Source of the DNA: Tepidimicrobium xylanilyticum
GTDB lineage: Bacteria > Bacillota > Clostridia > Tissierellales > Tepidimicrobiaceae
Direction: 5' to 3'
DNA: 64,000 nt
Assembly (NCBI RefSeq): GCF_900106765.1
Contig: NZ_FNNG01000002.1
Span: 248,001-312,000, forward strand
In this document: one piece after another, positions 1 to 64,000 of the stretch
How the letters are laid out: each line of letters starts with the position of its first letter
How positions within the stretch are numbered: the stretch's first letter is position 1
The notes under the pieces: model-generated
The model's input: only the letters and a program-made list of their open reading frames with translations
Told to the model about the DNA's origin: nothing
Databases searched by the model: none
Made by a program: the position numbers and the translations under genes

Positions 1-94
1 CTAGACAATCTCCTTCCTCTATTGAAAAGGCTACATTCCGTATAATATCCTCCTTCCAATAGGAAAAACTTATATTGTCAGCTAATAAGCTCAT
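1..94 (-). CDS. ABC importer ATP-binding protein, N-terminal fragment (cut by window edge)
   Basis: Only the first 31 codons lie in the window; the gene continues to the left. The fragment starts with ATG at 94 and reads like the opening beta strands of a FecE/BtuD-type ATPase (NISFSYWKEDIIRNV, then SIEEGD just before where the Walker A would come). Its ATG overlaps the stop codon of the FecCD permease by four bases (ATGA), so the two are translationally coupled. The match to the ABC family rests on this short stretch plus context; the substrate cannot be told, but the partner permease is of the iron-siderophore/cobalamin/metal class. Confidence 0.75.
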   Translation of the reverse strand, partial: MSLLADNISFSYWKEDIIRNVAFSIEEGDCL

Positions 95-1176
95 CTAGTG
101 ATGTCCCCCTTTATAAGAAAATAAAGGAATAATGGTGCTCCAATAAAGGATGTAACAGCTCCTACTGGTAACACTTGTGGAGATAATACCACCCGAGCCA
201 ATGTATCAGATATAAGCAATATTAAAGATCCCATAATTGCCGATGCGGGTATAAGATATCTATTATCACTGCCAACTATCTTTCTCGTTATCTGAGGGCA
301 TACTAAACCTATAAAACCTATTGTGCCTAAAAAAGATACAGTAACAGCAGTTAGAATTGACGCCATGACCATTCCACCAAATCGAATTCTTTCCACATCT
401 ACTCCTAAACTTTTGGCAGTTTCATCTCCAGTAGCCAACACATTATAATCCCATCTATGGCTCATAAAATAGACAACAGCTATGAAAACCACAATCCCCA
501 TGATTGCAATTTCTCTCCAAGATGCTCTACTCAGATCTCCAAAAGTCCAAAAGATTGCAGCAGCAACTTTAGTTGTATCGCTAGAAAAATATTGAAGAAT
601 TATTATACCTGCTGAAAAAAGTGAGTTTAATGCCGTTCCTGCCAGAATAATACTGTAGATTGTGAAATGACCAATTGTAGATAAGAAAATAATTAATAAA
701 GTAGATAATATTGAAAAAATGATTGCACAAATCGTTACCATATAAGGGTTGTTAATTTGAATCTCTCCCAAGCCTATGTTAACAATGGTACCAGCTCCTA
801 ATAGAAGGATTGCTACATTTGCTCCAAAAGCAGCAGCATTTGATACTCCAAGGATAGAAGGGGATGCTAATGGATTTCTTAAATTATTTTGCATGATACA
901 CCCTGCCAGCGACAATCCAATACCAGAAATTATACCTGATACTATCCTAGGCATACGAATATTTCGTACAATAGAAATAGATTTGGAATCACTTAATCCT
1001 AATATGGCCAAGATCGCTTCCTTAGGGCTAATGTTAGATGCCCCAGCATTTATAGCTAAAAAAAATGCGATTACTTGTAAAATAATCAAGAGAATAATTA
1101 TTGCTTTATTTCTAATCAAATATTCATTATATAAGGCGTTTTGATATGATGCTTTATTGCTTTTTGTAATATTCAT
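91..1176 (-). CDS. FecCD-family ABC importer permease
   Basis: Integral membrane permease of the BtuC/FepD/FecCD family, 361 residues, with about ten hydrophobic segments. Family hallmarks are visible: RIVSGIISGIGLSLAG near the end of the first quarter, LRNPLASPSILGVSNAAAFGA, and the C-terminal GFIGLVCPQITR segment that carries the coupling helix to the ATPase. It lies just downstream of an FmdE-like gene and overlaps the ATPase gene by four bases, so the three form one minus-strand operon. No substrate-binding protein is next to it in the window. Iron, molybdate/tungstate or corrinoid are all possible substrates; FmdE as neighbour mildly favours a metal-linked role (inference). Confidence 0.9.
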   Translation of the reverse strand: MNITKSNKASYQNALYNEYLIRNKAIIILLIILQVIAFFLAINAGASNISPKEAILAILGLSDSKSISIVRNIRMPRIVSGIISGIGLSLAGCIMQNNLRNPLASPSILGVSNAAAFGANVAILLLGAGTIVNIGLGEIQINNPYMVTICAIIFSILSTLLIIFLSTIGHFTIYSIILAGTALNSLFSAGIIILQYFSSDTTKVAAAIFWTFGDLSRASWREIAIMGIVVFIAVVYFMSHRWDYNVLATGDETAKSLGVDVERIRFGGMVMASILTAVTVSFLGTIGFIGLVCPQITRKIVGSDNRYLIPASAIMGSLILLISDTLARVVLSPQVLPVGAVTSFIGAPLFLYFLIKGDITR

Positions 1177-1179
1177 AAT

Positions 1180-1704
1180 TTACCAACCTCTTGAATATTC
1201 TTTATAGCAATCTAGACAAACTTTCTTTCCATCTTGAAGACGTATTTTATTTTCAGAGGCTCCCTCATTACATACTTCACATATAACAGTATTAAATTTT
1301 CTTGCTTTGTCTGGCAATTCTATACTAATCCACTCTATCTTAAATAAATCTTCTGCTGGTCCCTTTAATATATATTCTTGTCTTTCATGTCTTTCCATTT
1401 GGAGATCATCATGTTTTAGTAGTAATCTTAATGCCTTATCATTTTTTCTGCTTATGAAGGTAAAAGCCATCTTTCCAGTACCTTTTAAGATCAAATTGCC
1501 TTTTCCTAGAGTACAGCCCGTTACATATTGAACCGCATCCACACCACAGGCATCATTTTCTGTTATACATACAATTTCTTCATCTTGTGAAAAATTTAAT
1601 TCCATCTTCTCCATTGCTATTTGAGATGCCCTAAATCCAATAGCTAATCCTGGACATTCATGCCCATGAAACCTTACACATTCATACCATAATTTCTGAT
1701 TCAT
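1180..1704 (-). CDS. FmdE-like protein with C-terminal zinc-ribbon
   Basis: About 174 residues. The N-terminal two thirds match the FmdE family (named after formylmethanofuran dehydrogenase subunit E): FHGHECPGLAIGFRAS near the start, with conserved His/Cys, then ENDACGVDAVQ and GCTLGKGNL. The C-terminus has a Cys4 zinc-ribbon (CEVC...CLDC). The start is taken at ATG 1704, because the upstream TTG at 1719 lies within the ribosome site GAGGGGGAG. Such proteins occur in bacteria without methanogenesis, often beside FecCD-type transporters, and their biochemical role is not established. It heads the operon with the permease and ATPase and is driven by the promoter at 1775-1803. Confidence 0.85.
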   Translation of the reverse strand: MNQKLWYECVRFHGHECPGLAIGFRASQIAMEKMELNFSQDEEIVCITENDACGVDAVQYVTGCTLGKGNLILKGTGKMAFTFISRKNDKALRLLLKHDDLQMERHERQEYILKGPAEDLFKIEWISIELPDKARKFNTVICEVCNEGASENKIRLQDGKKVCLDCYKEYSRGW

Positions 1705-1774
1705 TTTACTCCCCCTCAATGATTTAATCTAAATAAAGGAATTTATTAGGAATTGTTATCATTTTATCAATTAA

Positions 1775-1803
1775 ATTGTAGCTAATATTAAAAATAGTGT
1801 CAA
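1775..1803 (-). promoter_or_regulatory. Promoter of the FmdE/FecCD operon (copy 1 of a repeated regulatory region)
   Basis: On the minus strand TTGACA (1803-1798) and TACAAT (1780-1775) are separated by exactly 17 bases. It is closely similar, well beyond the two boxes, to the promoter at 3192-3220: shared bases run from CAAGG and TTTACAA upstream of the -35 box to TTGATAAAAT downstream of the -10 box. A TTTAC-N6-GTAAA inverted repeat lies 126 bp upstream at 1929-1944. The rest of 1705-1970 shows no gene. Confidence 0.75.
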
Positions 1804-1928
1804 ACTTTGTAAACCTTGTTTTTTCTTGCTTTGCACTCATTTTGTTTCATGTTTAGTTTACACTAAAAAAAAAATGTATGCCTTAGGTCAACTTGTATTT
1901 TGAAGGATATAGATATATTATTGTTAAC

Positions 1929-1944
1929 TTTACTCGAATGTAAA
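1929..1944. promoter_or_regulatory. Inverted repeat TTTAC-N6-GTAAA, upstream element copy 1
   Basis: A short inverted repeat, TTTACTCGAATGTAAA on the plus strand. The same element recurs at 3347-3362, at nearly the same distance (126 versus 127 bp) from a matching promoter. It is a candidate binding site for a regulator shared by both transcription units. No regulator can be assigned. Confidence 0.45.
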
Positions 1945-1971
1945 ATAAAGTGAAATTTAAAAGAAGTAAAA

Positions 1972-2006
1972 TACCCCTTACTAAATGATCGATTTAGTAA
2001 GGGGTA
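1972..2006 (-). terminator. Hairpin terminator after the membrane-protein gene
   Basis: A 15-bp perfect stem (TACCCCTTACTAAAT and its complement) with a 5-base loop, just downstream of the stop codon at 2014 and followed on the minus strand by TTTTAC. Confidence 0.75.
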
Positions 2007-2013
2007 GAATTTG

Positions 2014-3021
2014 TTAAGATATAAATTGAGAATCAAGGATTGAAGGTTCACCAAGGGCTTTGATCTTTTTATATCCAGACAAATCTGTATATAATTCTCC
2101 CAGATATGGATTTCTTTTAGTAACTTTTACTTTATAGATCATATAAATGAATACAGCTACATTAGCAATTAATGCAAGAAAACTTACAGTAAGATATATG
2201 TTAGGATTATATGTGGATATTACCATGTATTTCCCTTGATCTTGGAAATTTGGAAAAGTTTGAGCAAACATACACCAAATAGCCAATGTATGGGCCCTAT
2301 GTTGTAGCCATGCTCCTTTTCCTAATGTAAAAGCACATAGAGTTGGTGCCAACAATAATGCTAAACCGCAATACCATGAATGGCCAGGTAAACAATTATA
2401 TGTATAAGCAAAATTCCATAAATCATAAGCAATTATCCAAAACCACATCATATCAGGCCAAAGCATATCCTTGCTCTTATCCTTTTCAGTTTCTTTTCTA
2501 ATAATAATCCCAAACCATCCAGTAATGGTTATAATATTTAGTATACCTGCAATAGCATTCATATAATTCCATGAGCCACTCATCATAATTTGACCTTCAA
2601 ATAACTCCTTATTAAGTCCAAGATTACCTATTTGAATATCTCGAATTACAGCTTCTAGAATATTAATAGCAAGAATTAGTGGAGGGAAGATTAATGCTGA
2701 CTTTTTTTCGCAAAGGCGCCATTTCACTTCCCCAGTAACTTTATCTTTTTTCTCATAATGTCTAATAAACCAAAAGCCTATACAACCTGCAGTAGCAGAA
2801 TAAACTTTTGCCAAGTGAAACCAATCAGTATAGGTTGTATCTTTCAACACAGTAAACCAAAGTATGGACAAAAATACTGGTAGGACTATAAAGCTAATAA
2901 ATGCACCTATTTTAGACCTTCTTGAAAACTCATTAAATAAGAATAACCCAATAAGGACTAAAAACCACATTCCCCAAGCTGAAAATAGAGTTGCACCTTC
3001 AGCATAATTGAATGTAAACAT
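2014..3021 (-). CDS. Multispanning membrane protein of unknown function (DUF5692-like)
   Basis: About 335 residues with eight or so hydrophobic segments and many Trp and Tyr residues, for example DMMWFWIIAYDLWNFAYTYNCLPG and a PNFQDQGKY motif between late helices. From memory it resembles the DUF5692 membrane family, which has no known function; this assignment is tentative. The start is placed at ATG 3021, seven bases after AGGAGG, rather than at the TTG two codons upstream. It has its own promoter at 3192-3220, a near-copy of the FmdE operon promoter, which suggests common control with the metal-importer operon. It is followed by a strong terminator. Confidence 0.7.
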   Translation of the reverse strand: MFTFNYAEGATLFSAWGMWFLVLIGLFLFNEFSRRSKIGAFISFIVLPVFLSILWFTVLKDTTYTDWFHLAKVYSATAGCIGFWFIRHYEKKDKVTGEVKWRLCEKKSALIFPPLILAINILEAVIRDIQIGNLGLNKELFEGQIMMSGSWNYMNAIAGILNIITITGWFGIIIRKETEKDKSKDMLWPDMMWFWIIAYDLWNFAYTYNCLPGHSWYCGLALLLAPTLCAFTLGKGAWLQHRAHTLAIWCMFAQTFPNFQDQGKYMVISTYNPNIYLTVSFLALIANVAVFIYMIYKVKVTKRNPYLGELYTDLSGYKKIKALGEPSILDSQFIS

Positions 3022-3191
3022 AGACAATCCTCCTCAATAAACGATATACATCAATAACTAATACTTTACATTACCTGTTGAATTTTATCACCACCTTTTT
3101 ATTATAAACTTATAATATATTCTTTCATAAACCATGGGTTAAAATGAAACAATATTGGATAGTAGAGTTCGTTATTATTTTATCAAGTTTA

Positions 3192-3220
3192 ATTGTAGCT
3201 AATGATCCGTGAAGTGTCAA
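3192..3220 (-). promoter_or_regulatory. Promoter of the membrane-protein gene (copy 2 of the repeated regulatory region)
   Basis: Minus-strand TTGACA (3220-3215) and TACAAT (3197-3192) with a 17-base spacer. Both boxes and flanks repeat those at 1775-1803. A TTTAC-N6-GTAAA element lies 127 bp upstream. The start codon is about 170 bases downstream, leaving a long leader in which no gene or clear RNA motif was recognised. The 3028-3433 gap holds only these elements and the terminator at its right end. Confidence 0.75.
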
Positions 3221-3346
3221 AATTGTAAATCCTTGATAATATCAAAGTTATATAAATTTTATTTCAAGTTTTATTAACATATATGATTCTATATATATTT
3301 GGTTTTATCTATGTTTATAGAGATATAATTTAATAATTATATAAAG

Positions 3347-3362
3347 TTTACTTGAATGTAAA
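3347..3362. promoter_or_regulatory. Inverted repeat TTTAC-N6-GTAAA, upstream element copy 2
   Basis: Plus-strand TTTACTTGAATGTAAA, differing from the element at 1929-1944 by a single base (T for C in the spacer). Its placement relative to the promoter is almost identical in both copies. Confidence 0.45.
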
Positions 3363-3410
3363 ATATATTTGATCATTTCTGAATTATCTTACTTTAGGTA
3401 TGATAAAGTA

Positions 3411-3437
3411 AAACCTCCCGACTATAGGAGGTTTTAA
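3411..3437 (-). terminator. Hairpin terminator of the oxidoreductase gene
   Basis: AAAACCTCC and GGAGGTTTT form a stem around a short loop, overlapping the stop codon at 3434 and followed by TTTTAC on the minus strand. Confidence 0.7.
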
Positions 3438-4687
3438 AAAAATCTTTCTAATATATATTCTGAGTATTGTATACTGTTTTCTATTGAGAGTATACTCATA
3501 ATTTCACCGGCCAAGAAAACATTGTTTTTCCCTTGCATAGCATCCATCTTATCATAAAATCCTTGTTCTAAAACTTGAGTATCTACATAGGGACAATGTT
3601 TCCACTGCTTAGCCTGATATAATCTTGGATTTTTTATACCCAATCTTGATAAGTCTTCCTTTATGTAGTCTAATGCAGATTTGTCAGAATTTTCAGGCGG
3701 ATTATATGCATATAGTATTACCATCCCTTCATTTCCAGTGATGTTCCATCTAGCATCCCATATGGTAATATGGCCTCGTCTATCAGGTGATAAGTTATCC
3801 AATATACAACCACAACCTTTAGGAACATTGTCTACAATAAATGCATATACATTGAAATACTGGTATTTTATGCTCTTAAGGAATTTTTTCATTTCCTCAT
3901 CCCAAAAATCTAAATCAGAAAATTGGTCTAAAGGTGAAGTAATAATTACCTTGTTGAATTCCAATCTTTCAAAGGGGGTCTCAATCCACAAAGTATCTCT
4001 ATCAGATAGCTTTATATCTATTACTTCTTGTCCAAGTCTAATATCCTTTATTCTATTTGCCAAACTTTCTGCTAATATGGAAACCCCTCTTTCCCATGTG
4101 TAAAATTGAGGAATATCCATAAAACACATCAAATGGCTATAGTTCATGATTCTCAATACATAAAGGGCAGGTACTTCATTAATATTTCCTAATCCAAATA
4201 TGGTGAAATAATGTACATAAACAGTTTTTAACACTTTAAAATCGTGTAGATCACACCATTTTGAAAAAGGTAGCATAAGAGCAGGTTCTATATTTTTTAT
4301 ATTAGGATTTTTTAAAGATTTATAGGCATCTAATATATTAGGTAATCTTTGGATTTCTTCAATAAATCCATGTAAATCCTTCTTCGGTATTGGTATTATT
4401 TTTTCTCCATCAGCATTATAATTGGTTCGTGATAGTTTAGGCCCATCAGCTTTAATATTTAGTCTATTCATCAGAGCTCTAAGATTTGAATAAGAGGGGA
4501 GCCCAAAAATAGCACCTAATTCATATGACCTTCCCTTATACCATATAGTATATAACTTACCTCCAAGACGTACATTCTTTTCAAAAAGGGTTACATATTT
4601 ATATCCTTTGTGCTGCAGACCTTCTGCTAGTACAAGTCCAGAAAGGCCTCCACCTATAACAGCTATCTTACAATCATTTTTACTCAT
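3434..4687 (-). CDS. FAD-dependent oxidoreductase (amine oxidase / protoporphyrinogen oxidase-like)
   Basis: 417 residues. The N-terminus carries the dinucleotide-binding Rossmann motif (IAVIGGGLSGL, then FEKN about 20 residues later and a GGK turn), and the C-terminus has the FAD-contacting VFLAGE segment. This is the architecture of NAD(P)-binding/amine-oxidase superfamily proteins; the substrate cannot be predicted. Residues of specialised subfamilies, such as the Cys-linked FAD of monoamine oxidase, were not recognised. Its ATG (4687) lies inside the end of the transposase-like gene, an 8-base overlap, so translation of the two is coupled. That is unusual for a true transposase partner and suggests a regulator-enzyme pair. 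Confidence 0.8.
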   Translation of the reverse strand: MSKNDCKIAVIGGGLSGLVLAEGLQHKGYKYVTLFEKNVRLGGKLYTIWYKGRSYELGAIFGLPSYSNLRALMNRLNIKADGPKLSRTNYNADGEKIIPIPKKDLHGFIEEIQRLPNILDAYKSLKNPNIKNIEPALMLPFSKWCDLHDFKVLKTVYVHYFTIFGLGNINEVPALYVLRIMNYSHLMCFMDIPQFYTWERGVSILAESLANRIKDIRLGQEVIDIKLSDRDTLWIETPFERLEFNKVIITSPLDQFSDLDFWDEEMKKFLKSIKYQYFNVYAFIVDNVPKGCGCILDNLSPDRRGHITIWDARWNITGNEGMVILYAYNPPENSDKSALDYIKEDLSRLGIKNPRLYQAKQWKHCPYVDTQVLEQGFYDKMDAMQGKNNVFLAGEIMSILSIENSIQYSEYILERFF

Positions 4688-5744
4688 CCTTTACACCTCG
4701 TCGTGGAGAATTTATCAATGCTAAAAGCCAAAGAGGCAGCGTATCCAAATCCGTACCGTTTTCTATGGCTCTGTCAAGAACTGCTTCTGCAGGTGTTTTC
4801 CCTTCGTTTGGGCCTTCGGAAATTACATTTGTAAAGTTATACTCTCTCATAAAACTATTGATCCTATTTTCTACTTTTATAAAGGAATCCAGTTTTTCAT
4901 TTATTAGAATCTTATTGTAAAACTCTTTAACTAAAAATTCATTGAATTCCCTTATACCGTTAAATATATCGGTTTCATCTGAAGATATAAATAAATGGTT
5001 TATGTTGTATTCTTCTATAATCGAATTATGCTTATCTCCTTTTACAAAATAGGGCAAAAACTCTCTTTCTCTTTCAGTAACTAGATTTTCAATAGTCAAA
5101 TTGAATGTATCCAATAGATATACCAATTTAACCTCAAAATAGTGCCAGATATCTATATCTTGTTTTCTATTGTATAGCTTCACTTCCGCCCATTTTGAAG
5201 TAGTATCATAAAAACAATATTGATAAATCCTACCGATACCATCAAAAGTACCCATAAAATCTATTCTTTGAATCACCAAATATCCTGGATATCTTTTTTC
5301 TACATCAATAAATTTAGGTATTTTTTTATATAAACTCCTATTAGTTCTATTGGACAATGTTCTATTCTTAGAATATTCTATTCTCTGCTCTTTTTTACTT
5401 AGATTATTGCGTTTCAACACATTATATATTCCTGTCTCCCCAACATTGATTCCTTCACTTTTTAACTCATAGTAAATACGCCTAGGACCATCTTCAGGAT
5501 ATTTTTCCACATAAGCTAATATATCTCGTTCAATAGTTTTTGAAACCTTATTTGGCATTTTTGGTTTTTTTGGTTCCTTATTTTCTAATCCAGCAATGCC
5601 AAACTTCTGATAAGCAGCTTTCCAATTATAAAAAGTAGTCCTTGAAATTCCAAATAATTCACACGTTTTTGAGATATTATTGCCTTTTAAAGCATGTTGT
5701 AATATCCTATACTTTGTATGAGCATTAAATCCTTGAGTTTTCAT
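4680..5744 (-). CDS. Transposase-like HTH/integrase-core protein, probably domesticated
   Basis: 354 residues. Residues 1-55 form an IS3/IS481-type helix-turn-helix (ISKTCELFGISRTTFYNW). A second HTH around 65-115 contains GPRRIYYELKSEG. The rest is an rve-like RNase H fold starting near IDFMGTFDGIG and ending with the family's GKTPAEAVL tail. The first acidic residue is kept, but where the family has TDNG-x-EF this protein has TEREREF, so the second catalytic Asp is replaced by Glu and the Asn-Gly is gone. No terminal inverted repeats were found. It overlaps the downstream oxidoreductase gene by 8 bases. Most likely a captured transposase acting as a DNA-binding regulator; a decayed insertion element is the alternative. 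Confidence 0.7.
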   Translation of the reverse strand: MKTQGFNAHTKYRILQHALKGNNISKTCELFGISRTTFYNWKAAYQKFGIAGLENKEPKKPKMPNKVSKTIERDILAYVEKYPEDGPRRIYYELKSEGINVGETGIYNVLKRNNLSKKEQRIEYSKNRTLSNRTNRSLYKKIPKFIDVEKRYPGYLVIQRIDFMGTFDGIGRIYQYCFYDTTSKWAEVKLYNRKQDIDIWHYFEVKLVYLLDTFNLTIENLVTEREREFLPYFVKGDKHNSIIEEYNINHLFISSDETDIFNGIREFNEFLVKEFYNKILINEKLDSFIKVENRINSFMREYNFTNVISEGPNEGKTPAEAVLDRAIENGTDLDTLPLWLLALINSPRRGVKDE

Positions 5745-5790
5745 TCAATAACCCCCAACAATTAATTCCATACAACTGGTCTCTATTTGC

Positions 5791-5827
5791 TTCTACAAAA
5801 TATACCTTTATTTTTTATTCTACAAAA
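5791..5827. promoter_or_regulatory. Two direct repeats TTCTACAAAA upstream of the transposase-like gene
   Basis: Identical 10-mers at 5791-5800 and 5818-5827, 27 bases apart, in the leader of the gene starting at 5744. They could be operator half-sites, for instance for autoregulation. The sequence is AT-rich, so chance is not excluded. Confidence 0.3.
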
Positions 5828-5864
5828 ACACTATTTTACCTTCTTTATTTCTAATTTTATAAAA

Positions 5865-5897
5865 AACCTCCCTGTAATGAATATTACACGAGAGGTT
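5865..5897 (-). terminator. Hairpin terminator of the aldo/keto reductase gene
   Basis: AACCTC pairs with GAGGTT around an inner TGTAAT/ATTACA stem. The minus strand then runs into six T residues. It lies 17 bases past the stop at 5914. Confidence 0.8.
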
Positions 5898-5913
5898 GAA
5901 ATTTTAAGATGCA

Positions 5914-7047
5914 TTAATCAGCCAATACCAAGTGAGCCTGTCTAAGGTGTTCTCTTATTTCAAGGCCTTGAGGGCAGAGAGCTTCGCACTTTCCACATTC
6001 CATACACTTAGATGCATCCTTACCATTTTCGATATAGGATTTATATAGCCTTTTGGAGTTTACTTCTGTTCCAAATACGTATATATCGTTATACAATTGA
6101 AATATATATGGAATATTAACATTTACCTCACAAGGAAGACAGTATTCACATCCGGTACATCCCACTTTTACCTTTTGTCCATAAATTTCCGTTACCTTAT
6201 CTATTAATTGAATCTCTTCTTCAGTTAAAGAATTAGGAGTTGCATTTGATACAGTTGCTATATTCTCTTTAACTTGATCCAATGTACTCATTCCACTCAA
6301 CAAAACGGATACCTCCTCATGGTTTAACACCCATCTAAGGGCCCATTCAGCAGGAGTTCTCCTGGTCTCACTTAAATCCCATACCGATTTTATTTCACCT
6401 GATGGGTTTGTTAGTTTCCCTCCTTTAATAGGCTCCATTATAACTACGGATATACCTTTATTATAGGCAAATTTAAGCCCTTCTTCTCCAGCTTGATAAC
6501 TCCTATCCAAGTAATTTAACTGTATCTGGCAAAAATCCCATTCATAGGAGACGATGATTTCTTTGAATACATCTAACTCATCGTGGAAGGAAAACCCTAC
6601 ATATTTAACCCTGCCACTTCTTTTGGCATTCTCTAAAAATTTAAAAACATCTAGACTTTTTAGATTGTCCCAAAATTCCTTATTCAAAGTATGTAAAAGA
6701 TAGAAATCAATATACTCCGTATCAAGCTTTTTAAGCTGTTCATTTAAGTATTTATCAAAATCTTCATAGTTTTTTATTAACCAGCTAGGAAGTTTTGTAG
6801 CCAGATAAACCTTATCCCTATATCCATCTTTTAAAGCCTTACCAACCATATATTCGCTATTTCCTTGGTGATAATTGTAGGCTGTATCAATATAATTAAC
6901 TCCATGGTCTATCGCATATCTTAGCATTTCTATGGTTTTTACTTCATCTATTTTGCTCGAATCATTATCAAGTGTTGGAAATCGCATACACCCAAACCCT
7001 AGAGCTGATACTTTAATGTTGTCCTTGGTAAAACTTCTATATTGCAT
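5914..7047 (-). CDS. Aldo/keto reductase with C-terminal 4Fe-4S domain
   Basis: 377 residues. The first 290 form the aldo/keto reductase TIM barrel: ALGFGCMRFP, DTAYNYHQGNSE with catalytic Asp and Tyr, KLP for the Lys, and LLHTL with the His. The C-terminal quarter has ferredoxin-like cysteine groups, CTGCEYCLPC and CMECGKCEALCPQG, able to hold 4Fe-4S clusters. This fused type is common in anaerobic Clostridia and is taken to be a cytoplasmic redox enzyme of unknown substrate. It is monocistronic, starting nine bases after GGGGG and ending at a terminator. Confidence 0.9.
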   Translation of the reverse strand: MQYRSFTKDNIKVSALGFGCMRFPTLDNDSSKIDEVKTIEMLRYAIDHGVNYIDTAYNYHQGNSEYMVGKALKDGYRDKVYLATKLPSWLIKNYEDFDKYLNEQLKKLDTEYIDFYLLHTLNKEFWDNLKSLDVFKFLENAKRSGRVKYVGFSFHDELDVFKEIIVSYEWDFCQIQLNYLDRSYQAGEEGLKFAYNKGISVVIMEPIKGGKLTNPSGEIKSVWDLSETRRTPAEWALRWVLNHEEVSVLLSGMSTLDQVKENIATVSNATPNSLTEEEIQLIDKVTEIYGQKVKVGCTGCEYCLPCEVNVNIPYIFQLYNDIYVFGTEVNSKRLYKSYIENGKDASKCMECGKCEALCPQGLEIREHLRQAHLVLAD

Positions 7048-7139
7048 AATATCCCCCTTTAGTTAAAATATAATTGTTTTATAAATCACAAAAACATTAT
7101 TTTGTACTATTATTATACAATAAATATTTAGCATAACGA

Positions 7140-7172
7140 AAAAAAATTCCCTTTATTTTTATAAATAAAGAA
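7140..7172 (-). terminator. Probable terminator after the GIY-YIG-like gene
   Basis: CTTTATTT and AAATAAAG form a stem followed on the minus strand by GGAATTTTTTTT. The stem is AT-rich, hence moderate confidence. Confidence 0.5.
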
Positions 7173-7216
7173 AACTTTCCTAACTAAGCTTCAAAGTCAT
7201 TAATACTTAGAACAAA

Positions 7217-7561
7217 CTAATAAAACTCAATGCCCTCATTTAACAGTTTCTCCTTGCAAACCATTTTAAGTATTTCTAATTCCTCACTGTAATCAGTTTT
7301 GGACTCATCTTCATCATACTCGAGCTTTTCCAATATTTTAATTATAAAGCTACTTTCTCCGTATTCCTTCCAGTCCATTTGTAATTCTTTATTGGGATGA
7401 TTGCCAAAATTTAATTTAAATTGGATACTATTAACAGTAGCTTTTAGATTATTAGAAGATTCTACAAAACATTTATTACTATAGTTGGATTTTATGATAA
7501 ATACTCCCATATGTGGTTTCATCATCTTATATTGTTCTTTTAATTCCTTTTTTCTATCCAT
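7217..7561 (-). CDS. GIY-YIG nuclease-like small protein
   Basis: 114 residues. The stretch MGVFIIKSNYSNKCFV followed by LKATVNSIQFKLNFG and HPNKELQMDWKEYG follows the pattern of small GIY-YIG proteins of Firmicutes (GVY-x-I, glycine/phenylalanine turn, then NxxL and WxxYG). The GIY is changed to GVF and the usual YIG becomes CFVES, so nuclease activity is doubtful. It sits two bases after the stop of the DUF6530-like gene and shares its promoter. The function of this pair is unknown. Confidence 0.65.
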   Translation of the reverse strand: MDRKKELKEQYKMMKPHMGVFIIKSNYSNKCFVESSNNLKATVNSIQFKLNFGNHPNKELQMDWKEYGESSFIIKILEKLEYDEDESKTDYSEELEILKMVCKEKLLNEGIEFY

Positions 7562-7563
7562 AC

Positions 7564-8046
7564 TTAATAGCCCATCTCCTTTAATATTCTGGATAATGTA
7601 CGTAAGCGCTCCCCTATAAGCTCATCATCATCGCTAAGAGCTTGCCTAAATAGCTTAATATCCTCATCAATTTTTTCATTATCTGTACACACGGCTAATG
7701 TCATAGCATCTCCTTGTAACCCTATTCTATCTATTATGGGGCTATTTGCATCATATAATTTTCCCATTTTATAAGCATCCTCCTGAAAATACTGCTTAGT
7801 TTTGCAAATAAAAATTGCCAAATCAAGTACTCTATGAAGTGGTAGTTCTTCAGATTGTCTAGACCATTTGCCTCCCGTATGCCTCCAAACTTTAGCAGAA
7901 ATATCCACTTTTCCCCTATCATTCCACTGGGCTAATCCTAACGAAAGACCCTTGGCATCAGAATTATAAGCATATCTTCCATCAACATTCTCATAGTTTT
8001 CGGATACAATCACTGGTTTATGTTTTAACGTAGTTGGTATTTTCAA
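7564..8046 (-). CDS. Conserved hypothetical protein (DUF6530-like)
   Basis: 160 residues, soluble, no signal peptide. It contains a well-kept block SLGLAQWNDRGKVDISAKVW and, further on, RIGLQGDAMTLAVC and ERLRTLSRILKEMGY. This resembles the DUF6530 family by recall; no biochemical role is known. Translation begins at TTG (8046) after the ribosome site GAGGAGGGGAG; there is no ATG near the conserved N-terminus. It is the first gene of a two-gene unit with the GIY-YIG-like protein, under a consensus promoter and a 35-bp palindrome, so it is probably tightly regulated. Confidence 0.65.
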   Translation of the reverse strand: MKIPTTLKHKPVIVSENYENVDGRYAYNSDAKGLSLGLAQWNDRGKVDISAKVWRHTGGKWSRQSEELPLHRVLDLAIFICKTKQYFQEDAYKMGKLYDANSPIIDRIGLQGDAMTLAVCTDNEKIDEDIKLFRQALSDDDELIGERLRTLSRILKEMGY

Positions 8047-8070
8047 TATTCTCCCCTCCTCAAATTTAAG

Positions 8071-8105
8071 TTTTAGTAAATTAGTAATCTACTAATTTAC
8101 TAAAA
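8071..8105. promoter_or_regulatory. 35-bp perfect palindrome, likely operator
   Basis: Two perfect 16-base arms (TTTTAGTAAATTAGTA and its complement) around the 3-base centre ATC. It begins two bases downstream of the -10 box of the promoter at 8107-8135 and ends 25 bases before the start codon. That is the classic position for a repressor operator. There is no T tract after it in the minus direction, so it is not a terminator. Confidence 0.7.
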
Positions 8106-8106
8106 A

Positions 8107-8135
8107 ATAATACCCTATTTTAATATTCTTGTCAA
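8107..8135 (-). promoter_or_regulatory. Consensus promoter of the DUF6530/GIY-YIG unit
   Basis: Minus-strand TTGACA (8135-8130), 17-base spacer, TATTAT (8112-8107). Confidence 0.8.
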
Positions 8136-8164
8136 TGCATGTGAAATAAATCCTTAAAACAAAA

Positions 8165-8212
8165 AACACCTTTAGCCAATTTAGTTATATAAATTAACTA
8201 AAGATGTTTTCG
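8165..8212 (-). terminator. Terminator after the sodium-pump unit
   Basis: On the minus strand ACATCTTTAG pairs with CTAAAGGTGT, with an inner AT-rich stem, and is followed by TTTTTTGTTTT. It lies about 40 bases beyond the small gene ending at 8251. Confidence 0.65.
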
Positions 8213-8250
8213 TTTACAATAATCTATTGCAGCTTACTTCTCATATCTTA

Positions 8251-8373
8251 TTAATTTGTGAATACCTTTCTCAAAACCCCTATACCAAAATATATTATTA
8301 CCATGGCAAAAAAAGTACTGCCAAGTCCATATGCTCCAATAGGCAATTTCTGTAAAAAAGCATCTATATTCAT
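8251..8373 (-). CDS. 40-residue single-span membrane protein, OadG-like gamma subunit candidate
   Basis: A small gene encoding 40 residues with one hydrophobic helix (LGSTFFAMVIIYFGIGVLRKVF) after a short acidic N-terminus. It has a textbook ribosome site AGGAGGAATAGT before ATG 8373, lies 27 bases after the OadB-like gene, and is followed by a terminator. Sodium-pump decarboxylases have a small gamma subunit with one N-terminal membrane span next to beta; this protein matches that position and topology but lacks the usual C-terminal soluble tail. It could anchor or stabilise the beta subunit. Confidence 0.7.
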   Translation of the reverse strand: MNIDAFLQKLPIGAYGLGSTFFAMVIIYFGIGVLRKVFTN

Positions 8374-8400
8374 ACTATTCCTCCTATGCTTAACTTTAAC

Positions 8401-9387
8401 CTATAATATTTTGCTTACCAGATTAATTATAAATCCACCAGCTATTACCGAGTCTATTTGACCCGTTACGTTTGCACCTACTGCATATATTAAAAGAAAA
8501 TTATGGGGGTTCTCTTGAATGCCCATCTTATGCACAACTCTAGCTGACATAGGAAAAGCTGAAATTCCTGCAGCCCCCACCATTGGATTAATATTCTTCT
8601 TGCTGAACAAGTTGATAATCTTAGCAAAAAGAACTCCGCCTACCGTATCAAATACAAAGGCAATCAATCCAAGGCATAATACCATGAGGGTTTCTTTCGT
8701 TAAGAAAAGTTCTGCTTGCATTTTAGTTGAAATAGTAATTCCTAAGAATATGGTTATAAAGTTTGCAAGGACATTTTGTGCGGTCTCGGACAGGGAGTTT
8801 AAAACTCCACATTCCCTAATTAAATTACCAAACATCAGAAATCCGATTAAAGCCACAGATTTTGATGCCATTATACCTGCTATGATGGTTACCAAAATTG
8901 GAAATAGTATTTTAGCCGTTTTAGAAACATCTTCCCTCCTAGCTTCCATCCTTATAAAGCGTTCTTTTCTGGTAGTCAGCTTTTTAATTACAAAAGGCTG
9001 AATTATTGGAACTAAGGCCATGTAAGAATAGGCTGCAACTACAATAGCTCCTATATAGTTTGAATTAAAATAGTTGGCCACAAATATTGAAGTAGGACCA
9101 TCTGCTGCTCCAAAGAATAACATCTTTGGGTTGGTTAACAAAGGCGTAAAATCAATCATTGCACCAATTCCTATGAATAGCAATAAAGGAAACAGTTCAT
9201 TAGATATACCAGCATCAAATAATACATCTATAATCTCTATCTCCTTTACTCCATCAATTACTTGAGTTACTGCACCAGATGAGGGTAGATTAACTAATAT
9301 GGTTCCAAACCCTATAGGTAGCAGTAAAGTTGGTTCCATATCTTTTTTGATTGCAAGATAAATCAATATCCCGCCTATAATCCACAT
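8401..9387 (-). CDS. Sodium-translocating decarboxylase beta subunit-like protein with internal deletion
   Basis: 328 residues of the OadB/GcdB/MmdB family, the membrane subunit that couples carboxybiotin decarboxylation to sodium export. Hallmarks are LLPIGFG near the N-terminus, GAMIDFTPLLTNP, ADGPT with the conserved Asp, AYSYMALVP(I)IQP and the C-terminal GANVTGQIDSVIAGG with the Asn and Ser used in sodium binding. In the family the GAA after the NP motif is followed by about 40 residues before the GGADGPT loop; here the two are joined directly (residues 93-97), so a membrane segment is missing. It starts at ATG 9387 in the same frame as the upstream gene, separated only by a stop codon and 16 codons. 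No biotin carrier or carboxyltransferase gene is near. Confidence 0.8.
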   Translation of the reverse strand: MWIIGGILIYLAIKKDMEPTLLLPIGFGTILVNLPSSGAVTQVIDGVKEIEIIDVLFDAGISNELFPLLLFIGIGAMIDFTPLLTNPKMLFFGAADGPTSIFVANYFNSNYIGAIVVAAYSYMALVPIIQPFVIKKLTTRKERFIRMEARREDVSKTAKILFPILVTIIAGIMASKSVALIGFLMFGNLIRECGVLNSLSETAQNVLANFITIFLGITISTKMQAELFLTKETLMVLCLGLIAFVFDTVGGVLFAKIINLFSKKNINPMVGAAGISAFPMSARVVHKMGIQENPHNFLLIYAVGANVTGQIDSVIAGGFIINLVSKIL

Positions 9388-9435
9388 AACTAGATAAACT
9401 AATAAACCGAATATAAATAAGTATTTTTCAACTTC

Positions 9436-10662
9436 TTACATAAATATAGTTACTAACTTGAATATCCAATTTGCTGCAATTCCTGCAATTATTCCACCTA
9501 TGGTATGACTAAGTATTGCCCTTCCTGTTAAGTTTCTAAAATTTAATCCATCCATCATAGCCACGTGAGTGCTTAAATAGCCACTCCAACACATGCACAT
9601 AGCTGTAAATACTGCAACATCATGGGCATAAGCTAGTCCTGCTTTAACCATATTAGCAGCTATTCCAATGGCAGCTCCAGCTGCTCCTAAAGCTGTAATA
9701 GGTACGGAAATAGCAGCTGAAGATGTAAATCCAAATAGGGGTTTAATTATAAAGCTTAACTTTTCACCAATCCAAGGAAATAGGCCTATTCCTTCATAGG
9801 CTCCTCCAGTATAGATGCCAGTTTCCAAAGGCCCGTTAGATAACATCATAACAATGCTGCATATAATTAGTACTCCCGGAATGATTGCAAAACCCACCTT
9901 AACGCCAGAAGCTCCTCCTTCCAATACTGCGTCCATTAAACGCTCTGCAATATTACCTTCTCTTACCTCCCTGAACTCCACTATATCATAATCATCTCCA
10001 TCAAATTCTTCTGCCTCTTCATCAATTCCATATATTTTTTTGGTATGTAAAAGCATTAGTCGAACAGATACAATACTTCCAATTATGGCTCCAATATTAC
10101 CAATTAGTACTGGCAGAATAAAGCTTTCTCCACTATAACTTGGTATTCCCATCATGAAAATAGAAACTATCAACCCCATTCCAAACGATGTCCCCAGATT
10201 AGTTAGTGCAGGCATCTGATATTTCTTAAAATACCTACGAAATCTTCTGTCTTCTGCTAAAGTTAATATAGCGGGATTGTCAGATAAATATGTAGTGAAC
10301 ACACTGATAACGCTTGCCCCAGGTAGACCATAAAGAGGTTTCATTAAGGATGATAACAATTTGTTTGCCAGGGAAATAACTCCAAATTCCGTTAGTATAC
10401 TCCCTATAGCCCCTGCTACTACAGCTATGGCCATTATCCGAAATACAGTGCTCATTAAAAGGTCATAAGCAGTGTTTAAAAGGGTGTTTATTGCATTTAT
10501 AAGACCCATTTTGTACCCTAAAACTCCAAAGAATAAAATAAGTGCTATTAAACATACAAACCCTTCTATACTAACAGCTCTTTTCAAATTCCTATTGGAA
10601 TTAGATTTTGCATCATAATTAGAGCCCATATTCTCAATGTTTCCCATAGAATGATTCTGCAT
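9436..10662 (-). CDS. Nucleoside-recognition/GATE-domain membrane protein (CD0519/CD1768-like)
   Basis: About 408 residues and around ten hydrophobic segments. Two similar halves contain gate-type motifs, such as TTYLSDNPAILTLAED followed by PALTNLGTSFGMG in the first and SGYLSTHVAMMDG in the second. This is the pattern of clostridial nucleoside-recognition (GATE) membrane proteins, likely transporters of unknown substrate. The start is set to ATG 10662, which has AGAGGAGT nine bases upstream; longer readings add an unlikely hydrophilic leader. It heads the unit with the OadB-like and 40-residue proteins, so it may use or influence a sodium gradient (inference). Confidence 0.7.
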   Translation of the reverse strand: MQNHSMGNIENMGSNYDAKSNSNRNLKRAVSIEGFVCLIALILFFGVLGYKMGLINAINTLLNTAYDLLMSTVFRIMAIAVVAGAIGSILTEFGVISLANKLLSSLMKPLYGLPGASVISVFTTYLSDNPAILTLAEDRRFRRYFKKYQMPALTNLGTSFGMGLIVSIFMMGIPSYSGESFILPVLIGNIGAIIGSIVSVRLMLLHTKKIYGIDEEAEEFDGDDYDIVEFREVREGNIAERLMDAVLEGGASGVKVGFAIIPGVLIICSIVMMLSNGPLETGIYTGGAYEGIGLFPWIGEKLSFIIKPLFGFTSSAAISVPITALGAAGAAIGIAANMVKAGLAYAHDVAVFTAMCMCWSGYLSTHVAMMDGLNFRNLTGRAILSHTIGGIIAGIAANWIFKLVTIFM

Positions 10663-10799
10663 CCATTCACACTCCTCTTTTAATAATTGATAAAAGAAAG
10701 CAAACTTATGCTTACTATGCAACTATTATTATATATTATTTTTTTACAAATATTTATTTTTTCAATATTTAAATAATTGAAAGCCCTCTTTAGTTAAAC

Positions 10800-10828
10800 T
10801 TGACAATATTATATCATTGTTGTATATT
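10800..10828 (+). promoter_or_regulatory. Promoter of the ferritin-like/VIT1 gene
   Basis: TTGACA (10800-10805), 17-base spacer, TATATT (10823-10828). The gene starts at 10884 after AGGAGGTG. Confidence 0.75.
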
Positions 10829-10883
10829 TGCCTTGAGTCTGCTTATTTAGAGGATTTCTGATACTGTTATAGGAGGTGTAAAC

Positions 10884-11771
10884 ATGGAAACTGATTCTAA
10901 AATATCAAAAAAAACATCACAAACCATTCTTAAACTCCAGCAAAACGAGATTACCGAACATGCTATCTACATGAATTTAGCCAAGAGAGTTAAAAAACAA
11001 GGGGATAGAGAAATACTTCAGCGTATTGGAAGGGAAGAAGGAATGCATAGTAAGCTATGGAGCAAATATACCAAAAGAGAACTTAAACCACAAAAGTTAA
11101 AAGTTACTATATATTCATTATTAAGCATAATACTAGGATATACTTTCGTCATTAAATTAATGGAAAAAGGAGAAGTAGTATCTCAAAATAGCTATGCACT
11201 GCTGACTAAAGAGGTTCCTGAAGCTCATAAGATATATCTCGATGAACAGAAACACGAAGAAGCTCTCATAAATATGCTAGATGAAGACCGCTTGCAATAC
11301 GTTGGTTCCATGGTTTTAGGATTAAATGACGCATTGGTAGAGTTAACTGGAACTCTGGCAGGATTGAGTTTTGCTCTGCAAAACAATAAATTAGTAGCTT
11401 TATCCGGACTAATTACAGGAATATCGGCAACATTGTCAATGGCATCATCTGAATACTTATCTGCTAGATCCGAAGGCAATGCCGATGCTAAAAAATCCGC
11501 CCTATATACTGGAGTAATGTATATCGTTGCAGTAATATTGTTAGTATTACCATATCTAATATTCCCAAACAGCAAATACATACACGCTTTAGTTACCATG
11601 TTAATAATAGTAGTACTAATAATATTATCTTTTACCTATTATATATCAGTAGCAAAAGACTTGCCCTTTAAGAAGAGATTTTTAGAAATGGCTACAATAA
11701 GCCTTTCTGTAGCTGGATTATCCTTTATAGTTGGTATACTAGTTAAGAAATTCTTAGGTATAGATATTTAA
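10884..11771 (+). CDS. Ferritin-like/VIT1-CCC1 fusion, membrane iron or manganese exporter
   Basis: 295 residues. Residues 10-130 are a rubrerythrin/ferritin-like four-helix region with metal-ligand patterns E-x6-Y near the start, GREEGMHSKLW and DEQKHEEAL. Residues 140-295 are the VIT1/CCC1 transporter domain: LVLGLNDALVELTGTLAG, GISATLSMASSEYLS and three further membrane helices. Proteins of this build (MbfA type) bind ferrous iron at the cytosolic ferritin-like domain and export it. It stands alone on the plus strand, convergent with the cobalamin operon, with its own promoter. A role in iron or peroxide defence is likely (inference from family). Confidence 0.88.
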   Translation: METDSKISKKTSQTILKLQQNEITEHAIYMNLAKRVKKQGDREILQRIGREEGMHSKLWSKYTKRELKPQKLKVTIYSLLSIILGYTFVIKLMEKGEVVSQNSYALLTKEVPEAHKIYLDEQKHEEALINMLDEDRLQYVGSMVLGLNDALVELTGTLAGLSFALQNNKLVALSGLITGISATLSMASSEYLSARSEGNADAKKSALYTGVMYIVAVILLVLPYLIFPNSKYIHALVTMLIIVVLIILSFTYYISVAKDLPFKKRFLEMATISLSVAGLSFIVGILVKKFLGIDI

Positions 11772-11792
11772 TGGGATGGCTAGCCATCCCAT
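11771..11792. terminator. Shared bidirectional terminator hairpin
   Basis: ATGGGATGGCTAGCCATCCCAT is a perfect inverted repeat lying between the convergent stop codons at 11771 and 11792-11794. T tracts are weak on both sides. Confidence 0.6.
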
Positions 11793-12052
11793 TATGTATT
11801 CGTTCTCCTTTTTTGCTTGTTTATTTCCATTATTTTTTCATTTATATAGTCATAACCCCTTGGACTGTGAGGTATTAAGCAGTCAGTGCAGTCCTTTATT
11901 CCATTATTGTCAAAGTAGTTTCCCCCACATTCTTCCAAAAAATATAGGGGACAATAACAGAACAAGCAATTAAAATTTTCTTCATCTTTTACATTATGAC
12001 AAGGAAAATATTCACAATCGATGTTTCTATAGAATCTATAGGAATTTTTCAT
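11792..12052 (-). CDS. Cysteine-rich small metal-binding protein of the cobalamin operon
   Basis: 86 residues with nine cysteines in a regular layout: CEYFPCH, CLFCYCPLY, EECGG, CTDC. This matches the cysteine-rich small domain (PF04071 by recall), a presumed zinc-binding module repeatedly found beside or fused to cobalamin synthesis genes. Its role is unproven. It is the last gene of the long cbi operon, overlaps the end of cbiJ by 17 bases and has GGAGG before its ATG. A terminator follows directly. Confidence 0.8.
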   Translation of the reverse strand: MKNSYRFYRNIDCEYFPCHNVKDEENFNCLFCYCPLYFLEECGGNYFDNNGIKDCTDCLIPHSPRGYDYINEKIMEINKQKRRTNT

Positions 12053-12782
12053 CCTTATGCCTCCTTATTATTTCTTCTATGGCATCCAAGTTGTCATATC
12101 CTTCTTCCATTTCCCTCCCTACTACAATCGGAATTATTCCTAACTCTTCACAGGCCTTTATTTTTTCTAAGGTGCCTCCTTCGTCTCCGCTATCCTTCAT
12201 AACTACATAATCTACCTGATACTCTTTAAACATGGCTTTATTAAAATCTTTAGTAAATGGCCCTAAAACTGCAACTATATCCCTTAGTTTAATATCATAT
12301 TTCCTACATATTTCGATACTTTCCAATGCTGGAAGTACTCTATAGATGAATCTATTTTCACCTCGTATATTTTCAAAATCCCCTATATTCTTTGACCCTG
12401 TAGTAAAAAATATCGTTCCTTGCAATTTAGAAATATAGTCATAGGCTTCTTCATAATTTTTTAAATATATGGCCTTAGTTTTAGGACCTACTTTCCTTCT
12501 AATATATCTTATATACCTTATATCCTTTTCTGCAGCTACTTTCTTTGCATTTTCTGTAACTTCCTCTGCATAAGGATGGGTTAAGTCGACTATTAAAGAT
12601 ATGTTGTTTTTAGCAATAAATTTTACCATATCCTTATAGCCCATTCTTCCAATATGAAGGTTTGAACCTTGGATAAACTCCTTCCCACTAACCGTCGCAA
12701 CGGTAATAACAAAATTTTCTAAATCCTTTATTCTATCTATAAGCTTTCTAGATTCACTGGTTCCACCTATTATTCAAATCAT
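12036..12782 (-). CDS. cbiJ: Precorrin-6A / cobalt-precorrin-6A reductase, without a normal start
   Basis: Reduces (cobalt-)precorrin-6A with NAD(P)H. The family's N-terminal nucleotide loop, read as IIGGTSESRKL, is encoded in frame, as are LTHPYAEEVTENA and FTTGSKN later. However, the reading frame begins ATG-ATT-TGA-ATA-ATA-GGT: a UGA stop sits at codon 3, where relatives have a Leu. The first clean ATG is at 12644, which would remove the nucleotide-binding loop and about 46 residues. The frame is otherwise open to the end, for a full length of about 247 codons. Either a very recent TTA/TTG to TGA change, start at the rare AUA codon 12773, or a sequence error. The ATG (12782) overlaps the end of cbiG. 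Confidence 0.75.
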
Positions 12783-13801
12783 TCTTTGTAAGCCTCCTTT
12801 GCTATGGATAAGGTTATCCCATCTTTTTTGATTTTTGCAGCTAACATCTTTCCACCTAATAGGTAAGCAGAGGGTTCTGATACCGAGTATACTCCTATGG
12901 TTTCCTTTACAAAATGGGATTTTGGAAATTTATCCTCAATCTCTTTTATTTCCTCCAAGGAAAAAATTTTTAAAGGACAATTAAAGTAATTACAAGCTTC
13001 TATTATACCGGTTTCTCCCCTTTTTACTTCTACAGTTCCTATTGTCTTAATTCCTTTAGGTGATAAACTCAATCGGCCCAATGTATTTTCAATTAACTCT
13101 ATTATTCTTTTCCCTTCTACATTCTTTCTACAGCCAATGCCTATATTTATATTTTTAGGTATAAGAAGACAGTATTTATTAGAAGGAATTTTTATCCCTG
13201 TTTTAGAACTTACTATAATAATTCCTTCAATGGAAGGGTCTATATCTTTAGGATTGCTTAATATTGTTAAATTGTCGTAGTCAATAATTTCTTCCATTTC
13301 TGAATAAAAACCTACTTTACTTCCATTTACCATCATGGCAGTAATTTCCTTTATACTATCCTTATTTTCCATATGATAATTGTTTTTTATGGCAAAAAGG
13401 TCTATGGATTCTATATCCCTGTTATCTGAAGCAGTAGTAATAACGGGAATAGCTTTTAAAGTGCTTCCTACCCATTGGGCTAATTCATTAGCGCCCCCTA
13501 TATGCCCTGATAAAAGGCTAATAGCAAATTTGCCCCCATCATCTACTACAACTACAGCGGGATCTTGAGTTTTATCTCTAATGTAGGGCTTCATAAATCT
13601 AACAGCAATGCCTGTAGCAGATATGAAAATTAAGCCTTCATATTCCTTTACTAAATAAGGCATTATGGATTTTACACCTCCATTGATTTCGTTATTAATA
13701 AAGTGATAAATAGTGTATCTATTTGCCCTAGAACTTAATTTTACTAATTTATTCCCTATTTCTTTTCCCCTTTGAGTAAAGGATACACAGGCAATTTTCA
13801 T
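12779..13801 (-). CDS. cbiG: Cobalt-precorrin-5A hydrolase
   Basis: 340 residues. CbiG opens the delta-lactone of cobalt-precorrin-5A and releases acetaldehyde in the anaerobic cobalamin route. The N-terminal domain has FISATGIAVRF and DDGGKFAISLLSGHIGGANELA, the strongest family signature. The C-terminal domain has NIGIGCRKN and the SVSEPSAYL segment. Its ATG overlaps the cbiF stop by four bases (ATGA), and its own stop overlaps the abnormal start of cbiJ. No anomaly is seen within it. Confidence 0.92.
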   Translation of the reverse strand: MKIACVSFTQRGKEIGNKLVKLSSRANRYTIYHFINNEINGGVKSIMPYLVKEYEGLIFISATGIAVRFMKPYIRDKTQDPAVVVVDDGGKFAISLLSGHIGGANELAQWVGSTLKAIPVITTASDNRDIESIDLFAIKNNYHMENKDSIKEITAMMVNGSKVGFYSEMEEIIDYDNLTILSNPKDIDPSIEGIIIVSSKTGIKIPSNKYCLLIPKNINIGIGCRKNVEGKRIIELIENTLGRLSLSPKGIKTIGTVEVKRGETGIIEACNYFNCPLKIFSLEEIKEIEDKFPKSHFVKETIGVYSVSEPSAYLLGGKMLAAKIKKDGITLSIAKEAYKE

Positions 13802-14553
13802 TTAGAGGCCTCCCTATATTCATGTGAAAAAGATGGGTCATACAGTTTAGATCTTTCATATTCTCCTTTTATAAAATCCCCTACTAGTATTAAGGCTGTT
13901 TTAGTAATTCCTGCCCTTTCTACCTTTTCTTTTATATCCTTTAGAGTTCCAATAATTATTTTCTCATCTTCCCAAGTAACCTTGTACACTACTGCCACTG
14001 GCACATCTTCTCTTCCATAACCCTTTTTTAACTTTTCTACTAGCCTATCCATATATCTTACCGATAGAAATAAGGCCATTGAAGCCTTATGTTTGGCAAG
14101 TAGTTCTAAACTCTCTTCTTCTGGTACTTTGGTTTTTCCTTCTATTCTTGTTAGAATAATAGTTTGGCTTACATTAGGCAGTGTAAACTCCCTTTTTATG
14201 GCAGAACAAGCAGCAGTAAAGGAACTAACGCCAGGAATAACTTCATAATCTATACCTTTTTCATCTAATAAATCCATCTGTTCCCTTATAGCTCCATAGA
14301 TAGTAGGATCTCCTGTATGTAGCCTTACTACTTTTAATTCTTTTCTTGCTGCCTTCTCCATTTTGTCTACTATTTCCTCCAAAGTCATGGAAGCACTATT
14401 GTATATTTCACAAGAATCTTTACAACATTTCAAATGATCCTTCGATACCAAACTCCCTGTATAAATGACCATATCTGCTTCTTGAAGTAGCTTTCTTCCT
14501 TTAACAGTTATTAAATCTGTATTTCCAGGTCCTGCACCTACAAAACTAATCAT
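13798..14553 (-). CDS. cbiF: Cobalt-precorrin-4 C11-methyltransferase
   Basis: 251 residues of the tetrapyrrole methylase family, using S-adenosylmethionine. The N-terminus has the glycine-rich FVGAGPGNTDLITVKG loop and IYTGSLV. RLHTGDPTIYGAI and EVIPGVSSFTAACS are the other conserved blocks, and the C-terminus has the TKTALILVGDF strand. Size and motifs match CbiF/CobM. It starts with ATG 38 bases after cbiT, with GGAGGACAATAA as ribosome site, and ends in a four-base overlap with cbiG. Confidence 0.93.
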   Translation of the reverse strand: MISFVGAGPGNTDLITVKGRKLLQEADMVIYTGSLVSKDHLKCCKDSCEIYNSASMTLEEIVDKMEKAARKELKVVRLHTGDPTIYGAIREQMDLLDEKGIDYEVIPGVSSFTAACSAIKREFTLPNVSQTIILTRIEGKTKVPEEESLELLAKHKASMALFLSVRYMDRLVEKLKKGYGREDVPVAVVYKVTWEDEKIIIGTLKDIKEKVERAGITKTALILVGDFIKGEYERSKLYDPSFSHEYREASK

Positions 14554-14591
14554 TTATTGTCCTCCTTCCTAAGTAAAGGAATTTGCTATAT

Positions 14592-15140
14592 TTATCTTTT
14601 AACTCCTTTTACTATGAATATGGGGTTATTTCCTCTCATAAGTCCTATATGATCCATATAGGAAGATTGGATAAGCTGAACTTCAACATCAATATATCCA
14701 TAATCCTTTAATAACTGGAGAAAATGGTTTAAATTTTTTAGAGTTACAAAATTGGCACATAGTATGCCTTCTAGTTCCAAATGATCCTTTAAGTATTCAA
14801 ATATGTTTTCTAACCTGCCATCACTACCTCCTAGGAAACACTTATTAAACTTTATATTGGGTAAGGCATCGGGCGCTTCCCCGTGGATTAAATCTAAATT
14901 TACATTAAATTTGCTTTTGTTTTCTTTTATAATATCTATAGCTTCTTTATTCTTTTCTATGGCCCAAACCCTTGCTCCTTGTAAGCTTGCTTCTATGGAT
15001 ATGCTTCCTGTACCTGCACCAATGTCTAGTAGCCTGTCTCCTTTTTCGATGGATAAATAAGCCATAGTAAGCACTCGAATATTGAACTTAGTCAGGGGAA
15101 CTTTCCCACGTATAAATTCTTCATCTCTAATCCATCTCAT
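14592..15140 (-). CDS. cbiT: Cobalt-precorrin-6B C15-methyltransferase (decarboxylating)
   Basis: 182 residues. It is a class I S-adenosylmethionine methyltransferase with LLDIGAGTGSISIEASL as motif I, then AIEKNKEA, and the CbiT opening MRWIRDEEFIRGKVPLTK. With CbiE it carries out the paired C5/C15 methylations and the decarboxylation of the acetate side chain. Its start overlaps the end of cbiE by 14 bases. In many organisms CbiE and CbiT are fused as CobL; here they are separate and the CbiT part is intact. Confidence 0.93.
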   Translation of the reverse strand: MRWIRDEEFIRGKVPLTKFNIRVLTMAYLSIEKGDRLLDIGAGTGSISIEASLQGARVWAIEKNKEAIDIIKENKSKFNVNLDLIHGEAPDALPNIKFNKCFLGGSDGRLENIFEYLKDHLELEGILCANFVTLKNLNHFLQLLKDYGYIDVEVQLIQSSYMDHIGLMRGNNPIFIVKGVKR

Positions 15141-15723
15141 TCTCTATCACCACCACAGCTAAAGGAGAAATATCATCTATTTTTTCTCCTACTTCCTTCT
15201 TTATTATTTTTTCATCCTCATAAGAAAGATTGAATCCTGTATATATCCTACCTTTTATTCCTACTTCATATAATCTATTAGAAATTTTAGAAGGAGTATT
15301 TTCTTCATCGGTAAGAACTATAGATAATTTATGATCTTTCACAGTTTCTAAGTTTCCATCCCTTCCATGCAAAGATATAAAATTTGCCTCATGCCAGCTT
15401 TTATAAAGTCTTGCCATCATATATTGGAAAGATGATATCCCAGGCATTATCTTCTCAATCTTTATATTCCTTCCCTTAAGATATTCAACAATTCCATAAA
15501 AACAAGGGTCTCCTGAGGCTAGTATCAAAATATCATCATATTCTTTAAGAAAATAATCTATATGAGTAACCTTATTTATGGTTTTTATATCCTCTCTAAT
15601 ATGCTTTAATGAACTAGAAACCCTTCCAAAGGCTACCACCTTATCAAACTTTTTTATTGCCTCCTTTACTTCCACAGTTAAATACTTAGGATTTCCGGGA
15701 CCTATGCCAGCTACTACTACCCC
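15127..15723 (-). CDS. cbiE: Cobalt-precorrin-7 C5-methyltransferase, start out of register
   Basis: Tetrapyrrole methylase acting at C5. The conserved N-terminus, read as GVVVAGIGPGNPKYLTVEVKE, is encoded in frame from 15723, but no ATG, GTG or TTG precedes it: the frame begins TAA-TAT-GGG. The first usable start is GTG 15675, which would cut off the glycine-rich GIGPG loop needed for S-adenosylmethionine binding. The upstream cbiD ends ATG-GGG-TAG in the neighbouring frame, so one extra G, or a -1 slip of a Gly-tRNA on GGGG at the cbiD stop, would join CbiD to CbiE. Later motifs (ASGDPCFYGI, IMPGISSFQYM) are intact. Either frameshift expression, a sequence indel or incipient loss. Confidence 0.78.
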   Translation of the reverse strand, partial: GVVVAGIGPGNPKYLTVEVKEAIKKFDKVVAFGRVSSSLKHIREDIKTINKVTHIDYFLKEYDDILILASGDPCFYGIVEYLKGRNIKIEKIMPGISSFQYMMARLYKSWHEANFISLHGRDGNLETVKDHKLSIVLTDEENTPSKISNRLYEVGIKGRIYTGFNLSYEDEKIIKKEVGEKIDDISPLAVVVIENEMD

Positions 15724-16793
15724 ATATTAAACCCCCTTTCCATAGAATAGATAATTACCTTTATCGGATAATCTTCATCTTTAAGATATCGTTTAATCCT
15801 TTCTTCCGCTCCTTTTTCCATGTCCTCTACAATACTCCCATACCCTGCTTCAATACAAAGATTTAATCCTTCCTCAGCTGTCAAACAATTGTTTACACTT
15901 TCTAGTAAGGACTTAGGTGCTCCTTTTAAAGATAGATAATAGATAAAAGCTTCCATCCGTGCATCAGAAACACTGCTATGTGTATTAAATATTCCTATTG
16001 ATAGTTTGGCGAACTTTCCTATATGCCCTACTAAGGTCATAGATTTGAACCCTTTACTGTATATATAGAGAATACTATCTCCAATAAAGTTGGAAACCTT
16101 TACTATACCACCCTTTAGCCCTAAGGATTTTGCCAGTTTTTCTCCATAATTCCCAGGCACTAAAACTATTTTCTCCTTGCCATATTTATCTTCTACAGCA
16201 TCTACTTCCATGTATATGGTCTTTATCAACGCTTCTTGAGACATGGGATATACTATGCCTTTAGTACCTATAATGGATATGCCACCTTTAATTCCAATAT
16301 TTTCATTATAAGTCCTTTTACCAATATCTTCTCCTTGTGGAGCATAGATCAACACATTATAACCTTTAGGGGAAATCTTTCTTATTTCTTCTTTTATCAT
16401 TCTTTTAGGAACGGGGTTTATTGCAGCTTCTCCGACTTTTCCAAACAATCCCTTCCTGGTAATCCTTCCTATGCCTGTTCCTCCATCTATGAATATCTCT
16501 GCATCTTCCCTTTTTTCCACCTGGGCATATATTTTAATCCCATCTGTTACGTCCGGGTCATCGCCACTATCTTTTATTACTGAACAGGAAGCTTTACCCT
16601 TTTCAATCCTAGGATCGCTTATTTCAAGTTTTAACTTTACTCCTGCTGGAGTATCTATTTCAACATATTTGGGAATTTTACCAGTTTCAAGCATAAACAC
16701 TGCTGCCTTACTAGCTGCGGCAGCACAGGAACCAGTGGTATAACCACATCTTAGTCTTTTTCCATCCTTTATTACATACATATCTAATTTCAT
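15717..16793 (-). CDS. cbiD: Cobalt-precorrin-5B C1-methyltransferase
   Basis: 358 residues. CbiD methylates C1 in the anaerobic route. It shows the signature LRCGYTTGSCAAAASKAA near the N-terminus, then DGGTGIGRITRKGL and, late, GHIGKFAKLS with THSSVSDARMEAF. Its ATG overlaps the stop of cbiC by four bases. It ends in ATG-GGG-TAG, directly over the misregistered beginning of cbiE; the GGGG run there is the likely point of any slip. Confidence 0.93.
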   Translation of the reverse strand: MKLDMYVIKDGKRLRCGYTTGSCAAAASKAAVFMLETGKIPKYVEIDTPAGVKLKLEISDPRIEKGKASCSVIKDSGDDPDVTDGIKIYAQVEKREDAEIFIDGGTGIGRITRKGLFGKVGEAAINPVPKRMIKEEIRKISPKGYNVLIYAPQGEDIGKRTYNENIGIKGGISIIGTKGIVYPMSQEALIKTIYMEVDAVEDKYGKEKIVLVPGNYGEKLAKSLGLKGGIVKVSNFIGDSILYIYSKGFKSMTLVGHIGKFAKLSIGIFNTHSSVSDARMEAFIYYLSLKGAPKSLLESVNNCLTAEEGLNLCIEAGYGSIVEDMEKGAEERIKRYLKDEDYPIKVIIYSMERGFNMG

Positions 16794-17410
16794 CTTATTT
16801 CCACCATGTATAATAGAGCATTGATAACAGATGCAGCTACATTACTCCCCCCTTTTGTGCCTATTGTAGAAAGGGAAGGAATATTAAACTCCCTTAAATA
16901 CTCTTTTGACTCGGCTGCTCCTACAAAACCTACTGGAACTCCTACTACAAATTTAGGACTAACTTTTCCTTCCTTTACTAATTCCAATAATCTAAATAAG
17001 GCTGTAGGTGCATTTCCTATTACAAACATATCTATTCCTTCCTCTACAGCTAGATCTACAGCTGCTTGGGAGCGAGTAGTATTTAATTCTTTAGATAGAG
17101 CATAGGCTTTTTCACCATCAATAAAGCATTTTAGACTACATTTGGTCTTAGACAAGGCTCTCTTATTTATTCCCATATAGGCCATTTTACTATCAGTAAA
17201 TATAACTCCCCCTTCTTTTATGCTGTCCAGAGCCTTCCTGACGAAATTCCCCCTAAAATCAATTATCTTTCTGTACTCAAAATCGCCTGTAGTGTGAATC
17301 ATCCTCTTTACTATTATCTTCTCTTCCGAAGTAAAGGCTGTATCCTTCATTACTTCCTCTATAATATTCATGCTTTTATTTTCTATTTCCATTGGATTTT
17401 TTATATACAT
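16790..17410 (-). CDS. cbiC: Cobalt-precorrin-8 methylmutase
   Basis: About 206 residues. CbiC moves the C11 methyl group to C12, forming cobyrinate. The catalytic His is in IHTTGDFEY; GGVIFTDSKMAYMGI and the C-terminal GTKGGSNVAASVINALLY block are also conserved. The start is taken as ATG 17410, because the upstream ATG at 17425 lies at the head of the ribosome site GAGGAGGAG. Overlapping or nearly touching genes on both sides place it in the tightly packed cbi operon. Confidence 0.92.
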   Translation of the reverse strand: MYIKNPMEIENKSMNIIEEVMKDTAFTSEEKIIVKRMIHTTGDFEYRKIIDFRGNFVRKALDSIKEGGVIFTDSKMAYMGINKRALSKTKCSLKCFIDGEKAYALSKELNTTRSQAAVDLAVEEGIDMFVIGNAPTALFRLLELVKEGKVSPKFVVGVPVGFVGAAESKEYLREFNIPSLSTIGTKGGSNVAASVINALLYMVEIR

Positions 17411-17421
17411 AGTTCTCCTCC

Positions 17422-18729
17422 TCATCTTTCCTTTTCTATCCTATCAAGTAAATAGTTAAGGGCCTTCATATTACCTAAGAAATTAATATGCGAATAAGCA
17501 GCTAATACATTTTTATATCCATATCCACATTGCCAACTTCTTTCACTTTTAGCCTTTTTTATATCAAATAAGGGCCTGTCTTCTATCTCTATAGCAGAAC
17601 GGTGGAATTCATTAGCTTTTAACCTCTCTCCTTTTTTGCCTAATATAGTATCCTCCCTCAGCCTAATATTTGAATATCCAAATCTTTGGAGCCTATCCGT
17701 CATATGGGCCTTCCCTTTTAATATACCTACCATAGGATATCCTTCTATGTCCTCAACTAAATACATGAATCCGCCAGATTCGGCATATATATGTCCTCCT
17801 TCTTCTGCCATTTTTCTAATGGAGTTAATCATAGTTTTATTTTGAGAAAGTTCTTCTTTATATAGTTCTGGATATCCTCCACCAATATAGAGTAAATCGA
17901 ATTTTGGCACTTCCTTATCCTTTATGGGAGAAAAGTATTCTACGTCACAGATGTTTTCCAGAAGTTTTAAATTCTCACTATAGTAGAATAAAAAAGCTTC
18001 ATCATAGGCTATGGCAACCTTAATATCCCTTTTCTTTGGATATTGATAGTCACTTACTTTCAAGTCCTTCATTAACTTGATTATGCCATCTAGATCTACA
18101 GTTTTAACCAGGATTTCTGCAGTTCTTTCGATTATTCCCTCAGCATCTTTATTTTCCATGCTTTGGACTAATCCACGGTATCCCTCTCCTAAATTAAGTT
18201 CTTCGTGACTTTCTATATAGCCTAATACCTTTATGCCAATATGTTCTTCTACTATTTCTTTTAACAGCACATAGGTTGACTTATTTACCTTATTAAAGAT
18301 GATACCCTTTATTTTTGATTTTGGAAAATCAACCATACCTTTAATTTTGGGAACGACTGAAAACATCTCTCCCTTAGGTGTATAAACAAGAATGGCATTT
18401 ATATTTAACATATTAGATATATGGTAACTAGAATTTTCAAAGGTATTGTATATTCCATCAAAATAGCCCATTGCCCCTTCTACCACGCCATATTCCCCTT
18501 TGTTCATCGATATAGCTTTTTCTATTCCTTCCTCTCCCATCATATGCATGTCCAAATTTCCTGCCCTTTTCCTTGAAGCCAAGGCTAAATAGCTAGTATC
18601 AACAAAATCTGGTCCAGCTTTAAAAGCTGACACATCTAATCCCCTATTTTTAAAAGCTCTAATTAGACCAAGGGTAATTAAAGTCTTACCTTCATTGCTT
18701 TGAGGAGCTGTAATCATTATGGTCTTCAT
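17422..18729 (-). CDS. cbiA: Cobyrinate a,c-diamide synthase with Ser in place of the catalytic Cys
   Basis: 435 residues. The N-terminal DTBS-like synthetase domain is normal: an SNEGKT P-loop, FKAGPDFVDTSYL and VVEGAMGYFDG. It activates the acetate a and c side chains of cobyrinate with ATP for amidation. The C-terminal class I glutaminase-like domain keeps its fold signals (LLYIGGGYPEL, then YSHINF with the catalytic-type His). But the nucleophile block reads YAESGGFMYL, where the family has Cys: residue 318 is Ser, codon TCT at 17778-17776, one base from TGT. A Cys-to-Ser change in such domains normally abolishes glutamine use while ammonia-driven synthesis can remain. It overlaps cobD by four bases. 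Confidence 0.92.
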   Translation of the reverse strand: MKTIMITAPQSNEGKTLITLGLIRAFKNRGLDVSAFKAGPDFVDTSYLALASRKRAGNLDMHMMGEEGIEKAISMNKGEYGVVEGAMGYFDGIYNTFENSSYHISNMLNINAILVYTPKGEMFSVVPKIKGMVDFPKSKIKGIIFNKVNKSTYVLLKEIVEEHIGIKVLGYIESHEELNLGEGYRGLVQSMENKDAEGIIERTAEILVKTVDLDGIIKLMKDLKVSDYQYPKKRDIKVAIAYDEAFLFYYSENLKLLENICDVEYFSPIKDKEVPKFDLLYIGGGYPELYKEELSQNKTMINSIRKMAEEGGHIYAESGGFMYLVEDIEGYPMVGILKGKAHMTDRLQRFGYSNIRLREDTILGKKGERLKANEFHRSAIEIEDRPLFDIKKAKSERSWQCGYGYKNVLAAYSHINFLGNMKALNYLLDRIEKER

Positions 18730-19778
18730 ATTATTTCCTCCAATTCTTTAAAGGTTTCAATTAACTTTATGTTGCTGTTTCTATCTTTTATGGCTACTCT
18801 TATATAAGTATTGTCCAATCCATTAAAACTTGAACATTTTCTAATTATCAAGCCCCTTTTTAAGAAAAACTCAAATACATAATCTTCCTTCCATTTCAAC
18901 AATTTTATAAGTATATAATTGCTGTGGGTTGGATAAGGCCTAATCCCTTGGATTTTAGCCAGCCTACCTAACAAAAAATTCCTTTCTCTTTCCATATAAT
19001 CTTGGCTCTTCTTTATATAATCCTTACATTTGAAAATATACCTACCAACCCTATCCGCTAAAGCATTAACGCTCCAGGGCAGTTCTACTTTTTCATATTT
19101 TTCTTTAATATCTTTAGATACACAAGCATAACCTAAGCGGATACCTGGAAGGCCAAAGAACTTTGTAGCAGCCCTGATTATTCCTATATTTTTATAACTA
19201 TCCTTCTTAAATATTTCAATACTATCGTAATCCACTGGACAAAACTCATAAAAAGCTTCGTCTAAAAGCAGGTATCCTTCCTTTTGCTTTACTATTTCAT
19301 ATAGTTTAATTAAAGTTTCTCTTTCTATCCTTAAGCCTGTTGGATTATTGGGATTCCCCAGAACCAGTAGAGCTTTATGGTTTACTACCTTTTCTATGGA
19401 ATCTAAATCTATTGTAAAGTCTTCCTTATATTTTAATCTAATTACTTCCTTATTATGGATTAATGCCCTTTCTTCATATTCAGAAAAGGAAGGTAGAATA
19501 ACTATTATTCTAGGATAGATTTGAGTGAAATTGTCTATTATGTCCACCGCACCATTACCTACTACCACATTTTCCATATCACAGTTTAAATACTTAGATA
19601 TGCTGGATTTAAGACACCTATACTTTATATCTGGATAACTTGTCATATGGGATAAACTATTTATTAATTCCTTTTCCAAGCCTTCTGGAAATCCCAAGGG
19701 GTTTATGTTACTGCTAAAGTCTATTAATTCTCCCTCATAATATTTTTTATAGCTTATCAAATCTCCGCCATGTCTCAT
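18726..19778 (-). CDS. cobD: L-threonine-O-3-phosphate decarboxylase (aminotransferase class I/II fold)
   Basis: 350 residues, PLP-dependent. CobD makes (R)-1-amino-2-propanol phosphate, the linker joining the corrin ring to the nucleotide loop. It has the MRHGGDL start of the family, FSSNINPLG, LGNPNNPTG, LLDEAFYEF, and the PLP lysine in RAATKFFGLPGIRLGY. It sits between cbiB and cbiA, the usual neighbours. Histidinol-phosphate aminotransferase is the nearest paralogue, but the RHGGD start and context favour CobD. Confidence 0.9.
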   Translation of the reverse strand: MRHGGDLISYKKYYEGELIDFSSNINPLGFPEGLEKELINSLSHMTSYPDIKYRCLKSSISKYLNCDMENVVVGNGAVDIIDNFTQIYPRIIVILPSFSEYEERALIHNKEVIRLKYKEDFTIDLDSIEKVVNHKALLVLGNPNNPTGLRIERETLIKLYEIVKQKEGYLLLDEAFYEFCPVDYDSIEIFKKDSYKNIGIIRAATKFFGLPGIRLGYACVSKDIKEKYEKVELPWSVNALADRVGRYIFKCKDYIKKSQDYMERERNFLLGRLAKIQGIRPYPTHSNYILIKLLKWKEDYVFEFFLKRGLIIRKCSSFNGLDNTYIRVAIKDRNSNIKLIETFKELEEII

Positions 19779-19782
19779 TTTT

Positions 19783-20718
19783 TCACCTGCCTAAAATGTA
19801 TATTGCTACATAAAGCAATAAAAGTAATATTTCACTGCTATACATAATCTCAATGGTCCGTTTAATATCTTCCCTATTAGCCTTTCTAATCCTATCCCCT
19901 ATAGTTGGCTTTTTTACCACCTGACCAAAATAAGAACTTTCGCCTCCTAACTGTATATTTAGAAGTCCTGCCACTGCTCCTTCTGGATAAGGTGCATTAG
20001 GGCTTTTATGGTTCTTTCTATCCCTTATCATTATCTTTAATCCATTTTTTACATCAAACCTAAATATTGAGGATATACACATTAAAGAACCTGTAAGCCT
20101 AGCAGGAATATAGTTAAATAAATCATCAACCTTTGCTGGAAAAAAGCCTAGGTCCATATATTTTTCACTTTTATATCCAAGCATAGAATCCATAGTATTC
20201 ACCATCTTATACATCAAACCACCTGGAGCTCCCAATAGCATAATATAGAATAAGGGTGCAATTACTCCATCGGAAGTATTTTCCCCCACAGTTTCTATAG
20301 CAGCCCTTATTATTTCTTCTTCTGAAAGGTCATTGGTGTCCCTTCCCACTATAAAGGAAAGTTTATATCTAGCGGATTCAAGGCTTTTCCCCAGGGCATA
20401 ATATACCTTCATTGCTTCTTTGTCTAAACATCTGGCTGCAATGCAGGTGTATATAAGGTATATGTTTATAATCTTATATAGTGTTTTATATTTCTCTATA
20501 TCTTTTAATATTAAATGAGGCACAATAAAAGCAAGGGAAATATTTAAAACTACTATTAAGAAACCTCCAAATTTTAGATTTTTACTCTTCACTTTAAAAA
20601 CTTTTCTCACTATCTTTTCTTCAAAAGATATCAGCCTTCCCATTAGCCTAACAGGATGAGGGAAAGTTTGAGGATCCCCTATTATCCAATCCAATATTAC
20701 TGCTGTTAATATTTCCAT
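19783..20718 (-). CDS. cbiB: Adenosylcobinamide-phosphate synthase
   Basis: 311 residues, integral membrane protein. CbiB attaches aminopropanol phosphate to adenosylcobyric acid. Hallmarks are DWIIGDPQTFPHPVRLMGRLI at the N-terminus, GRDTNDLSEEEIIRAAIETVGENTSDGVIAPLFY and the late SPNAPYPEGAVAGLL block. It begins eight bases after cbiP. No anomaly. Confidence 0.93.
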   Translation of the reverse strand: MEILTAVILDWIIGDPQTFPHPVRLMGRLISFEEKIVRKVFKVKSKNLKFGGFLIVVLNISLAFIVPHLILKDIEKYKTLYKIINIYLIYTCIAARCLDKEAMKVYYALGKSLESARYKLSFIVGRDTNDLSEEEIIRAAIETVGENTSDGVIAPLFYIMLLGAPGGLMYKMVNTMDSMLGYKSEKYMDLGFFPAKVDDLFNYIPARLTGSLMCISSIFRFDVKNGLKIMIRDRKNHKSPNAPYPEGAVAGLLNIQLGGESSYFGQVVKKPTIGDRIRKANREDIKRTIEIMYSSEILLLLLYVAIYILGR

Positions 20719-20726
20719 AATCTCAC

Positions 20727-21569
20727 CTAATCCAATTTAAGCAAAGAATATACATAATCCATATTTAAGTTTTCCCTTACTACTTTAGAAAGCTTCTTAA
20801 ATTCTTCTTCCAACTCTTCCTCTTCCTGAAAAGTGTGATTACAAACTTTGTCATAATCCATTAAAGAATCTTCGTCTACTAATTCCAATGGAGTAAAAGG
20901 AACAGTTCCTATTACGGGTATATTTAATAGATTTTCTATCATTTCAATTCCTGGGTCTAAAAGTCTTTTATCCCCTCTGAATTTATTAATAATAAGACCT
21001 CTAATTCTCTTTCTTTCCTCTTCTTCCAAAAGCATGACTGTACCATAAAGGGATGCAAATACCCCTCCCCTATCTATATCTGCTACCAATAGTACTGGTG
21101 CATCTGCCATTTGTGCCATTCCCATGTTTACAATGTCATTTTCTTTTAAGTTTATCTCTGCCGGACTGCCTGCTCCTTCTAAAACTACAATATCGTATTC
21201 TTCTTCAAGTTGTTTGTAGATTTTTTTAACCATAGACCTCAATCCGTTTTTATAAGAAAAATATTCTATAGCATCCATATTTTTGTATAATTGTCCTTTT
21301 ATAAATACATGGCTTCCTTTATCTGAAGAAGGTACAAGTAATATAGGATTCATATTGGGATTTGGCTTGATGCCCGCAGCCATAGCTTGTAGGGCTTGAG
21401 CAGTGCTTATTTTATATCCTTCTTCCGTTTCATAATATTTAGAAGACATATTCTGGGATTTAAAGGGTGCTACCCTATATCCATCTTCTTTGAATATCCT
21501 ACATAGCGCAGTACATATAAAGGATTTTCCTGCTGAGGATGTAGTACCTTGAATCATAATGTTCGCCAT
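20727..21569 (-). CDS. cbiP: Cobyric acid synthase lacking its glutaminase domain
   Basis: 280 residues, against about 500 in the family. The synthetase half is complete: [13 protein letters not shown]-loop, [44 protein letters not shown] and INKFRGD. After GTVPF...VDEDSL (about residue 236) the whole class I glutaminase domain of some 220 residues is absent. Yet the very end, from about residue 255 ([21 protein letters not shown]), is the family's normal C-terminal helix. This is an in-frame internal deletion, not a truncation. The block after SQNM ([12 protein letters not shown]) also departs from the usual GRAQ. Ammonia-dependent amidation of four side chains is the functional reading; loss of function is the alternative. 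Confidence 0.9.
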
Positions 21570-21585
21570 TTTTTACCTCCATATT

Positions 21586-22761
21586 TCAAATCATATCTAC
21601 CAGTTGGTTTAATAGGGATGAAATAGAAAAATGCTTTATCACATCTAAATCCATTTCTTCTTCCCTTAATGAAAGAATCTTTACCCCTTCTTGGGATGCA
21701 AAGCGAAGTAGTTCATAATTTCCTCTATTAATTCCTTTCAAACTAACTCCAGAATCTACAACAGCTTGACAATTCTCTATATACCTTTTGGCTTTATCTA
21801 CCTTATCATATCCAATATCAATAAAACCTTCTTCTTCTATAGTCTCGTAAGCGAGGATCTTTGAAATATTATAATCTATGTCATTTTTGAATAATATGCC
21901 GCTATAAAAGCCAATTCCCTTTTTATTCAAAGCCCTATATATTTTAGTAGCCTTTCCACCTCCACCAATTACAAAAACTTTTGGAGAGTTTTCATTCCTT
22001 GACAGTTCAATGTTTCCTATAGTCGTATTATAAGAATAACCATTTAGTCCGTAAACTCTTTTTATGGATTCATCGGTTATTACATCTTCTGGTGTTCCAT
22101 ATCTATATATTTCGCCATCTTTAATAAGCATTACCTTATCGGCTATTTTGGGCACTAGGTCAATTTCATGTAAGGACATGATTATGGTTTTACTCTTTTC
22201 CAGAGAAAGTCTAGCTAGTACATTCAATAGATCCACTTTGAATCTAATATCCAAATAGGAAGTAGGTTCGTCTAATACCATAATATCTGCTTCTTGACAA
22301 ATAGCCCTCGCAATCATAATCCTTTGTTTTTCTCCATCGCTTAGTGCTTTAAATTCCTTATATCTTAAACACTGGCCATCAACAATGTCTATGGCTTCAT
22401 CGATAACCTGCCAATCCCTTTTAGTCAATTTGCCAAAATAATTGGTGTAAGGATACCTGCCTGTTGCCACTACTTCTTCAGCTATCATCATATTGGGCGC
22501 AATCTTTTCCGTTAACACTATGGACATTTCCTTAGCCCTATCCTTTAGAGATGAACCCTCTAAATCCCTTCCCAATACGGTAATTGAACCATGAAGTCGC
22601 TTTATATGGTCTATTATTGTTTTTAATATTGTAGATTTCCCACAACCATTGGGTCCTAATAAGCATAGTATTTCTCCTCGCTTTAAATCCATATTTATAT
22701 CCTTAACTACAGTTCTTTGCCCATATCCTACGTTTAAATCCCTAGTTGAAAAAAATATCAT
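21586..22761 (-). CDS. Corrinoid ABC importer ATPase with an extra C-terminal domain
   Basis: 391 residues. Residues 1-255 are a BtuD/FecE ATPase: GPNGCGKSTI Walker A, LSDGEKQRI signature, IMVLDEPTSYLD Walker B and the H-loop SLHEID. Residues 260-391 form a separate domain beginning KVFVIGGGGKATKIYRALNKKG, which looks like a Rossmann-type nucleotide or ligand loop, with conserved Asp and Cys (ENCQAVVDSGVSL). The extra domain is not a standard ABC part and its function is unknown; a regulatory or corrinoid-binding role fits the context. It overlaps the permease gene by four bases and lies 16 bases before cbiP. Confidence 0.85.
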   Translation of the reverse strand: MIFFSTRDLNVGYGQRTVVKDINMDLKRGEILCLLGPNGCGKSTILKTIIDHIKRLHGSITVLGRDLEGSSLKDRAKEMSIVLTEKIAPNMMIAEEVVATGRYPYTNYFGKLTKRDWQVIDEAIDIVDGQCLRYKEFKALSDGEKQRIMIARAICQEADIMVLDEPTSYLDIRFKVDLLNVLARLSLEKSKTIIMSLHEIDLVPKIADKVMLIKDGEIYRYGTPEDVITDESIKRVYGLNGYSYNTTIGNIELSRNENSPKVFVIGGGGKATKIYRALNKKGIGFYSGILFKNDIDYNISKILAYETIEEEGFIDIGYDKVDKAKRYIENCQAVVDSGVSLKGINRGNYELLRFASQEGVKILSLREEEMDLDVIKHFSISSLLNQLVDMI

Positions 22762-23774
22762 ATGGCCTTCCTCCTATTTATCATCATGTAAATGACTATA
22801 GGTGCTCCTATAAAAGAGGTTACAGTACTGATATTTAACTCTATAGGAGAAAATATCCTTCTAGCAAAATAATCTGACAATAGACAAAAGCTAGAGCCTA
22901 GCAAAAATATCCCCGGAATAAGAGCCTTAGGCCGTGAAGTATTCATCATCAATCTGGTTAAATGGGGAACAGCAATGCCTACGAAAGAAATGGGACCTGC
23001 AAAAGCTGTAACACATGCAGAAAGAATACTGGATAAAGTTATTAAGATTATTCTAAATACCTTAATATTTATCCCCATACTCTTAGCATAGCTTTCCCCT
23101 AATAAGTATCCTTCTAAGGGTTTTGATAATAAAAAAGTCAATATAACTGTGGGAATTATGATGATAAGGGAGAATTTTATCATACTCCAGGTTGCTCCAG
23201 AAAAACTTCCCATAGACCATAGCGTAAGGTTTGCAATCTTTTCTTGTTCTGCAAAAGTAATCATGAGGTTTGTCCCAGCCGATGCTATATATCCAAGCAT
23301 TATTCCAACTACAACTAATGTGGAAACATCTTCTATCTTTCTTGCAAATACTAATACTAAAACCATAGATAATATACTGCCTACAAAAGAAGCTATAAAA
23401 ATTCCAAATATCCCTGCATCAAATATTTTTAATCTAAAATTTGTAAGAATAAAAATTCCAACGAAAAACCTCGCTCCTGATGATACACCAAGGACGTAAG
23501 GGCCTACTATAGGGTTTCTAAAGAAGGTTTGTAGTAAAAATCCGGATATACCCAATGCGCCTCCAAATAATAGACCACAAACTATCCTTGGAATTCTAAT
23601 TTTATATAGGATATTATACTCTAAAGTAGATAAATTCCTATTTTTTAACAAGATATCTTTTAAATCCTTTAATGTAAAATGGATGGAACCAGATATCATA
23701 TTTATTATAATGGAAAATATTAGAAACATTGTTAGAGTAACTAGTATCAATATAGCTCTTTTGTTTTTGTCCAT
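22758..23774 (-). CDS. btuC: Corrinoid ABC importer permease (BtuC/FecCD family)
   Basis: 338 residues, about ten membrane helices. Visible family blocks are RIPRIVCGLLFGGALG, FFRNPIVGPYVLGVSSGARF and GPISFVGIAVPHLTRL for the ATPase-coupling loop. It follows the lipoprotein gene by 32 bases and overlaps the ATPase gene. The cobalamin riboswitch upstream and the cbi genes downstream make a corrinoid the likely cargo. Confidence 0.88.
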   Translation of the reverse strand: MDKNKRAILILVTLTMFLIFSIIINMISGSIHFTLKDLKDILLKNRNLSTLEYNILYKIRIPRIVCGLLFGGALGISGFLLQTFFRNPIVGPYVLGVSSGARFFVGIFILTNFRLKIFDAGIFGIFIASFVGSILSMVLVLVFARKIEDVSTLVVVGIMLGYIASAGTNLMITFAEQEKIANLTLWSMGSFSGATWSMIKFSLIIIIPTVILTFLLSKPLEGYLLGESYAKSMGINIKVFRIILITLSSILSACVTAFAGPISFVGIAVPHLTRLMMNTSRPKALIPGIFLLGSSFCLLSDYFARRIFSPIELNISTVTSFIGAPIVIYMMINRRKAI

Positions 23775-23806
23775 AGTATCTCCTCAATCTGTTCTTTTTA
23801 TATTTC

Positions 23807-25003
23807 CTATTCCATTAAGAAAAAGTATTCTGTTTCGGTAATTTGTCCATGGGGAGTGGTAAATATGGTATAAAGATCTTCAATCATATCTGCTACTCGG
23901 TCAGCATGTTGGAAATAATGAGGCTTATATCCCCATACCCGTCCTTCTCTCACCGCTTTAATATCCGCAAAGTATTCAGCACTAGATTTTAAATCATCTA
24001 TACATTGAATGCCACGACCAAGCCTATTGTTATAGAATAATATATCTGCATCTTCAATGCTCTTATACAGTTCTTCAGCATTCATCTTGCTATTCCCATC
24101 TTGGTCTGGGTTTAAATCACTTAAAATATATTCTCCACCAGCCAATTCAAGCATCTTCACCTCATAATCTCCTTTATTTCTTACATAGTATATGTCATTA
24201 GCTAGGAAAAAGGATGCGAATTTTTCCCTTTGTCCTTCTAAATTTGCTATCTTTTGTTCTATTTCTTCAATCTTTTTAAGCTGGACATCAAAAAATTCTG
24301 CTGCTTCTTCCTCTTTGTCAAATAAGGCTCCCATTAATTTTATCCATTCCAGTCTGCCTCTAGGGTCTGATTCCCTTTGGCTACCCCGAGATATCCACTT
24401 AATTCCCAATTCATCAAACTTTGCTGCAACCTCATCGGTGCCATGGCCTGTCCCAGTTGTAATCAATACTATGTCGGGTTTTATAGATTGTATAAGTTCG
24501 TAGTCTGGAGCACTATTTCTTCCTACATATGTAATCCTTCCTTCTTCCATTCCTTCCTTTACCTCTTGAATATGCCAATCGTCCATCTCAGTAGTAACTA
24601 GAGTTATCTTATCTAATAAACCTAAGGGTCTTAATTCGGCAGCAGCAGTCGTTGCAAATACACCTACCGATTCTATAGGCAATTGAATAACATTTATATC
24701 GGCTTTCAAATCAGGAACTTCCTTGCCTTCAGGAATCAATAAAGTCTTTCTACCATTCCATTCGGTTATTATTTTGTAACCACCTTCGTAATAATCCACC
24801 GAAAAGGATTTTGCATATTTTAGTTCCATTTCACCAATATGGACTAATCCAGTATCCTCATCTACATTCCTCTTTATAGCTTCTTCAACATCTTCTTGAG
24901 AACTTATAACCTCATCTTTCTCCTGGCTTTTACAGCCTGTTAGCATTAATAGCAATACCAATGTTACTAAAATTACCCTGATAAAAATGTTTCTTCTAAC
25001 CAT
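23807..25003 (-). CDS. btuF: Corrinoid ABC importer binding lipoprotein
   Basis: About 398 residues. A signal peptide ends in the lipobox LTGC, so it is a membrane-anchored lipoprotein on the outer face. The mature part has the two-lobe periplasmic-binding layout of the BtuF/FecB class: VGVFATTAAAELRPLGLLDKI in the first lobe and SIKPDIVLITTGTG. It is longer than a usual BtuF, with an N-terminal extension of about 80 residues. Start at ATG 25003, eight bases after AGGAG. It is the first gene behind the riboswitch at 25136-25285. Confidence 0.85.
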   Translation of the reverse strand: MVRRNIFIRVILVTLVLLLMLTGCKSQEKDEVISSQEDVEEAIKRNVDEDTGLVHIGEMELKYAKSFSVDYYEGGYKIITEWNGRKTLLIPEGKEVPDLKADINVIQLPIESVGVFATTAAAELRPLGLLDKITLVTTEMDDWHIQEVKEGMEEGRITYVGRNSAPDYELIQSIKPDIVLITTGTGHGTDEVAAKFDELGIKWISRGSQRESDPRGRLEWIKLMGALFDKEEEAAEFFDVQLKKIEEIEQKIANLEGQREKFASFFLANDIYYVRNKGDYEVKMLELAGGEYILSDLNPDQDGNSKMNAEELYKSIEDADILFYNNRLGRGIQCIDDLKSSAEYFADIKAVREGRVWGYKPHYFQHADRVADMIEDLYTIFTTPHGQITETEYFFLME

Positions 25004-25056
25004 ATCCACCTCTCCTTTACCTTTTGTAAATATACATTAACTCACCAATATATAAG

Positions 25057-25077
25057 CCCTACCTTCGAAAGGTAGGG
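25057..25077 (-). terminator. Riboswitch-linked terminator hairpin
   Basis: CCCTACCTTTCGAAGGTAGGG on the minus strand, between the cobalamin riboswitch and the btuF start. A second stem (CCTTCGGAGGGAAGG, near 25103-25121) just upstream may take part in the switch. The T tract is weak, CTTATAT. Confidence 0.55.
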
Positions 25078-25135
25078 GAATTTTAAGCACAAAAATAAGC
25101 CTAGCCTTCCCTCCGAAGGTTGGTTAGCTATAAAC

Positions 25136-25285
25136 ATTAGGCAGGTCTCCTGACTTTTGGTCATCCTACTTTCAACGCCTTCCCGAGACAGTCTCAGTGG
25201 CATAAGTTGATTTCGTCCCAATTACAGTAGCGGGGGCTGTACTGGATTTTCACCAGTTTCCCTTTTAATCCATAAGGAACCTAAT
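25136..25285 (-). ncRNA. Cobalamin riboswitch 1
   Basis: The minus strand carries the standard B12-element blocks in order: GGTTCC, AAAAGGGAA, GGTGAAAATCCAGTACAGCC, CCGCTACTGTAA, GATGCCACTG-type segment (ATGCCACTG), GGGAAGG, GATGACCAAAAGTCAGGAGACC and the closing GCCTAA. It precedes btuF and the main cbi operon. Its promoter at 25314-25342 and the riboswitch itself are close copies of those at 35001-35217, and the riboswitch is also close to that at 32449-32596. Confidence 0.95.
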
Positions 25286-25313
25286 ATTTACAATATTGAA
25301 CTTTCCAATCTTG

Positions 25314-25342
25314 ATTCTATCATAGTCCAAATTTTGATGCAA
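25314..25342 (-). promoter_or_regulatory. Promoter of riboswitch 1 and the btuF-cbi operon
   Basis: TTGCAT (25342-25337), 17-base spacer, TAGAAT (25319-25314) on the minus strand. The same boxes and nearly the same spacer occur before riboswitch 3. The remaining part of the 25010-25521 gap shows no gene. Confidence 0.65.
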
Positions 25343-25521
25343 CAATTCTCAACAGACTTCCAGCATAAGGGAATTTGCTTTTTGATTTATATCATTACTA
25401 TATTTTACATAGGGCTTTTAACTTAAGAAAACATCTTTCCAGTAACAATTGGAATAATAACAATTTAATTTTTGCTCAATCTATAAATTTAATAAATTCA
25501 CCAATGCCCCTATTATCCAAA

Positions 25522-26244
25522 TTATCCTATATGATACCCTCTTGGAGTTATCATTTTATTACCTTTCACATATGTATTGCTATTTCCTATTATTAATATA
25601 CTTAACATATCCACTTTTTCATAAGGAATGCTCTGTAAAGTAGTTAATATTATTTCTGTATTAGCACGACCAGAATTTCTAACTATTCCAACAGGAGTAT
25701 CTTTTTCTTTATATTTTAACATTATTCTCACTGCTTTTTCTAAATGATTTCTCCTGCTATTGCTTCTAGGATTATATATTGTTATTACAAAATCCCCTTC
25801 TGAAGCTTTCTCAATCCTTTTTTCAATAGCCTCCCAAGGAGTCAGTAAATCACTAAGGCTAATAGAAGCAAAATCATGCATAATAGGTGAACCCAGTTCG
25901 CTGGCTGCAGAAAAAGCTGCTGTAACCCCTGGAACTATCTCTACCTCTATTTCTTCTTTTAATTCCAATATGGGTCCAGCCATACCATAAAGCCCAGCAT
26001 CTCCAGTTGAAATTATGGCAGTATTATGTCCTTCTTTTGCTTTTCTTATTGCCAATTTACATCTATCTATCTCTCCCTTCATTCCTGTAGAATAAATTTG
26101 CTTTCCTTCAATTAAATCCCCTAGATACCCTATGTAAGGGGTATATCCAATAATAATATCACATTTTTTTATAGTTTCTATGGCCTTTAAGGTCATATGC
26201 TCTCTGCCTCCTGGCCCTATACCAATTACATACAACTTAGACAT
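25522..26244 (-). CDS. cbiH: Cobalt-factor III / precorrin-3B C17-methyltransferase
   Basis: 240 residues, tetrapyrrole methylase. CbiH methylates C17 and contracts the ring. It begins LYVIGIGPGGREHMTLKA, then IIGYTPYIGYL, STGDAGLYGMAGP, EIVPGVTAAFSAASELG and FVITIYNPRS, all diagnostic of CbiH/CobJ. It lacks the C-terminal extension found in some CbiH proteins. It is the last gene of the upstream cobalamin operon, ending about 240 bases before the riboswitch 1 aptamer. Confidence 0.93.
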   Translation of the reverse strand: MSKLYVIGIGPGGREHMTLKAIETIKKCDIIIGYTPYIGYLGDLIEGKQIYSTGMKGEIDRCKLAIRKAKEGHNTAIISTGDAGLYGMAGPILELKEEIEVEIVPGVTAAFSAASELGSPIMHDFASISLSDLLTPWEAIEKRIEKASEGDFVITIYNPRSNSRRNHLEKAVRIMLKYKEKDTPVGIVRNSGRANTEIILTTLQSIPYEKVDMLSILIIGNSNTYVKGNKMITPRGYHIG

Positions 26245-26344
26245 ATCTTACCTCCTTTGATGCTAGGCTTTCAGTATATTTGAGTATATTGGCCTTTTTA
26301 GTAATTACCGAAAATGGATACACATTTGGCTGATCTCAATAAAT

Positions 26345-27007
26345 CTAATCATTGTCTTTCTTCCTTCCTAGGATAAGGGACATATAATCTTTATCATTTA
26401 TTATTTCTTCTTTGTCAGTAAGTACATGTTCATCTTCTAGGCTTACCCTTTTTACATACGTATAATTAAAGCCCTTTCCATCCAATGACTCTAATATTGC
26501 TTCTTTATCCCTTAATGTCTTTAATATACATAATGTATCTGTATCATCCAATAATTCCTCACAAAATTCATCCATCAATAAAAATTTATCCCCTTTAATT
26601 ACCAAAGGAATTTTCGTTTGAGCAGCTGCTGCAATAAATGATGGTATTCCCGAGATAATATCTATTTGAATTTCCCTTTTCTCTAATTCGTTCATGAGAT
26701 ATATAAAGGTGCTATATATCATAGGATCTCCTATGGTTAAATAGACTCCACATTTGCCTTCTGGAATTAAATCATGGATTGTGTCAGCTACATCAGTATA
26801 ATCTTGCTTTGTAACCTTCCCCATTGGAAAATTCAGTAATATGACCTTTTTATCTTGCACATATTCCTTAACAGTATCTAAAGCCATATTTTTTCCCTTA
26901 TTATGCGGAGCAAAGATTATATCAGCTTCTCTAATCCTTTTTACTGCTTTTATGGTCAGTAATTCCTTATCACCTGGACCTGTACCTATAGCATATAATA
27001 TTTTCAT
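26345..27007 (-). CDS. cbiL: Cobalt-factor II / precorrin-2 C20-methyltransferase
   Basis: 220 residues, tetrapyrrole methylase. CbiL adds the C20 methyl group. Motifs are LYAIGTGPGDKELLTIKAV, YLTIGDPMIYSTFIYL and IISGIPSFIAAAAQ. It precedes cbiH by 100 bases and follows the btuD-like ATPase gene. Confidence 0.92.
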   Translation of the reverse strand: MKILYAIGTGPGDKELLTIKAVKRIREADIIFAPHNKGKNMALDTVKEYVQDKKVILLNFPMGKVTKQDYTDVADTIHDLIPEGKCGVYLTIGDPMIYSTFIYLMNELEKREIQIDIISGIPSFIAAAAQTKIPLVIKGDKFLLMDEFCEELLDDTDTLCILKTLRDKEAILESLDGKGFNYTYVKRVSLEDEHVLTDKEEIINDKDYMSLILGRKKDND

Positions 27008-27109
27008 TATTACACCCCTTTAACTTAAACTATGGACCAATCCCCATTAATACTTTATCATCCATATAAGAAGCAATACTTCCACACAACCATTCAATAC
27101 ATACATCTT

Positions 27110-27889
27110 TTAATTTGCCTTATAGGGTATAAAATAGGGACAACGGTTTATTTCATCTCGATATATGTGACCTTTCACGTTAAACACCTCTTTTAGCAAT
27201 CTTTCATTTAAAACTAAATTGGGATTATTATACTCCCATATTTGTCCATCCTTTAATACCAATATACTGTCTGAAAACCTAAATGCTTGATTTAAATCAT
27301 GCAACACCATTAAAACCGTTAAACCCAAAGTTTCATTCAGTTCCTTAACCAATTGTAATATTTCTAGTTGATAGGATATATCCAAAAACGTAGTAGGTTC
27401 ATCTAATAACAATATTTCTGGTTGCTGAGCTAGGGACATGGCTAACCATGCCCTTTGTTGCTCTCCACCAGATAAAGTGGCTAAATGTCTATCTTTCAAT
27501 TTTACTATTCCAGTTTTTTCAATAGCCCAATCTATTATTTCATAATCTTTTTTTCCCAACCTTTGTCCAAATTTTAAGCGGGGGTATCTACCATAAGAAA
27601 CTAGTTCCCTTACAGTAATATCGTTAGGAGTGTTTTTAAATTGGGGAAGGATAGCCATCCTTTTTGCTACTAACTTAGTTGGCAATCTTAATATATTTTC
27701 ATCTTCAAGATAAACATTACCCTTTGCAGGTTTTATACACCTAGACAAAACCTTTATTAAAGTAGATTTTCCTGAACCATTAGGTCCTATTATGCTTACT
27801 ACTTGGCCTTTTTCTACCTTTAAGCATATATCCTTTAATATTTCTTTTTCTCCATAGTTTACATAAAGATTTTCTGCCCTTATGACCAT
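27110..27889 (-). CDS. Corrinoid/iron-type ABC importer ATPase
   Basis: 259 residues, FecE/BtuD class: GPNGSGKSTL Walker A, LSGGEQQRAW signature, ILLLDEPTTFLD Walker B and VLHDLNQ H-loop. It lies between the binding protein at 27918 and cbiL, with no permease gene in between. The orphan permease at 33886-34860, also behind a cobalamin riboswitch, is the natural missing partner (inference). Confidence 0.88.
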   Translation of the reverse strand: MVIRAENLYVNYGEKEILKDICLKVEKGQVVSIIGPNGSGKSTLIKVLSRCIKPAKGNVYLEDENILRLPTKLVAKRMAILPQFKNTPNDITVRELVSYGRYPRLKFGQRLGKKDYEIIDWAIEKTGIVKLKDRHLATLSGGEQQRAWLAMSLAQQPEILLLDEPTTFLDISYQLEILQLVKELNETLGLTVLMVLHDLNQAFRFSDSILVLKDGQIWEYNNPNLVLNERLLKEVFNVKGHIYRDEINRCPYFIPYKAN

Positions 27890-27917
27890 GTATTCACCTT
27901 CTTCCCATAAAACCTCT

Positions 27918-28934
27918 CTACTTAAAAATATCAGGATAAAGTATTTCTGCTAATCCTTTATAAGCTTCTGCATATCTATGATTTGGTTTATACATATATA
28001 AATCTTTTGGCAAGAATATATATCTATCCTCCTTTACTGCTTTTAATGAACTCCAGGCTGGGTTATCTTCCACATCTTTTTTAAGTCTTTCTAATATCTT
28101 TTCTTTATCAAAACCACTAGTTTGTACAAATATAAAATCTGGATCTTCTTCTAACACTTTTTCCATACTAAAGGCTATTGCTTCAGGTCCTGTAGCTACT
28201 GAATCGGATATATTAGTAGTATGTAAATCTTTTAACATCTCTCCTACTGTAGTATCAGAACTCCTTGCGGTAATACGCTTTGCAGTAGCCATCATCAATA
28301 AAATTTTATAATTCCTGTCCTTTGGTGCCCTTTCTATTATTTCTTCTATATCCTTCCTAACTTTAACTGCGTATTCTTCATATAAGTCATCCCTTCCATT
28401 TATGGCTGTAAATATCCTTGCCATTTTAAAATAATCATCCTTTGTGAAATAATTTAATGCTATAATATCAATACCATTTTGTTCAAAAATAGGTACTAAG
28501 TCCATTTGGTGTTTTTGATTGGAATTTAAAATTACCAAATCCGGTTCTAAAGATAATACTTTCTCCACACTTATCGCTCCCTGCCTACCTACTGTTTCAA
28601 CATCTCTGGCTTCTTCTACTACTTTTTCTGCCGCTTCCTCCAGTCTCCCAACAACAGCACCTCCAGATTTGCACCAAACTTCAAGATAAGAATTAAACAA
28701 TACTACTACCCTTTTCGGATATTTAGAGATAGTCACCACTTCTCCTCTTCCATCTTCAAATGTGACGGAATCCTCATTAATTTCTATGCCATATTTTATT
28801 TCTTCCTCTTCTGCCTGTCCACCATTTACTTCCTTTGATCCTACGTTAGTTTCCAAATCTTGTTTATTAAAACAAGCAGTAAATAAAAATAAAACTAAAA
28901 TCAATAACAATGAAACCAATACCTTCCTCCTCAT
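27918..28934 (-). CDS. ABC importer binding lipoprotein (BtuF/FecB class)
   Basis: 338 residues with a lipoprotein signal ending FTAC. The mature protein contains PKRVVVLFNSYLEVW, ISVEKVLSLEPDLVILNSN and an AEAYKGLAEILYP tail typical of corrinoid or siderophore binding proteins. It sits between cbiK and the ATPase in the cbiMNQO operon, so a corrinoid or cobalt-related ligand is likely. Confidence 0.85.
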   Translation of the reverse strand: MRRKVLVSLLLILVLFLFTACFNKQDLETNVGSKEVNGGQAEEEEIKYGIEINEDSVTFEDGRGEVVTISKYPKRVVVLFNSYLEVWCKSGGAVVGRLEEAAEKVVEEARDVETVGRQGAISVEKVLSLEPDLVILNSNQKHQMDLVPIFEQNGIDIIALNYFTKDDYFKMARIFTAINGRDDLYEEYAVKVRKDIEEIIERAPKDRNYKILLMMATAKRITARSSDTTVGEMLKDLHTTNISDSVATGPEAIAFSMEKVLEEDPDFIFVQTSGFDKEKILERLKKDVEDNPAWSSLKAVKEDRYIFLPKDLYMYKPNHRYAEAYKGLAEILYPDIFK

Positions 28935-28946
28935 TTTCCCCTCCTG

Positions 28947-29723
28947 TCAATCCATTATCTTTTCTATATGCTGCAAGTAAATATCTTGTATTTCTCTCAA
29001 TTGACCTAATCCTTCAAGTATTCCTTCTACATTAAACCCTTCCTTTTCTAATATGCTTTTCCACGAATCCTCTTCTTCTGATACCATATCGTTAATTACA
29101 TGATCTCCTGCTACTAACATAAAGGGTCTTAAAAACACCTTTTTAACTCCTTCGTTTTTCAGCTTAGGTATTAAATCTTCAATAGTAATCCTACCTTCTA
29201 CAGTAGCTATAGATACTTTTTCATAACCCTTTTCTCTAAAAATCTTTTCTAATTTATCATATGATATATCTGTTTCATGGCTTGTACCATGCCCCATAAG
29301 TATAATCCATTCATCAGCCTTTACATCTGGTAAATTTAATATTTTAACTATCTTTTCATAATCTTCATCATCATAAAGAAGAGGTTTACCTATTTTGACT
29401 GAACAATCTCTATTATCCTTTATAAACTCTTCTGTCTGTCTTAGTATTTTTTCATATTCATAACCTGATAATATATGAAGAGACTGAATGTATATTTCCT
29501 CTATTCCATCGTTTTTCATCTCTTCTAAGGCTTCTCTTATGTTGTTCACATTATAATTATCCCTTTTTTTAAGTTTGTTAATTACCATCTGAGATGTAAA
29601 AGCTCTCAATACTAAAAAATCCTTATATTTTTCCCTAACTCTATTTTCTATGCTTTCAATACATAGTTTTCTAGTCTCCTCGTAAGTTGTACCAAAACTA
29701 GCTACTATAATCCCCTTTTTCAT
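28947..29723 (-). CDS. cbiK: Sirohydrochlorin cobaltochelatase
   Basis: About 258 residues. CbiK inserts cobalt into sirohydrochlorin, the first committed anaerobic step. VASFGTTYEETR opens the protein. The metal-handling histidines are in ILMGHGTSHETD and VAGDHVINDM. Start at ATG 29723, where GGAAAGG precedes it; the longer reading begins inside cbiO. Directly downstream of the cobalt importer genes cbiMNQO, so metal uptake and insertion are co-expressed. Confidence 0.92.
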   Translation of the reverse strand: MKKGIIVASFGTTYEETRKLCIESIENRVREKYKDFLVLRAFTSQMVINKLKKRDNYNVNNIREALEEMKNDGIEEIYIQSLHILSGYEYEKILRQTEEFIKDNRDCSVKIGKPLLYDDEDYEKIVKILNLPDVKADEWIILMGHGTSHETDISYDKLEKIFREKGYEKVSIATVEGRITIEDLIPKLKNEGVKKVFLRPFMLVAGDHVINDMVSEEEDSWKSILEKEGFNVEGILEGLGQLREIQDIYLQHIEKIMD

Positions 29724-30519
29724 AATCCTTTCCTTTCCATTGAAATAATTGTTTTTCATTTTTACATAATGGTAGGCCTAATTCTTGATGGGCTTTCACT
29801 AGCCAAGGTCTTTCCAAACATGCTTTTTTCAATAAATCATCCCTTAGAAATACATCTTCTGGTGATCCTTCACCCAATATTTCTCCCTTTCCCAAAATAT
29901 AAACATAATCACAAACTTCATAGATTAAATCCATATCATGGCTAGATAATACTATTTTCTTTTCTTGACTAAGTTCTTCTATTATCCTTTTTACCTCTTT
30001 AGTCATGTAAGGATCTAATCCATTTGTAGGCTCATCTAACAATATTAAATCCAAATCCATTGCTAAGATCCCAGCTATAGAAATTCTCTTTTTCTCGCCA
30101 TAACTTAAAAAATGTGTAGGCTTATCTTTTAAATCATAGGCATTTACCATCTTTAAAGCCTTCTCAACTTTTTTTACAACTTTTTCTTCACTCAAACCTA
30201 AATTCCTCAAGGGAAAAGCCACATCATCATATACCTTGGAGAAAAATAACTGCTTATCTGGATCTTGAAAAACCATATTTACCTTTTTTCTATACTGTCT
30301 CAAAAATTTCTTATTGTATTTTATAGTTTTATCCTTGTATTTTATCTGTCCTTTAGTGGGTTTTAATATACCTATAATACTTAAAAAAAGAGTAGATTTG
30401 CCAGAACCATTGGCTCCAACAACCCCAATAGTATTTCCTTTTTCTAAATCCAAATTAATATTTTTTAAAGCCTCTGTTCCATCCTCATATTGATATTCCA
30501 ATGATTCTATCTTTATCAT
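29698..30519 (-). CDS. cbiO: Cobalt ECF importer ATPase
   Basis: 273 residues. Walker A GANGSGKSTL, Q-loop MVFQDPDKQLFF, signature LSYGEKKRISIAG and Walker B LILLDEPTNGLD follow the ECF A-subunit pattern. With CbiQ and CbiMN it powers cobalt uptake. Its ATG follows cbiQ without a gap and its end overlaps the start of cbiK. Confidence 0.93.
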   Translation of the reverse strand: MIKIESLEYQYEDGTEALKNINLDLEKGNTIGVVGANGSGKSTLFLSIIGILKPTKGQIKYKDKTIKYNKKFLRQYRKKVNMVFQDPDKQLFFSKVYDDVAFPLRNLGLSEEKVVKKVEKALKMVNAYDLKDKPTHFLSYGEKKRISIAGILAMDLDLILLDEPTNGLDPYMTKEVKRIIEELSQEKKIVLSSHDMDLIYEVCDYVYILGKGEILGEGSPEDVFLRDDLLKKACLERPWLVKAHQELGLPLCKNEKQLFQWKGKDYEKGDYSS

Positions 30520-31203
30520 CTAATCACCTATTTTAAATTCTCCAGTGTATAATTTGGTATCTAAAGAAATTACCATATCCTTATATCGAATTAATAGTCT
30601 AATAAATAAACATTTTATGAGTAAAGCTATAGATTTATAGCTATTTTTCATATTGATATAGCCAAACTTCATCTCTTGAGCCATTATTATATCTTTGGAT
30701 TCTTCTAAAAGAGTAAATATAAACCTATAAATCAGCAGCACTAGTTCTATTAAGGTATTTGGGATTTTAAGCTTTTTAAGCACCCTTATTATGTCGTTTA
30801 ATGGAGTTGTAAGTCCTAAAAAAAGTGTGGAACTAATTGCAGCTAAAACCCTTATTCCAACTTTTATAGATCCCTTTAAAGATTCGTAATTGGTCCCTAG
30901 GTATTTGCCCCATATTTTAATACTCCAAATAAACCTATTTTCCTCAGAAAAGCTCAATAATAAAGTTACAATGCTAATTATTAAAAAAATAGTAGGTATG
31001 ACCATTAACTTGCAATATTTATTCCATGGAATTTTAGCAGCAAATATGGTTAAAAAGACCATAAGCATAAATAAAAATAAATTAATATATAAATTGTCTA
31101 AAATTGTGGCAATCAACAAGGTCCCTATGACAAAGATAAACTTTGTCATAGGGTTAAAGTTTGCCAATCTATTAGTATATGCATACTTATCTATTAACAG
31201 CAA
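30520..31203 (-). CDS. cbiQ: Cobalt ECF importer transmembrane T subunit
   Basis: 227 residues, four to six membrane helices. It has the CbiQ start ([18 protein letters not shown]), NDIIRVLKKLKIPNTLIELVLLIYRF and the late MAQEMKFGY coupling region. Start codon TTG 31203 after GGAGAAACG. It overlaps cbiN slightly. Confidence 0.9.
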   Translation of the reverse strand: MLLIDKYAYTNRLANFNPMTKFIFVIGTLLIATILDNLYINLFLFMLMVFLTIFAAKIPWNKYCKLMVIPTIFLIISIVTLLLSFSEENRFIWSIKIWGKYLGTNYESLKGSIKVGIRVLAAISSTLFLGLTTPLNDIIRVLKKLKIPNTLIELVLLIYRFIFTLLEESKDIIMAQEMKFGYINMKNSYKSIALLIKCLFIRLLIRYKDMVISLDTKLYTGEFKIGD

Positions 31204-31480
31204 TTTTTCGTTTCTCCTTCATCATTCCAAATATATATCCAATAGCTCCCGCACCAATGGCCACCTGTAAGGAAAACAACAAACTCTCTATTTCACTGCT
31301 TGGTGGTTCCCATATGGCATCAAACCAAGGTTCATAATCTGGATTTATCTCTGTTATAACTCCTTCTGCTTGACCATCGGCTCCTTCAAATTCTGCATCT
31401 TTTTTTATAAACAAAGGAGTTATAACCATAACAATAGCTAATAGTATAAGTAAAAGATTTGTTTTATTCAATAGTTTCAA
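31187..31480 (-). CDS. cbiN: Cobalt importer accessory subunit CbiN
   Basis: About 98 residues with two membrane spans, one near each end, and the intervening extracellular stretch [21 protein letters not shown]...PPSSEIES, which is typical of CbiN. TTG 31480 is chosen as start, since AAGGGGAGA precedes it; an ATG at 31504 without a ribosome site is the alternative. CbiN assists CbiM in loading cobalt. Confidence 0.88.
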
Positions 31481-32195
31481 TATGAATCTCCCCTTCCTTA
31501 CCATATTCAGCTAATAAATTATAGACTATAGCAGTTATTATTCCTTCTACTATTGCTAGAGGAATTTGAGTAACAGCAAATACAGATAAAAACTTTCCTA
31601 AAGATCCAACAAAGCCTGTTATGGAATCAGGAAATGCTAAAGATAGTTGGATTGCAGTTACCACATAAGTCATTAAGTCTCCTAAAAATGCTGCTAGAAA
31701 TACGGGAAAAGTCGTATTCCCATTTTTGTTTTTTAATAGTTTAAAAACACTATAAGATATTATAGGACCAACTATTGCCATGGAAAAAGTATTAGCACCT
31801 AAAGTCGTTAGCCCTCCATGAGCCAATAATAATGATTGAAACAATAAAACTATCAATCCTACTACCGTCATTGTGGTAGGTCCAAACAATATGGCCCCTA
31901 AACCTACTCCTGTTGGATGAGAACAACTCCCTGTTACGGAAGGTATCTTTAATGCAGATAGTACAAATACAAAACCTCCTGCTAATCCTATAAGTACTTT
32001 TTGATTTGCATCCCCCTTAAATATTCGGTGTATCTTTTTAAAACCTATAACAATAAACGGCAAAGATGCAATCATCCAAATAACTGACCATTTAACAGGG
32101 AGAAAACCTTCCATAATATGCATAGCTTGCCCAATACCTGGACTTAAAAACATAAGTAGTAGAATAGATAGGAACAACTTTGTACTGTTTTTCAT
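31464..32195 (-). CDS. cbiM: Cobalt ECF importer substrate-binding S subunit
   Basis: About 243 residues with seven or so membrane helices. After a signal-like first helix it has [10 protein letters not shown], the cobalt-coordinating N-terminal motif exposed by processing. [18 protein letters not shown] and [16 protein letters not shown] are the other hallmarks. Start at ATG 32195, eight bases after GAGAGG. First gene after riboswitch 2 and the strong terminator at 32301-32335. Confidence 0.93.
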
Positions 32196-32300
32196 AAAAC
32201 TCACCTCTCTTTTTTGTTTTTAGGTCAAATTACCTCCCAAATTTATTAAAAAAGTAATGTTAAAAAATAAGAAAACTTATAATTTTGATAGGCTAAAAAT

Positions 32301-32335
32301 AAATAGTCCCTAACCTTCTTGGTTAGGGACTATTT
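32301..32335 (-). terminator. Expression-platform terminator of riboswitch 2
   Basis: A 15-bp perfect stem (AAATAGTCCCTAACC and its complement) with a 5-base loop, followed by TTTTT in the minus direction. It lies between riboswitch and cbiM. Confidence 0.85.
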
Positions 32336-32448
32336 GATAGTATAATTTAAATATGATCATAATCAAAAACATAAAATACAAAACATAAAACATAACCATA
32401 TTTAAAAGTATAAGTTTTCCCTTCCCACCGAAGGTTACTTAAAAACGA

Positions 32449-32596
32449 CTAGGCAGGTCTCCTGACTTTTGGTCATCCTACTATCAACGCCTTCCCGAGA
32501 TAATCTCAGTGGCATATGTTGATTTCGTCCCAATTACAGTAGCGGGGGCTGTACTGGATTTTCACCAGTTTCCCTTTTAATCTAATAGAACCTAGC
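32449..32596 (-). ncRNA. Cobalamin riboswitch 2
   Basis: Same block order as riboswitch 1 on the minus strand and almost base-identical across the core from AGGTTCTATTAG to GGAGACCTGCC. It controls cbiMNQO-cbiK-btuF-btuD-cbiL-cbiH. Its promoter lies at 32738-32766, about 140 bases upstream. Confidence 0.95.
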
Positions 32597-32737
32597 GTTT
32601 GTAATATTTAGTTTTCGTTTTTTATTTTATTACTTCACCCATATTAAGGTATTTTTCTTTGTCGTTTTTCGGGTAAATTTCTTTAATGCTTTTTAAGTTT
32701 ATTATGGAGATTTTTGCCCATTCTCGCTTCAACACAA

Positions 32738-32766
32738 ATAATATAATAATTTAGTTGTATTGTCAA
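32738..32766 (-). promoter_or_regulatory. Promoter of riboswitch 2 / cbiM operon
   Basis: TTGACA (32766-32761), 17-base spacer, TATTAT (32743-32738) on the minus strand. It diverges from the pdxS promoter. Nothing else was recognised in the 32597-32896 gap except the sites listed. Confidence 0.75.
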
Positions 32767-32798
32767 TAAATTATTTTCATGTTTATGCTTCAATATAT

Positions 32799-32810
32799 TG
32801 TATGCATACA
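32799..32810. promoter_or_regulatory. Palindrome TGTATGCATACA between cbiM and pdxS promoters
   Basis: A perfect 12-bp palindrome 13 bases upstream of the pdxS -35 box. It could be an operator for a pyridoxal-responsive or other regulator; none is encoded nearby. Confidence 0.35.
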
Positions 32811-32823
32811 CTATATTGATACG

Positions 32824-32853
32824 TTGACATTATATATACACTTTTGATATTAT
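32824..32853 (+). promoter_or_regulatory. pdxS promoter
   Basis: TTGACA (32824-32829), 18-base spacer, TATTAT (32848-32853). The pdxS ATG is at 32897 with GGGGG ahead of it. Confidence 0.65.
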
Positions 32854-32896
32854 ATAGATACACCAAAAACTGTATTTATGAAAAGGGGGATGCTTT

Positions 32897-33757
32897 ATGG
32901 TTAAACTAAAATCAATAAATGAAAAGCTTGCAGGTGGTGTTATAATGGATGTTGTGAATGTCGAGCAAGCTAAAATTGCTGAAAGTAGCGGTGCAGTTGC
33001 TGTTATGGCATTAGAAAGAGTTCCTTCAGATATTAGAAAAGATGGCGGAGTTGCTAGAATGTCAGACCCTAAGTTAATAGAAGATATATTAGAAGCTGTA
33101 TCCATTCCAGTAATGGCAAAAGTCAGAATTGGTCATTTTGTTGAAGCACAAATTCTCGAATCTTTAGGTGTGGATTACATAGACGAAAGTGAAGTCTTAA
33201 CACCAGCAGACAATAATTACCACATAAATAAAAAAGCTTTCAATACACCTTTTGTTTGTGGGGCAAGAAATTTAGGAGAAGCACTAAGACGCATAGGTGA
33301 AGGTGCATCAATGATAAGAACAAAAGGAGAAGCTGGTACTGGAAATATAGTTGAAGCAGTAAAACATATGAGAACAATGATGTCACAAATAAGACAGTTA
33401 GAAAATATGCCTAGAGAAGAGCTTATGAGCTTTGCTAAAAAAATAGGTGCTCCTTATGACCTGGTGGTATATGTTGCTGAAAATGGTAAATTACCAGTGT
33501 TAAATTTTGCAGCAGGTGGAATCGCTACTCCAGCAGATGCTGCCTTAATGATGCAATTAGGTTGTGATGGTATTTTCGTCGGTTCAGGTATTTTTAAATC
33601 TCAAAATCCAGAAAAAAGAGCAAAAGCCATTGTTAAAGCTGTCCAAAATTATAATAATCCAAAAATATTAGCTGAAGTTTCAAAAAACCTAGGGGAAGCT
33701 ATGATAGGATTGGAAATTAACGATATCCCTAAAGAATACCTGTTTGCAAAAAGATAA
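32897..33757 (+). CDS. pdxS: Pyridoxal 5'-phosphate synthase subunit PdxS, without adjacent pdxT
   Basis: 286 residues, nearly full length. PdxS builds PLP from ribose 5-phosphate, glyceraldehyde 3-phosphate and ammonia. The two catalytic lysines are in MAKVRIGH and [30 protein letters not shown] and [19 protein letters not shown] are intact. The last residues are shorter than in Bacillus PdxS and lack the usual end. The glutaminase PdxT normally follows at once; here a hairpin terminator and a convergent gene follow instead. PdxS is known to work with free ammonia when PdxT is absent. A pdxT elsewhere in the genome cannot be excluded. Confidence 0.95.
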
Positions 33758-33774
33758 ATTAAAATATAGATGAA

Positions 33775-33801
33775 GGAGAACTTGTTTTAAACAAGTTCTC
33801 C
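33775..33801 (+). terminator. Hairpin after pdxS
   Basis: GGAGAACTTG and CAAGTTCTCC form a 10-bp stem 18 bases past the stop. No T tract follows, so termination may be inefficient. Confidence 0.55.
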
Positions 33802-33885
33802 TACCCATAGGAAAAACATAATGCTATAAACTCCACTATATTGTACCGTTAATATTGTACCATTAATTTTTACTTACTAATCCAC

Positions 33886-34860
33886 TTATACCCTCTCTTT
33901 CCTTCTTAATAGAAATAAAAAGAAAGGTGCCCCTAAAGCTGACATTATTATTCCTACTGGAATTTCCATTGGTGCTAACAATACTCTAGCCACAGTATCA
34001 CATAACATAACTATTGTTCCTCCTAAAAAAATAGATCCTGGAAATAATATTCTATAATCCGAACCTATGAACAATCTAGCAATATGAGGAACTATAAGTC
34101 CAACAAAACCCAATAAACCAACAGCAGAAATAGCTGCTCCTGCTAATAACGATGATAGTATTATGAATATAAATCTGGTTCTTTCAACATTCAATCCAAG
34201 ACCTGTAGCTATTTCATCTCCTAACATTAATATGTTTAATTTTGTTGGCAATAGTAATACTAATAAAACTCCTACTAATGTATAAGGAAGTATCATCTTT
34301 ACCTGAACCCAAGTGGTAGATGATAAACCGCCTACCATAAAAGATATTACACCTGCTACTCTGTCAGGATAAAATGTCATTAATGCATTTATACCAGCAT
34401 TTAACAAAGACGATACAGCTACCCCTGCTAAAATTAATCTGGTTGGTAATACTCCATCTTTCCAAGCTAATATGTATATGAATAGGGTAGCCAACAATGA
34501 ACCAACAAATGCTCCCATAGGCACTAGATAATAGAAATCAGGAAATAAGATAAGCAAAATTAATACTGCCAAACCTCCCCCCGCAGACACTCCTATAATA
34601 TTTGGACCTGCTAAAGGATTCCTCATAACTCCTTGAAGTATAGCTCCAGATAATGAAAGACATATGCCTACAAGGCCTGCCACTATAGTCCTTGGAAGCC
34701 TGACATTCCATATAACTTGTCGATTGATACTATCCTCATGAGATAAAATTGCTTTAACTATTCCTTTTATGGATATTTTTACTACCCCATTACAAAGGCT
34801 GATAAAAAAACTTAACATAAATAGAAAAATAAATACTGTAATTACGTATTTCTTTTGCAT
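33886..34860 (-). CDS. Orphan corrinoid-type ABC permease (BtuC/FecCD family)
   Basis: 324 residues, about ten helices. RLPRTIVAGLVGICLSLSG, VMRNPLAGPNIIGVSAGGG and LGFVGLIVPHIARLF are family blocks. It stands alone: no binding protein or ATPase follows it, and it ends convergent with pdxS. A cobalamin riboswitch lies upstream. The ATPase and lipoprotein without a permease at 27110-28934 would complete a transporter with it (inference). Confidence 0.88.
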   Translation of the reverse strand: MQKKYVITVFIFLFMLSFFISLCNGVVKISIKGIVKAILSHEDSINRQVIWNVRLPRTIVAGLVGICLSLSGAILQGVMRNPLAGPNIIGVSAGGGLAVLILLILFPDFYYLVPMGAFVGSLLATLFIYILAWKDGVLPTRLILAGVAVSSLLNAGINALMTFYPDRVAGVISFMVGGLSSTTWVQVKMILPYTLVGVLLVLLLPTKLNILMLGDEIATGLGLNVERTRFIFIILSSLLAGAAISAVGLLGFVGLIVPHIARLFIGSDYRILFPGSIFLGGTIVMLCDTVARVLLAPMEIPVGIIMSALGAPFFLFLLRRKERV

Positions 34861-34891
34861 TGCCCACCTCTTCCTATGTCCTATTCCTAAT

Positions 34892-34922
34892 AAAAGTCCT
34901 ACCTTCTAAAGGTAGGACTTTT
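34892..34922 (-). terminator. Expression-platform terminator of riboswitch 3
   Basis: AAAAGTCCTACCT and AGGTAGGACTTTT form a strong stem between riboswitch 3 and the permease start. Confidence 0.8.
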
Positions 34923-35000
34923 TTAAATAAATAACGTGCATATAAAAATACCTAATAAAAATAAGCCTAGCCTTCCCTCCGAAGGTTATCCAGCGAAAAA

Positions 35001-35155
35001 TATTAGGCAGGTCTCCTAACTTTTGGTCATCCTACTATCAACACCTCCCTAAGAAAATCTCAGTGGTATGAGTTGATTTCATCCCAATTACAGTAGCGGG
35101 GCTGTACTGGATTTTCACCAGTTTCACTTTTTATCCATAAGGAACCTAATATTTA
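35001..35155 (-). ncRNA. Cobalamin riboswitch 3
   Basis: Minus-strand B12-element with the same blocks as riboswitch 1, but with several changes: GTTAGGAGACC instead of GTCAGGAGACC, a TAAGGGAGG arm in place of CGGGAAGG, and one G fewer in the CCCCGCTACTGTAA block. The flanks, including the promoter and the following terminator stem, also match riboswitch 1. The segment looks like a diverging duplicate. Promoter boxes TTGCAT (35217-35212) and TAGAAT (35194-35189) have a 17-base spacer. Confidence 0.9.
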
Positions 35156-35188
35156 CAATATTAAATTTTATTAAATTTTCCAATCTTG

Positions 35189-35217
35189 ATTCTATCATAG
35201 GCCGAATTTTTATGCAA
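35189..35217 (-). promoter_or_regulatory. Promoter of riboswitch 3 and the orphan permease
   Basis: TTGCAT, 17-base spacer, TAGAAT on the minus strand; near-copy of the promoter at 25314-25342. Confidence 0.6.
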
Positions 35218-35251
35218 CAATCCTCAACAAGCTTCTAACATAGTATGTAAA

Positions 35252-35716
35252 TCAGTTTATTTCTTTTAATAAATTTGCCATTTCTATTGCAGTAATTGCC
35301 GCATCATAACCTTTGTTTCCACTTTTTGTACCTGCTCTTTCAATAGCTTGTTCTATATTGTCTGTTGTAATTACTCCAAATATAACAGGTATTCCAGTAC
35401 TTAGGGAAACATTTGCTATTCCTTTTGATACTTCGCTTGATACATACTCAAAATGTGGTGTTGAGCCTCTTATTACTGCCCCAAGACAAATCACTGCATC
35501 ATATTTATTGGTTTCAGCAAGTTTTTTTGCAACTAATGGGATTTCAAAAGCACCAGGAACCCAGAATATTTCAATATTTTCTTCTTCGGTTCCATGTCTT
35601 TTTAACCCATCTATGGCACCTGATAGTAATTGACTTCCAATAAATTCATTAAATCTTCCTATTACAATAGCAAATTTCAAATCTTGAGATATTAATTTCC
35701 CTACATAAGTTTTCAT
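35252..35716 (-). CDS. ribH: 6,7-dimethyl-8-ribityllumazine synthase
   Basis: 154 residues. RibH condenses the ribityl-pyrimidine with dihydroxybutanone phosphate. [32 protein letters not shown] with the catalytic His, and [21 protein letters not shown] are all standard. Last gene of the ribDEBAH operon, 15 bases after ribBA. Confidence 0.96.
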
Positions 35717-35730
35717 TGCTTACATCTCCT

Positions 35731-36933
35731 TTACTTTATATTTAAAATATGCCCCATTTTTTCTTTTTTTGTTTTTAAATAAAAATAATCCTCATCATTT
35801 GATTCTATTTCTATAGGTACTCTTTCCACTACTTCCAAGCCATAGTTAGACAAACCATAGATTTTTTTAGGATTATTCGTCATAAGCTTTATCTTTTTTG
35901 CTCCAATATCTGATAATATTTGAGCACCTATTCCATAGTCCCTTAAATCTTCAGGATAGCCTAAAGCCAAATTAGCTTCAACTGTGTCCATCCCTTTCTC
36001 TTGAAGTTCATAAGCCTTGAGTTTATTTATTAAACCTATACCTCTACCTTCTTGCCTCATGTATAAAAGTATTCCTTTTCCTTCTTCATTTATCCTTTTC
36101 ATAGATTCATGTAACTGCCCTCCACAGTCACATCTCAATGAAGCAAATACATCCCCCGTCAGACACTCAGAATGAACCCTTACAAGGATTGGCTCATCAC
36201 AATTTATATCTCCTTTAACTAATGCTAGGTGATGTTCGCCATTTATTTTATTTACATAACCCATGATGCTAAAATCTCCATATATAGTGGGTAATCTGGT
36301 TTCAGCAACTTTGGAAACTAAAATTTCATTTTTTATTCTATATGCTATCAAATCTGCAATAGTAATTATTTTTATATTATGCTTTTTTGCAAAATCCATA
36401 AGCTGCGGTATTCTTGCCATAGTGCCATCTTCATTGATTATTTCACATATTACTCCTGCTGGATATAGTCCTGCTAATCTTGCCAAATCTATGGCTGCTT
36501 CTGTATGACCCGCTCTTTTTAGTACTCCACCCTCTTGTCCTTTTAAAGGAAATACATGACCTGGACGCCTAAAATCTTCTCCTGTAACATTTGGATCAAG
36601 CACTTTTTTTATGGTAGTTGCTCTTTCCCCTGCCGAAATTCCAGTAATAGTATCTTTATAGTCTATAGAAACAGTAAAAGCCGTTTCATGATTATCTGTA
36701 TTTTCCTTTACCATTTGCTCTATGTTTAACTCCTTTAGCCTTTCTTCTATTATAGGCATGCAAACTAGTCCCCTAGCATATTTAATCATGAAATTAATCT
36801 TTGAATCTGTAATTTTTTCTGCTGCCACTATTAAATCTCCTTCATTTTCTCTATTTTTATCATCTACGACTATTACAAAATTACCATTTCTAATATCTTC
36901 TAATCCTTCTTCTATAGTATTAAACTTAAACAT
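35731..36933 (-). CDS. ribBA: Bifunctional 3,4-dihydroxy-2-butanone-4-phosphate synthase / GTP cyclohydrolase II
   Basis: About 400 residues. The RibB half has [22 protein letters not shown] and [12 protein letters not shown]. The RibA half has the zinc-binding [18 protein letters not shown] and the RQEGRGIGL loop. It supplies both precursors of riboflavin. ATG 36933 is chosen because AGGGGTGAT precedes it; the upstream ATG lies within ribE. Confidence 0.95.
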
Positions 36934-36937
36934 CTTA

Positions 36938-37591
36938 TCACCCCTGTATAAAGCCATTATTTTTCAAAAAATTTATATCTATTTTACTTTCATTTTGAAC
37001 TTTCTTGTAAGACAAAAATCTTTCAATGTACTTCCCCACCAGATCACACTCAATATTGACTAAATCGTTTATTTTTTTAGTAGCCAATGTTGTAACCACT
37101 TTAGTATGAGGAATTATAGCTACCTTAAACTTCTCCTCATCCACAAAGCTTATAGTCAAACTTACTCCATCTATAGCAATTGAACCTTTGTGAACTATAT
37201 ATTTTAATATATCTTTTGAACTAGATATGGTTATCCACATTGAATCCCCTTCTTCTTCAATTTCTTCTATAACACCTGTACCGTCTATATGCCCAGTTAC
37301 TACATGTCCTCCAAGCCTATCTCCTACTCTCAAAGCTCTTTCAAAATTAACATAATCTCCACTCTGTATAAATCCAAGATTTGTCTTTCTTATCGTTTCA
37401 GCCATTACATCCACTTTGAACAAATTCTTATCAAATTCTTTCACAGTTAAACACACACCATTAATGGCTATACTATCCCCTATGGTAATATCCTCGACTA
37501 TCTTTTTACATTCAAAAGTCATAGTCCATATTTTATTGCTCTTTTTTATATCAAGCACTTTTCCTACTTCTTCTACGAGTCCCGTAAACAT
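36938..37591 (-). CDS. ribE: Riboflavin synthase alpha chain
   Basis: 217 residues with the duplicated lumazine-binding domain. It starts [10 protein letters not shown], the family hallmark; AINGVCLTV and AIDGVSLTI mark the two halves, and [13 protein letters not shown] follows. It dismutates two lumazines into riboflavin. Second gene of the rib operon. Confidence 0.95.
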
Positions 37592-37604
37592 AACATCACT
37601 TCCT

Positions 37605-38696
37605 TTATCTTACATAACCTTCAATCATTATATCTTTACCTAATTTAGTAATCTCCATATCTTTCAAGTCTACTACATCCTTTATATGTGCTATTCCTTC
37701 CCCTTCAACCGGAGTTTTTGCATCTCTTCCTCCAATAATTTTAGGAGCTATAAAAAATACAACTTTATCTACTAAATCCTCCTTAAAAAAGCTAAAACTT
37801 ACTTCTCCACCTCCTTCTATTAACAAGCTATCAATCTCTCTCTTTCCCAGTTCTTCCATTAAGAACTGTAAATCCACTCTTCCGTTTTTTGCTGAGCTTA
37901 CTAGTACTTCCGCCCCTTTTTCTCTAATTGCTTTTACCTTATCTTCCAATGTAAATTTGGTTACTACAACAATAGTGCTAGAAGGGTTTATATTTAGTAC
38001 TTTTGATGTTATTGGAATCCTACCACTACTATCCAAAATAATTCTTATAGGATCTACACATTGCATATTATCTAATCTTGTATTTAACATAGGGTCGTCC
38101 ATTATTACCGTATTTACTCCCACCAAAATAGCTGAAACTTTTTGCCTTAATAAATGTCCATATTTTCTTGCTTTTTCTCCAGTTACCCACCTGGAATCTC
38201 CTGTATATGTAGCTATTTTCCCATCTAAACTCATGCCAGCTTTCATTATAGTGAAAGGAATTTTAGTAACTATGTATTTAATATATATCTCATTTAACCT
38301 CTCAGCTTCTTCTTTTAAAACCCCAACCTTCACTTCCAACCCATTTTCTCTTAGTATTCTTATACCATTTCCAGAAACTATTGGATTAGGATCTTCCATA
38401 GCTATAATTACTCTTTTAATTCCACTTTTAATTATCCGATCTACACAAGGTGGAGTCTTCCCAAAATGAGAACAAGGTTCTAAAGTAACATACATAGTAG
38501 CATCTTCAACATTTTCCACTGCATAATTTAACGCATTTATTTCAGCATGATTTTCCCCATATTTCTCATGATAGCCTTTGCCTATTATCCTTCCATCTTT
38601 GACTATCACTGCCCCTACCAAAGGATTTGGATTTGTAAATCCCATAGCTTCTTCAGCAAGCCCCAATGCTATTTTCATAAAAAATTCATCATTCAT
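37605..38696 (-). CDS. ribD: Bifunctional pyrimidine deaminase / reductase of riboflavin synthesis
   Basis: 363 residues. The N-terminal deaminase has the zinc site HAEINAL and PCSHFGKTPPC. The C-terminal reductase domain has MKAGMSLDGKIAT, SRWVTGEKAR and the LLIEGGGEVSFSF strand. First gene after the FMN riboswitch. Confidence 0.95.
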   Translation of the reverse strand: MNDEFFMKIALGLAEEAMGFTNPNPLVGAVIVKDGRIIGKGYHEKYGENHAEINALNYAVENVEDATMYVTLEPCSHFGKTPPCVDRIIKSGIKRVIIAMEDPNPIVSGNGIRILRENGLEVKVGVLKEEAERLNEIYIKYIVTKIPFTIMKAGMSLDGKIATYTGDSRWVTGEKARKYGHLLRQKVSAILVGVNTVIMDDPMLNTRLDNMQCVDPIRIILDSSGRIPITSKVLNINPSSTIVVVTKFTLEDKVKAIREKGAEVLVSSAKNGRVDLQFLMEELGKREIDSLLIEGGGEVSFSFFKEDLVDKVVFFIAPKIIGGRDAKTPVEGEGIAHIKDVVDLKDMEITKLGKDIMIEGYVR

Positions 38697-38716
38697 AAAA
38701 TCCCCCCAAATATTAA

Positions 38717-38740
38717 AGCCCTGAAATAAATTTCAGGGCT
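38717..38740 (-). terminator. Expression-platform terminator of the FMN riboswitch
   Basis: AGCCCTGAAA and TTTCAGGGCT form a stem just before the ribD start, followed by TTTAATATTT on the minus strand. Confidence 0.8.
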
Positions 38741-38800
38741 GATTAAACAATTTCATTTATAATATAATAATCGTGATAATTATTATAATGCATATGATAT

Positions 38801-38909
38801 CTTCTTCCATCCAGACTATACTGTCGGCTTCGGAATTCCACCGAATCATGCCTAAATAGGCTCGTGGGCTATACCACCGGTGGGGACTTTCACCCCGCCC
38901 TGAAGAATC
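38801..38909 (-). ncRNA. FMN riboswitch (RFN element)
   Basis: The minus strand shows GGGCGGGGTGAAAGTCCCC, ACCGGTGGTATAGCCC, ACGAGCC, GATTCGGTGGAATTCCGAA, GCCGACAGTATAGTCTGGATG and GAAGAAG, the conserved RFN blocks in order. It controls ribDEBAH. Confidence 0.96.
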
Positions 38910-39009
38910 ATAATTGGCTTAATTCATTTGTCTATTTTCACTTCAAATATAAATTAGCCTACTCCTTTCCTGTTCTTTAACATCACATATTTTAACAATT
39001 TTTAATAAA

Positions 39010-39038
39010 AGTATATCTGATGTAAATATATGTGTCAA
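39010..39038 (-). promoter_or_regulatory. Promoter of the rib operon
   Basis: TTGACA (39038-39033), 17-base spacer, TATACT (39015-39010) on the minus strand, about 100 bases before the FMN riboswitch. Confidence 0.7.
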
Positions 39039-39130
39039 GACATCTTTTAACTTTAAAATCCATCAAGCCTTCTCATTACCACCTTGATCCCTGATTTTTT
39101 ATTTTGAAATACCTATTTTGGCATATTACA

Positions 39131-39706
39131 TTATTTTACAGTATAATTTGCTTTTTCAATATATTTAAATCCACTTTCATCTATGGAAATTACATTAACA
39201 CTTCCATTCTCTACTCTAAACTTAAAATAATAATCTAAATTATCAAATACCCAGGATAGAGCAATTCTAATGACTCCAGCATGGCATACTAAAAGGGCAT
39301 CTTCCCCTTTATTCAAAATCTCCTCCAAGAAGGAAGTAACCCTTTCATATGCCATCTTAATGCTTTCCCCTCTTGGAGTTACAAAATTTATATAGTCTTC
39401 GTCCCAAATTTTTGCTTCCTCTGGAAACTTGTCCTTTATTTGTTCATAGGTATTCCCTTCGAATAGTCCAAAATCCACTTCTTTAATCCTTTCCTCCCTT
39501 TTCCCATCTAACCCTAATATCTCCATAGTCTGAATAGCCCTATATAAAGGACTCACATATACTTTATCAAAAGACAAGGTATCCACAAAGGTTTTAGTCC
39601 TACGAATTTGTTCCTTCCCTTCATCTGTTAATATGGTTTCCTTTGTACTAAATATGCCTTTCACATTATCTTGAGTTTGTCCATGACGAACTAATATTAT
39701 GTCCAC
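39131..39706 (-). CDS. cobC: Histidine phosphatase, probable alpha-ribazole phosphatase
   Basis: 191 residues, phosphoglycerate-mutase-like fold: LVRHGQTQDNVKG with catalytic His, SPLYRAIQT, EVDFGLFEGNTYEQ and LLVCHAGVIRIAL. In this place, overlapping cobS by ten bases, it most likely removes the 5'-phosphate in nucleotide-loop assembly. The fold alone would allow other phosphatase roles. Confidence 0.85.
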   Translation of the reverse strand: MDIILVRHGQTQDNVKGIFSTKETILTDEGKEQIRRTKTFVDTLSFDKVYVSPLYRAIQTMEILGLDGKREERIKEVDFGLFEGNTYEQIKDKFPEEAKIWDEDYINFVTPRGESIKMAYERVTSFLEEILNKGEDALLVCHAGVIRIALSWVFDNLDYYFKFRVENGSVNVISIDESGFKYIEKANYTVK

Positions 39707-40434
39707 CTTAACACCTCCAAAAATATTATTAAAGATACTATTTCACTTAATTCTATAGTGGCTCCATATACATCTCCAGTAAAACCATCTATTTTTCTAT
39801 AGGTAATTTTAGTCATCACCTGTCCTATAAGGAAGGAAAAAAATAATGGTATTATATAAATTGGTTTTACTAACAAAACTATTAGCAAATATCCAATTCC
39901 TCCAAAAAGGGCATATGTTTTGGGATTGCTTCTATGGAACATATACCCTATTCCATCTTTTCTAGCAACTTTTTTACTTGACATCAAATATGCTATTACT
40001 AAGCGGCTATTTCCATAGGATAATGCCAATATAATTGGAATATTTTTGTCTAGACTTAATATTAAAATATATTTTAGTAAAATATCCATAACTATGGAAA
40101 TAACACCAAAAGTTCCTATTCGGCTATCTTTCATAATTTCAAGCACTTGTTCTTTTTTTCTATAGGATAAAAATCCATCACAAGTATCTGCTAATCCATC
40201 TAGATGAAGCCCTCCCGTTATTGCTACCATTGATAGTAAGGCAAAAAAACTAGCTGTATTTTCATTTAAGTGACTAAATATACTGTACGAAACTCCCCCT
40301 AGTCCCCCAATTATAATGCCTACTAATGGAAAGAAAAAAATGCTTTTGGATAGATTTTTATCGTTAAAGTCAACAGCCTTTTTTACGGGTATTCGGGTTA
40401 AAAATTGTATGGACAATATTAGTCCATCTATCAT
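39697..40434 (-). CDS. cobS: Adenosylcobinamide-GDP ribazoletransferase
   Basis: About 245 residues, membrane protein. CobS joins adenosylcobinamide-GDP to alpha-ribazole or its phosphate. LSIQFLTRIPVKK, FFPLVGIIIGG, GGLHLDGLADTCDGF and KDSRIGTFG are diagnostic. ATG 40434 overlaps the cobU stop by four bases. Confidence 0.93.
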   Translation of the reverse strand: MIDGLILSIQFLTRIPVKKAVDFNDKNLSKSIFFFPLVGIIIGGLGGVSYSIFSHLNENTASFFALLSMVAITGGLHLDGLADTCDGFLSYRKKEQVLEIMKDSRIGTFGVISIVMDILLKYILILSLDKNIPIILALSYGNSRLVIAYLMSSKKVARKDGIGYMFHRSNPKTYALFGGIGYLLIVLLVKPIYIIPLFFSFLIGQVMTKITYRKIDGFTGDVYGATIELSEIVSLIIFLEVLRWT

Positions 40435-40967
40435 TTTATCTTCACCGGTATTCCACAACATACCAAATAAACCTCATGGGATAGGGCAGCTATCCTTTGG
40501 TTTATCCTTCCTTGAATATCCCTGAAAACTCTGCCTATGTGATTATCTGGTACTAGAGAATATCCTACTTCATTTGTTACCAATACTAGATTATATCTTC
40601 TCTCTTCAATAGCTTGGATTAAAGAATATAATTCATCAAATATTCTATTTTCCACTTCCTTCTGTAAATTATAGTCTATATAGTCTTTGCCATCTGTCAC
40701 ATCAAACATTATATTGGAGCTAAGAAGGGTTATGCAATCCAATAAGTAATTCTTCTCTTCTCCTAAGGCATCAGTTAATGAATAATAACCTTCGTAAGTT
40801 CTCCAATGGAAAGGTCGACTTTCCCTATGTAATTTGATTCTTTCTTCCATTTCCTTATCCCATATTTTAGATGTGGCTATGTAGACTACATCCTTCTTAT
40901 CCCTATATAAATTTTCTGCAAAACTGCTTTTACCACTTCGGGCTCCACCTGTAACTAAAATGACCAT
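40431..40967 (-). CDS. cobU: Adenosylcobinamide kinase / guanylyltransferase
   Basis: About 178 residues. LVTGGARSGKSSFAE is the P-loop. RESRPFHWRTYE carries the guanylylated-His region, and LVTNEVGYSLVPDNHIGRVFRD is the family's best-kept block. It phosphorylates and guanylylates cobinamide. Start at ATG 40967 after GGTGAT. First gene of cobU-cobS-cobC. Confidence 0.93.
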   Translation of the reverse strand: MVILVTGGARSGKSSFAENLYRDKKDVVYIATSKIWDKEMEERIKLHRESRPFHWRTYEGYYSLTDALGEEKNYLLDCITLLSSNIMFDVTDGKDYIDYNLQKEVENRIFDELYSLIQAIEERRYNLVLVTNEVGYSLVPDNHIGRVFRDIQGRINQRIAALSHEVYLVCCGIPVKIK

Positions 40968-41036
40968 TTTATCACCTACACTTCTCAATATCCAATTAGT
41001 TACTAGTATACCATAAACTAATTCTAGTTGAAACTA

Positions 41037-41065
41037 TTGACTAAATAAATTATTAATATTACAAT
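41037..41065 (+). promoter_or_regulatory. Promoter of riboswitch 4 / btuFCD-cblTS operon
   Basis: TTGACT (41037-41042), 17-base spacer, TACAAT (41060-41065). The cobalamin riboswitch begins about 25 bases downstream. Confidence 0.7.
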
Positions 41066-41089
41066 ATATTATACAATTAAATAATCAAA

Positions 41090-41247
41090 TCTTATGGTCC
41101 GTAAGGATAAAGGGAAGACGGGTGAGAAGCCCGCGCAGCCCCCGCTACTGTAAGTGAGGATGAAGCCCTAATATGCCACTATCTTTAAAGATGGGAAGGC
41201 AGGGTGGAGGATGAATCACAAGCCAGGATACCTGCCATAAGATTTTA
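41090..41247 (+). ncRNA. Cobalamin riboswitch 4 (divergent from the other three)
   Basis: Plus-strand B12-element: GGGAAGACGGGTGAGAAGCCCG, GCAGCCCCCGCTACTGTAA, GATGAAGCC, ATGCCACT, GGGAAGGCAGG, GATGAATCACAAGCCAGGATACCTGCC. Core blocks match the family, but peripheral arms differ clearly from riboswitches 1-3, so it is not a recent copy of them. It controls btuFCD-cblTS. Confidence 0.95.
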
Positions 41248-41302
41248 GTGAATTAACCTTCGGAGGGAAGGTATAATCTATTTTTTGTGCCCATTTATTA
41301 AG

Positions 41303-41328
41303 AAAACCTACCTCCTAAGGTAGGTTTT
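41303..41328 (+). terminator. Expression-platform terminator of riboswitch 4
   Basis: AAAACCTACC and GGTAGGTTTT form the stem, followed by TT, between riboswitch and btuF. A competing CCTTCGGAGGGAAGG stem lies just upstream. Confidence 0.8.
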
Positions 41329-41359
41329 TTGATATATACATAGGGATAGGAGGGTCTTC

Positions 41360-42304
41360 ATGAAAAAAATCAAAAACATATTTATTCTACCATTAATATT
41401 GATTCTAGTATTTTCATTGGTAGCTTGTACAAATGAAGTTAAATTGGAATCTGAAAATGAAGTTCTTAAATCAAATCAAGAAATAGAAGTAAAATTCCCA
41501 TTAACTATTACAGACTTTTTAGACAGGAAAGTAACCTTAATAAAAGAACCTAAAAGAATCGTATCCCTTGCTCCTTCTACTACTGAACTTTTATATGCAT
41601 TAGGAGTAGGAGATAAAGTTGTAGGTGTCACTGAATACGATGATTATCCTCCTGAAGTTGAAAAAGTTCCAAAAGTAGGAGGTTATAAGGGAGCTAATAT
41701 TGAAGCTATTATTGCACAAAATCCTGATTTAATCTTAGCTTCAAACCAATCCGGTAAAGAGGAAATAGAAACATTAGAAAACATGGGAATACCAGTTTTA
41801 GTAATGGAAGCTAAAAACATAGAAGGGATATATAAGTCCATAAAATTATTAGCAGAAATAACTGAAGCTGAAGAAAAAGGAGAAGAAATTATAAATGGAA
41901 TGAAAACTGAAATTAATAAAATAAAGGAGAAGGTAGAAGGTCTTCCAACAATTGATGTATTTTACCTCGTCTTCTTGGATGGTAACTGGACTGCTGGAAA
42001 AGGCACATTTATTGATGAGCTTATAACTATTGCTGGTGGGAGAAATATTGTTGATCTAGAAGGTTGGCCTCAATACAGTATAGAAGAGCTGGTTAAGAAA
42101 AATCCTGATGTTATAATTACAGCACCACATGCTGGTAATGTGGAAGATATAATAAAAGCTGAAGGTTACAAGGATACTGATGCTGTCAAAAATGGAAATA
42201 TATTTGTAGTAAGCGATGATAACATAATATCGAGGGCTTCCAGTAGGCTTGTATTAGGATTGAAAGAAATTGCTGAATTCTTACATCCGGAGGTTTTTAA
42301 TTAA
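41360..42304 (+). CDS. btuF: Corrinoid ABC importer binding lipoprotein
   Basis: 314 residues. The signal peptide ends in the lipobox LVAC. The mature protein has RIVSLAPSTTELLYALGVGDKVVGVTEYDDYP, a strong BtuF-type opening, AQNPDLILASN, and a C-terminal lobe with DEAGG-like LITIAGGRNIVD. Strong ribosome site AGGAGGG. First gene after riboswitch 4. Confidence 0.9.
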   Translation: MKKIKNIFILPLILILVFSLVACTNEVKLESENEVLKSNQEIEVKFPLTITDFLDRKVTLIKEPKRIVSLAPSTTELLYALGVGDKVVGVTEYDDYPPEVEKVPKVGGYKGANIEAIIAQNPDLILASNQSGKEEIETLENMGIPVLVMEAKNIEGIYKSIKLLAEITEAEEKGEEIINGMKTEINKIKEKVEGLPTIDVFYLVFLDGNWTAGKGTFIDELITIAGGRNIVDLEGWPQYSIEELVKKNPDVIITAPHAGNVEDIIKAEGYKDTDAVKNGNIFVVSDDNIISRASSRLVLGLKEIAEFLHPEVFN

Positions 42305-42305
42305 A

Positions 42306-43292
42306 GTGAAAAAGAATATTTATTTTATCATAGCTATTCTAGCACTTTTTTTTACAGTTATAATATCCATTTCTGTAGGAGCAGTTAAAATCCCCCTACA
42401 GGAAATTGTTAATGTATTTGCGAAAAGTGGAAATCAAACCAATAGAACCATAATCCTCAATTTAAGGCTTCCAAGGGTAATTGGCTCTGCAGTAGTAGGA
42501 ATGGGACTTTCTGTTGTAGGCGTTTTTTTCCAAGGACTACTCAGAAATACTATGGCTGATCCTTATGTGTTAGGAATCTCATCTGGTGCAGCTTTTGGAG
42601 CTACAATTGCCATAATCTTAGGCCTTGGCCTCTTTGGCATTAGTTTTTTGGCCTTTATTTCATCATTAGCAGTTGTAATATTTGTCTATATTGTATCTAA
42701 AACTGGTCCAAAAATATCTATGCACACAATGTTGCTGGCAGGAATAGCTATTAGTGCTTTTATTTCTGCAATTATATCTCTATTAATGCTTTTAAATCAC
42801 GAGGAGTTTAATAAAATTATCTTTTGGACTATGGGAGGATTTAGCCTAACTAACTGGAATAATATTGCATTTTCTGCTCCTATAATTGTCATTTGCTGCT
42901 TGATAATGTATGTGTTTTCAAGGGATTTAAATGCAATTTTAACAGGAGAGGAAATTGCTGAACATTTAGGGGTTAATACGGAGATGGTAAAAAAAATTAT
43001 TTTAGTTTTAGGTTCATTGGTTACTGCTACAACAGTTTCTGTAGGAGGAGTCATTAGTTTTGTTGGACTTATTGTCCCACATATATCAAGAATTATAGTA
43101 GGGCCTGATAATAGAATCCTTGTACCTTTTAGTGCTCTATCAGGAGCCATATTTTTAACAATGGCTGATACATTAGCTAGATTTATCTTAAGACCAACAG
43201 AAATACCTATAGGAATAATAACTGCAGCCTTTGGTGGGCCCTTCTTTTTATACTTACTAATTAAAAGCAAAAGAAAAAGCGAAAGAATGTGA
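42306..43292 (+). CDS. btuC: Corrinoid ABC importer permease
   Basis: About 329 residues and ten helices. LRLPRVIGSAVVGMGLSVVG, LLRNTMADPYVLGISSGAAFGA and GVISFVGLIVPHISRIIVG are BtuC/FecCD hallmarks. GTG 42306 is preferred as start, since GGAGG lies upstream at the end of btuF; a TTG at 42270 inside btuF is possible. Confidence 0.9.
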   Translation: MKKNIYFIIAILALFFTVIISISVGAVKIPLQEIVNVFAKSGNQTNRTIILNLRLPRVIGSAVVGMGLSVVGVFFQGLLRNTMADPYVLGISSGAAFGATIAIILGLGLFGISFLAFISSLAVVIFVYIVSKTGPKISMHTMLLAGIAISAFISAIISLLMLLNHEEFNKIIFWTMGGFSLTNWNNIAFSAPIIVICCLIMYVFSRDLNAILTGEEIAEHLGVNTEMVKKIILVLGSLVTATTVSVGGVISFVGLIVPHISRIIVGPDNRILVPFSALSGAIFLTMADTLARFILRPTEIPIGIITAAFGGPFFLYLLIKSKRKSERM

Positions 43293-43296
43293 TAAT

Positions 43297-44097
43297 GTGA
43301 CAATTTTACAAGTAGAAAAATTACATTTTTCCTATGGAAAAACTGAAGTTTTAAAGGACATTAGCTTTACAATAAACAAAAATATGATAGTTGGCATAGT
43401 AGGAGGAAATGGCAGTGGAAAGTCTACCCTTTTAAAGAATATATCTGGATATTTGAAACCAGAGTCAGGAAAAATCCTAATTGGCAATAAAGATATTAGA
43501 CATTTCCCCACAAAAGAAAGAGCCAAATTTATAGCCTATGTACCCCAAGAGATGCCCTATGATTTCGAATTTAGCTGTTATGATATTGTTATGATGGGAA
43601 GGATTCCTTATCTTAAAAGATTTCAACAGGAAGGGAAGGAAGATGAAACTATTGTAAAAAAATCGATGAAAATTACAAATACCTGGATATTTAAAGATAA
43701 GAATATAAATGAACTAAGTGGGGGAGAAAGACAAAGGGTTTATATAGCAAGAGCATTAGCACAAAAACCTAGCATACTGTTAATGGATGAGCCCATTTCT
43801 CATTTGGATATGAAGTATCAAATTGAAATATTATCCCTAGCAAGGGAGTTATCGTCAAAAGGAATATTGGTAATTACCGTCCTTCATGATATAAACCTTG
43901 CTTCTCTCTTTTGTGATGAATTGCTCATAATGAAGAATGGAAAGATTATGGACTATGGTCCCCCTAAAAAAGTATTAAAACCTTACAATATAAAATCTGC
44001 ATTTTCCGTTGATGTAGAATTGATTGATAATCCAATTACCAACAGTCCTTATGTGGTTCCTATCTTAAGAAAAAGAAAACAATTTAAAGTAATTTAG
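43297..44097 (+). CDS. btuD: Corrinoid ABC importer ATPase
   Basis: 266 residues: GGNGSGKSTLL, YVPQEMPYDFEFSCYDIVMMGR, LSGGERQRVYIARAL, ILLMDEPISHLD and VLHDIN. Starts with GTG four bases after btuC. With the preceding two genes it makes a complete importer. Confidence 0.92.
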   Translation: MTILQVEKLHFSYGKTEVLKDISFTINKNMIVGIVGGNGSGKSTLLKNISGYLKPESGKILIGNKDIRHFPTKERAKFIAYVPQEMPYDFEFSCYDIVMMGRIPYLKRFQQEGKEDETIVKKSMKITNTWIFKDKNINELSGGERQRVYIARALAQKPSILLMDEPISHLDMKYQIEILSLARELSSKGILVITVLHDINLASLFCDELLIMKNGKIMDYGPPKKVLKPYNIKSAFSVDVELIDNPITNSPYVVPILRKRKQFKVI

Positions 44098-44117
44098 CGT
44101 TAAGGAGGTAATATCCA

Positions 44118-44591
44118 GTGAAATATAACACAAATACTTTAAAAGGCGTTAAAACTATTACTACAGTTTCCATGCTTATAGCTTTAAGTGCTGTAGGTGC
44201 CCTTGTTAAAATATTTAATACTGTTGCCTTAGATTCAACTCCAGGATATTTTGCAGCTTTGTCTTTAGGAAATCGGTATGGAGCTATTGTAATAAGCCTA
44301 GGTCATTTACTTACTGCATTTACTTCTGGATTCCCTTTAGGGATTTTTATCCACTTTTATATTGCAATTCAAATGGCAATATATGCATATTTATTTAAGT
44401 ATTTCTATGAAAGATTTAACAGCTTCATTGCCATATTAGTAGGTACTTTACTAAATGGGCCTATTGCTGCTCTTTCATTGGTCCCCATATTTGGTTGGGG
44501 GTTCTTTATGGCATGGAACATTCCTTTAACTTTAGGCTCTTTTGTAAACGTATTTTTAGCGGTTTTAATCTATAAAGGAATAGATAAGTAG
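44118..44591 (+). CDS. cblT: ECF transporter S component, probable alpha-ribazole importer CblT
   Basis: 157 residues, five or six membrane helices, of the ECF S-component type. It is preceded by AAGGAGGTAATATCCA and begins with GTG. The gene order S component - PurM-like protein under a cobalamin riboswitch is that of the alpha-ribazole salvage pair CblT-CblS known from Listeria and other Firmicutes. The substrate is inferred from this context. The ECF A and T subunits it would need are not next to it; CbiO/CbiQ or a shared ECF module elsewhere could serve. Confidence 0.75.
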   Translation: MKYNTNTLKGVKTITTVSMLIALSAVGALVKIFNTVALDSTPGYFAALSLGNRYGAIVISLGHLLTAFTSGFPLGIFIHFYIAIQMAIYAYLFKYFYERFNSFIAILVGTLLNGPIAALSLVPIFGWGFFMAWNIPLTLGSFVNVFLAVLIYKGIDK

Positions 44592-45335
44592 GTGAAAGGT
44601 AAATTGATAGAAAGGTACAGGGATTTAATTATAATCTACGAAAAGGATATGGCTTATGTAATTTCTTGTGATAGCTTAGGAGCCATAGGAAATAAAAAAA
44701 ATGATGTACTTAAAACTGATGAAGATACGGTGGGTAAAGCGACTATTAAGGTGGCCCTATCCGAAGCCCTATGTGTAGGAGCAAACCCTATTGTCATATG
44801 CGATACTTTAGCTGTTGAAATGAATCCTACTGGAAATAGGATTTTAAAGTCCATAAAGAAGGAGCTTAAGGAGAATGGACTTGATGATATAGTTCTAACA
44901 GGAAGTACTGAGGAAAACTTTCCAACTTCTATGACGGGTATTGGGATTACCATAATTTCTAGAGCAAAAATATCCGATTTAAAAATTAAGAAAGTAGAAA
45001 AAGGGATGCATATTTCTCTTTTAGGATATCCATTGGTAGGCGAAGAAGTTTTGAAAAATCCTAAGGACGTACTTCAGTTGAAAGATTATATGGAAATCTC
45101 CAACTCTAAAGAAATAATAGAAGCAATTCCAGTTGGATCTAAAGGAATTGGATATGAGTTAAGGGTGTTAGAAGAGGTATCTGGGCTAAAAGTAGAAGAT
45201 AAGATTCCTCCCCATGTGGATATAATGAAATCTGGAGGTCCTTCTACTTGCTGTATCATAGTACACAAAGAAAAAAAACCATCTATTATGAATACTATAA
45301 ATAAACCACTAACCCATATGGGAAGGTTGGTTTGA
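44592..45335 (+). CDS. cblS: PurM-like protein, probable alpha-ribazole kinase CblS
   Basis: 247 residues of the AIR synthase (PurM) superfamily. A Gly/Asp-rich nucleotide region is seen in VISCDSLGAIGNKKND and TDEDTVGKATIKVALSEALCVGANP, and TGIGITIISRA follows. CblS phosphorylates alpha-ribazole, giving the CobS substrate without CobT. GTG 44592 follows the cblT stop directly. No cobT is present in the window. HypE- or ThiL-like activity is the alternative, but the context is corrinoid. Confidence 0.75.
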   Translation: MKGKLIERYRDLIIIYEKDMAYVISCDSLGAIGNKKNDVLKTDEDTVGKATIKVALSEALCVGANPIVICDTLAVEMNPTGNRILKSIKKELKENGLDDIVLTGSTEENFPTSMTGIGITIISRAKISDLKIKKVEKGMHISLLGYPLVGEEVLKNPKDVLQLKDYMEISNSKEIIEAIPVGSKGIGYELRVLEEVSGLKVEDKIPPHVDIMKSGGPSTCCIIVHKEKKPSIMNTINKPLTHMGRLV

Positions 45336-45338
45336 AAT

Positions 45339-45373
45339 AAAACCCTAGTCTTTGATTTAAGAACTAGGGTTTT
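45339..45373. terminator. Bidirectional terminator
   Basis: AAACCCTAGT and ACTAGGGTTTT form a stem four bases past cblS. The stop of the small minus-strand gene lies in the loop, so both units end here. Confidence 0.75.
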
Positions 45374-45527
45374 CGTTATTCACTTTCTTTTTCTTATTCC
45401 AATTTATTAACTTCTCGTTCCTTTTCATATCTTCGTTATCTATTATTCCATGTTCTGCAGCTATTTCATAATTCATCTGATTGAAGAAGTTCTCATCGTT
45501 CCTTCTTTTATATTTCTCCTCCTTCAT
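45357..45527 (-). CDS. 56-residue hydrophilic protein, function unknown
   Basis: A short gene with a near-perfect ribosome site, GAGGTGAT, six bases before ATG 45527. The product is charged (many Lys, Asn, Glu) and holds NQMNYEIAAEHGI, which recalls the YEIAxELG block of small acid-soluble spore proteins, but the rest does not fit that family. It ends inside the terminator. It may be a spore or stress peptide; the assignment is weak. Confidence 0.6.
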   Translation of the reverse strand: MKEEKYKRRNDENFFNQMNYEIAAEHGIIDNEDMKRNEKLINWNKKKKVNNENPSS

Positions 45528-45616
45528 TTAAATCACCTCGTATGTATTTTGTACCAAACTCTTTGCTACATACCAGGTAATTTAAGGGATTTTTATAAGG
45601 TGATTTCAACTATAGT

Positions 45617-47011
45617 TTAAAATGTTATAGTTATCTTGGTTCCTACTCCTAAGGTACTCTCTACCTTTATTTCTCCTTCATGGACTTCAATTATCTGTTT
45701 AGCTATGGCCATACCTAAGCCTGAGCCTTTGTGGCTTTCTCCCGTATTTGTTCCTCTATAATATTTTTTGAATAGATTGTCTAAATCTTCCTTAGAAATC
45801 CCTTTACCATCATCTACTATAGCAATATAGATCTTATCAGTTTCATCTAAAGTAATGGTTATCTCTGTATCAGCATCATTATGGACTATAGAGTTATAGA
45901 TAAGATTTGCAAATGCTCTTTGTAGCAATGATTTATCAAATTCAAAAATAATCCTTTCCTTCTTCGCATTAAAGTTTATTCTCCTATTCTGATATCGAGG
46001 ATTATTTAATACATCTATAGCAATTTCCCTTATAAGCTCTATAAGATCGCCTTCCTGGCGATTAAGGGGAAATCGCCCTTTTTTTAAAACCTCGGTTAGC
46101 TTCAAATCCCCTAGTAATTTCTCCATATATTCAGCCTTTCCTTTAATAATGCGGGAGTATTCCTTTATTTCATCTTGGCTTAAAATATATTCTTCATCTG
46201 CCATCAGCTCCCCATAACCTTTGATTGACGCTAAAGGAGTTTTCAAATCGTGAGACAGATTCTGAATCCATTCTTCTCTCATCTTCTCAATATTTTTCCG
46301 TTCAATCTCATTTCTCTGTAATATATTGGTTAGATTATTAAGGCTACTATACACTTCTTTATATAGGCCTTTTTCAGTATATTTTCTATTATATTCTCCC
46401 TTTGACAATAAACTTATACCCTCAACAATTTCTATTATTGGTTTAGCAAGATTCCTTCCAAAGACATATCCCATTACTATTAGTACTATAATTGGAACTA
46501 CAAATAGGTAAACAAGTACTTTTAGGATTTTGATTTTCATATTTGCTGGAGAATAGATAATACTATATTTAGCTATTTTATCCATAGGAAAACCTATAAT
46601 ATAACTCCATTTATAATTATTCATTTCGGCTGTACCAGCAAAAGTGGTATAGTTATCTATGGCACCAGTATAGATATTATAATAAACCATTTCACTGGGA
46701 GCATAGCGTTCTAAAGCATCCCCAGGCTTATTCCAGCTAAAAACCTCATATCCTTCTTCATCCAAAATCTGAATCCAGGCATTTCTAAGTTTAAGTTCTT
46801 TAATTCCTTCTTCTGTGACTATAGGCTTACCCTCTTTTTCGATAATGTACTGATAAAAATTTAAGGAAAATTCACCTAACTTGCTCCAACCACTATTCTC
46901 TTTGTTATCTGAAAAAAAATATTGATATACAATGAGCATATTGATGTGAAAAGCAATTATTACAGATAATATGATGATTAATAAAAATCTTATAAGAATC
47001 TTCCACTTCAT
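45617..47011 (-). CDS. Two-component sensor histidine kinase
   Basis: 464 residues. Two membrane helices (around 8-30 and 160-185) flank an extracytoplasmic sensor of about 130 residues. A HAMP-like linker follows, then HisKA with LSHDLKTPLASIKGYGEL (phospho-His) and HATPase with NLIYNSI, DDGKGI and GSGLGMAIAKQI. It follows the response regulator after one base and probably controls the ABC exporter genes upstream in the same operon. Confidence 0.92.
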   Translation of the reverse strand: MKWKILIRFLLIIILSVIIAFHINMLIVYQYFFSDNKENSGWSKLGEFSLNFYQYIIEKEGKPIVTEEGIKELKLRNAWIQILDEEGYEVFSWNKPGDALERYAPSEMVYYNIYTGAIDNYTTFAGTAEMNNYKWSYIIGFPMDKIAKYSIIYSPANMKIKILKVLVYLFVVPIIVLIVMGYVFGRNLAKPIIEIVEGISLLSKGEYNRKYTEKGLYKEVYSSLNNLTNILQRNEIERKNIEKMREEWIQNLSHDLKTPLASIKGYGELMADEEYILSQDEIKEYSRIIKGKAEYMEKLLGDLKLTEVLKKGRFPLNRQEGDLIELIREIAIDVLNNPRYQNRRINFNAKKERIIFEFDKSLLQRAFANLIYNSIVHNDADTEITITLDETDKIYIAIVDDGKGISKEDLDNLFKKYYRGTNTGESHKGSGLGMAIAKQIIEVHEGEIKVESTLGVGTKITITF

Positions 47012-47012
47012 T

Positions 47013-47747
47013 TTATCTATCCTCTACTACCAGTTTATAACCTAAACCCTTTACAGTAATTATATGTTTTGGATTAGCAGGGTCATCTTCTAATTTTTGT
47101 CGAAGATGCCTAATATGAACCATCAATGTATTATCATATCCTTCATAATCATAGCCCCATACCTTTGCTAATATTTTGTTTTTGCTCAATATCTGATTTG
47201 GATTATCTATTAAATATAGAAGAAGATTATACTCCTTAGCAGTTAAGGTTACCGAAATACCTCCTTTTTTAACTTCTCCTTTCCTTCGGTCAATTTCAAC
47301 ATTCCCAAATTCAAATATGTCCTTTACATAAGTTTGCTGATTTAAAGCCATATATTGATTTCTTCTAAAATGGGCTTTAATACGATATGCTACTTCTTTA
47401 GGGCTAAAGGGCTTGGTAATATAATCGTCTCCACCAATCCCTAGTCCTAAAAGCTTGTCCACATCTTCATCCATAGCTGATAGGAAAAGTATTGGTACAA
47501 GGGTAAATTCTCTAAGTTTTCTACAAACTTCAAAGCCATCAATGTCTGGCATCATAATATCTAATATAATTAGATCTGGATTTACCTCTTCAGTAATCCT
47601 AATTGCTTCAGATCCAGAAGTAGCTTTGTATATATTAGTGAAATCCTCTTTTAAAAGGACAGTTTCTAACAAGTTTAAAATATCTACTTCATCATCTACT
47701 AATAATATTTTTTTATTTCTAATACTTGTCATATCTATATCCAACAA
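47013..47747 (-). CDS. OmpR-family response regulator
   Basis: 244 residues. Receiver domain with LLVDDE, DLIILDIMMPDIDG (phospho-Asp) and ITKPFSPKE. The C-terminal winged helix has LTAKEYNLLLYL and VWGYDYEGYDNTLMVHIRHLRQKLE. Starts at TTG after GGGGGTGTGAG. Pairs with the downstream kinase. Confidence 0.92.
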   Translation of the reverse strand: MLDIDMTSIRNKKILLVDDEVDILNLLETVLLKEDFTNIYKATSGSEAIRITEEVNPDLIILDIMMPDIDGFEVCRKLREFTLVPILFLSAMDEDVDKLLGLGIGGDDYITKPFSPKEVAYRIKAHFRRNQYMALNQQTYVKDIFEFGNVEIDRRKGEVKKGGISVTLTAKEYNLLLYLIDNPNQILSKNKILAKVWGYDYEGYDNTLMVHIRHLRQKLEDDPANPKHIITVKGLGYKLVVEDR

Positions 47748-47824
47748 GACTCACACCCCCTATCAAAGCCCATTATACAACAAATTTAAATAATTTTCCT
47801 TAACTTGAAAATAAGCTTTTTATT

Positions 47825-48559
47825 TTAAACAATATCCTTCTTCATAAATCCATTATACCCTAAAACAAATATAATGACCAATAGCATAAGGCTAATAATA
47901 TACACAATATTACCTTTATTAAATGTAGTCATATCTCCTCCTAAAGCTGCCATAATGGGATATGTCCAAGGATATACTATCCAATACTTAGAATTAGCTA
48001 CTATCATTGACGGCAGAGTTAATCCAATTCCAATGCCTAAAGGTATGGTCATATGAGAAAACCTGATGCTTAATACATAAAGAATGGCCATAATAGGTAA
48101 AGCTGCTACATACATTACAATAGGTTTCATAAACAGAGTATTATATGGAATATCTCCACCAATTCTAGTAATTTTACCAGCCAAATAAATACTTGCAATC
48201 AAAACCAGAATATTTATAAAAATGAGCATACATCCAATGATAAATTTTATTCCGTATACCTTCTGTCTATCTTTTGGCAAGCTGAGATAGTGCTTCCAAT
48301 TGTCATTTGTATTTTCTATTCTTGCTATTAAAGTCATGACAATGCTTATTAAGATGGGAAAAAGAATATTAACATAAAATATCATGCTCTGAATATAAAG
48401 TTGGTGCCATGCATTCTGTCCTTTTCCTGTAAATAAATCATAATAACGTAGTAAATTCAATGCTCCCTGTATTACAATAAATATAGGTGCTAGTATTACT
48501 ATCCACAATACTTTAGAGTGTTTTAACTTTAAAATTTCAATTCTAAATATATCCCTCAT
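47825..48559 (-). CDS. ABC-2 type permease, lantibiotic/bacitracin-immunity class (second subunit)
   Basis: 244 residues, six membrane helices. It has the small-permease pattern of BcrB/LanE/LanG proteins: FRIEILKLKHSKVLWIVIL start and NTNDNWKHYLSLPKDRQKVYGIKF after helix 2. It lies 11 bases from its paralogue at 48571 and probably forms a heteromer with it. Confidence 0.82.
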   Translation of the reverse strand: MRDIFRIEILKLKHSKVLWIVILAPIFIVIQGALNLLRYYDLFTGKGQNAWHQLYIQSMIFYVNILFPILISIVMTLIARIENTNDNWKHYLSLPKDRQKVYGIKFIIGCMLIFINILVLIASIYLAGKITRIGGDIPYNTLFMKPIVMYVAALPIMAILYVLSIRFSHMTIPLGIGIGLTLPSMIVANSKYWIVYPWTYPIMAALGGDMTTFNKGNIVYIISLMLLVIIFVLGYNGFMKKDIV

Positions 48560-48570
48560 CTATTTCACTC

Positions 48571-49314
48571 CTAACAAATTTCTTTTCTATTAAAGAAAAT
48601 AAACCCTATTAGTAAAAATAATATACTAATGACGGAACCATATTGCAGTGGAATACCGTTATTTATGGTCGAGTCAGGTAAAGTATACATGATATGAGCA
48701 TAAGGAATAATTTTAGACAATTTTTCAGATTGGGCGAAAAACAATGATGATGCAACCCCTACAAACCCAATGGTCAATGCAATGTTAGTATTATTGATTT
48801 CAGAGCTAATAAAACATTGAATGCTAATTAAACTAGTAATGCTAACTATTTGATATAAGGTATATTTTAAAATTAATATTAAGTCTACTGTTTCAGGAAA
48901 CCTTAGGGCTATACCTGCAATCAATAAAACAACTCCGTTGATTAGTATCATGATAGTACTAAGTATAAATGCTAAAAACCACTTAGCAAAATATACTTTC
49001 ATTTTTGAAACTGGAAGAGCCAAAGTACTTTTCCAGCCATTTGATCTATATTCTATATAATGCACCATAGAAGCAAATATGGTAACCACTAAAGAAAGGA
49101 AAAAAAACCATAAAAAATGATGCTGTAACAGTAATATATTCCATGAACTTAAACCTTTATTAGCCTCTAATCCTATTAAATAATCGTATCGTAGTAGTAA
49201 ATTGATAAAGCTAAGCCCTCCTGCTAAAATAGGGATTAACAAGGCGATGGGCCATGTAAAACTTTTCCTCTGCTTAAGAAATTCTCCCTTTAATATCTGA
49301 TAAAACTCCATCAC
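48571..49314 (-). CDS. ABC-2 type permease, lantibiotic/bacitracin-immunity class (first subunit)
   Basis: 247 residues, six helices, paralogous to the next gene: YQILKGEFLKQRKSFTWPIALLIP start and RSNGWKSTLALPVSKMKVYFAKW in the matching place. The start overlaps the end of the ATPase gene by four bases. The arrangement ATPase-permease-permease-regulator-kinase is that of LanFEG-RK immunity units, but no peptide gene was seen. Confidence 0.82.
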   Translation of the reverse strand: MMEFYQILKGEFLKQRKSFTWPIALLIPILAGGLSFINLLLRYDYLIGLEANKGLSSWNILLLQHHFLWFFFLSLVVTIFASMVHYIEYRSNGWKSTLALPVSKMKVYFAKWFLAFILSTIMILINGVVLLIAGIALRFPETVDLILILKYTLYQIVSITSLISIQCFISSEINNTNIALTIGFVGVASSLFFAQSEKLSKIIPYAHIMYTLPDSTINNGIPLQYGSVISILFLLIGFIFFNRKEIC

Positions 49315-50219
49315 TGTTCTATCCCCCCTGTCAACTGTAAAAAGACCTCTTCTAAGTTTTGCTTGTTTTCGCTTAGATGGGAGACACCATAGCCTTCTAA
49401 TACCAATTCTTTGTTTAATTCCTCTATATTGATTTTATCTCCCAGTATATAAAGCTTACCTTCTCTATTCTCCACATTATAACCCTTTCTCTTTAAAAAT
49501 TTTTCTGCTTCTAAAAGGGGTTGAACTTTAATAGCAATTTCCCTATTTCCCATATCTTTTAATTCCTCTAAAGTTCCCTGAAATAGCAAATTACCTCTGT
49601 GAATAATTCCCACATGATCAGCTACCAACTCAATTTCGCTTAGAATATGGCCACTGATTAAAACTGTAGCACCTATAATTTCAGGAAGACTAATAATCAA
49701 ATTTCTAATTTCCCTTACCCCTGCTGGGTCCAGACCATTAGTTGGCTCATCTAATATTAAAAGTTCTCTATTCCCCATTAGAGCTTGAGCAATTCCCAAT
49801 CTTTGTTTCATGCCCAAAGAAAATCCTTTAACCCTTTTATTTTTCCATTTGGATAATTTTACTATATCTAAGGCTTTATCAATTTCCTTTTTATCCAATT
49901 CTAATATCCTTCTTATTATTTCTAAATTTTCATAGGCTGTTAAATTTTCATAATAGGAAGGAGATTCTACCAAGGCTCCTACCCTTCTTAATATTTCCTT
50001 TCGATGGCTTCTAATTTCTTTGTTAAATAAATAGGCTTCTCCTTTTGTAGGTTTCACTAGGTCTAAAAGCATACGAATGGTAGTAGATTTTCCCGCACCA
50101 TTTGGACCTAAAAAGCCGTACAAAGCTCCTTTCTTAACTTTTAGATTTAAATCCCTAACAGCTATAAGGCTTCCAAATTCTTTGGTTAATCCTTTAGTCT
50201 CAATTACTAATTCACTCAC
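49311..50219 (-). CDS. ABC exporter ATPase (BcrA/LanF type)
   Basis: 302 residues: GPNGAGKSTTIRMLL, ESPSYYENLTAYENL, FSLGMKQRLGIAQAL, LLILDEPTNGLDPAG and GHILSEIE. The C-terminal 80 residues are the usual extension of drug/peptide-immunity ATPases. Starts with GTG after AGGAGGGG. First gene of the five-gene unit; repeats of TTTACTTT lie upstream. Confidence 0.9.
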   Translation of the reverse strand: MSELVIETKGLTKEFGSLIAVRDLNLKVKKGALYGFLGPNGAGKSTTIRMLLDLVKPTKGEAYLFNKEIRSHRKEILRRVGALVESPSYYENLTAYENLEIIRRILELDKKEIDKALDIVKLSKWKNKRVKGFSLGMKQRLGIAQALMGNRELLILDEPTNGLDPAGVREIRNLIISLPEIIGATVLISGHILSEIELVADHVGIIHRGNLLFQGTLEELKDMGNREIAIKVQPLLEAEKFLKRKGYNVENREGKLYILGDKINIEELNKELVLEGYGVSHLSENKQNLEEVFLQLTGGIEQ

Positions 50220-50240
50220 CCAAACCCCTCCTAATATTAA

Positions 50241-50313
50241 TTTACTTTGGTCATTTTTAATCTTAGAGGGACTAACTTAATTATCAATTAAAGTAACCTT
50301 AATTTTACTTTAA
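50241..50313. promoter_or_regulatory. TTTACTTT repeats and TTAAAGTAA inverted repeat before the exporter operon
   Basis: TTTACTTT occurs at 50241-50248 and 50304-50311, and TTAAAGTAA (50288-50296) is inverted relative to TTACTTTAA (50305-50313). An OmpR-type regulator commonly binds such repeats, and one is encoded in this operon. Candidate autoregulatory site only. Confidence 0.35.
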
Positions 50314-50327
50314 ATTTAAAATTAATA

Positions 50328-50365
50328 AAAAAAGACCAAACCAAAATAGGCTATGGCCTTTTCAA
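50328..50365 (-). terminator. Probable terminator after the class V aminotransferase gene
   Basis: On the minus strand AAGGCCA can pair with TGGTCTT (one G-U), followed by TTTTT. Confidence 0.5.
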
Positions 50366-50383
50366 AACATAAATTTAAATCTA

Positions 50384-51535
50384 TTAACTTCTTATAACCT
50401 TATATATAGCATCAATTGCATATTTCACATCTTCAATAGTGTTAAAATAACTAAAGCTAAATCTAATAGTACCTTGAGGGAATGTGCCTAAGGTCTGATG
50501 AGCTGAAGGAGCACAATGTAATCCACATCTGGTCATAATTCCAAAATCATTATATAGATTATATGCAATTATTGCATTATCTTTTGTAGGAATATCTATG
50601 GAAACTACAGCAGTTCTATTTATCAAATTCTTCTTACCAACAATATTTAATTCGGGAATATTTAAGATACCTTCTAAAAAATTTTCTAGTAGGAATAGCT
50701 CTTTTTCTTTTATGGTATTAACCTTTTCCTTTAAAATATACTTTAAAGCTGCATTTAATCCATAAATTCCAGGAATATTCAAGGTTCCAGCTTCAAATTT
50801 ATCGGGCATATATTCCGGTTGAACTTCCTTATCTGATAGGCTGCCTGTCCCTCCTTCTACAAGGGTATCCAATACTGTTGCTAGTTCATCATTTACTATA
50901 AAACCACCAATACCTTGAGGTCCTAAAAGACCTTTATGGCCTGTAAAAGCTATAGCGTCAGCATTTAATTCTTTATAATCTATATCTAAAAAGCCTGCTG
51001 TCTGGGCAGTATCCATTATGAAATAGAGTCCCCTTTCCTTACACATGTAACCCACCCTTTTCAAGTCCAATATAGTTCCACAAACATTGGATGCATGAGT
51101 CATCACGATTGCTTTAGTATTTGGCTTAATAAGCCCATATATATCATTAGGATCCAATTCTCCTTCCCTATTGCACATAACCTTTGAGTATTCAACCCCT
51201 CTTTCTACCAGGCTATTTATAGGTCTAACAACTGCGTTATGTTCCATAGATGAAATTATTACATGATCCCCAGGTTTTAATAATCCCTTTACCAATATGT
51301 TAAGACTTTCAGTTACATTCTTAGTAAATATTACGTTTTCTGTTTTATTAAAATTAAATAATTCACAAATTAGCTCCCTAGTTTCATAAACTATGTTCTC
51401 CGCCTCAAAGGAACTCTTGTAGGCTCCCCTATTGACGTTGCATCCTATCTTAGTTAAATAATTATACATACTTTCAGCAACTCCTGGGGCTTTAGGAAAA
51501 GCTGTTGCGCCATTGTCTAAATACAGTTCTCTCAA
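50384..51535 (-). CDS. Class V aminotransferase, cysteine desulfurase/selenocysteine lyase-like (selenium cluster type)
   Basis: 383 residues, PLP enzyme of the NifS/CsdB superfamily: LDNGATAFPKAP start, SSMEHNAVVRP, DTAQTAGF, the PLP lysine in FTGHKGLLGPQG, and the active Cys loop MTRCGLHCAPSAH. The length and GGTGS block match the subfamily found beside orphan selD, YedE and YedF genes. It is divergent from yedE with about 190 bases between. TTG start after AGGAGGTG. It would free selenium (or sulfur) from selenocysteine or cysteine. Confidence 0.85.
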   Translation of the reverse strand: MRELYLDNGATAFPKAPGVAESMYNYLTKIGCNVNRGAYKSSFEAENIVYETRELICELFNFNKTENVIFTKNVTESLNILVKGLLKPGDHVIISSMEHNAVVRPINSLVERGVEYSKVMCNREGELDPNDIYGLIKPNTKAIVMTHASNVCGTILDLKRVGYMCKERGLYFIMDTAQTAGFLDIDYKELNADAIAFTGHKGLLGPQGIGGFIVNDELATVLDTLVEGGTGSLSDKEVQPEYMPDKFEAGTLNIPGIYGLNAALKYILKEKVNTIKEKELFLLENFLEGILNIPELNIVGKKNLINRTAVVSIDIPTKDNAIIAYNLYNDFGIMTRCGLHCAPSAHQTLGTFPQGTIRFSFSYFNTIEDVKYAIDAIYKVIRS

Positions 51536-51726
51536 AATTCCACCTCCTATTTCGCTAAAATTTAACGATCTGCTAATTAAAGGATATATCTATTTATGAA
51601 AATTAACAACTGCTATTTGGAATATCTATAAGATGTGATTGGGTATTCATAATCTTTATTATACTTTTTTGCAGGTAATTGTTAAACTTTAGATAAGAAG
51701 AAAAATATATAAAGGAGGGTTTTTCG

Positions 51727-52809
51727 TTGAAGGAAAAAAGAGGAATTATAATTACTGGAGCAATTGTAGGAATTATATCAGTGCTACTAGTCAAGTTTGG
51801 AAACCCTAAAAACATGGGATTCTGTATAGCCTGTTTCATAAGAGATATTGCAGGAGGTATCGGGTTACATAGAGCACCAATAGTTCAATATATTCGCCCA
51901 GAAGTCATTGGACTAGCATTAGGTGCATTTATTATTTCCATGAAGAATAGGGAATTCCAAGCTAAAGGAGGCTCCTCACCTTTTACTAGATTTATTCTGG
52001 GAATTGTAGTAATGATAGGAGCTCTAGTCTTTTTAGGTTGTCCTTTGAGAATGGTATTAAGGTTAGCAGGTGGCGATTTAAATGCCATTTTAGGTATTGT
52101 AGGCTTTGCAGTGGGTATTTATATTGGAGTTTTCTTCTTAAACAAAGGATTCAGTTTAAAAAGGAATTATACTTTACCTGATTTTGAAGGATATCTTTTC
52201 CCAATTGTAAACCTAGGCCTATTTGTTTTACTTATATCAGGTTTTAGCATGTTATTTTTTAGTGAAGAAGGTCCAGGGTCTATGCACGCCCCAGTTTGGA
52301 TTTCTTTAATTGCTGGATTGATAGTAGGAGTATTAGCTCAAAGGACAAGGCTTTGCATGGTAGGTGGCATTAGAGACATGATATTGTTTAGGGATGGCTA
52401 CCTAATCTCTGGTTTCTTAGCTATATTTGTCTTTGCTTTAATTGGAAACCTAATATTTGGTTATTTTAACTTGGGTTTTGCCGAACAGCCAGTAGCTCAT
52501 ACCGATGGGGTATGGAATTTCTTAGGAATGGTTCTAGCTGGATGGGGTTCTGTACTCTTAGGGGGTTGTCCTCTAAGACAGCTAATTCTTGCTGGAGAAG
52601 GAAATGGAGATTCCGCCGTAACGGTAATGGGATATCTAGTAGGTGCAGCAGTTGCTCATAATTTTGGATTAGCTTCTAGCACTGCTGGTGCTTCAGACTA
52701 TGGAAAAATATCAGTCTTTATATTGTTAGCCATAATTTTAGTAATCTCCATATTAAATTCAGAGACATTAGCTGGTAAGAAGGCATTAGGTAAATCTAGC
52801 AGTAATTAG
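51727..52809 (+). CDS. yedE: YedE-family putative selenium transporter
   Basis: 360 residues, about ten helices, two YeeE/YedE repeats: FCIACFIRDIAGG and GCPLRMVLRLAGGDLNA in the first, TRLCMVGGIRDMIL and GGCPLRQLILAGEGN in the second. The conserved Cys residues in GCPLR are those used for sulfur or selenium passage in this family. TTG start after AAGGAGGG. First of three genes with TusA-like and DUF3343 proteins. Confidence 0.88.
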   Translation: MKEKRGIIITGAIVGIISVLLVKFGNPKNMGFCIACFIRDIAGGIGLHRAPIVQYIRPEVIGLALGAFIISMKNREFQAKGGSSPFTRFILGIVVMIGALVFLGCPLRMVLRLAGGDLNAILGIVGFAVGIYIGVFFLNKGFSLKRNYTLPDFEGYLFPIVNLGLFVLLISGFSMLFFSEEGPGSMHAPVWISLIAGLIVGVLAQRTRLCMVGGIRDMILFRDGYLISGFLAIFVFALIGNLIFGYFNLGFAEQPVAHTDGVWNFLGMVLAGWGSVLLGGCPLRQLILAGEGNGDSAVTVMGYLVGAAVAHNFGLASSTAGASDYGKISVFILLAIILVISILNSETLAGKKALGKSSSN

Positions 52810-52828
52810 TTGAAAGGAGATGAATATA

Positions 52829-53035
52829 GTGGAAAGAATTGATACAAGAGGCATGTCTTGTCCTCAACCAGTATTGATGACTAAAAATGCCATAGAAAAA
52901 CACCCTGAAGGATTAGAAATTTTAGTGGATAACAATACTGCAAAAAATAATGTGACTAGATTTTTAAAAAACTTAGGTTATAATATAAACTACAAAGAGG
53001 AAGATGAAGATATTTTAATAATAGCGAGGAAATAA
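52829..53035 (+). CDS. TusA-like sulfur/selenium carrier
   Basis: 68-71 residues. DTRGMSCPQPVLMTKNAIE contains the CPxP motif of TusA/SirA proteins, with the active Cys. In the selenium cluster this corresponds to the N-terminal half of YedF. GTG 52829 fits the ribosome site AAAGGAG best; ATG 52820 almost touches it. 20 bases after yedE. Confidence 0.85.
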   Translation: MERIDTRGMSCPQPVLMTKNAIEKHPEGLEILVDNNTAKNNVTRFLKNLGYNINYKEEDEDILIIARK

Positions 53036-53036
53036 T

Positions 53037-53273
53037 ATGAATTCATACGTAGCAGTTTTTTTCACCCATTCAGGTGCAATTAAATTTAATAAAAAATGTA
53101 AGGCTAATAATATCGAATGTGAACTTATGCCCGTACCCAGACAGTTGAGTTCCAATTGTGGCATTGGCGCTAAGTTTAAATTCGATCAGAATATAATGGA
53201 TATAGTAGATGATGAAATCGAAAAGATATTCATTATAGAAGAAGGAGAATATAAGCTGGTATATAGTGAGTAA
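53037..53273 (+). CDS. DUF3343 protein of the selenium cluster
   Basis: 78 residues: a short ferredoxin-like fold with FFTHSGAIKFNKKCK and MPVPRQLSSNCGIGAKF, the Cys of SSNCG being the family's key residue. It follows the TusA-like gene by one base. Such proteins co-occur with TusA-like carriers and YedE; a persulfide/selenide relay role is inferred. Confidence 0.82.
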   Translation: MNSYVAVFFTHSGAIKFNKKCKANNIECELMPVPRQLSSNCGIGAKFKFDQNIMDIVDDEIEKIFIIEEGEYKLVYSE

Positions 53274-53340
53274 GGTGAAATTGTAAGACCTTCTCTAATG
53301 CAGTAGGCTCTATTGAAAGGAGCTAAATTCTTTAAGATTT

Positions 53341-53390
53341 AAAACAGAAGCTCAGTGGTATTTGCATAAAGAACACTGAGCTTCTGTTTT
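53341..53390. terminator. Bidirectional terminator
   Basis: AAAACAGAAGCTCAGTG and CACTGAGCTTCTGTTTT form a 17-bp stem between the convergent selenium cluster and YibE/F gene, with TT to one side and A tract to the other. Confidence 0.85.
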
Positions 53391-54524
53391 TTACTGCTCT
53401 ATCTTAAATAATAATCCACAAGTTATTGATGTCAAAGGGGAAACCAGTACAAGTCCTATACAGCCAACAAAAGTGTGAAGTATCTCCGCTGCTATTGTCT
53501 TAGAATTTAATATATTAAGTATTGGTGTTCCTTGAGCCATGTAAACCATCATGATCGATAGATAGCTTCCCATGTATGCAAATAAAAGAGTTGTAGTCTG
53601 GCTCCCAACTACTGATTTTCCAATGTTCATCCCTGATGCTATCAAATTTCTAAAAGTTATTTTAGGGTTGTTCTTCACAATTTCATCTAATGCCGATGAA
53701 ATGTCTACAGCAAGGTCTAATATTGCCCCAGAACATGCGAGATAAATCCCTGCTTGAAAAATAGCTGTTAAATTCAGCTTTAAAAAGCCTGAATAAAGTA
53801 GTGATTCTGACCAATCCATAACTGCACCATGAATATTAAAGTAGTTACCAAATATAATTGCTAAAATACAAGTGACAAAAGAACAGGAAATTGAACTTAT
53901 AATAGCTGCATAGGCCCTTCTTGTAAAACCTGTAACCAATAAAATGGTTATAATAGTTAAAGAATTTCCTACTATCAATGATATAATAATGGGATTGAAT
54001 CCTTTTAACATTGATGGAATTAATATCTTCCATATACTAAGTAATGCAAATGCAAACGATAATAATATTCTAGTACCTGTAAAACCTGAAAAAAGTACAA
54101 TAATTACAGCAAAGCACCCTATAAGAACAATTTCCTTATTTAATCTATAATGTTCCACCATATTTGCAAAATTAATATTCCCATCTTCATCAAAACCAAT
54201 AAGAACCCATGCCTTATCGCCTTCTACAAAAATCTTGTCTTCCGCAAGGCTTCCTTTTAGCATATTGCTTGCATCTATTACTTGCCCTCTATAGGAACCC
54301 GTTTCAATTTGGATTGTAGCCCTTTGATCACCATGTTTAAATAGCCCTGTATTAATTACATTTGAGTTATCAACAGATAATACTTTCGCCTTTACCCCTT
54401 CCGTATTTATGTATAATTGTTTATCAAAGCCAGTTGGCAATAACGCAAGTATAGTTAGAATAATTAACAGGGAAAGAATAAAACCTATTTCCTTCCTATT
54501 AACTTTACCCAAAATATCTTTCAA
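53391..54524 (-). CDS. YibE/F-family membrane protein
   Basis: About 377 residues. An N-terminal helix and extracytoplasmic domain (residues 30-120) are followed by seven or eight helices with GSGAILDLAVDI-like ACSGAILDLAVDISSALDE and GMNIGKSVVGSQTTTLLFAY, the YibE/F hallmarks. TTG 54524 is preferred as start, since AAAGGGTG precedes it. Function unknown. Confidence 0.85.
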   Translation of the reverse strand: MKDILGKVNRKEIGFILSLLIILTILALLPTGFDKQLYINTEGVKAKVLSVDNSNVINTGLFKHGDQRATIQIETGSYRGQVIDASNMLKGSLAEDKIFVEGDKAWVLIGFDEDGNINFANMVEHYRLNKEIVLIGCFAVIIVLFSGFTGTRILLSFAFALLSIWKILIPSMLKGFNPIIISLIVGNSLTIITILLVTGFTRRAYAAIISSISCSFVTCILAIIFGNYFNIHGAVMDWSESLLYSGFLKLNLTAIFQAGIYLACSGAILDLAVDISSALDEIVKNNPKITFRNLIASGMNIGKSVVGSQTTTLLFAYMGSYLSIMMVYMAQGTPILNILNSKTIAAEILHTFVGCIGLVLVSPLTSITCGLLFKIEQ

Positions 54525-54544
54525 GAAATAACACCCTTTCATTA

Positions 54545-54572
54545 AACAAGGCTGGAATATTTCCAGCCTTGT
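54545..54572 (-). terminator. Terminator of the alkaline phosphatase gene
   Basis: AACAAGGCTGGAA and TTCCAGCCTTGTT form a perfect 13-bp stem with a two-base centre, 12 bases after the stop at 54584; TT follows. Confidence 0.8.
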
Positions 54573-54583
54573 TATTCATTAAG

Positions 54584-56149
54584 CTATTTTAGTCCTGTTG
54601 CAGTAACTAGCTTATGATAAATTTCTGTATTATCATATGCACCATTGAATAATTCAGCTCCTACGCCTGTTGCATATACCGGAACTGGTATCCCCGTGTG
54701 AGCATAGGAAGTCCAACCTATGCCAGCTTTATTATTTAATATATGAGTCAATGTAACTGATAATGGATTATAACCTCCATAGAGTCTATATGATTCTTCA
54801 TCTTTTGGCAGTTCTTCCTTCATGGTATCATCAAATGCTCTCTTTAATCTTTCTACTTCGCTGTTTGAAAGTTCCAATGTCATGTATGGATTATCGCCTT
54901 CCCCATCTTCGTATTCATTCTTCAAACCAAAATTTTCAGTAATAATTGGCATTACATCTTCAAATTTTAATTTAGGATTTTTCTTTATCATTTCATCAAG
55001 CAATTCATCAAATGCTACATAGGACATTTTTTGATTTTCCAGTATCTCAAATGCTACATCATATCCTGTTGTAGCTTGACCTATGCTCATACCACCTGTT
55101 TCATGGTCTCCTGTTACAATTATTAAAGTTTCTTCTGGATGCTTCTTAGCAAAATCAATGGCTACTTGGACTGCATCTTCAAAGGCTAAAACTTCCATTA
55201 TGTTCGTTTTGGCATCGTTAGCATGTCCTGCCCAGTCGATTTTGCCTGATTCAACCATCATGAAGAATCCTTTTTCATTATCAAGAACATCTATACCCTT
55301 TTTAACAAAATCAGCAAGAGTTAAGTCTCCTTCTTTATTATCTATTGCATATGGCATAGAACCAGAATCTTGGACTACTGGTGTAACTGCATATACTTTA
55401 CCTTGCTTATTATCTAAAGCCAATATATCTTCTTTTGTATTTACTATTTTATATCCCTTTTCTTTCAAAACTTCATATGCATCTTTTTGATCATTGTTAT
55501 TACCTTTTGGTTTATTTATTGTTCCACCACCAAAAAAATCAAAGTTAGAATCAGCCATCTGCATTGCAATTTCATAGTAATCATTCCTTGATGGTACATG
55601 TGCATAATAGGCAGCAGGAGTTGCATGGTTCATGGTAACTGTTGATATTATCCCTATCTTCATCCCTTTTTCTTCCTTAAGCTTCTCGGCTATTGTTTTA
55701 GGTATATCTTTTAAATCTACATTTTCAACTTCATTCCCTGAAATATCCCCTGTTGGCTTTAAGCCTATAGTACCACTCCAAGTTTTATATCCCGAAGATA
55801 GTGCTGTCGCTGTGGAAGCTGAATCTGGTGCAAAGGAAGTTGAATCATGGGTAGTTTGATATCCTACTGCTTCGAAATTCTGAAAATTAAGCACATCTAA
55901 CTTCATATTATTGGGTTTATTACTTCCGCCATAGATTTGAGCTGAGTTTACTTGGGCAGCTGCCATACCATCTCCAATAAACATAAATATGTATTTTGCA
56001 ACTTTTCTCGCCTCATTTACTGAAGATGTATTGGATACTGCTTCAACTAATTCAGGACTTGGATTAGTTGAATAAATTAATGATCCTCCCATTACAATAG
56101 CAACTATTGTAACTATAAGTAGTAATGATGATAGGAATCTTTTAAACAT
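54584..56149 (-). CDS. Alkaline phosphatase, exported
   Basis: 521 residues with an N-terminal signal or anchor helix. FMFIGDGMAAAQ gives the first metal Asp, FAPDSASTATAL the phosphorylated Ser, and TGDHETGGMSIG and SYAHTGIPVPVYATG the late metal histidines. It hydrolyses phosphomonoesters outside the cell. Monocistronic. Confidence 0.94.
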   Translation of the reverse strand: MFKRFLSSLLLIVTIVAIVMGGSLIYSTNPSPELVEAVSNTSSVNEARKVAKYIFMFIGDGMAAAQVNSAQIYGGSNKPNNMKLDVLNFQNFEAVGYQTTHDSTSFAPDSASTATALSSGYKTWSGTIGLKPTGDISGNEVENVDLKDIPKTIAEKLKEEKGMKIGIISTVTMNHATPAAYYAHVPSRNDYYEIAMQMADSNFDFFGGGTINKPKGNNNDQKDAYEVLKEKGYKIVNTKEDILALDNKQGKVYAVTPVVQDSGSMPYAIDNKEGDLTLADFVKKGIDVLDNEKGFFMMVESGKIDWAGHANDAKTNIMEVLAFEDAVQVAIDFAKKHPEETLIIVTGDHETGGMSIGQATTGYDVAFEILENQKMSYVAFDELLDEMIKKNPKLKFEDVMPIITENFGLKNEYEDGEGDNPYMTLELSNSEVERLKRAFDDTMKEELPKDEESYRLYGGYNPLSVTLTHILNNKAGIGWTSYAHTGIPVPVYATGVGAELFNGAYDNTEIYHKLVTATGLK

Positions 56150-56285
56150 AATATCCCTCCATACTTATTTTTTTCCTACAATTACACTATAAATTGTGTT
56201 TGTTAAATCTAAATAAGGTGTAAGTTATATCTATGTTAATCTTGTGTAAAATATGCTGGATTAGAACTAATTTAAGGATCAAAAA

Positions 56286-56312
56286 ATCCTGCAACTATTC
56301 AAGTGGCAGGAT
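56286..56312 (-). terminator. Hairpin with T tract between MATE and phosphatase genes
   Basis: TCCTGC and GCAGGA pair, followed by TTTTTT in the minus direction. It could end read-through from the MATE gene about 190 bases upstream. In 56150-56502 nothing else was identified except this hairpin, the next one and a short open stretch (about 56400-56480, plus strand, ending LPY) that may be a gene remnant. Confidence 0.55.
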
Positions 56313-56463
56313 AAGTAGTGGGAATCTATAGACTAAGGTAGTTAGAAATTAGATTTTGTTGAAAACGAGGAAGTCTAATTACAGCGAACATATATAGAAG
56401 GATATTTCTATTGTTGATTATAGTGAAAAGAAAATTGAAGAGCATTTATCAGATGTAACAAGA

Positions 56464-56493
56464 GAGGGTTTGCCATATTGAAACAAACCCTTC
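56464..56493. terminator. Hairpin terminator beside the MATE stop codon
   Basis: GAGGGTTTG and CAAACCCTTC form a stem. A TTTTTT tract follows in the plus direction, so it terminates plus-strand transcripts best; it can also lie at the end of the MATE mRNA. Confidence 0.55.
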
Positions 56494-56502
56494 TAATCTT
56501 TT

Positions 56503-57975
56503 TTATACCCTTATGTCCTTCCATTTACCTGAATTAAATCTCATTTCTATTAATAAGGTACGGAATAATTGATCAATAGCTAATGCTATCCAAGCTCCCA
56601 TTAATCCCCAGCCTAGAGCTCTAATACTAAAGATAGCAAGACCTGGTCTTAGCAATAATATCGTTATAAATGTAATTATTGCTGTTGCTCTTGTATCTCC
56701 AGCTCCCCTTAAAGCCCCTGCTAATATAAATTGGGACGATTGGAAAGGTTGTATTAGTGCTATTATTTTTAATATCTGAGTACCTTGGGTAATTACTTGA
56801 ATATCGTCTGTATATAAAGATATAATAGGTTCTCCGAATAAGAAAAATACAACTCCTAAAAATATGGACACATACATTCCCAGTCGTTTAGTTCTTCTAC
56901 TATAGGCCTGGGCCATATCTGGCCTTTTTTTACCTAAACTTTGACCCATTAAAGACGTGGCAGATACCGAGAAGGCTTGTCCGTTCATGAAGGATAGAGC
57001 AGTAATATTCATACATACTTGATGAGTTGCAAAAGCTATTGTTCCAAGAGATGCAACAGTTTTTGAATAAATTATTATTCCTACCCTCATGACCAACTGT
57101 TCTACCATAGCTGGAATACCAATATTAAAAATACTGACCATATATTTTTTCTGTGGTTTAAAACCCCCTTTATAACTTAGATGTAAGTACTCTCCTTTTC
57201 TGGTAATCCTTCTTATAGCTAGTATAAATGCAACGAATTGCCCTAATATTGTAGCTATGGAAGCTCCTGCCACTTCAAGTCTTGGAAAGCCAAAATTACC
57301 AAATATCAATAGATAATTGAATACTACATTTACTAAGTTGGCAATAAGATTATATTCCATGGCTGTTTTAGAATCCCCAATTCCGCGTAATGCTGCAGTT
57401 ACAGTGCTTGTCAGTGCTAATGGGACAAATCCAATCATCTGTATTTTTAAATATGCAGTTCCACCCACTAAAGTTTGCGCATCAGCTGCTCCCATAAATT
57501 TAATCATAGCTTCTGAAAAAGCATAACCTACTATAGATGCTGCTAAGGATAGAACAAAGGTTAAAAACATGGATTGATTCAAAACGGTATTGGCTCTCTC
57601 AGGATTATCCTGACCTTTTGCCCTTGCTATTAACGCTGTTGCTCCTACATTCATAGCCATAAAGGCTGTCATCATTAAAAATTTAGGCTGCATAGTTAAT
57701 CCTACAGCAGAAATAGCCCAAGGCCCTAAGCTTCCTACCATCATTAAGTCCACCATAGATGCCAACTGGGTCAATGTTAATTCCACAAAGGAAGGCCATG
57801 CAATTTTTACTATATCGTTATACAACATTTTTGAGCTAATGCCAGGTGGAAGTGCCTTGGTAACCCGTTCTCCTTTTCCATATCTATCGGAATCATCTCC
57901 TGCTTCTACTAAGTCTAAAGCTAATTGCCCTTGATTATCTGTTTTTTTAAACAAAGCCTGCACTTTCTTAATCAT
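56503..57975 (-). CDS. MATE-family multidrug/cation antiporter
   Basis: 490 residues with twelve helices after a hydrophilic 50-residue N-terminus. SFVELTLTQLASMVDLMMVG, ALRGIGDSKTAMEYNLIANLVNVVFNYLLIF and the second-half LAGALRGAGDTRA are MATE hallmarks. The long N-terminus is unusual for the family. Monocistronic. Confidence 0.9.
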   Translation of the reverse strand: MIKKVQALFKKTDNQGQLALDLVEAGDDSDRYGKGERVTKALPPGISSKMLYNDIVKIAWPSFVELTLTQLASMVDLMMVGSLGPWAISAVGLTMQPKFLMMTAFMAMNVGATALIARAKGQDNPERANTVLNQSMFLTFVLSLAASIVGYAFSEAMIKFMGAADAQTLVGGTAYLKIQMIGFVPLALTSTVTAALRGIGDSKTAMEYNLIANLVNVVFNYLLIFGNFGFPRLEVAGASIATILGQFVAFILAIRRITRKGEYLHLSYKGGFKPQKKYMVSIFNIGIPAMVEQLVMRVGIIIYSKTVASLGTIAFATHQVCMNITALSFMNGQAFSVSATSLMGQSLGKKRPDMAQAYSRRTKRLGMYVSIFLGVVFFLFGEPIISLYTDDIQVITQGTQILKIIALIQPFQSSQFILAGALRGAGDTRATAIITFITILLLRPGLAIFSIRALGWGLMGAWIALAIDQLFRTLLIEMRFNSGKWKDIRV

Positions 57976-58094
57976 TTATACTATCTCATTCCTTTCCATC
58001 TAATCCAGACCATTATATCAATTATTTTAATTAGAGAGTCTAAATAAATTTGACAAAATTATTCTATCATAATTTGAATTTTTTCTCAACACCT

Positions 58095-58847
58095 CTAAAT
58101 TAACCTTTTTATTTCATCTTCAACATCAGAAATACCGTATTCTAAGGCTATTTTTGGATTTAAATTGTATTTATTTAATAGCTCTTTTATCAACAATATG
58201 TTCTCCCTAGTAGGTCTATTGTGTTCATCATAAATCCCATTATTCCAATGTAAATGAATGTATTCAATCATATCGTTCAATATCTTAATCCAATCTTCCA
58301 GTTCAACTTTACTTTCAAGTAAAGCATGACCTATATCAAAGCAAATTTTCACATTTGGTAGGTTAATGATGTCCACCAGTTCTTTGATCATTAAAGGATC
58401 GAATTCAAATACATTTTCTATGAGTACCGTTCCATTAAAATCTTCTACTTCTTCAAGAATTTTATTCCAAAATTCTCTATTCAAATTATTAGTCATCTCC
58501 ACTATTTTAGGCTCCTTTATCCAGGGATTAATCTGACTGTGAAATATTATATAGTCTACATTTAATTTTTTTCCAATGTTTAAAGCTTGTAGATATCTAT
58601 TATAACTTGCTTCCTTTATTTTAGGGTCTAGACTAACTGGTTTTAAATCTAAAAAAGGACCATGTAATGAAAGAGTATTAGGAAATCCTTCTAATGCTTT
58701 TTTATATTCATCTACCCTTTCATCCCAACCCATTTCTAATAGGTTAGGATTAACAAAATCCTGTATTTCTAATCCTAAATTTAATTGAATATATTTCTCC
58801 CTATTAAAATCCTTTATATGTGAGATACAGTTTATAATATTACTCAT
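58095..58847 (-). CDS. Sugar phosphate isomerase/epimerase-like TIM-barrel protein
   Basis: 250 residues. SLHGPFLDLKPVSLDP, VLIENVFEFDP, VKICFDIGHALLES and YIHLHWNNG give the metal-binding Glu, Asp and His pattern of xylose-isomerase-like barrels. The substrate is unknown. It is preceded by a long leader with a terminator and by a promoter inside an inverted-repeat pair. Confidence 0.8.
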   Translation of the reverse strand: MSNIINCISHIKDFNREKYIQLNLGLEIQDFVNPNLLEMGWDERVDEYKKALEGFPNTLSLHGPFLDLKPVSLDPKIKEASYNRYLQALNIGKKLNVDYIIFHSQINPWIKEPKIVEMTNNLNREFWNKILEEVEDFNGTVLIENVFEFDPLMIKELVDIINLPNVKICFDIGHALLESKVELEDWIKILNDMIEYIHLHWNNGIYDEHNRPTRENILLIKELLNKYNLNPKIALEYGISDVEDEIKRLI

Positions 58848-58903
58848 TGTTATAACCCCATTTCTAAAATGTTAGACTTTATGAAACCAGCAAAATAAAA
58901 AAA

Positions 58904-58930
58904 GCTAACCATCTAGCTTCAAAAGTTAGC
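58904..58930 (-). terminator. Terminator in the leader of the isomerase-like gene
   Basis: GCTAAC and GTTAGC pair, followed on the minus strand by TTTTTTTATTTT. It lies between the promoter at 59029-59057 and the start codon at 58847, so it either ends a short RNA of about 120 bases or acts as an attenuator. Confidence 0.75.
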
Positions 58931-58994
58931 ATTATAATATTATATACATTGGATCAAATCCTTATAGGTAGGCTACTAATGAACAATACAACCC

Positions 58995-59084
58995 TTTATA
59001 AGTAATTTAATAGCAACTATCTAAGTTGATATTACAATGCTTTTCTTTTTTTGTCAAATGAGGATTGTACAAATTACTTATAAA
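58995..59084. repeat. 14-bp perfect inverted repeats flanking a promoter
   Basis: TTTATAAGTAATTT (58995-59008) and its exact complement (59071-59084) enclose 62 bases that contain one consensus promoter. Inversion would turn that promoter from the isomerase-like gene towards the TraX-like gene. Candidate invertible switch; no recombinase gene lies near. Confidence 0.55.
59029..59057 (-). promoter_or_regulatory. Promoter of the isomerase-like gene leader
   Basis: TTGACA (59057-59052), 17-base spacer, TAATAT (59034-59029) on the minus strand, inside the inverted-repeat pair. Confidence 0.75.
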
Positions 59085-59110
59085 AACACTCCAAAAAGTG
59101 TTACATTTAA

Positions 59111-59119
59111 TGCTATAAT
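59111..59119 (+). promoter_or_regulatory. Extended -10 box of the TraX-like gene
   Basis: TGCTATAAT, an extended -10 element, with no clear -35 box, about 50 bases before the start codon. Confidence 0.45.
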
Positions 59120-59167
59120 TTTGATATAAATTTGAGTATTTTAGAACTATCGTTGGGGGTGGATGTA

Positions 59168-59842
59168 ATGAGTTTGAAAATATTTAATGCTTTTACACTG
59201 AAATGCCTAATGACTATTTTCATGGTTTTAGACCATGTTGCCTATTTTATACCCGACTCCCCTTATTGGTTTCACTGGTTGGGTAGGATTGTAGCACCTA
59301 TATTCGTATTTTTATTGACTGAGGGCTATATACATACTAGGGATTCCAAGGCCTATATGAAGAGGCTTTTTATAGGAGCAGCAATTATGTTCGTTGGAAA
59401 TTCAATTATTTGGCTTGTTTTTCGAAGGGATACAATTATTTCCAATAATATATTCCTATCCCTAGCACTGGGAGTAGCCCTTTTGAGGAATTTAGAAATG
59501 GAAAATAGAAGTAAACTTACTATTTTCTTTATAATACTTGTTTCTGCCCTTGCTGAAGGATCTTTGATAGTTACAGCAATGGTCTTAATATTCTACTATT
59601 TTAAAGAAGATAAGGTAAAATTGTCCCTTTCCTATATACTACTTTCTAGCCTATTTCTATTAGAAGGACTGTCTTATGATTATTTATTCGCAGAAAATCC
59701 CCAGTGGATGATGGTCTTTGCTTTACCTTTTATATTAATGTATAATGGCAAAAGGGGACCTAAAATAAAATATTTCTTCTATATATTTTATCCAGTTCAC
59801 ATATGGATTCTATACATTATTGGGTATTTAATGGAAAGATAA
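59168..59842 (+). CDS. TraX-family membrane protein
   Basis: About 224 residues, eight or so helices. AFTLKCLMTIFMVLDHVAYF near the start, LGRIVAPIFVFLLTEGY and the late PVHIWILYIIGY match TraX-family proteins of Firmicutes, which resemble acyltransferase-type membrane enzymes. In F plasmids TraX acetylates pilin; the role here is unknown. ATG 59168 is chosen after GGGGGTGG. Confidence 0.82.
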   Translation: MSLKIFNAFTLKCLMTIFMVLDHVAYFIPDSPYWFHWLGRIVAPIFVFLLTEGYIHTRDSKAYMKRLFIGAAIMFVGNSIIWLVFRRDTIISNNIFLSLALGVALLRNLEMENRSKLTIFFIILVSALAEGSLIVTAMVLIFYYFKEDKVKLSLSYILLSSLFLLEGLSYDYLFAENPQWMMVFALPFILMYNGKRGPKIKYFFYIFYPVHIWILYIIGYLMER

Positions 59843-59921
59843 AGTTTCGAATAATCCAATGAGTAAGATTTAGTTAATATGATATAATAAATCTACTATC
59901 ATTTTTAGGAAAGGGATAGGT

Positions 59922-60929
59922 ATGAAGATTAACTTTAATTATCAAAAGAAGCAAATCAATTATGTATCTGGATATATATTTAAGGGAAAAAACTACAGAT
60001 GTAGTTATATTAGATATAAAACTTTATATGAGAACTATGCATCTGGTACGGAAAATGTTGAGCTATATTTTTTCCAACCAAAAAAAGAGGCTATAGCTTC
60101 TACTTTAGTCCTTCATGGACTGGGTAGTAGAAATATTAAATTCTTGTTGTGGCTTGGTCCCCACTTGGCCAATGCAGGAGTCAATACCTCCATATTGATA
60201 CTTCCTGGTAATTATACTAGAGTAGAAAATAATTCTGTTAGCGGGAAAAGCTATTTATATCCCGACATGGATAAAATGTATCAGTTTTGGGAACATGGAG
60301 TTGTTGACACATTGACTACTATCGATTTACTAGAACAGTCTAATGTCTGGAAGGCCAATAATATACTCCTTGGATACTGTTTAGGTGGGATGCTTTCCAC
60401 AATTGTAGGTACTATAGATTCTAGAATAAATCACCTATTGTTTATGACCACTGGCGGCCATTTACCCAGGATACTTCACGAATCTCCTGCCACTAATTTT
60501 GTAAGAAAGATGTTTCAAAAGGGCTTTAAAGCAGATTATTATTTAGATAATAGAGAAAAGCTCTATGATATATATGATAAAGAGTTTTCATTGGTTAAAA
60601 ATATGTCCTTTGAGGAAATTATAACCAATAAACAAATTCATCCTCTATTTAAAATCGACCCCATATCCTATGCCCATTTGTTGGATATGAAGAAAGTTAC
60701 TTTTATAGATGCATATTTTGATCACACTTTACCTATTCCGTCTAGGAAAATTTTATATAATGAAATGTATGGCTCTAATAGGAAGGTGCTGCCTATAAGC
60801 CATGTTAACTGGCTACCCTTTGCATATTTTTTAGCAAAATACATGCTTCATAAGCTTAATGTCAATGATAAAGAAATTAAAAGGGCACTGCTTACTAGGG
60901 AAGTTATAGAAAATCCATTAGAAAAATAA
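59922..60929 (+). CDS. Alpha/beta hydrolase with Cys in the nucleophile elbow
   Basis: 335 residues, no signal peptide. LVLHGLGSRN gives the oxyanion region, and ILLGYCLGGML the nucleophile elbow, with Cys in place of Ser as in polyhydroxyalkanoate synthases (GxCxGG). Candidate acid Asp in IDAYFDHTLP and His in PISHVNWLPF. Neither phaC length nor neighbours fit PHA synthesis, so the reaction is open. It precedes a second hydrolase by 13 bases. Confidence 0.75.
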   Translation: MKINFNYQKKQINYVSGYIFKGKNYRCSYIRYKTLYENYASGTENVELYFFQPKKEAIASTLVLHGLGSRNIKFLLWLGPHLANAGVNTSILILPGNYTRVENNSVSGKSYLYPDMDKMYQFWEHGVVDTLTTIDLLEQSNVWKANNILLGYCLGGMLSTIVGTIDSRINHLLFMTTGGHLPRILHESPATNFVRKMFQKGFKADYYLDNREKLYDIYDKEFSLVKNMSFEEIITNKQIHPLFKIDPISYAHLLDMKKVTFIDAYFDHTLPIPSRKILYNEMYGSNRKVLPISHVNWLPFAYFLAKYMLHKLNVNDKEIKRALLTREVIENPLEK

Positions 60930-60942
60930 TTGGTGGCTGAAT

Positions 60943-61926
60943 ATGGACAAAATTAGAAAGAGTTTAAGAAAATCTTATTTTGTAGTCAATAAGATATATT
61001 TGTTCTTAATTTTTCTTCTTCTTTCTATAGAAGATATAAGCTTAGGTTTTTATTATTTTTTAATCTCTTCATTTATATACCTGTTGAAAGTTTTTAGGTC
61101 TAAGGTTCCCATAGAGGTTGATAGGGAATTTGAAGTTAAAACTTTCGTCTATAAAAAGACTGTTAATAAAGAACTCAAATTAGACCTTTACCTCCCTTAT
61201 AAGGCTGGCAATAAAAATCCGTTAGTCTTCTTCTGTCATGGAGGCGGTTGGATTTCAGGCTTTAGGAACCAACCTAATAACGTATCTTGGTGTAAATTTC
61301 TTGCTTCTAAAGGGTTAGCTGTTGTAAGTATCGACTATAGATATGGATATAAAAATACCATGGAGGATATATTGTCCGATTATACTGATGCACTGAACTA
61401 TGTGAAAGCAAATCACAATCAGCTTTCTATTGATAAGGATAGAATAGTTTTAATGGGATTGTCTGCAGGAGGTCACCTTTCTTTACTATATTCTACTTAT
61501 CATACCAATAAAATGAATGAAAAAGAGATGGAAGGAATTAAGGGAGTAGTGGCCTACTACCCTCCTACAAATTTAAACCACATATTCACCTCTGAAAACA
61601 AGTCTATATTTGCAAAATTTGCAGCAATGCAAACTTTAAAGGGAAGGCCTGTTGACAATAAAGCGATTTATGATTACTATTCTCCCATTACTTGGGTAAG
61701 TCCGAGTATGGTCCCCTGCTTAATAGTCCATGGGAAGTTGGATAATGTGGTACCATTCAATTCCTCTTCAATGTTTGTTAAGGCTTTAAAAGACAATAAA
61801 GTTAAGCATATTTTTCTAGTTCATAAAAAAGGTGGACATTCCTTCGACACTAGATTTAAGGATATTGGGACAGTTACAATATTGGAAAGAACTGTAGGCT
61901 TTATTAGAAAGGCTGTGAATATGTAG
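60943..61926 (+). CDS. Alpha/beta hydrolase, HSL/esterase type
   Basis: 327 residues. A hydrophobic N-terminal segment (20-50) suggests membrane anchoring. HGGGWISGF is the oxyanion loop of the hormone-sensitive lipase class, GLSAGGHLSLLY the Ser nucleophile, HGKLDNVVPF the Asp and KGGHSF the His. Probably an esterase; co-transcribed with the Cys-type hydrolase. Confidence 0.85.
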   Translation: MDKIRKSLRKSYFVVNKIYLFLIFLLLSIEDISLGFYYFLISSFIYLLKVFRSKVPIEVDREFEVKTFVYKKTVNKELKLDLYLPYKAGNKNPLVFFCHGGGWISGFRNQPNNVSWCKFLASKGLAVVSIDYRYGYKNTMEDILSDYTDALNYVKANHNQLSIDKDRIVLMGLSAGGHLSLLYSTYHTNKMNEKEMEGIKGVVAYYPPTNLNHIFTSENKSIFAKFAAMQTLKGRPVDNKAIYDYYSPITWVSPSMVPCLIVHGKLDNVVPFNSSSMFVKALKDNKVKHIFLVHKKGGHSFDTRFKDIGTVTILERTVGFIRKAVNM

Positions 61927-62136
61927 AGGCTGATCCTATGATCATATTTCCAATATACTAAGAAAGTTAATTAAACATTGGTAAAATTAGGTTATATGAA
62001 TATTTTAGAAATGGGTATAGAGACTTTAGGTTATTCTGTAAAGAATTTAGCTTGACTACATTTGTTTTTGATGTATCCTCAATATGATCGTAATTAGCTT
62101 ATTTGCTTATAAATAGGGATAAAGGGGGAATGTTTA

Positions 62137-63156
62137 TTGAAAATTGCAATTGTAACAGATAAATCCAGAATGGATTTTATACCATCGGAAGAAGGTTTTA
62201 AGGAAGATGAACAGAAGAGAAAAACCTTAGAAGAACTAAGTTCAATCCTTTCTCGTAAATATGATTGCATCTCCTTAATTGCCGATGACAATATAATTAA
62301 CCAGCTGAAAGCTGAGAATGTAGACCTAGTCTTTAATCTGTGTAATGGAATAAAAGGAGATAGTAAACTTGCCCAATTACCCGCTCTTCTAGAATATGCC
62401 TGTATACCTTACACCGGTTCTTCTATACTAGGTCATACTCTTGCCATAAATAAAGTTTACTCATCAAAGATTTTCAAGGCAAATGATATACCTATACCCG
62501 ACTTCGTTCCAATCTACAATATTGATCAACTTGAGAACTTAAGTATGAAGTTTCCAATTCTGATAAAGCCTAACGATGAAGGCTCCAGTAGGGGGATTCA
62601 TCAAGATAGCTTGGTATTCGACATGGATAGCCTAATTAAAAAGGTTTCTGAAGAGTTGGAAATATATAACCCACCTATTATGTTGACTAAGTATATTGAA
62701 GGAAGAGAATTTTCTGTAGGCATTATTGGGAATGGAGAAGATTTAATGGTATTGCCCATTCAAGAATTAGACCTTTCTAATCTTCCTGAGAATTTCAATA
62801 AATTCTACAGTTTCGAAGTTAAGGCTTATTTAAAAGATAGGACTATATACCATATTCCAGCTAGACTAACCGATGAAGAAAAAAAACTTTTGGAAAACAC
62901 CGCGATAAAAGCTTTTAAAGCTTTAGGCTTAAGAGATTATGCTAGAGTGGATATTATACTAAAGGATGGCATTCCTCATGTATTGGAAGTAAACTCACTT
63001 CCTGGACTTATGAAAGGCAAAAGCTCTTTATATAGGATGGCTGAAGCTACCGACTTGGGATATGAGGGTTTAGTATTAAAGATAGTAGAAACTGCCATTA
63101 AAAGATATCAGTTTGAAAACAACACCTTTGATGGCCCAAGGATAGTCAATATTTAA
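62137..63156 (+). CDS. D-alanine-D-alanine ligase-like ATP-grasp protein
   Basis: 339 residues. FNLCNGIKGDS, PYTGSSILGHTLAINK, PILIKPNDEGSSRGI and VLEVNSLPGLMKG follow the Ddl pattern. TTG start after AAAGGGGG. The FNLCNG opening and TKYIEGREF differ in detail from housekeeping Ddl, so an accessory ligase of similar chemistry is possible. About 210 bases upstream hold no recognised feature. Confidence 0.8.
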   Translation: MKIAIVTDKSRMDFIPSEEGFKEDEQKRKTLEELSSILSRKYDCISLIADDNIINQLKAENVDLVFNLCNGIKGDSKLAQLPALLEYACIPYTGSSILGHTLAINKVYSSKIFKANDIPIPDFVPIYNIDQLENLSMKFPILIKPNDEGSSRGIHQDSLVFDMDSLIKKVSEELEIYNPPIMLTKYIEGREFSVGIIGNGEDLMVLPIQELDLSNLPENFNKFYSFEVKAYLKDRTIYHIPARLTDEEKKLLENTAIKAFKALGLRDYARVDIILKDGIPHVLEVNSLPGLMKGKSSLYRMAEATDLGYEGLVLKIVETAIKRYQFENNTFDGPRIVNI

Positions 63157-63184
63157 TAAAGCTTAGAAGGACACTCCCTTATCC

Positions 63185-64000
63185 CTATCTATTAACTTCT
63201 ATTACATAGGGTAAAGGGAGGTACCTACTAATTCCCAGATTCTTAGTTACTGTAGTGCCATCTTCGTATTTTATGATTACCGTGGATTCTACAGTAGCTC
63301 CGTCTATTCCTTTAAGAATTACCTTTTCCTCTCCTTCTGACAAATACTTGTTGACTTCATAATGAACAGGAGCTTTAACCTTATCTATAATATTGTGATG
63401 CCATTCTACCTTAGGGGGCTTTTTCTGACCATAAAACCCGATATATAGTCTATGCCCTACTAGCTCAGACCATATTAATATAGGGAAATCCTTATTATTC
63501 TTAAATTTAAAATCCTTACTTCCATATGCTACCGTAGCATCCTGACCATAGGGGACATAATTAACAGGCATAGAATGATTATGTCTTTCAATGATTTCTA
63601 AATCGCTTAGTATTGCTACGTTATATAATGTGGATGCAATTTTACATACCCCTCCACCTTCCGACTGAACGATATTTGGTCCTGCAAAGGAGGCTCCCAT
63701 TTTATATCCTCTATCTTTGGTATAGGGTCCGATTTGTTCATTCTGAGAAAATATCTCTTGTGGAGGAATCACTATCCCCTTCACCGATTCTGATGCTAAT
63801 TTTACATTGTATTCTTCTCCAGGTAATGGATCTACTAAGACTGAACAGAAAGCTGCCATCAATACATTAGCATTGTTTTGTCTCTGAGCCTGTAAGAATT
63901 TTTCATCATTAATCCAAGGGAGGTTGTTAACCCTGCCAGATGTATTGGGCACATCTATCTGAATTTCTTCTGGTTTAGCTTCGTCGATTTTTATTTCGAT
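63185..64000 (-). CDS. VanW-family protein, 5' end cut by window edge
   Basis: The frame is open past the right edge, so the start lies outside. The visible 271 residues include the VanW domain: FSQNEQIGPYTKDRGYKMG, EGGGVCKIASTLYNVAIL and HNHSMPVNYVPYGQDATVAYG, then the GFYG strand, and a C-terminal G5-like tail. VanW proteins are surface or cell-wall associated with unproven function. It converges with the D-Ala ligase-like gene. Confidence 0.88.
   Translation of the reverse strand: MEIKIDEAKPEEIQIDVPNTSGRVNNLPWINDEKFLQAQRQNNANVLMAAFCSVLVDPLPGEEYNVKLASESVKGIVIPPQEIFSQNEQIGPYTKDRGYKMGASFAGPNIVQSEGGGVCKIASTLYNVAILSDLEIIERHNHSMPVNYVPYGQDATVAYGSKDFKFKNNKDFPILIWSELVGHRLYIGFYGQKKPPKVEWHHNIIDKVKAPVHYEVNKYLSEGEEKVILKGIDGATVESTVIIKYEDGTTVTKNLGISRYLPLPYVIEVNR

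Follow-up and report, generated by a model that had tools for sequence, protein, structure and literature searches.

Glutaminase loss across cobalamin, PLP and nucleotide synthesis in a Tissierellales lineage suggests use of free ammonia

Ammonia-using synthetases and the present locus

Class I glutaminase domains are usually considered needed partners of the synthetases they serve, since free ammonia is thought to be scarce in cells. Carbamoyl phosphate synthetase I of ureotelic vertebrates uses ammonia, having kept its glutaminase domain with Ser in place of Cys; it resembles the CbiA described below in exactly this respect, but is one mitochondrial enzyme and not part of a genome-wide set. 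The dethiobiotin synthetase BioD (substrates CO2 and a diamine) is a synthetase of the same fold as truncated CbiP that has no glutaminase, although the CbiP studied here scores above the CobQ cut-offs. For the single-domain NAD synthetase NadE, also without glutaminase, one study gives experimental support for use of free ammonia in the cell and proposes the ammonia form as ancestral (PMC3376133); that proposal concerns a single enzyme, whereas here several glutamine-type enzymes appear to have reverted at once. Finally, the GMP synthetases studied, and the ATPPase subunit of the two-subunit types, accept external ammonia in vitro, but all of them prefer glutamine as donor, with a Km for NH4Cl of up to 174 mM (PMC10526850). 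The ATPPase module of these two-domain and two-subunit enzymes is the same as that found here; the described enzymes have a GATase partner, whereas here the GATase has been inactivated, has eroded or is missing, and neither the window's genome nor any of four genomes with an ATPPase-only GuaA has a spare PF00117 protein.

The analyses presented here concern a stretch of 64,000 nucleotides (the window) from Tepidimicrobium xylanilyticum, its whole genome and related genomes of the order. In this genome (G000) the catalytic Cys or the entire glutaminase part is gone from CbiA, CbiP, GuaA, PurL and PyrG, and PdxT was not found. We consider it probable, judging from sequence, that in this Tissierellales lineage the enzymes amidating cobalamin, PLP and nucleotide precursors work as ammonia-dependent synthetases. 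The preliminary description had proposed a coordinated switch in cobalamin and PLP synthesis; the pattern proved wider, taking in GuaA, PyrG and PurL and accompanied by a missing glutamine synthetase. No described case of such a multi-enzyme switch was found in the open-access papers searched, judged mostly by titles and the openings of abstracts.

The cobalamin amidating enzymes and PLP synthase

Cobyrinic acid a,c-diamide synthase is encoded by cbiA (17422..18729, minus strand; 435 aa), which belongs to the CbiA/CobB family over its whole length (NCBIfam equivalog NF002204, 390.6 bits, cut-off 254). Its motif YAESGGFMYL reads AECGG in intact homologues, and the class I nucleophile is replaced by Ser318 (codon TCT, 17776..17778, minus strand), as had been claimed. 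The Cys-less GATase_3 domain itself is retained (residues 237–419; 17473..18021, minus strand), with a Pfam match and a confidently predicted fold: Ser318 lies between a strand (313–317) and a helix (319–323) at a mean pLDDT of 95 for residues 311–320. Among PDB structures the complete model most resembles CTP synthase, GatD and HisH; searching PDB sequences with the CbiA profile yielded nothing beyond a weak match to MinD.

In cobyric acid synthase (cbiP, 20727..21569, minus strand; 280 aa) the domain is missing altogether. The protein passes the cut-offs of NF001989 (364.3 bits against 273, covering only positions 2–237 of the 480 in the profile) and TIGR00313 (310.7 against 309.9), which places it among the CbiP/CobQ synthetase domains, and in Pfam it matches AAA_26 as well as the related nucleotide-binding model CbiA, with no match to GATase_3 (PF07685). 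Aligned with full-length CbiP, it matches to about residue 237, lacks the glutaminase stretch and resumes at the C-terminal helix region (20727..20825, minus strand, from alignment with full-length C-termini). The AlphaFold model (mean pLDDT 90) has helices at 249–266 and 269–276, and its best PDB match is dethiobiotin synthetase. Domain searches, alignment and model helices thus agree with the earlier view of a CbiP that lost its glutaminase domain and kept its C-terminal helix.

The PLP synthase lyase subunit is intact (pdxS, 32897..33757, plus strand; NF003215, 507.2 bits, cut-off 395). The proposed absence of a neighbouring pdxT extends to the whole genome, where the glutaminase subunit family PF01174 gave no match. 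This family exceeded its cut-off in 6 of 41 genomes searched, none of them in the window's family, and in 11 of 14 control genomes.

Both cobalamin states recur among relatives. The residue counts given here and below take one best frame per genome, cover genomes with a retrieved stretch and exclude frames whose score to the reference was below 100 bits for CbiA and PurF or below 150 bits for the other proteins. The CbiA nucleophile column lacks Cys in 45 of 79 genomes, 41 of these having Ala or Gly. Seven of the 20 genomes in the window's family possess cbiP and cbiA, and in all seven CbiP is short and CbiA is Cys-less, so that no intact CbiA Cys or full-length CbiP came to light in the family; the 13 others have no cbiP or cbiA match, and since the single same-genus genome (G001) likewise has neither match, inheritance was read at the family level. 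Within the family Ser occurs in T. xylanilyticum only, the other members having Ala or Gly; the Cys loss is therefore shared and the replacing residue is not.

Across the order, truncated CbiP occurs with Cys-less CbiA (Ala, Gly or Ser) in 39 of the 72 genomes in which both were read and with an intact CbiA Cys in seven, while full-length, Cys-bearing CbiP accompanies CbiA with Cys in 20 and with Gly in four; the remaining two combine full-length, Cys-less CbiP with CbiA Gly. Truncation and the CbiA residue are associated (Fisher p 3.6e-7, uncorrected for kinship), and the recurrence of these states in dozens of related genomes indicates more than chance. The two lesions occur together in many genomes, but the strict coupling that was expected is ruled out by the seven of 46 truncated-CbiP genomes that keep the CbiA Cys and the four showing the reverse. 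In a wider search, a single-protein query, whose reach is close relatives only, gave 42 named loci, 41 with a CbiP match above 100 bits; seven of those (L179–L185: C. ultunense, Clostridium sp. Cult1 and five Tissierellia MAGs) carry truncated CbiP. The short CbiP of loci L209 and L219 is due to the end of the contig, and L220 was excluded for its short match.

Selection and integrity of the cobalamin cluster

The same data could be read as pathway decay, the cobalamin cluster being lost with its glutaminase parts the first to go. Such a reading would fit the 13 family genomes without cbiP or cbiA, and the preliminary description had seen support for it in the odd starts of cbiE and cbiJ. For cbiE (15127..15720, minus strand) conserved coding starts upstream of the listed GTG, at the end of cbiD and in its -1 frame (ATGGGGTAG), and the identical junction occurs in three genomes of two genera (G008, G016, G242), so that it is ruled out as a mark of decay. 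The start of cbiJ (12036..12782, minus strand) did retain its suspicious character: an in-frame TGA at codon 3 (MI*IIGGTSES) stands where four relatives have TGG (Trp), and is the one sign of possible damage. The remaining listed cbi frames are open, however, and four cobalamin riboswitches lie in the window. The synthetase domains are under purifying rather than relaxed selection, with dN/dS of 0.05–0.22 for CbiP (seven pairs) and 0.04–0.26 for the CbiA synthetase domain (eight pairs), which makes decay unlikely. Moreover, the glutaminase-less cluster seems to have been transferred recently between genomes (dS about 0.01 for CbiA of G012 and G017 against 0.82 for their GuaA ATPPase), and GuaA, PurL and PyrG have lost their glutaminases likewise although their pathways are central. 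Taken together, we regard decay as very unlikely. The claim of a switch to free ammonia is favoured over it by the sequence evidence, and, within the reach of the tests, none of the results that had been named as contradicting the switch (among them intact family homologues and relaxed selection) was seen.

Glutaminases of nucleotide biosynthesis

Every class I glutaminase found in the T. xylanilyticum genome has lost the catalytic Cys. The inventory comprises two PF00117 domains (GuaA and PyrG), one PF07685 (CbiA), one PF13507 (PurL) and no PF01174. GMP synthetase GuaA has SIGYG for GICYG (Cys to Gly); CTP synthase PyrG has GLSLG (Cys to Ser), where same-genus G001 has GLCLG; and PurL has LGIGAG for LGICNG (Cys to Gly) and ANPDR for GHSER, so that its Cys–His–Glu triad is broken. 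Among relatives, GuaA has Cys in 35 of the 82 genomes read, no residue at the column in 27 and another residue in 20; PurL has Cys in 11 of 38 and has lost it in 27, with the triad His also gone in 22 of these; and PyrG keeps Cys in 52 of 64, the 12 losses including that of T. xylanilyticum. This graded decay ends in GMP synthetases without a glutaminase domain (G234, G237, G238, G239).

In principle, Ser318 and the PyrG Ser could stem from faulty sequencing or assembly, or Ser could still be a working nucleophile, given that TCT in CbiA and AGT in PyrG are each one base from a Cys codon and that the same-genus PyrG has Cys. The Ala and Gly of the 41 CbiA sequences noted above are incapable as nucleophiles, and 11 other genomes share the PyrG loss, and we hold this reading to be extremely improbable.

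Alternatively, a trans-acting glutaminase of another family might deliver the ammonia, glutamine remaining the donor. Split enzymes of this kind exist, for instance two-subunit GMP synthetase (PMC10526850) and two-subunit NAD synthetase (PMC3376133), and the donor search covered PF00117, PF07685, PF01174, PF13507 and PF13522 only. Against this, the whole-genome search for pdxT or a stand-alone class I glutaminase, suggested earlier as a check, turned up neither a PF01174 match nor any additional PF00117 or PF07685 protein in T. xylanilyticum; in each of the four ATPPase-only genomes PyrG is the sole PF00117 match; and glutamine synthetase was not found in any of these five genomes. We therefore think a trans-acting donor quite unlikely.

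Glutamine synthetase and the nitrogen donor

Of 53 genomes searched for glutamine synthetase (PF00120), 34 were without a match, those five among them, whereas all 14 control genomes matched; the 53 were hand-picked and are rich in affected genomes. At least one glutaminase loss occurs in all 34 genomes without the synthetase, but also in nine of the 19 with it (G006, G009, G182, G050, G193, G023, G243, G246, G114), so that synthetase loss is not required for glutaminase loss and did not clearly precede it. By enzyme, glutaminase loss affects GuaA in 31 of 33 genomes without the synthetase versus 7 of 19 with it, and CbiP in 29 of 29 versus 8 of 16. A tree-corrected pair test of synthetase absence against Cys loss had too little power, with two to four usable pairs per enzyme: none of the sign tests read, which covered enzymes other than GuaA, was significant, and the PurF pairs split equally both ways. 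The tie between the two losses rests on few independent events.

We suggest that direct use of ammonia would proceed as follows. ATP would still activate the acceptor in the usual way, and free NH3, of which an amino-acid fermenter has plenty, would attack it directly in place of the NH3 released from glutamine next door. High internal ammonia may have made glutamine synthetase and the glutaminases both dispensable, whereupon a point change would remove the active-site Cys and the domain would erode or be deleted, except where it has a structural role, as the CbiA domain seems to have. Whether the lineage has largely abandoned glutamine as biosynthetic nitrogen donor, making no free glutamine via glutamine synthetase and feeding ammonia into cobalamin, PLP, purines, GMP and (in T. 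xylanilyticum) CTP, after parallel conversion in several enzymes and branches, appears to us an evenly balanced question. Some use of glutamine may persist, since the class II glutaminase PurF of T. xylanilyticum keeps its Cys, as does PyrG of most relatives, including 22 of 33 genomes without glutamine synthetase.

A lineage in which glutaminases were stripped from several pathways, apparently repeatedly, would be a natural experiment on glutamine as the standard donor, and would make it testable whether intracellular ammonia decides donor choice. Studies of ammonia channels and of non-hydrolytic roles of the glutaminase domain could draw on the graded series from Cys loss through domain erosion to domain deletion. 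For annotation, the consequence is that such proteins exceed family cut-offs and are named glutamine-dependent.

For one member of the window's family, C. ultunense (G012), the genome paper reports that a high-affinity glutamine synthetase is missing and that ammonia tolerance is high (PMC5924567); its main text contains none of the terms amidotransferase, glutaminase, purine or GMP synth. The affected organisms include a species that is abundant in high-ammonia biogas digesters.

Glutaminase parts of CbiA and CbiP

We find that the proposal of a switch to free ammonia, made in the preliminary description from CbiA, CbiP and PdxS, stands and can be widened to GuaA, PurL and PyrG; from the sequences, free ammonia looks to have taken the place of glutamine as amide donor repeatedly and throughout the lineage. 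In the window, cbiA (17422–18729, reverse strand) carries the motif YAESGGFMYL, in which residue 318 does indeed read as Ser at the place where class I glutaminases have the catalytic Cys. The protein scores above the NF002204 family cut-off (390.6 bits vs 254), and its GATase_3 domain is still detectable despite Ser318, which lies between strand 313–317 and helix 319–323 of the predicted structure (mean pLDDT 89; best PDB matches CTP synthase, GatD and HisH). CbiP, for which PMC7242693 describes the addition of four amides, with glutamine as their source in systems described so far, is encoded at 20727–21569 (reverse strand) as a protein of 280 aa. It matches the cobyric acid synthase profile at positions 2–237 of 480 only, gave no GATase_3 match in the domain search, and aligns co-linearly with full-length CbiP to about residue 237, after which the glutaminase is absent and the C-terminal helix stands at the end, as had been described. 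The truncated protein is predicted with a mean pLDDT of 90, and its best PDB match is dethiobiotin synthetase.

The CbiP query matched 123 of 249 genomes of the order and the CbiA query gave 101 matches; residues were counted in a subset of these (96 genomes for CbiP, 79 for CbiA, 72 for both). The Cys column of CbiP holds no residue in 60 genomes, Cys in 34, and Gly and Ala in one each, and that of CbiA holds Cys in 34, Gly in 29, Ala in 12 and Ser in four; the putative catalytic His, assigned by alignment with CbiP, is retained in 44 of 45 Cys-less CbiA proteins. Truncated CbiP accompanies Cys-less CbiA in 39/72 genomes and Cys-bearing CbiA in 7/72, and full-length Cys-bearing CbiP accompanies Cys-bearing CbiA in 20/72 and CbiA with Gly in 4/72; the remaining combination, full-length Cys-less CbiP with Gly in CbiA, occurs in 2/72. 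In the window's family, to which [Clostridium] ultunense DSM 10521 (G012) and Clostridium sp. Cult1 (G017) belong, all seven genomes with both genes (7/20) are glutaminase-less in both. Across the order the pairing of the two losses is not strict, with seven genomes keeping the CbiA Cys beside a truncated CbiP. Neither query matched G001, the sole same-genus genome compared.

Pairwise dN/dS (our own Nei–Gojobori script) is low for CbiP (0.05–0.22, 7 pairs) and for the CbiA synthetase domain (0.04–0.26, 8 pairs, the top value coming from a dS of 0.01), with no relaxed selection, and is 0.03–0.07 for the GuaA ATPPase (7 pairs). The Cys-less CbiA glutaminase domain gives 0.09–0.25 (6 pairs), similar to two Cys-bearing pairs (0.09 and 0.23), and that of GuaA gives 0.14–0.24 when Cys-less (3 pairs) vs 0.12–0.13 when Cys-bearing (2 pairs); a value of 2.3 for the eroded GuaA domain of G031/G214 comes from very few changes. 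Considering these values, the synthetase parts are maintained by selection, and the CbiA glutaminase domain seems to be retained for its fold. Between G012 and G017, dS is 0.01 for CbiA vs 0.82 for the GuaA ATPPase. For both this pair (cobalamin clusters L104/L105) and G008/G016 (L106/L107), the synonymous distance of cbiA is far below that of guaA, suggesting that the cluster passed recently from one genome to another in its glutaminase-less form.

Glutaminases across the genome and the order

The whole genome of the window (G000; 3.0 Mb in 38 contigs, with completeness given as 100% and contamination as 3.56%) has one PF07685 match (CbiA), two of PF00117 (GuaA and PyrG) and one of PF13507 (PurL), and Cys is absent from every class I glutaminase domain found with these families and PF01174. 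GuaA (C1:92953–94461) has SIGYG in place of GICYG, PyrG (C1:328673–330277) has GLSLG vs GLCLG in G001, and in PurL LGIGAG replaces LGICNG and ANPDR replaces GHSER. The intact pdxS (32897–33757, forward strand) was said to lack a pdxT beside it, and PF01174 has no match anywhere in the genome; nor did the families searched yield a spare stand-alone glutaminase. PF13522 was matched by PurF alone in G000 and in 7/8 further family members searched, so that this search found no second match (candidate GlmS or AsnB) in G000 and no GlmS glutaminase domain in G000 or those seven; NagB acting in reverse with ammonia would fit as the route to glucosamine-6-phosphate in G000.

Loss is graded across the order. 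The GuaA query matched 241/249 genomes, and the Cys column, read in 82, holds Cys in 35 (counting G114, whose motif is eroded), no residue in 27, Gly in 16, and Asp, Ala, Glu and Asn in one each. At one end of the GuaA series the glutaminase domain has its full length and only the Cys is missing (G000, G008, G012 and others); in frames of 414–437 aa the domain is eroded (G020, G031, G213, G214, G243 and G246); and at the other end frames of about 312–338 aa consist of the ATPPase part alone (G227, G230, G231, G237–G239 and others). PurL (38 genomes) has Cys in 11, Gly in 24, Ser in two and Asp in one, the triad His also being gone in 22 of the 27 Cys-less proteins; PyrG (64 genomes) has Cys in 52, Ser in five, Gly and Ala in three each and Gln in one. 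For the class II enzyme PurF (38 genomes), we read Cys in 19, Ser in 15 and Gly in three, with Ser in G230 by separate reading. The N-terminal PurF Cys is replaced by Ser or Gly at loci L430, L436, L439, L441 and L488. Since PurF of G000 retains its Cys and most relatives keep that of PyrG, the change to ammonia is incomplete.

Glutamine synthetase and the ammonia reading

Of 53 genomes searched for glutamine synthetase (PF00120), 34 gave no match, G000 included, and the family was found in 14/14 controls; the 53 were hand-picked and are enriched in affected genomes, and the 19 counted as having the enzyme include five (G023, G243, G246, G193 and G114) whose sole match is a lower-scoring frame of about 630–650 aa. 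At least one glutaminase loss (Cys replaced, or domain eroded or deleted) occurs in 34/34 genomes without glutamine synthetase and 9/19 with it. Lost/kept counts without vs with the enzyme are 31/2 vs 7/12 for GuaA, 29/0 vs 8/8 for CbiP, 24/3 vs 3/7 for CbiA, 22/4 vs 5/7 for PurL, 11/22 vs 0/16 for PyrG and 15/10 vs 4/9 for PurF, with Fisher p values, which ignore kinship, from 1.6e-5 (GuaA) to 0.17 (PurF). On a 53-row tree with 16 of its 50 inner branches open, the minimum number of changes is six for glutamine synthetase and three to five for each enzyme; two to four independent pairs are usable per enzyme, and none of the sign tests listed is significant. Considering that the glutaminases of both CbiP and GuaA are lost in G182, which has glutamine synthetase, ammonia-rich life may have come first.

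We suggest that free ammonia would serve these enzymes, given the loss of glutaminase parts, the survival of synthetase parts, the lack of a spare glutaminase among the families searched, and known chemistry. In vitro, GMP synthetases can use ammonia supplied from outside, with glutamine preferred (PMC10526850), and for single-domain NadE ammonia is the nitrogen source in the cell (PMC3376133). In its genome paper (PMC5924567), C. ultunense is reported to tolerate high ammonia, to lack a high-affinity glutamine synthetase and to have a route through glutamate dehydrogenase; the words amidotransferase, glutaminase and purine are absent from the paper's main text. The literature searched, mainly open-access, held no described case of such coordinated glutaminase loss.

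Other features of the cobalamin region

At the cbiD/cbiE junction (15675–15745, reverse strand), the conserved cbiE start lies in the -1 frame after the cbiD end, ATGGGGTAG, without any of the usual start codons; the same junction occurs in G008, G016 and G242, and a frameshift or an unusual start is possible. Codon 3 of cbiJ (12774–12782, reverse strand) is TGA in the window, with the rest of the frame open, vs TGG in G012, G016, G017 and G031. Cobalamin riboswitches lie at 25123–25299, 32435–32610 and 34989–35164 (reverse strand) and at 41078–41253 (forward strand), and an FMN riboswitch lies at 38795–38911 (reverse strand).
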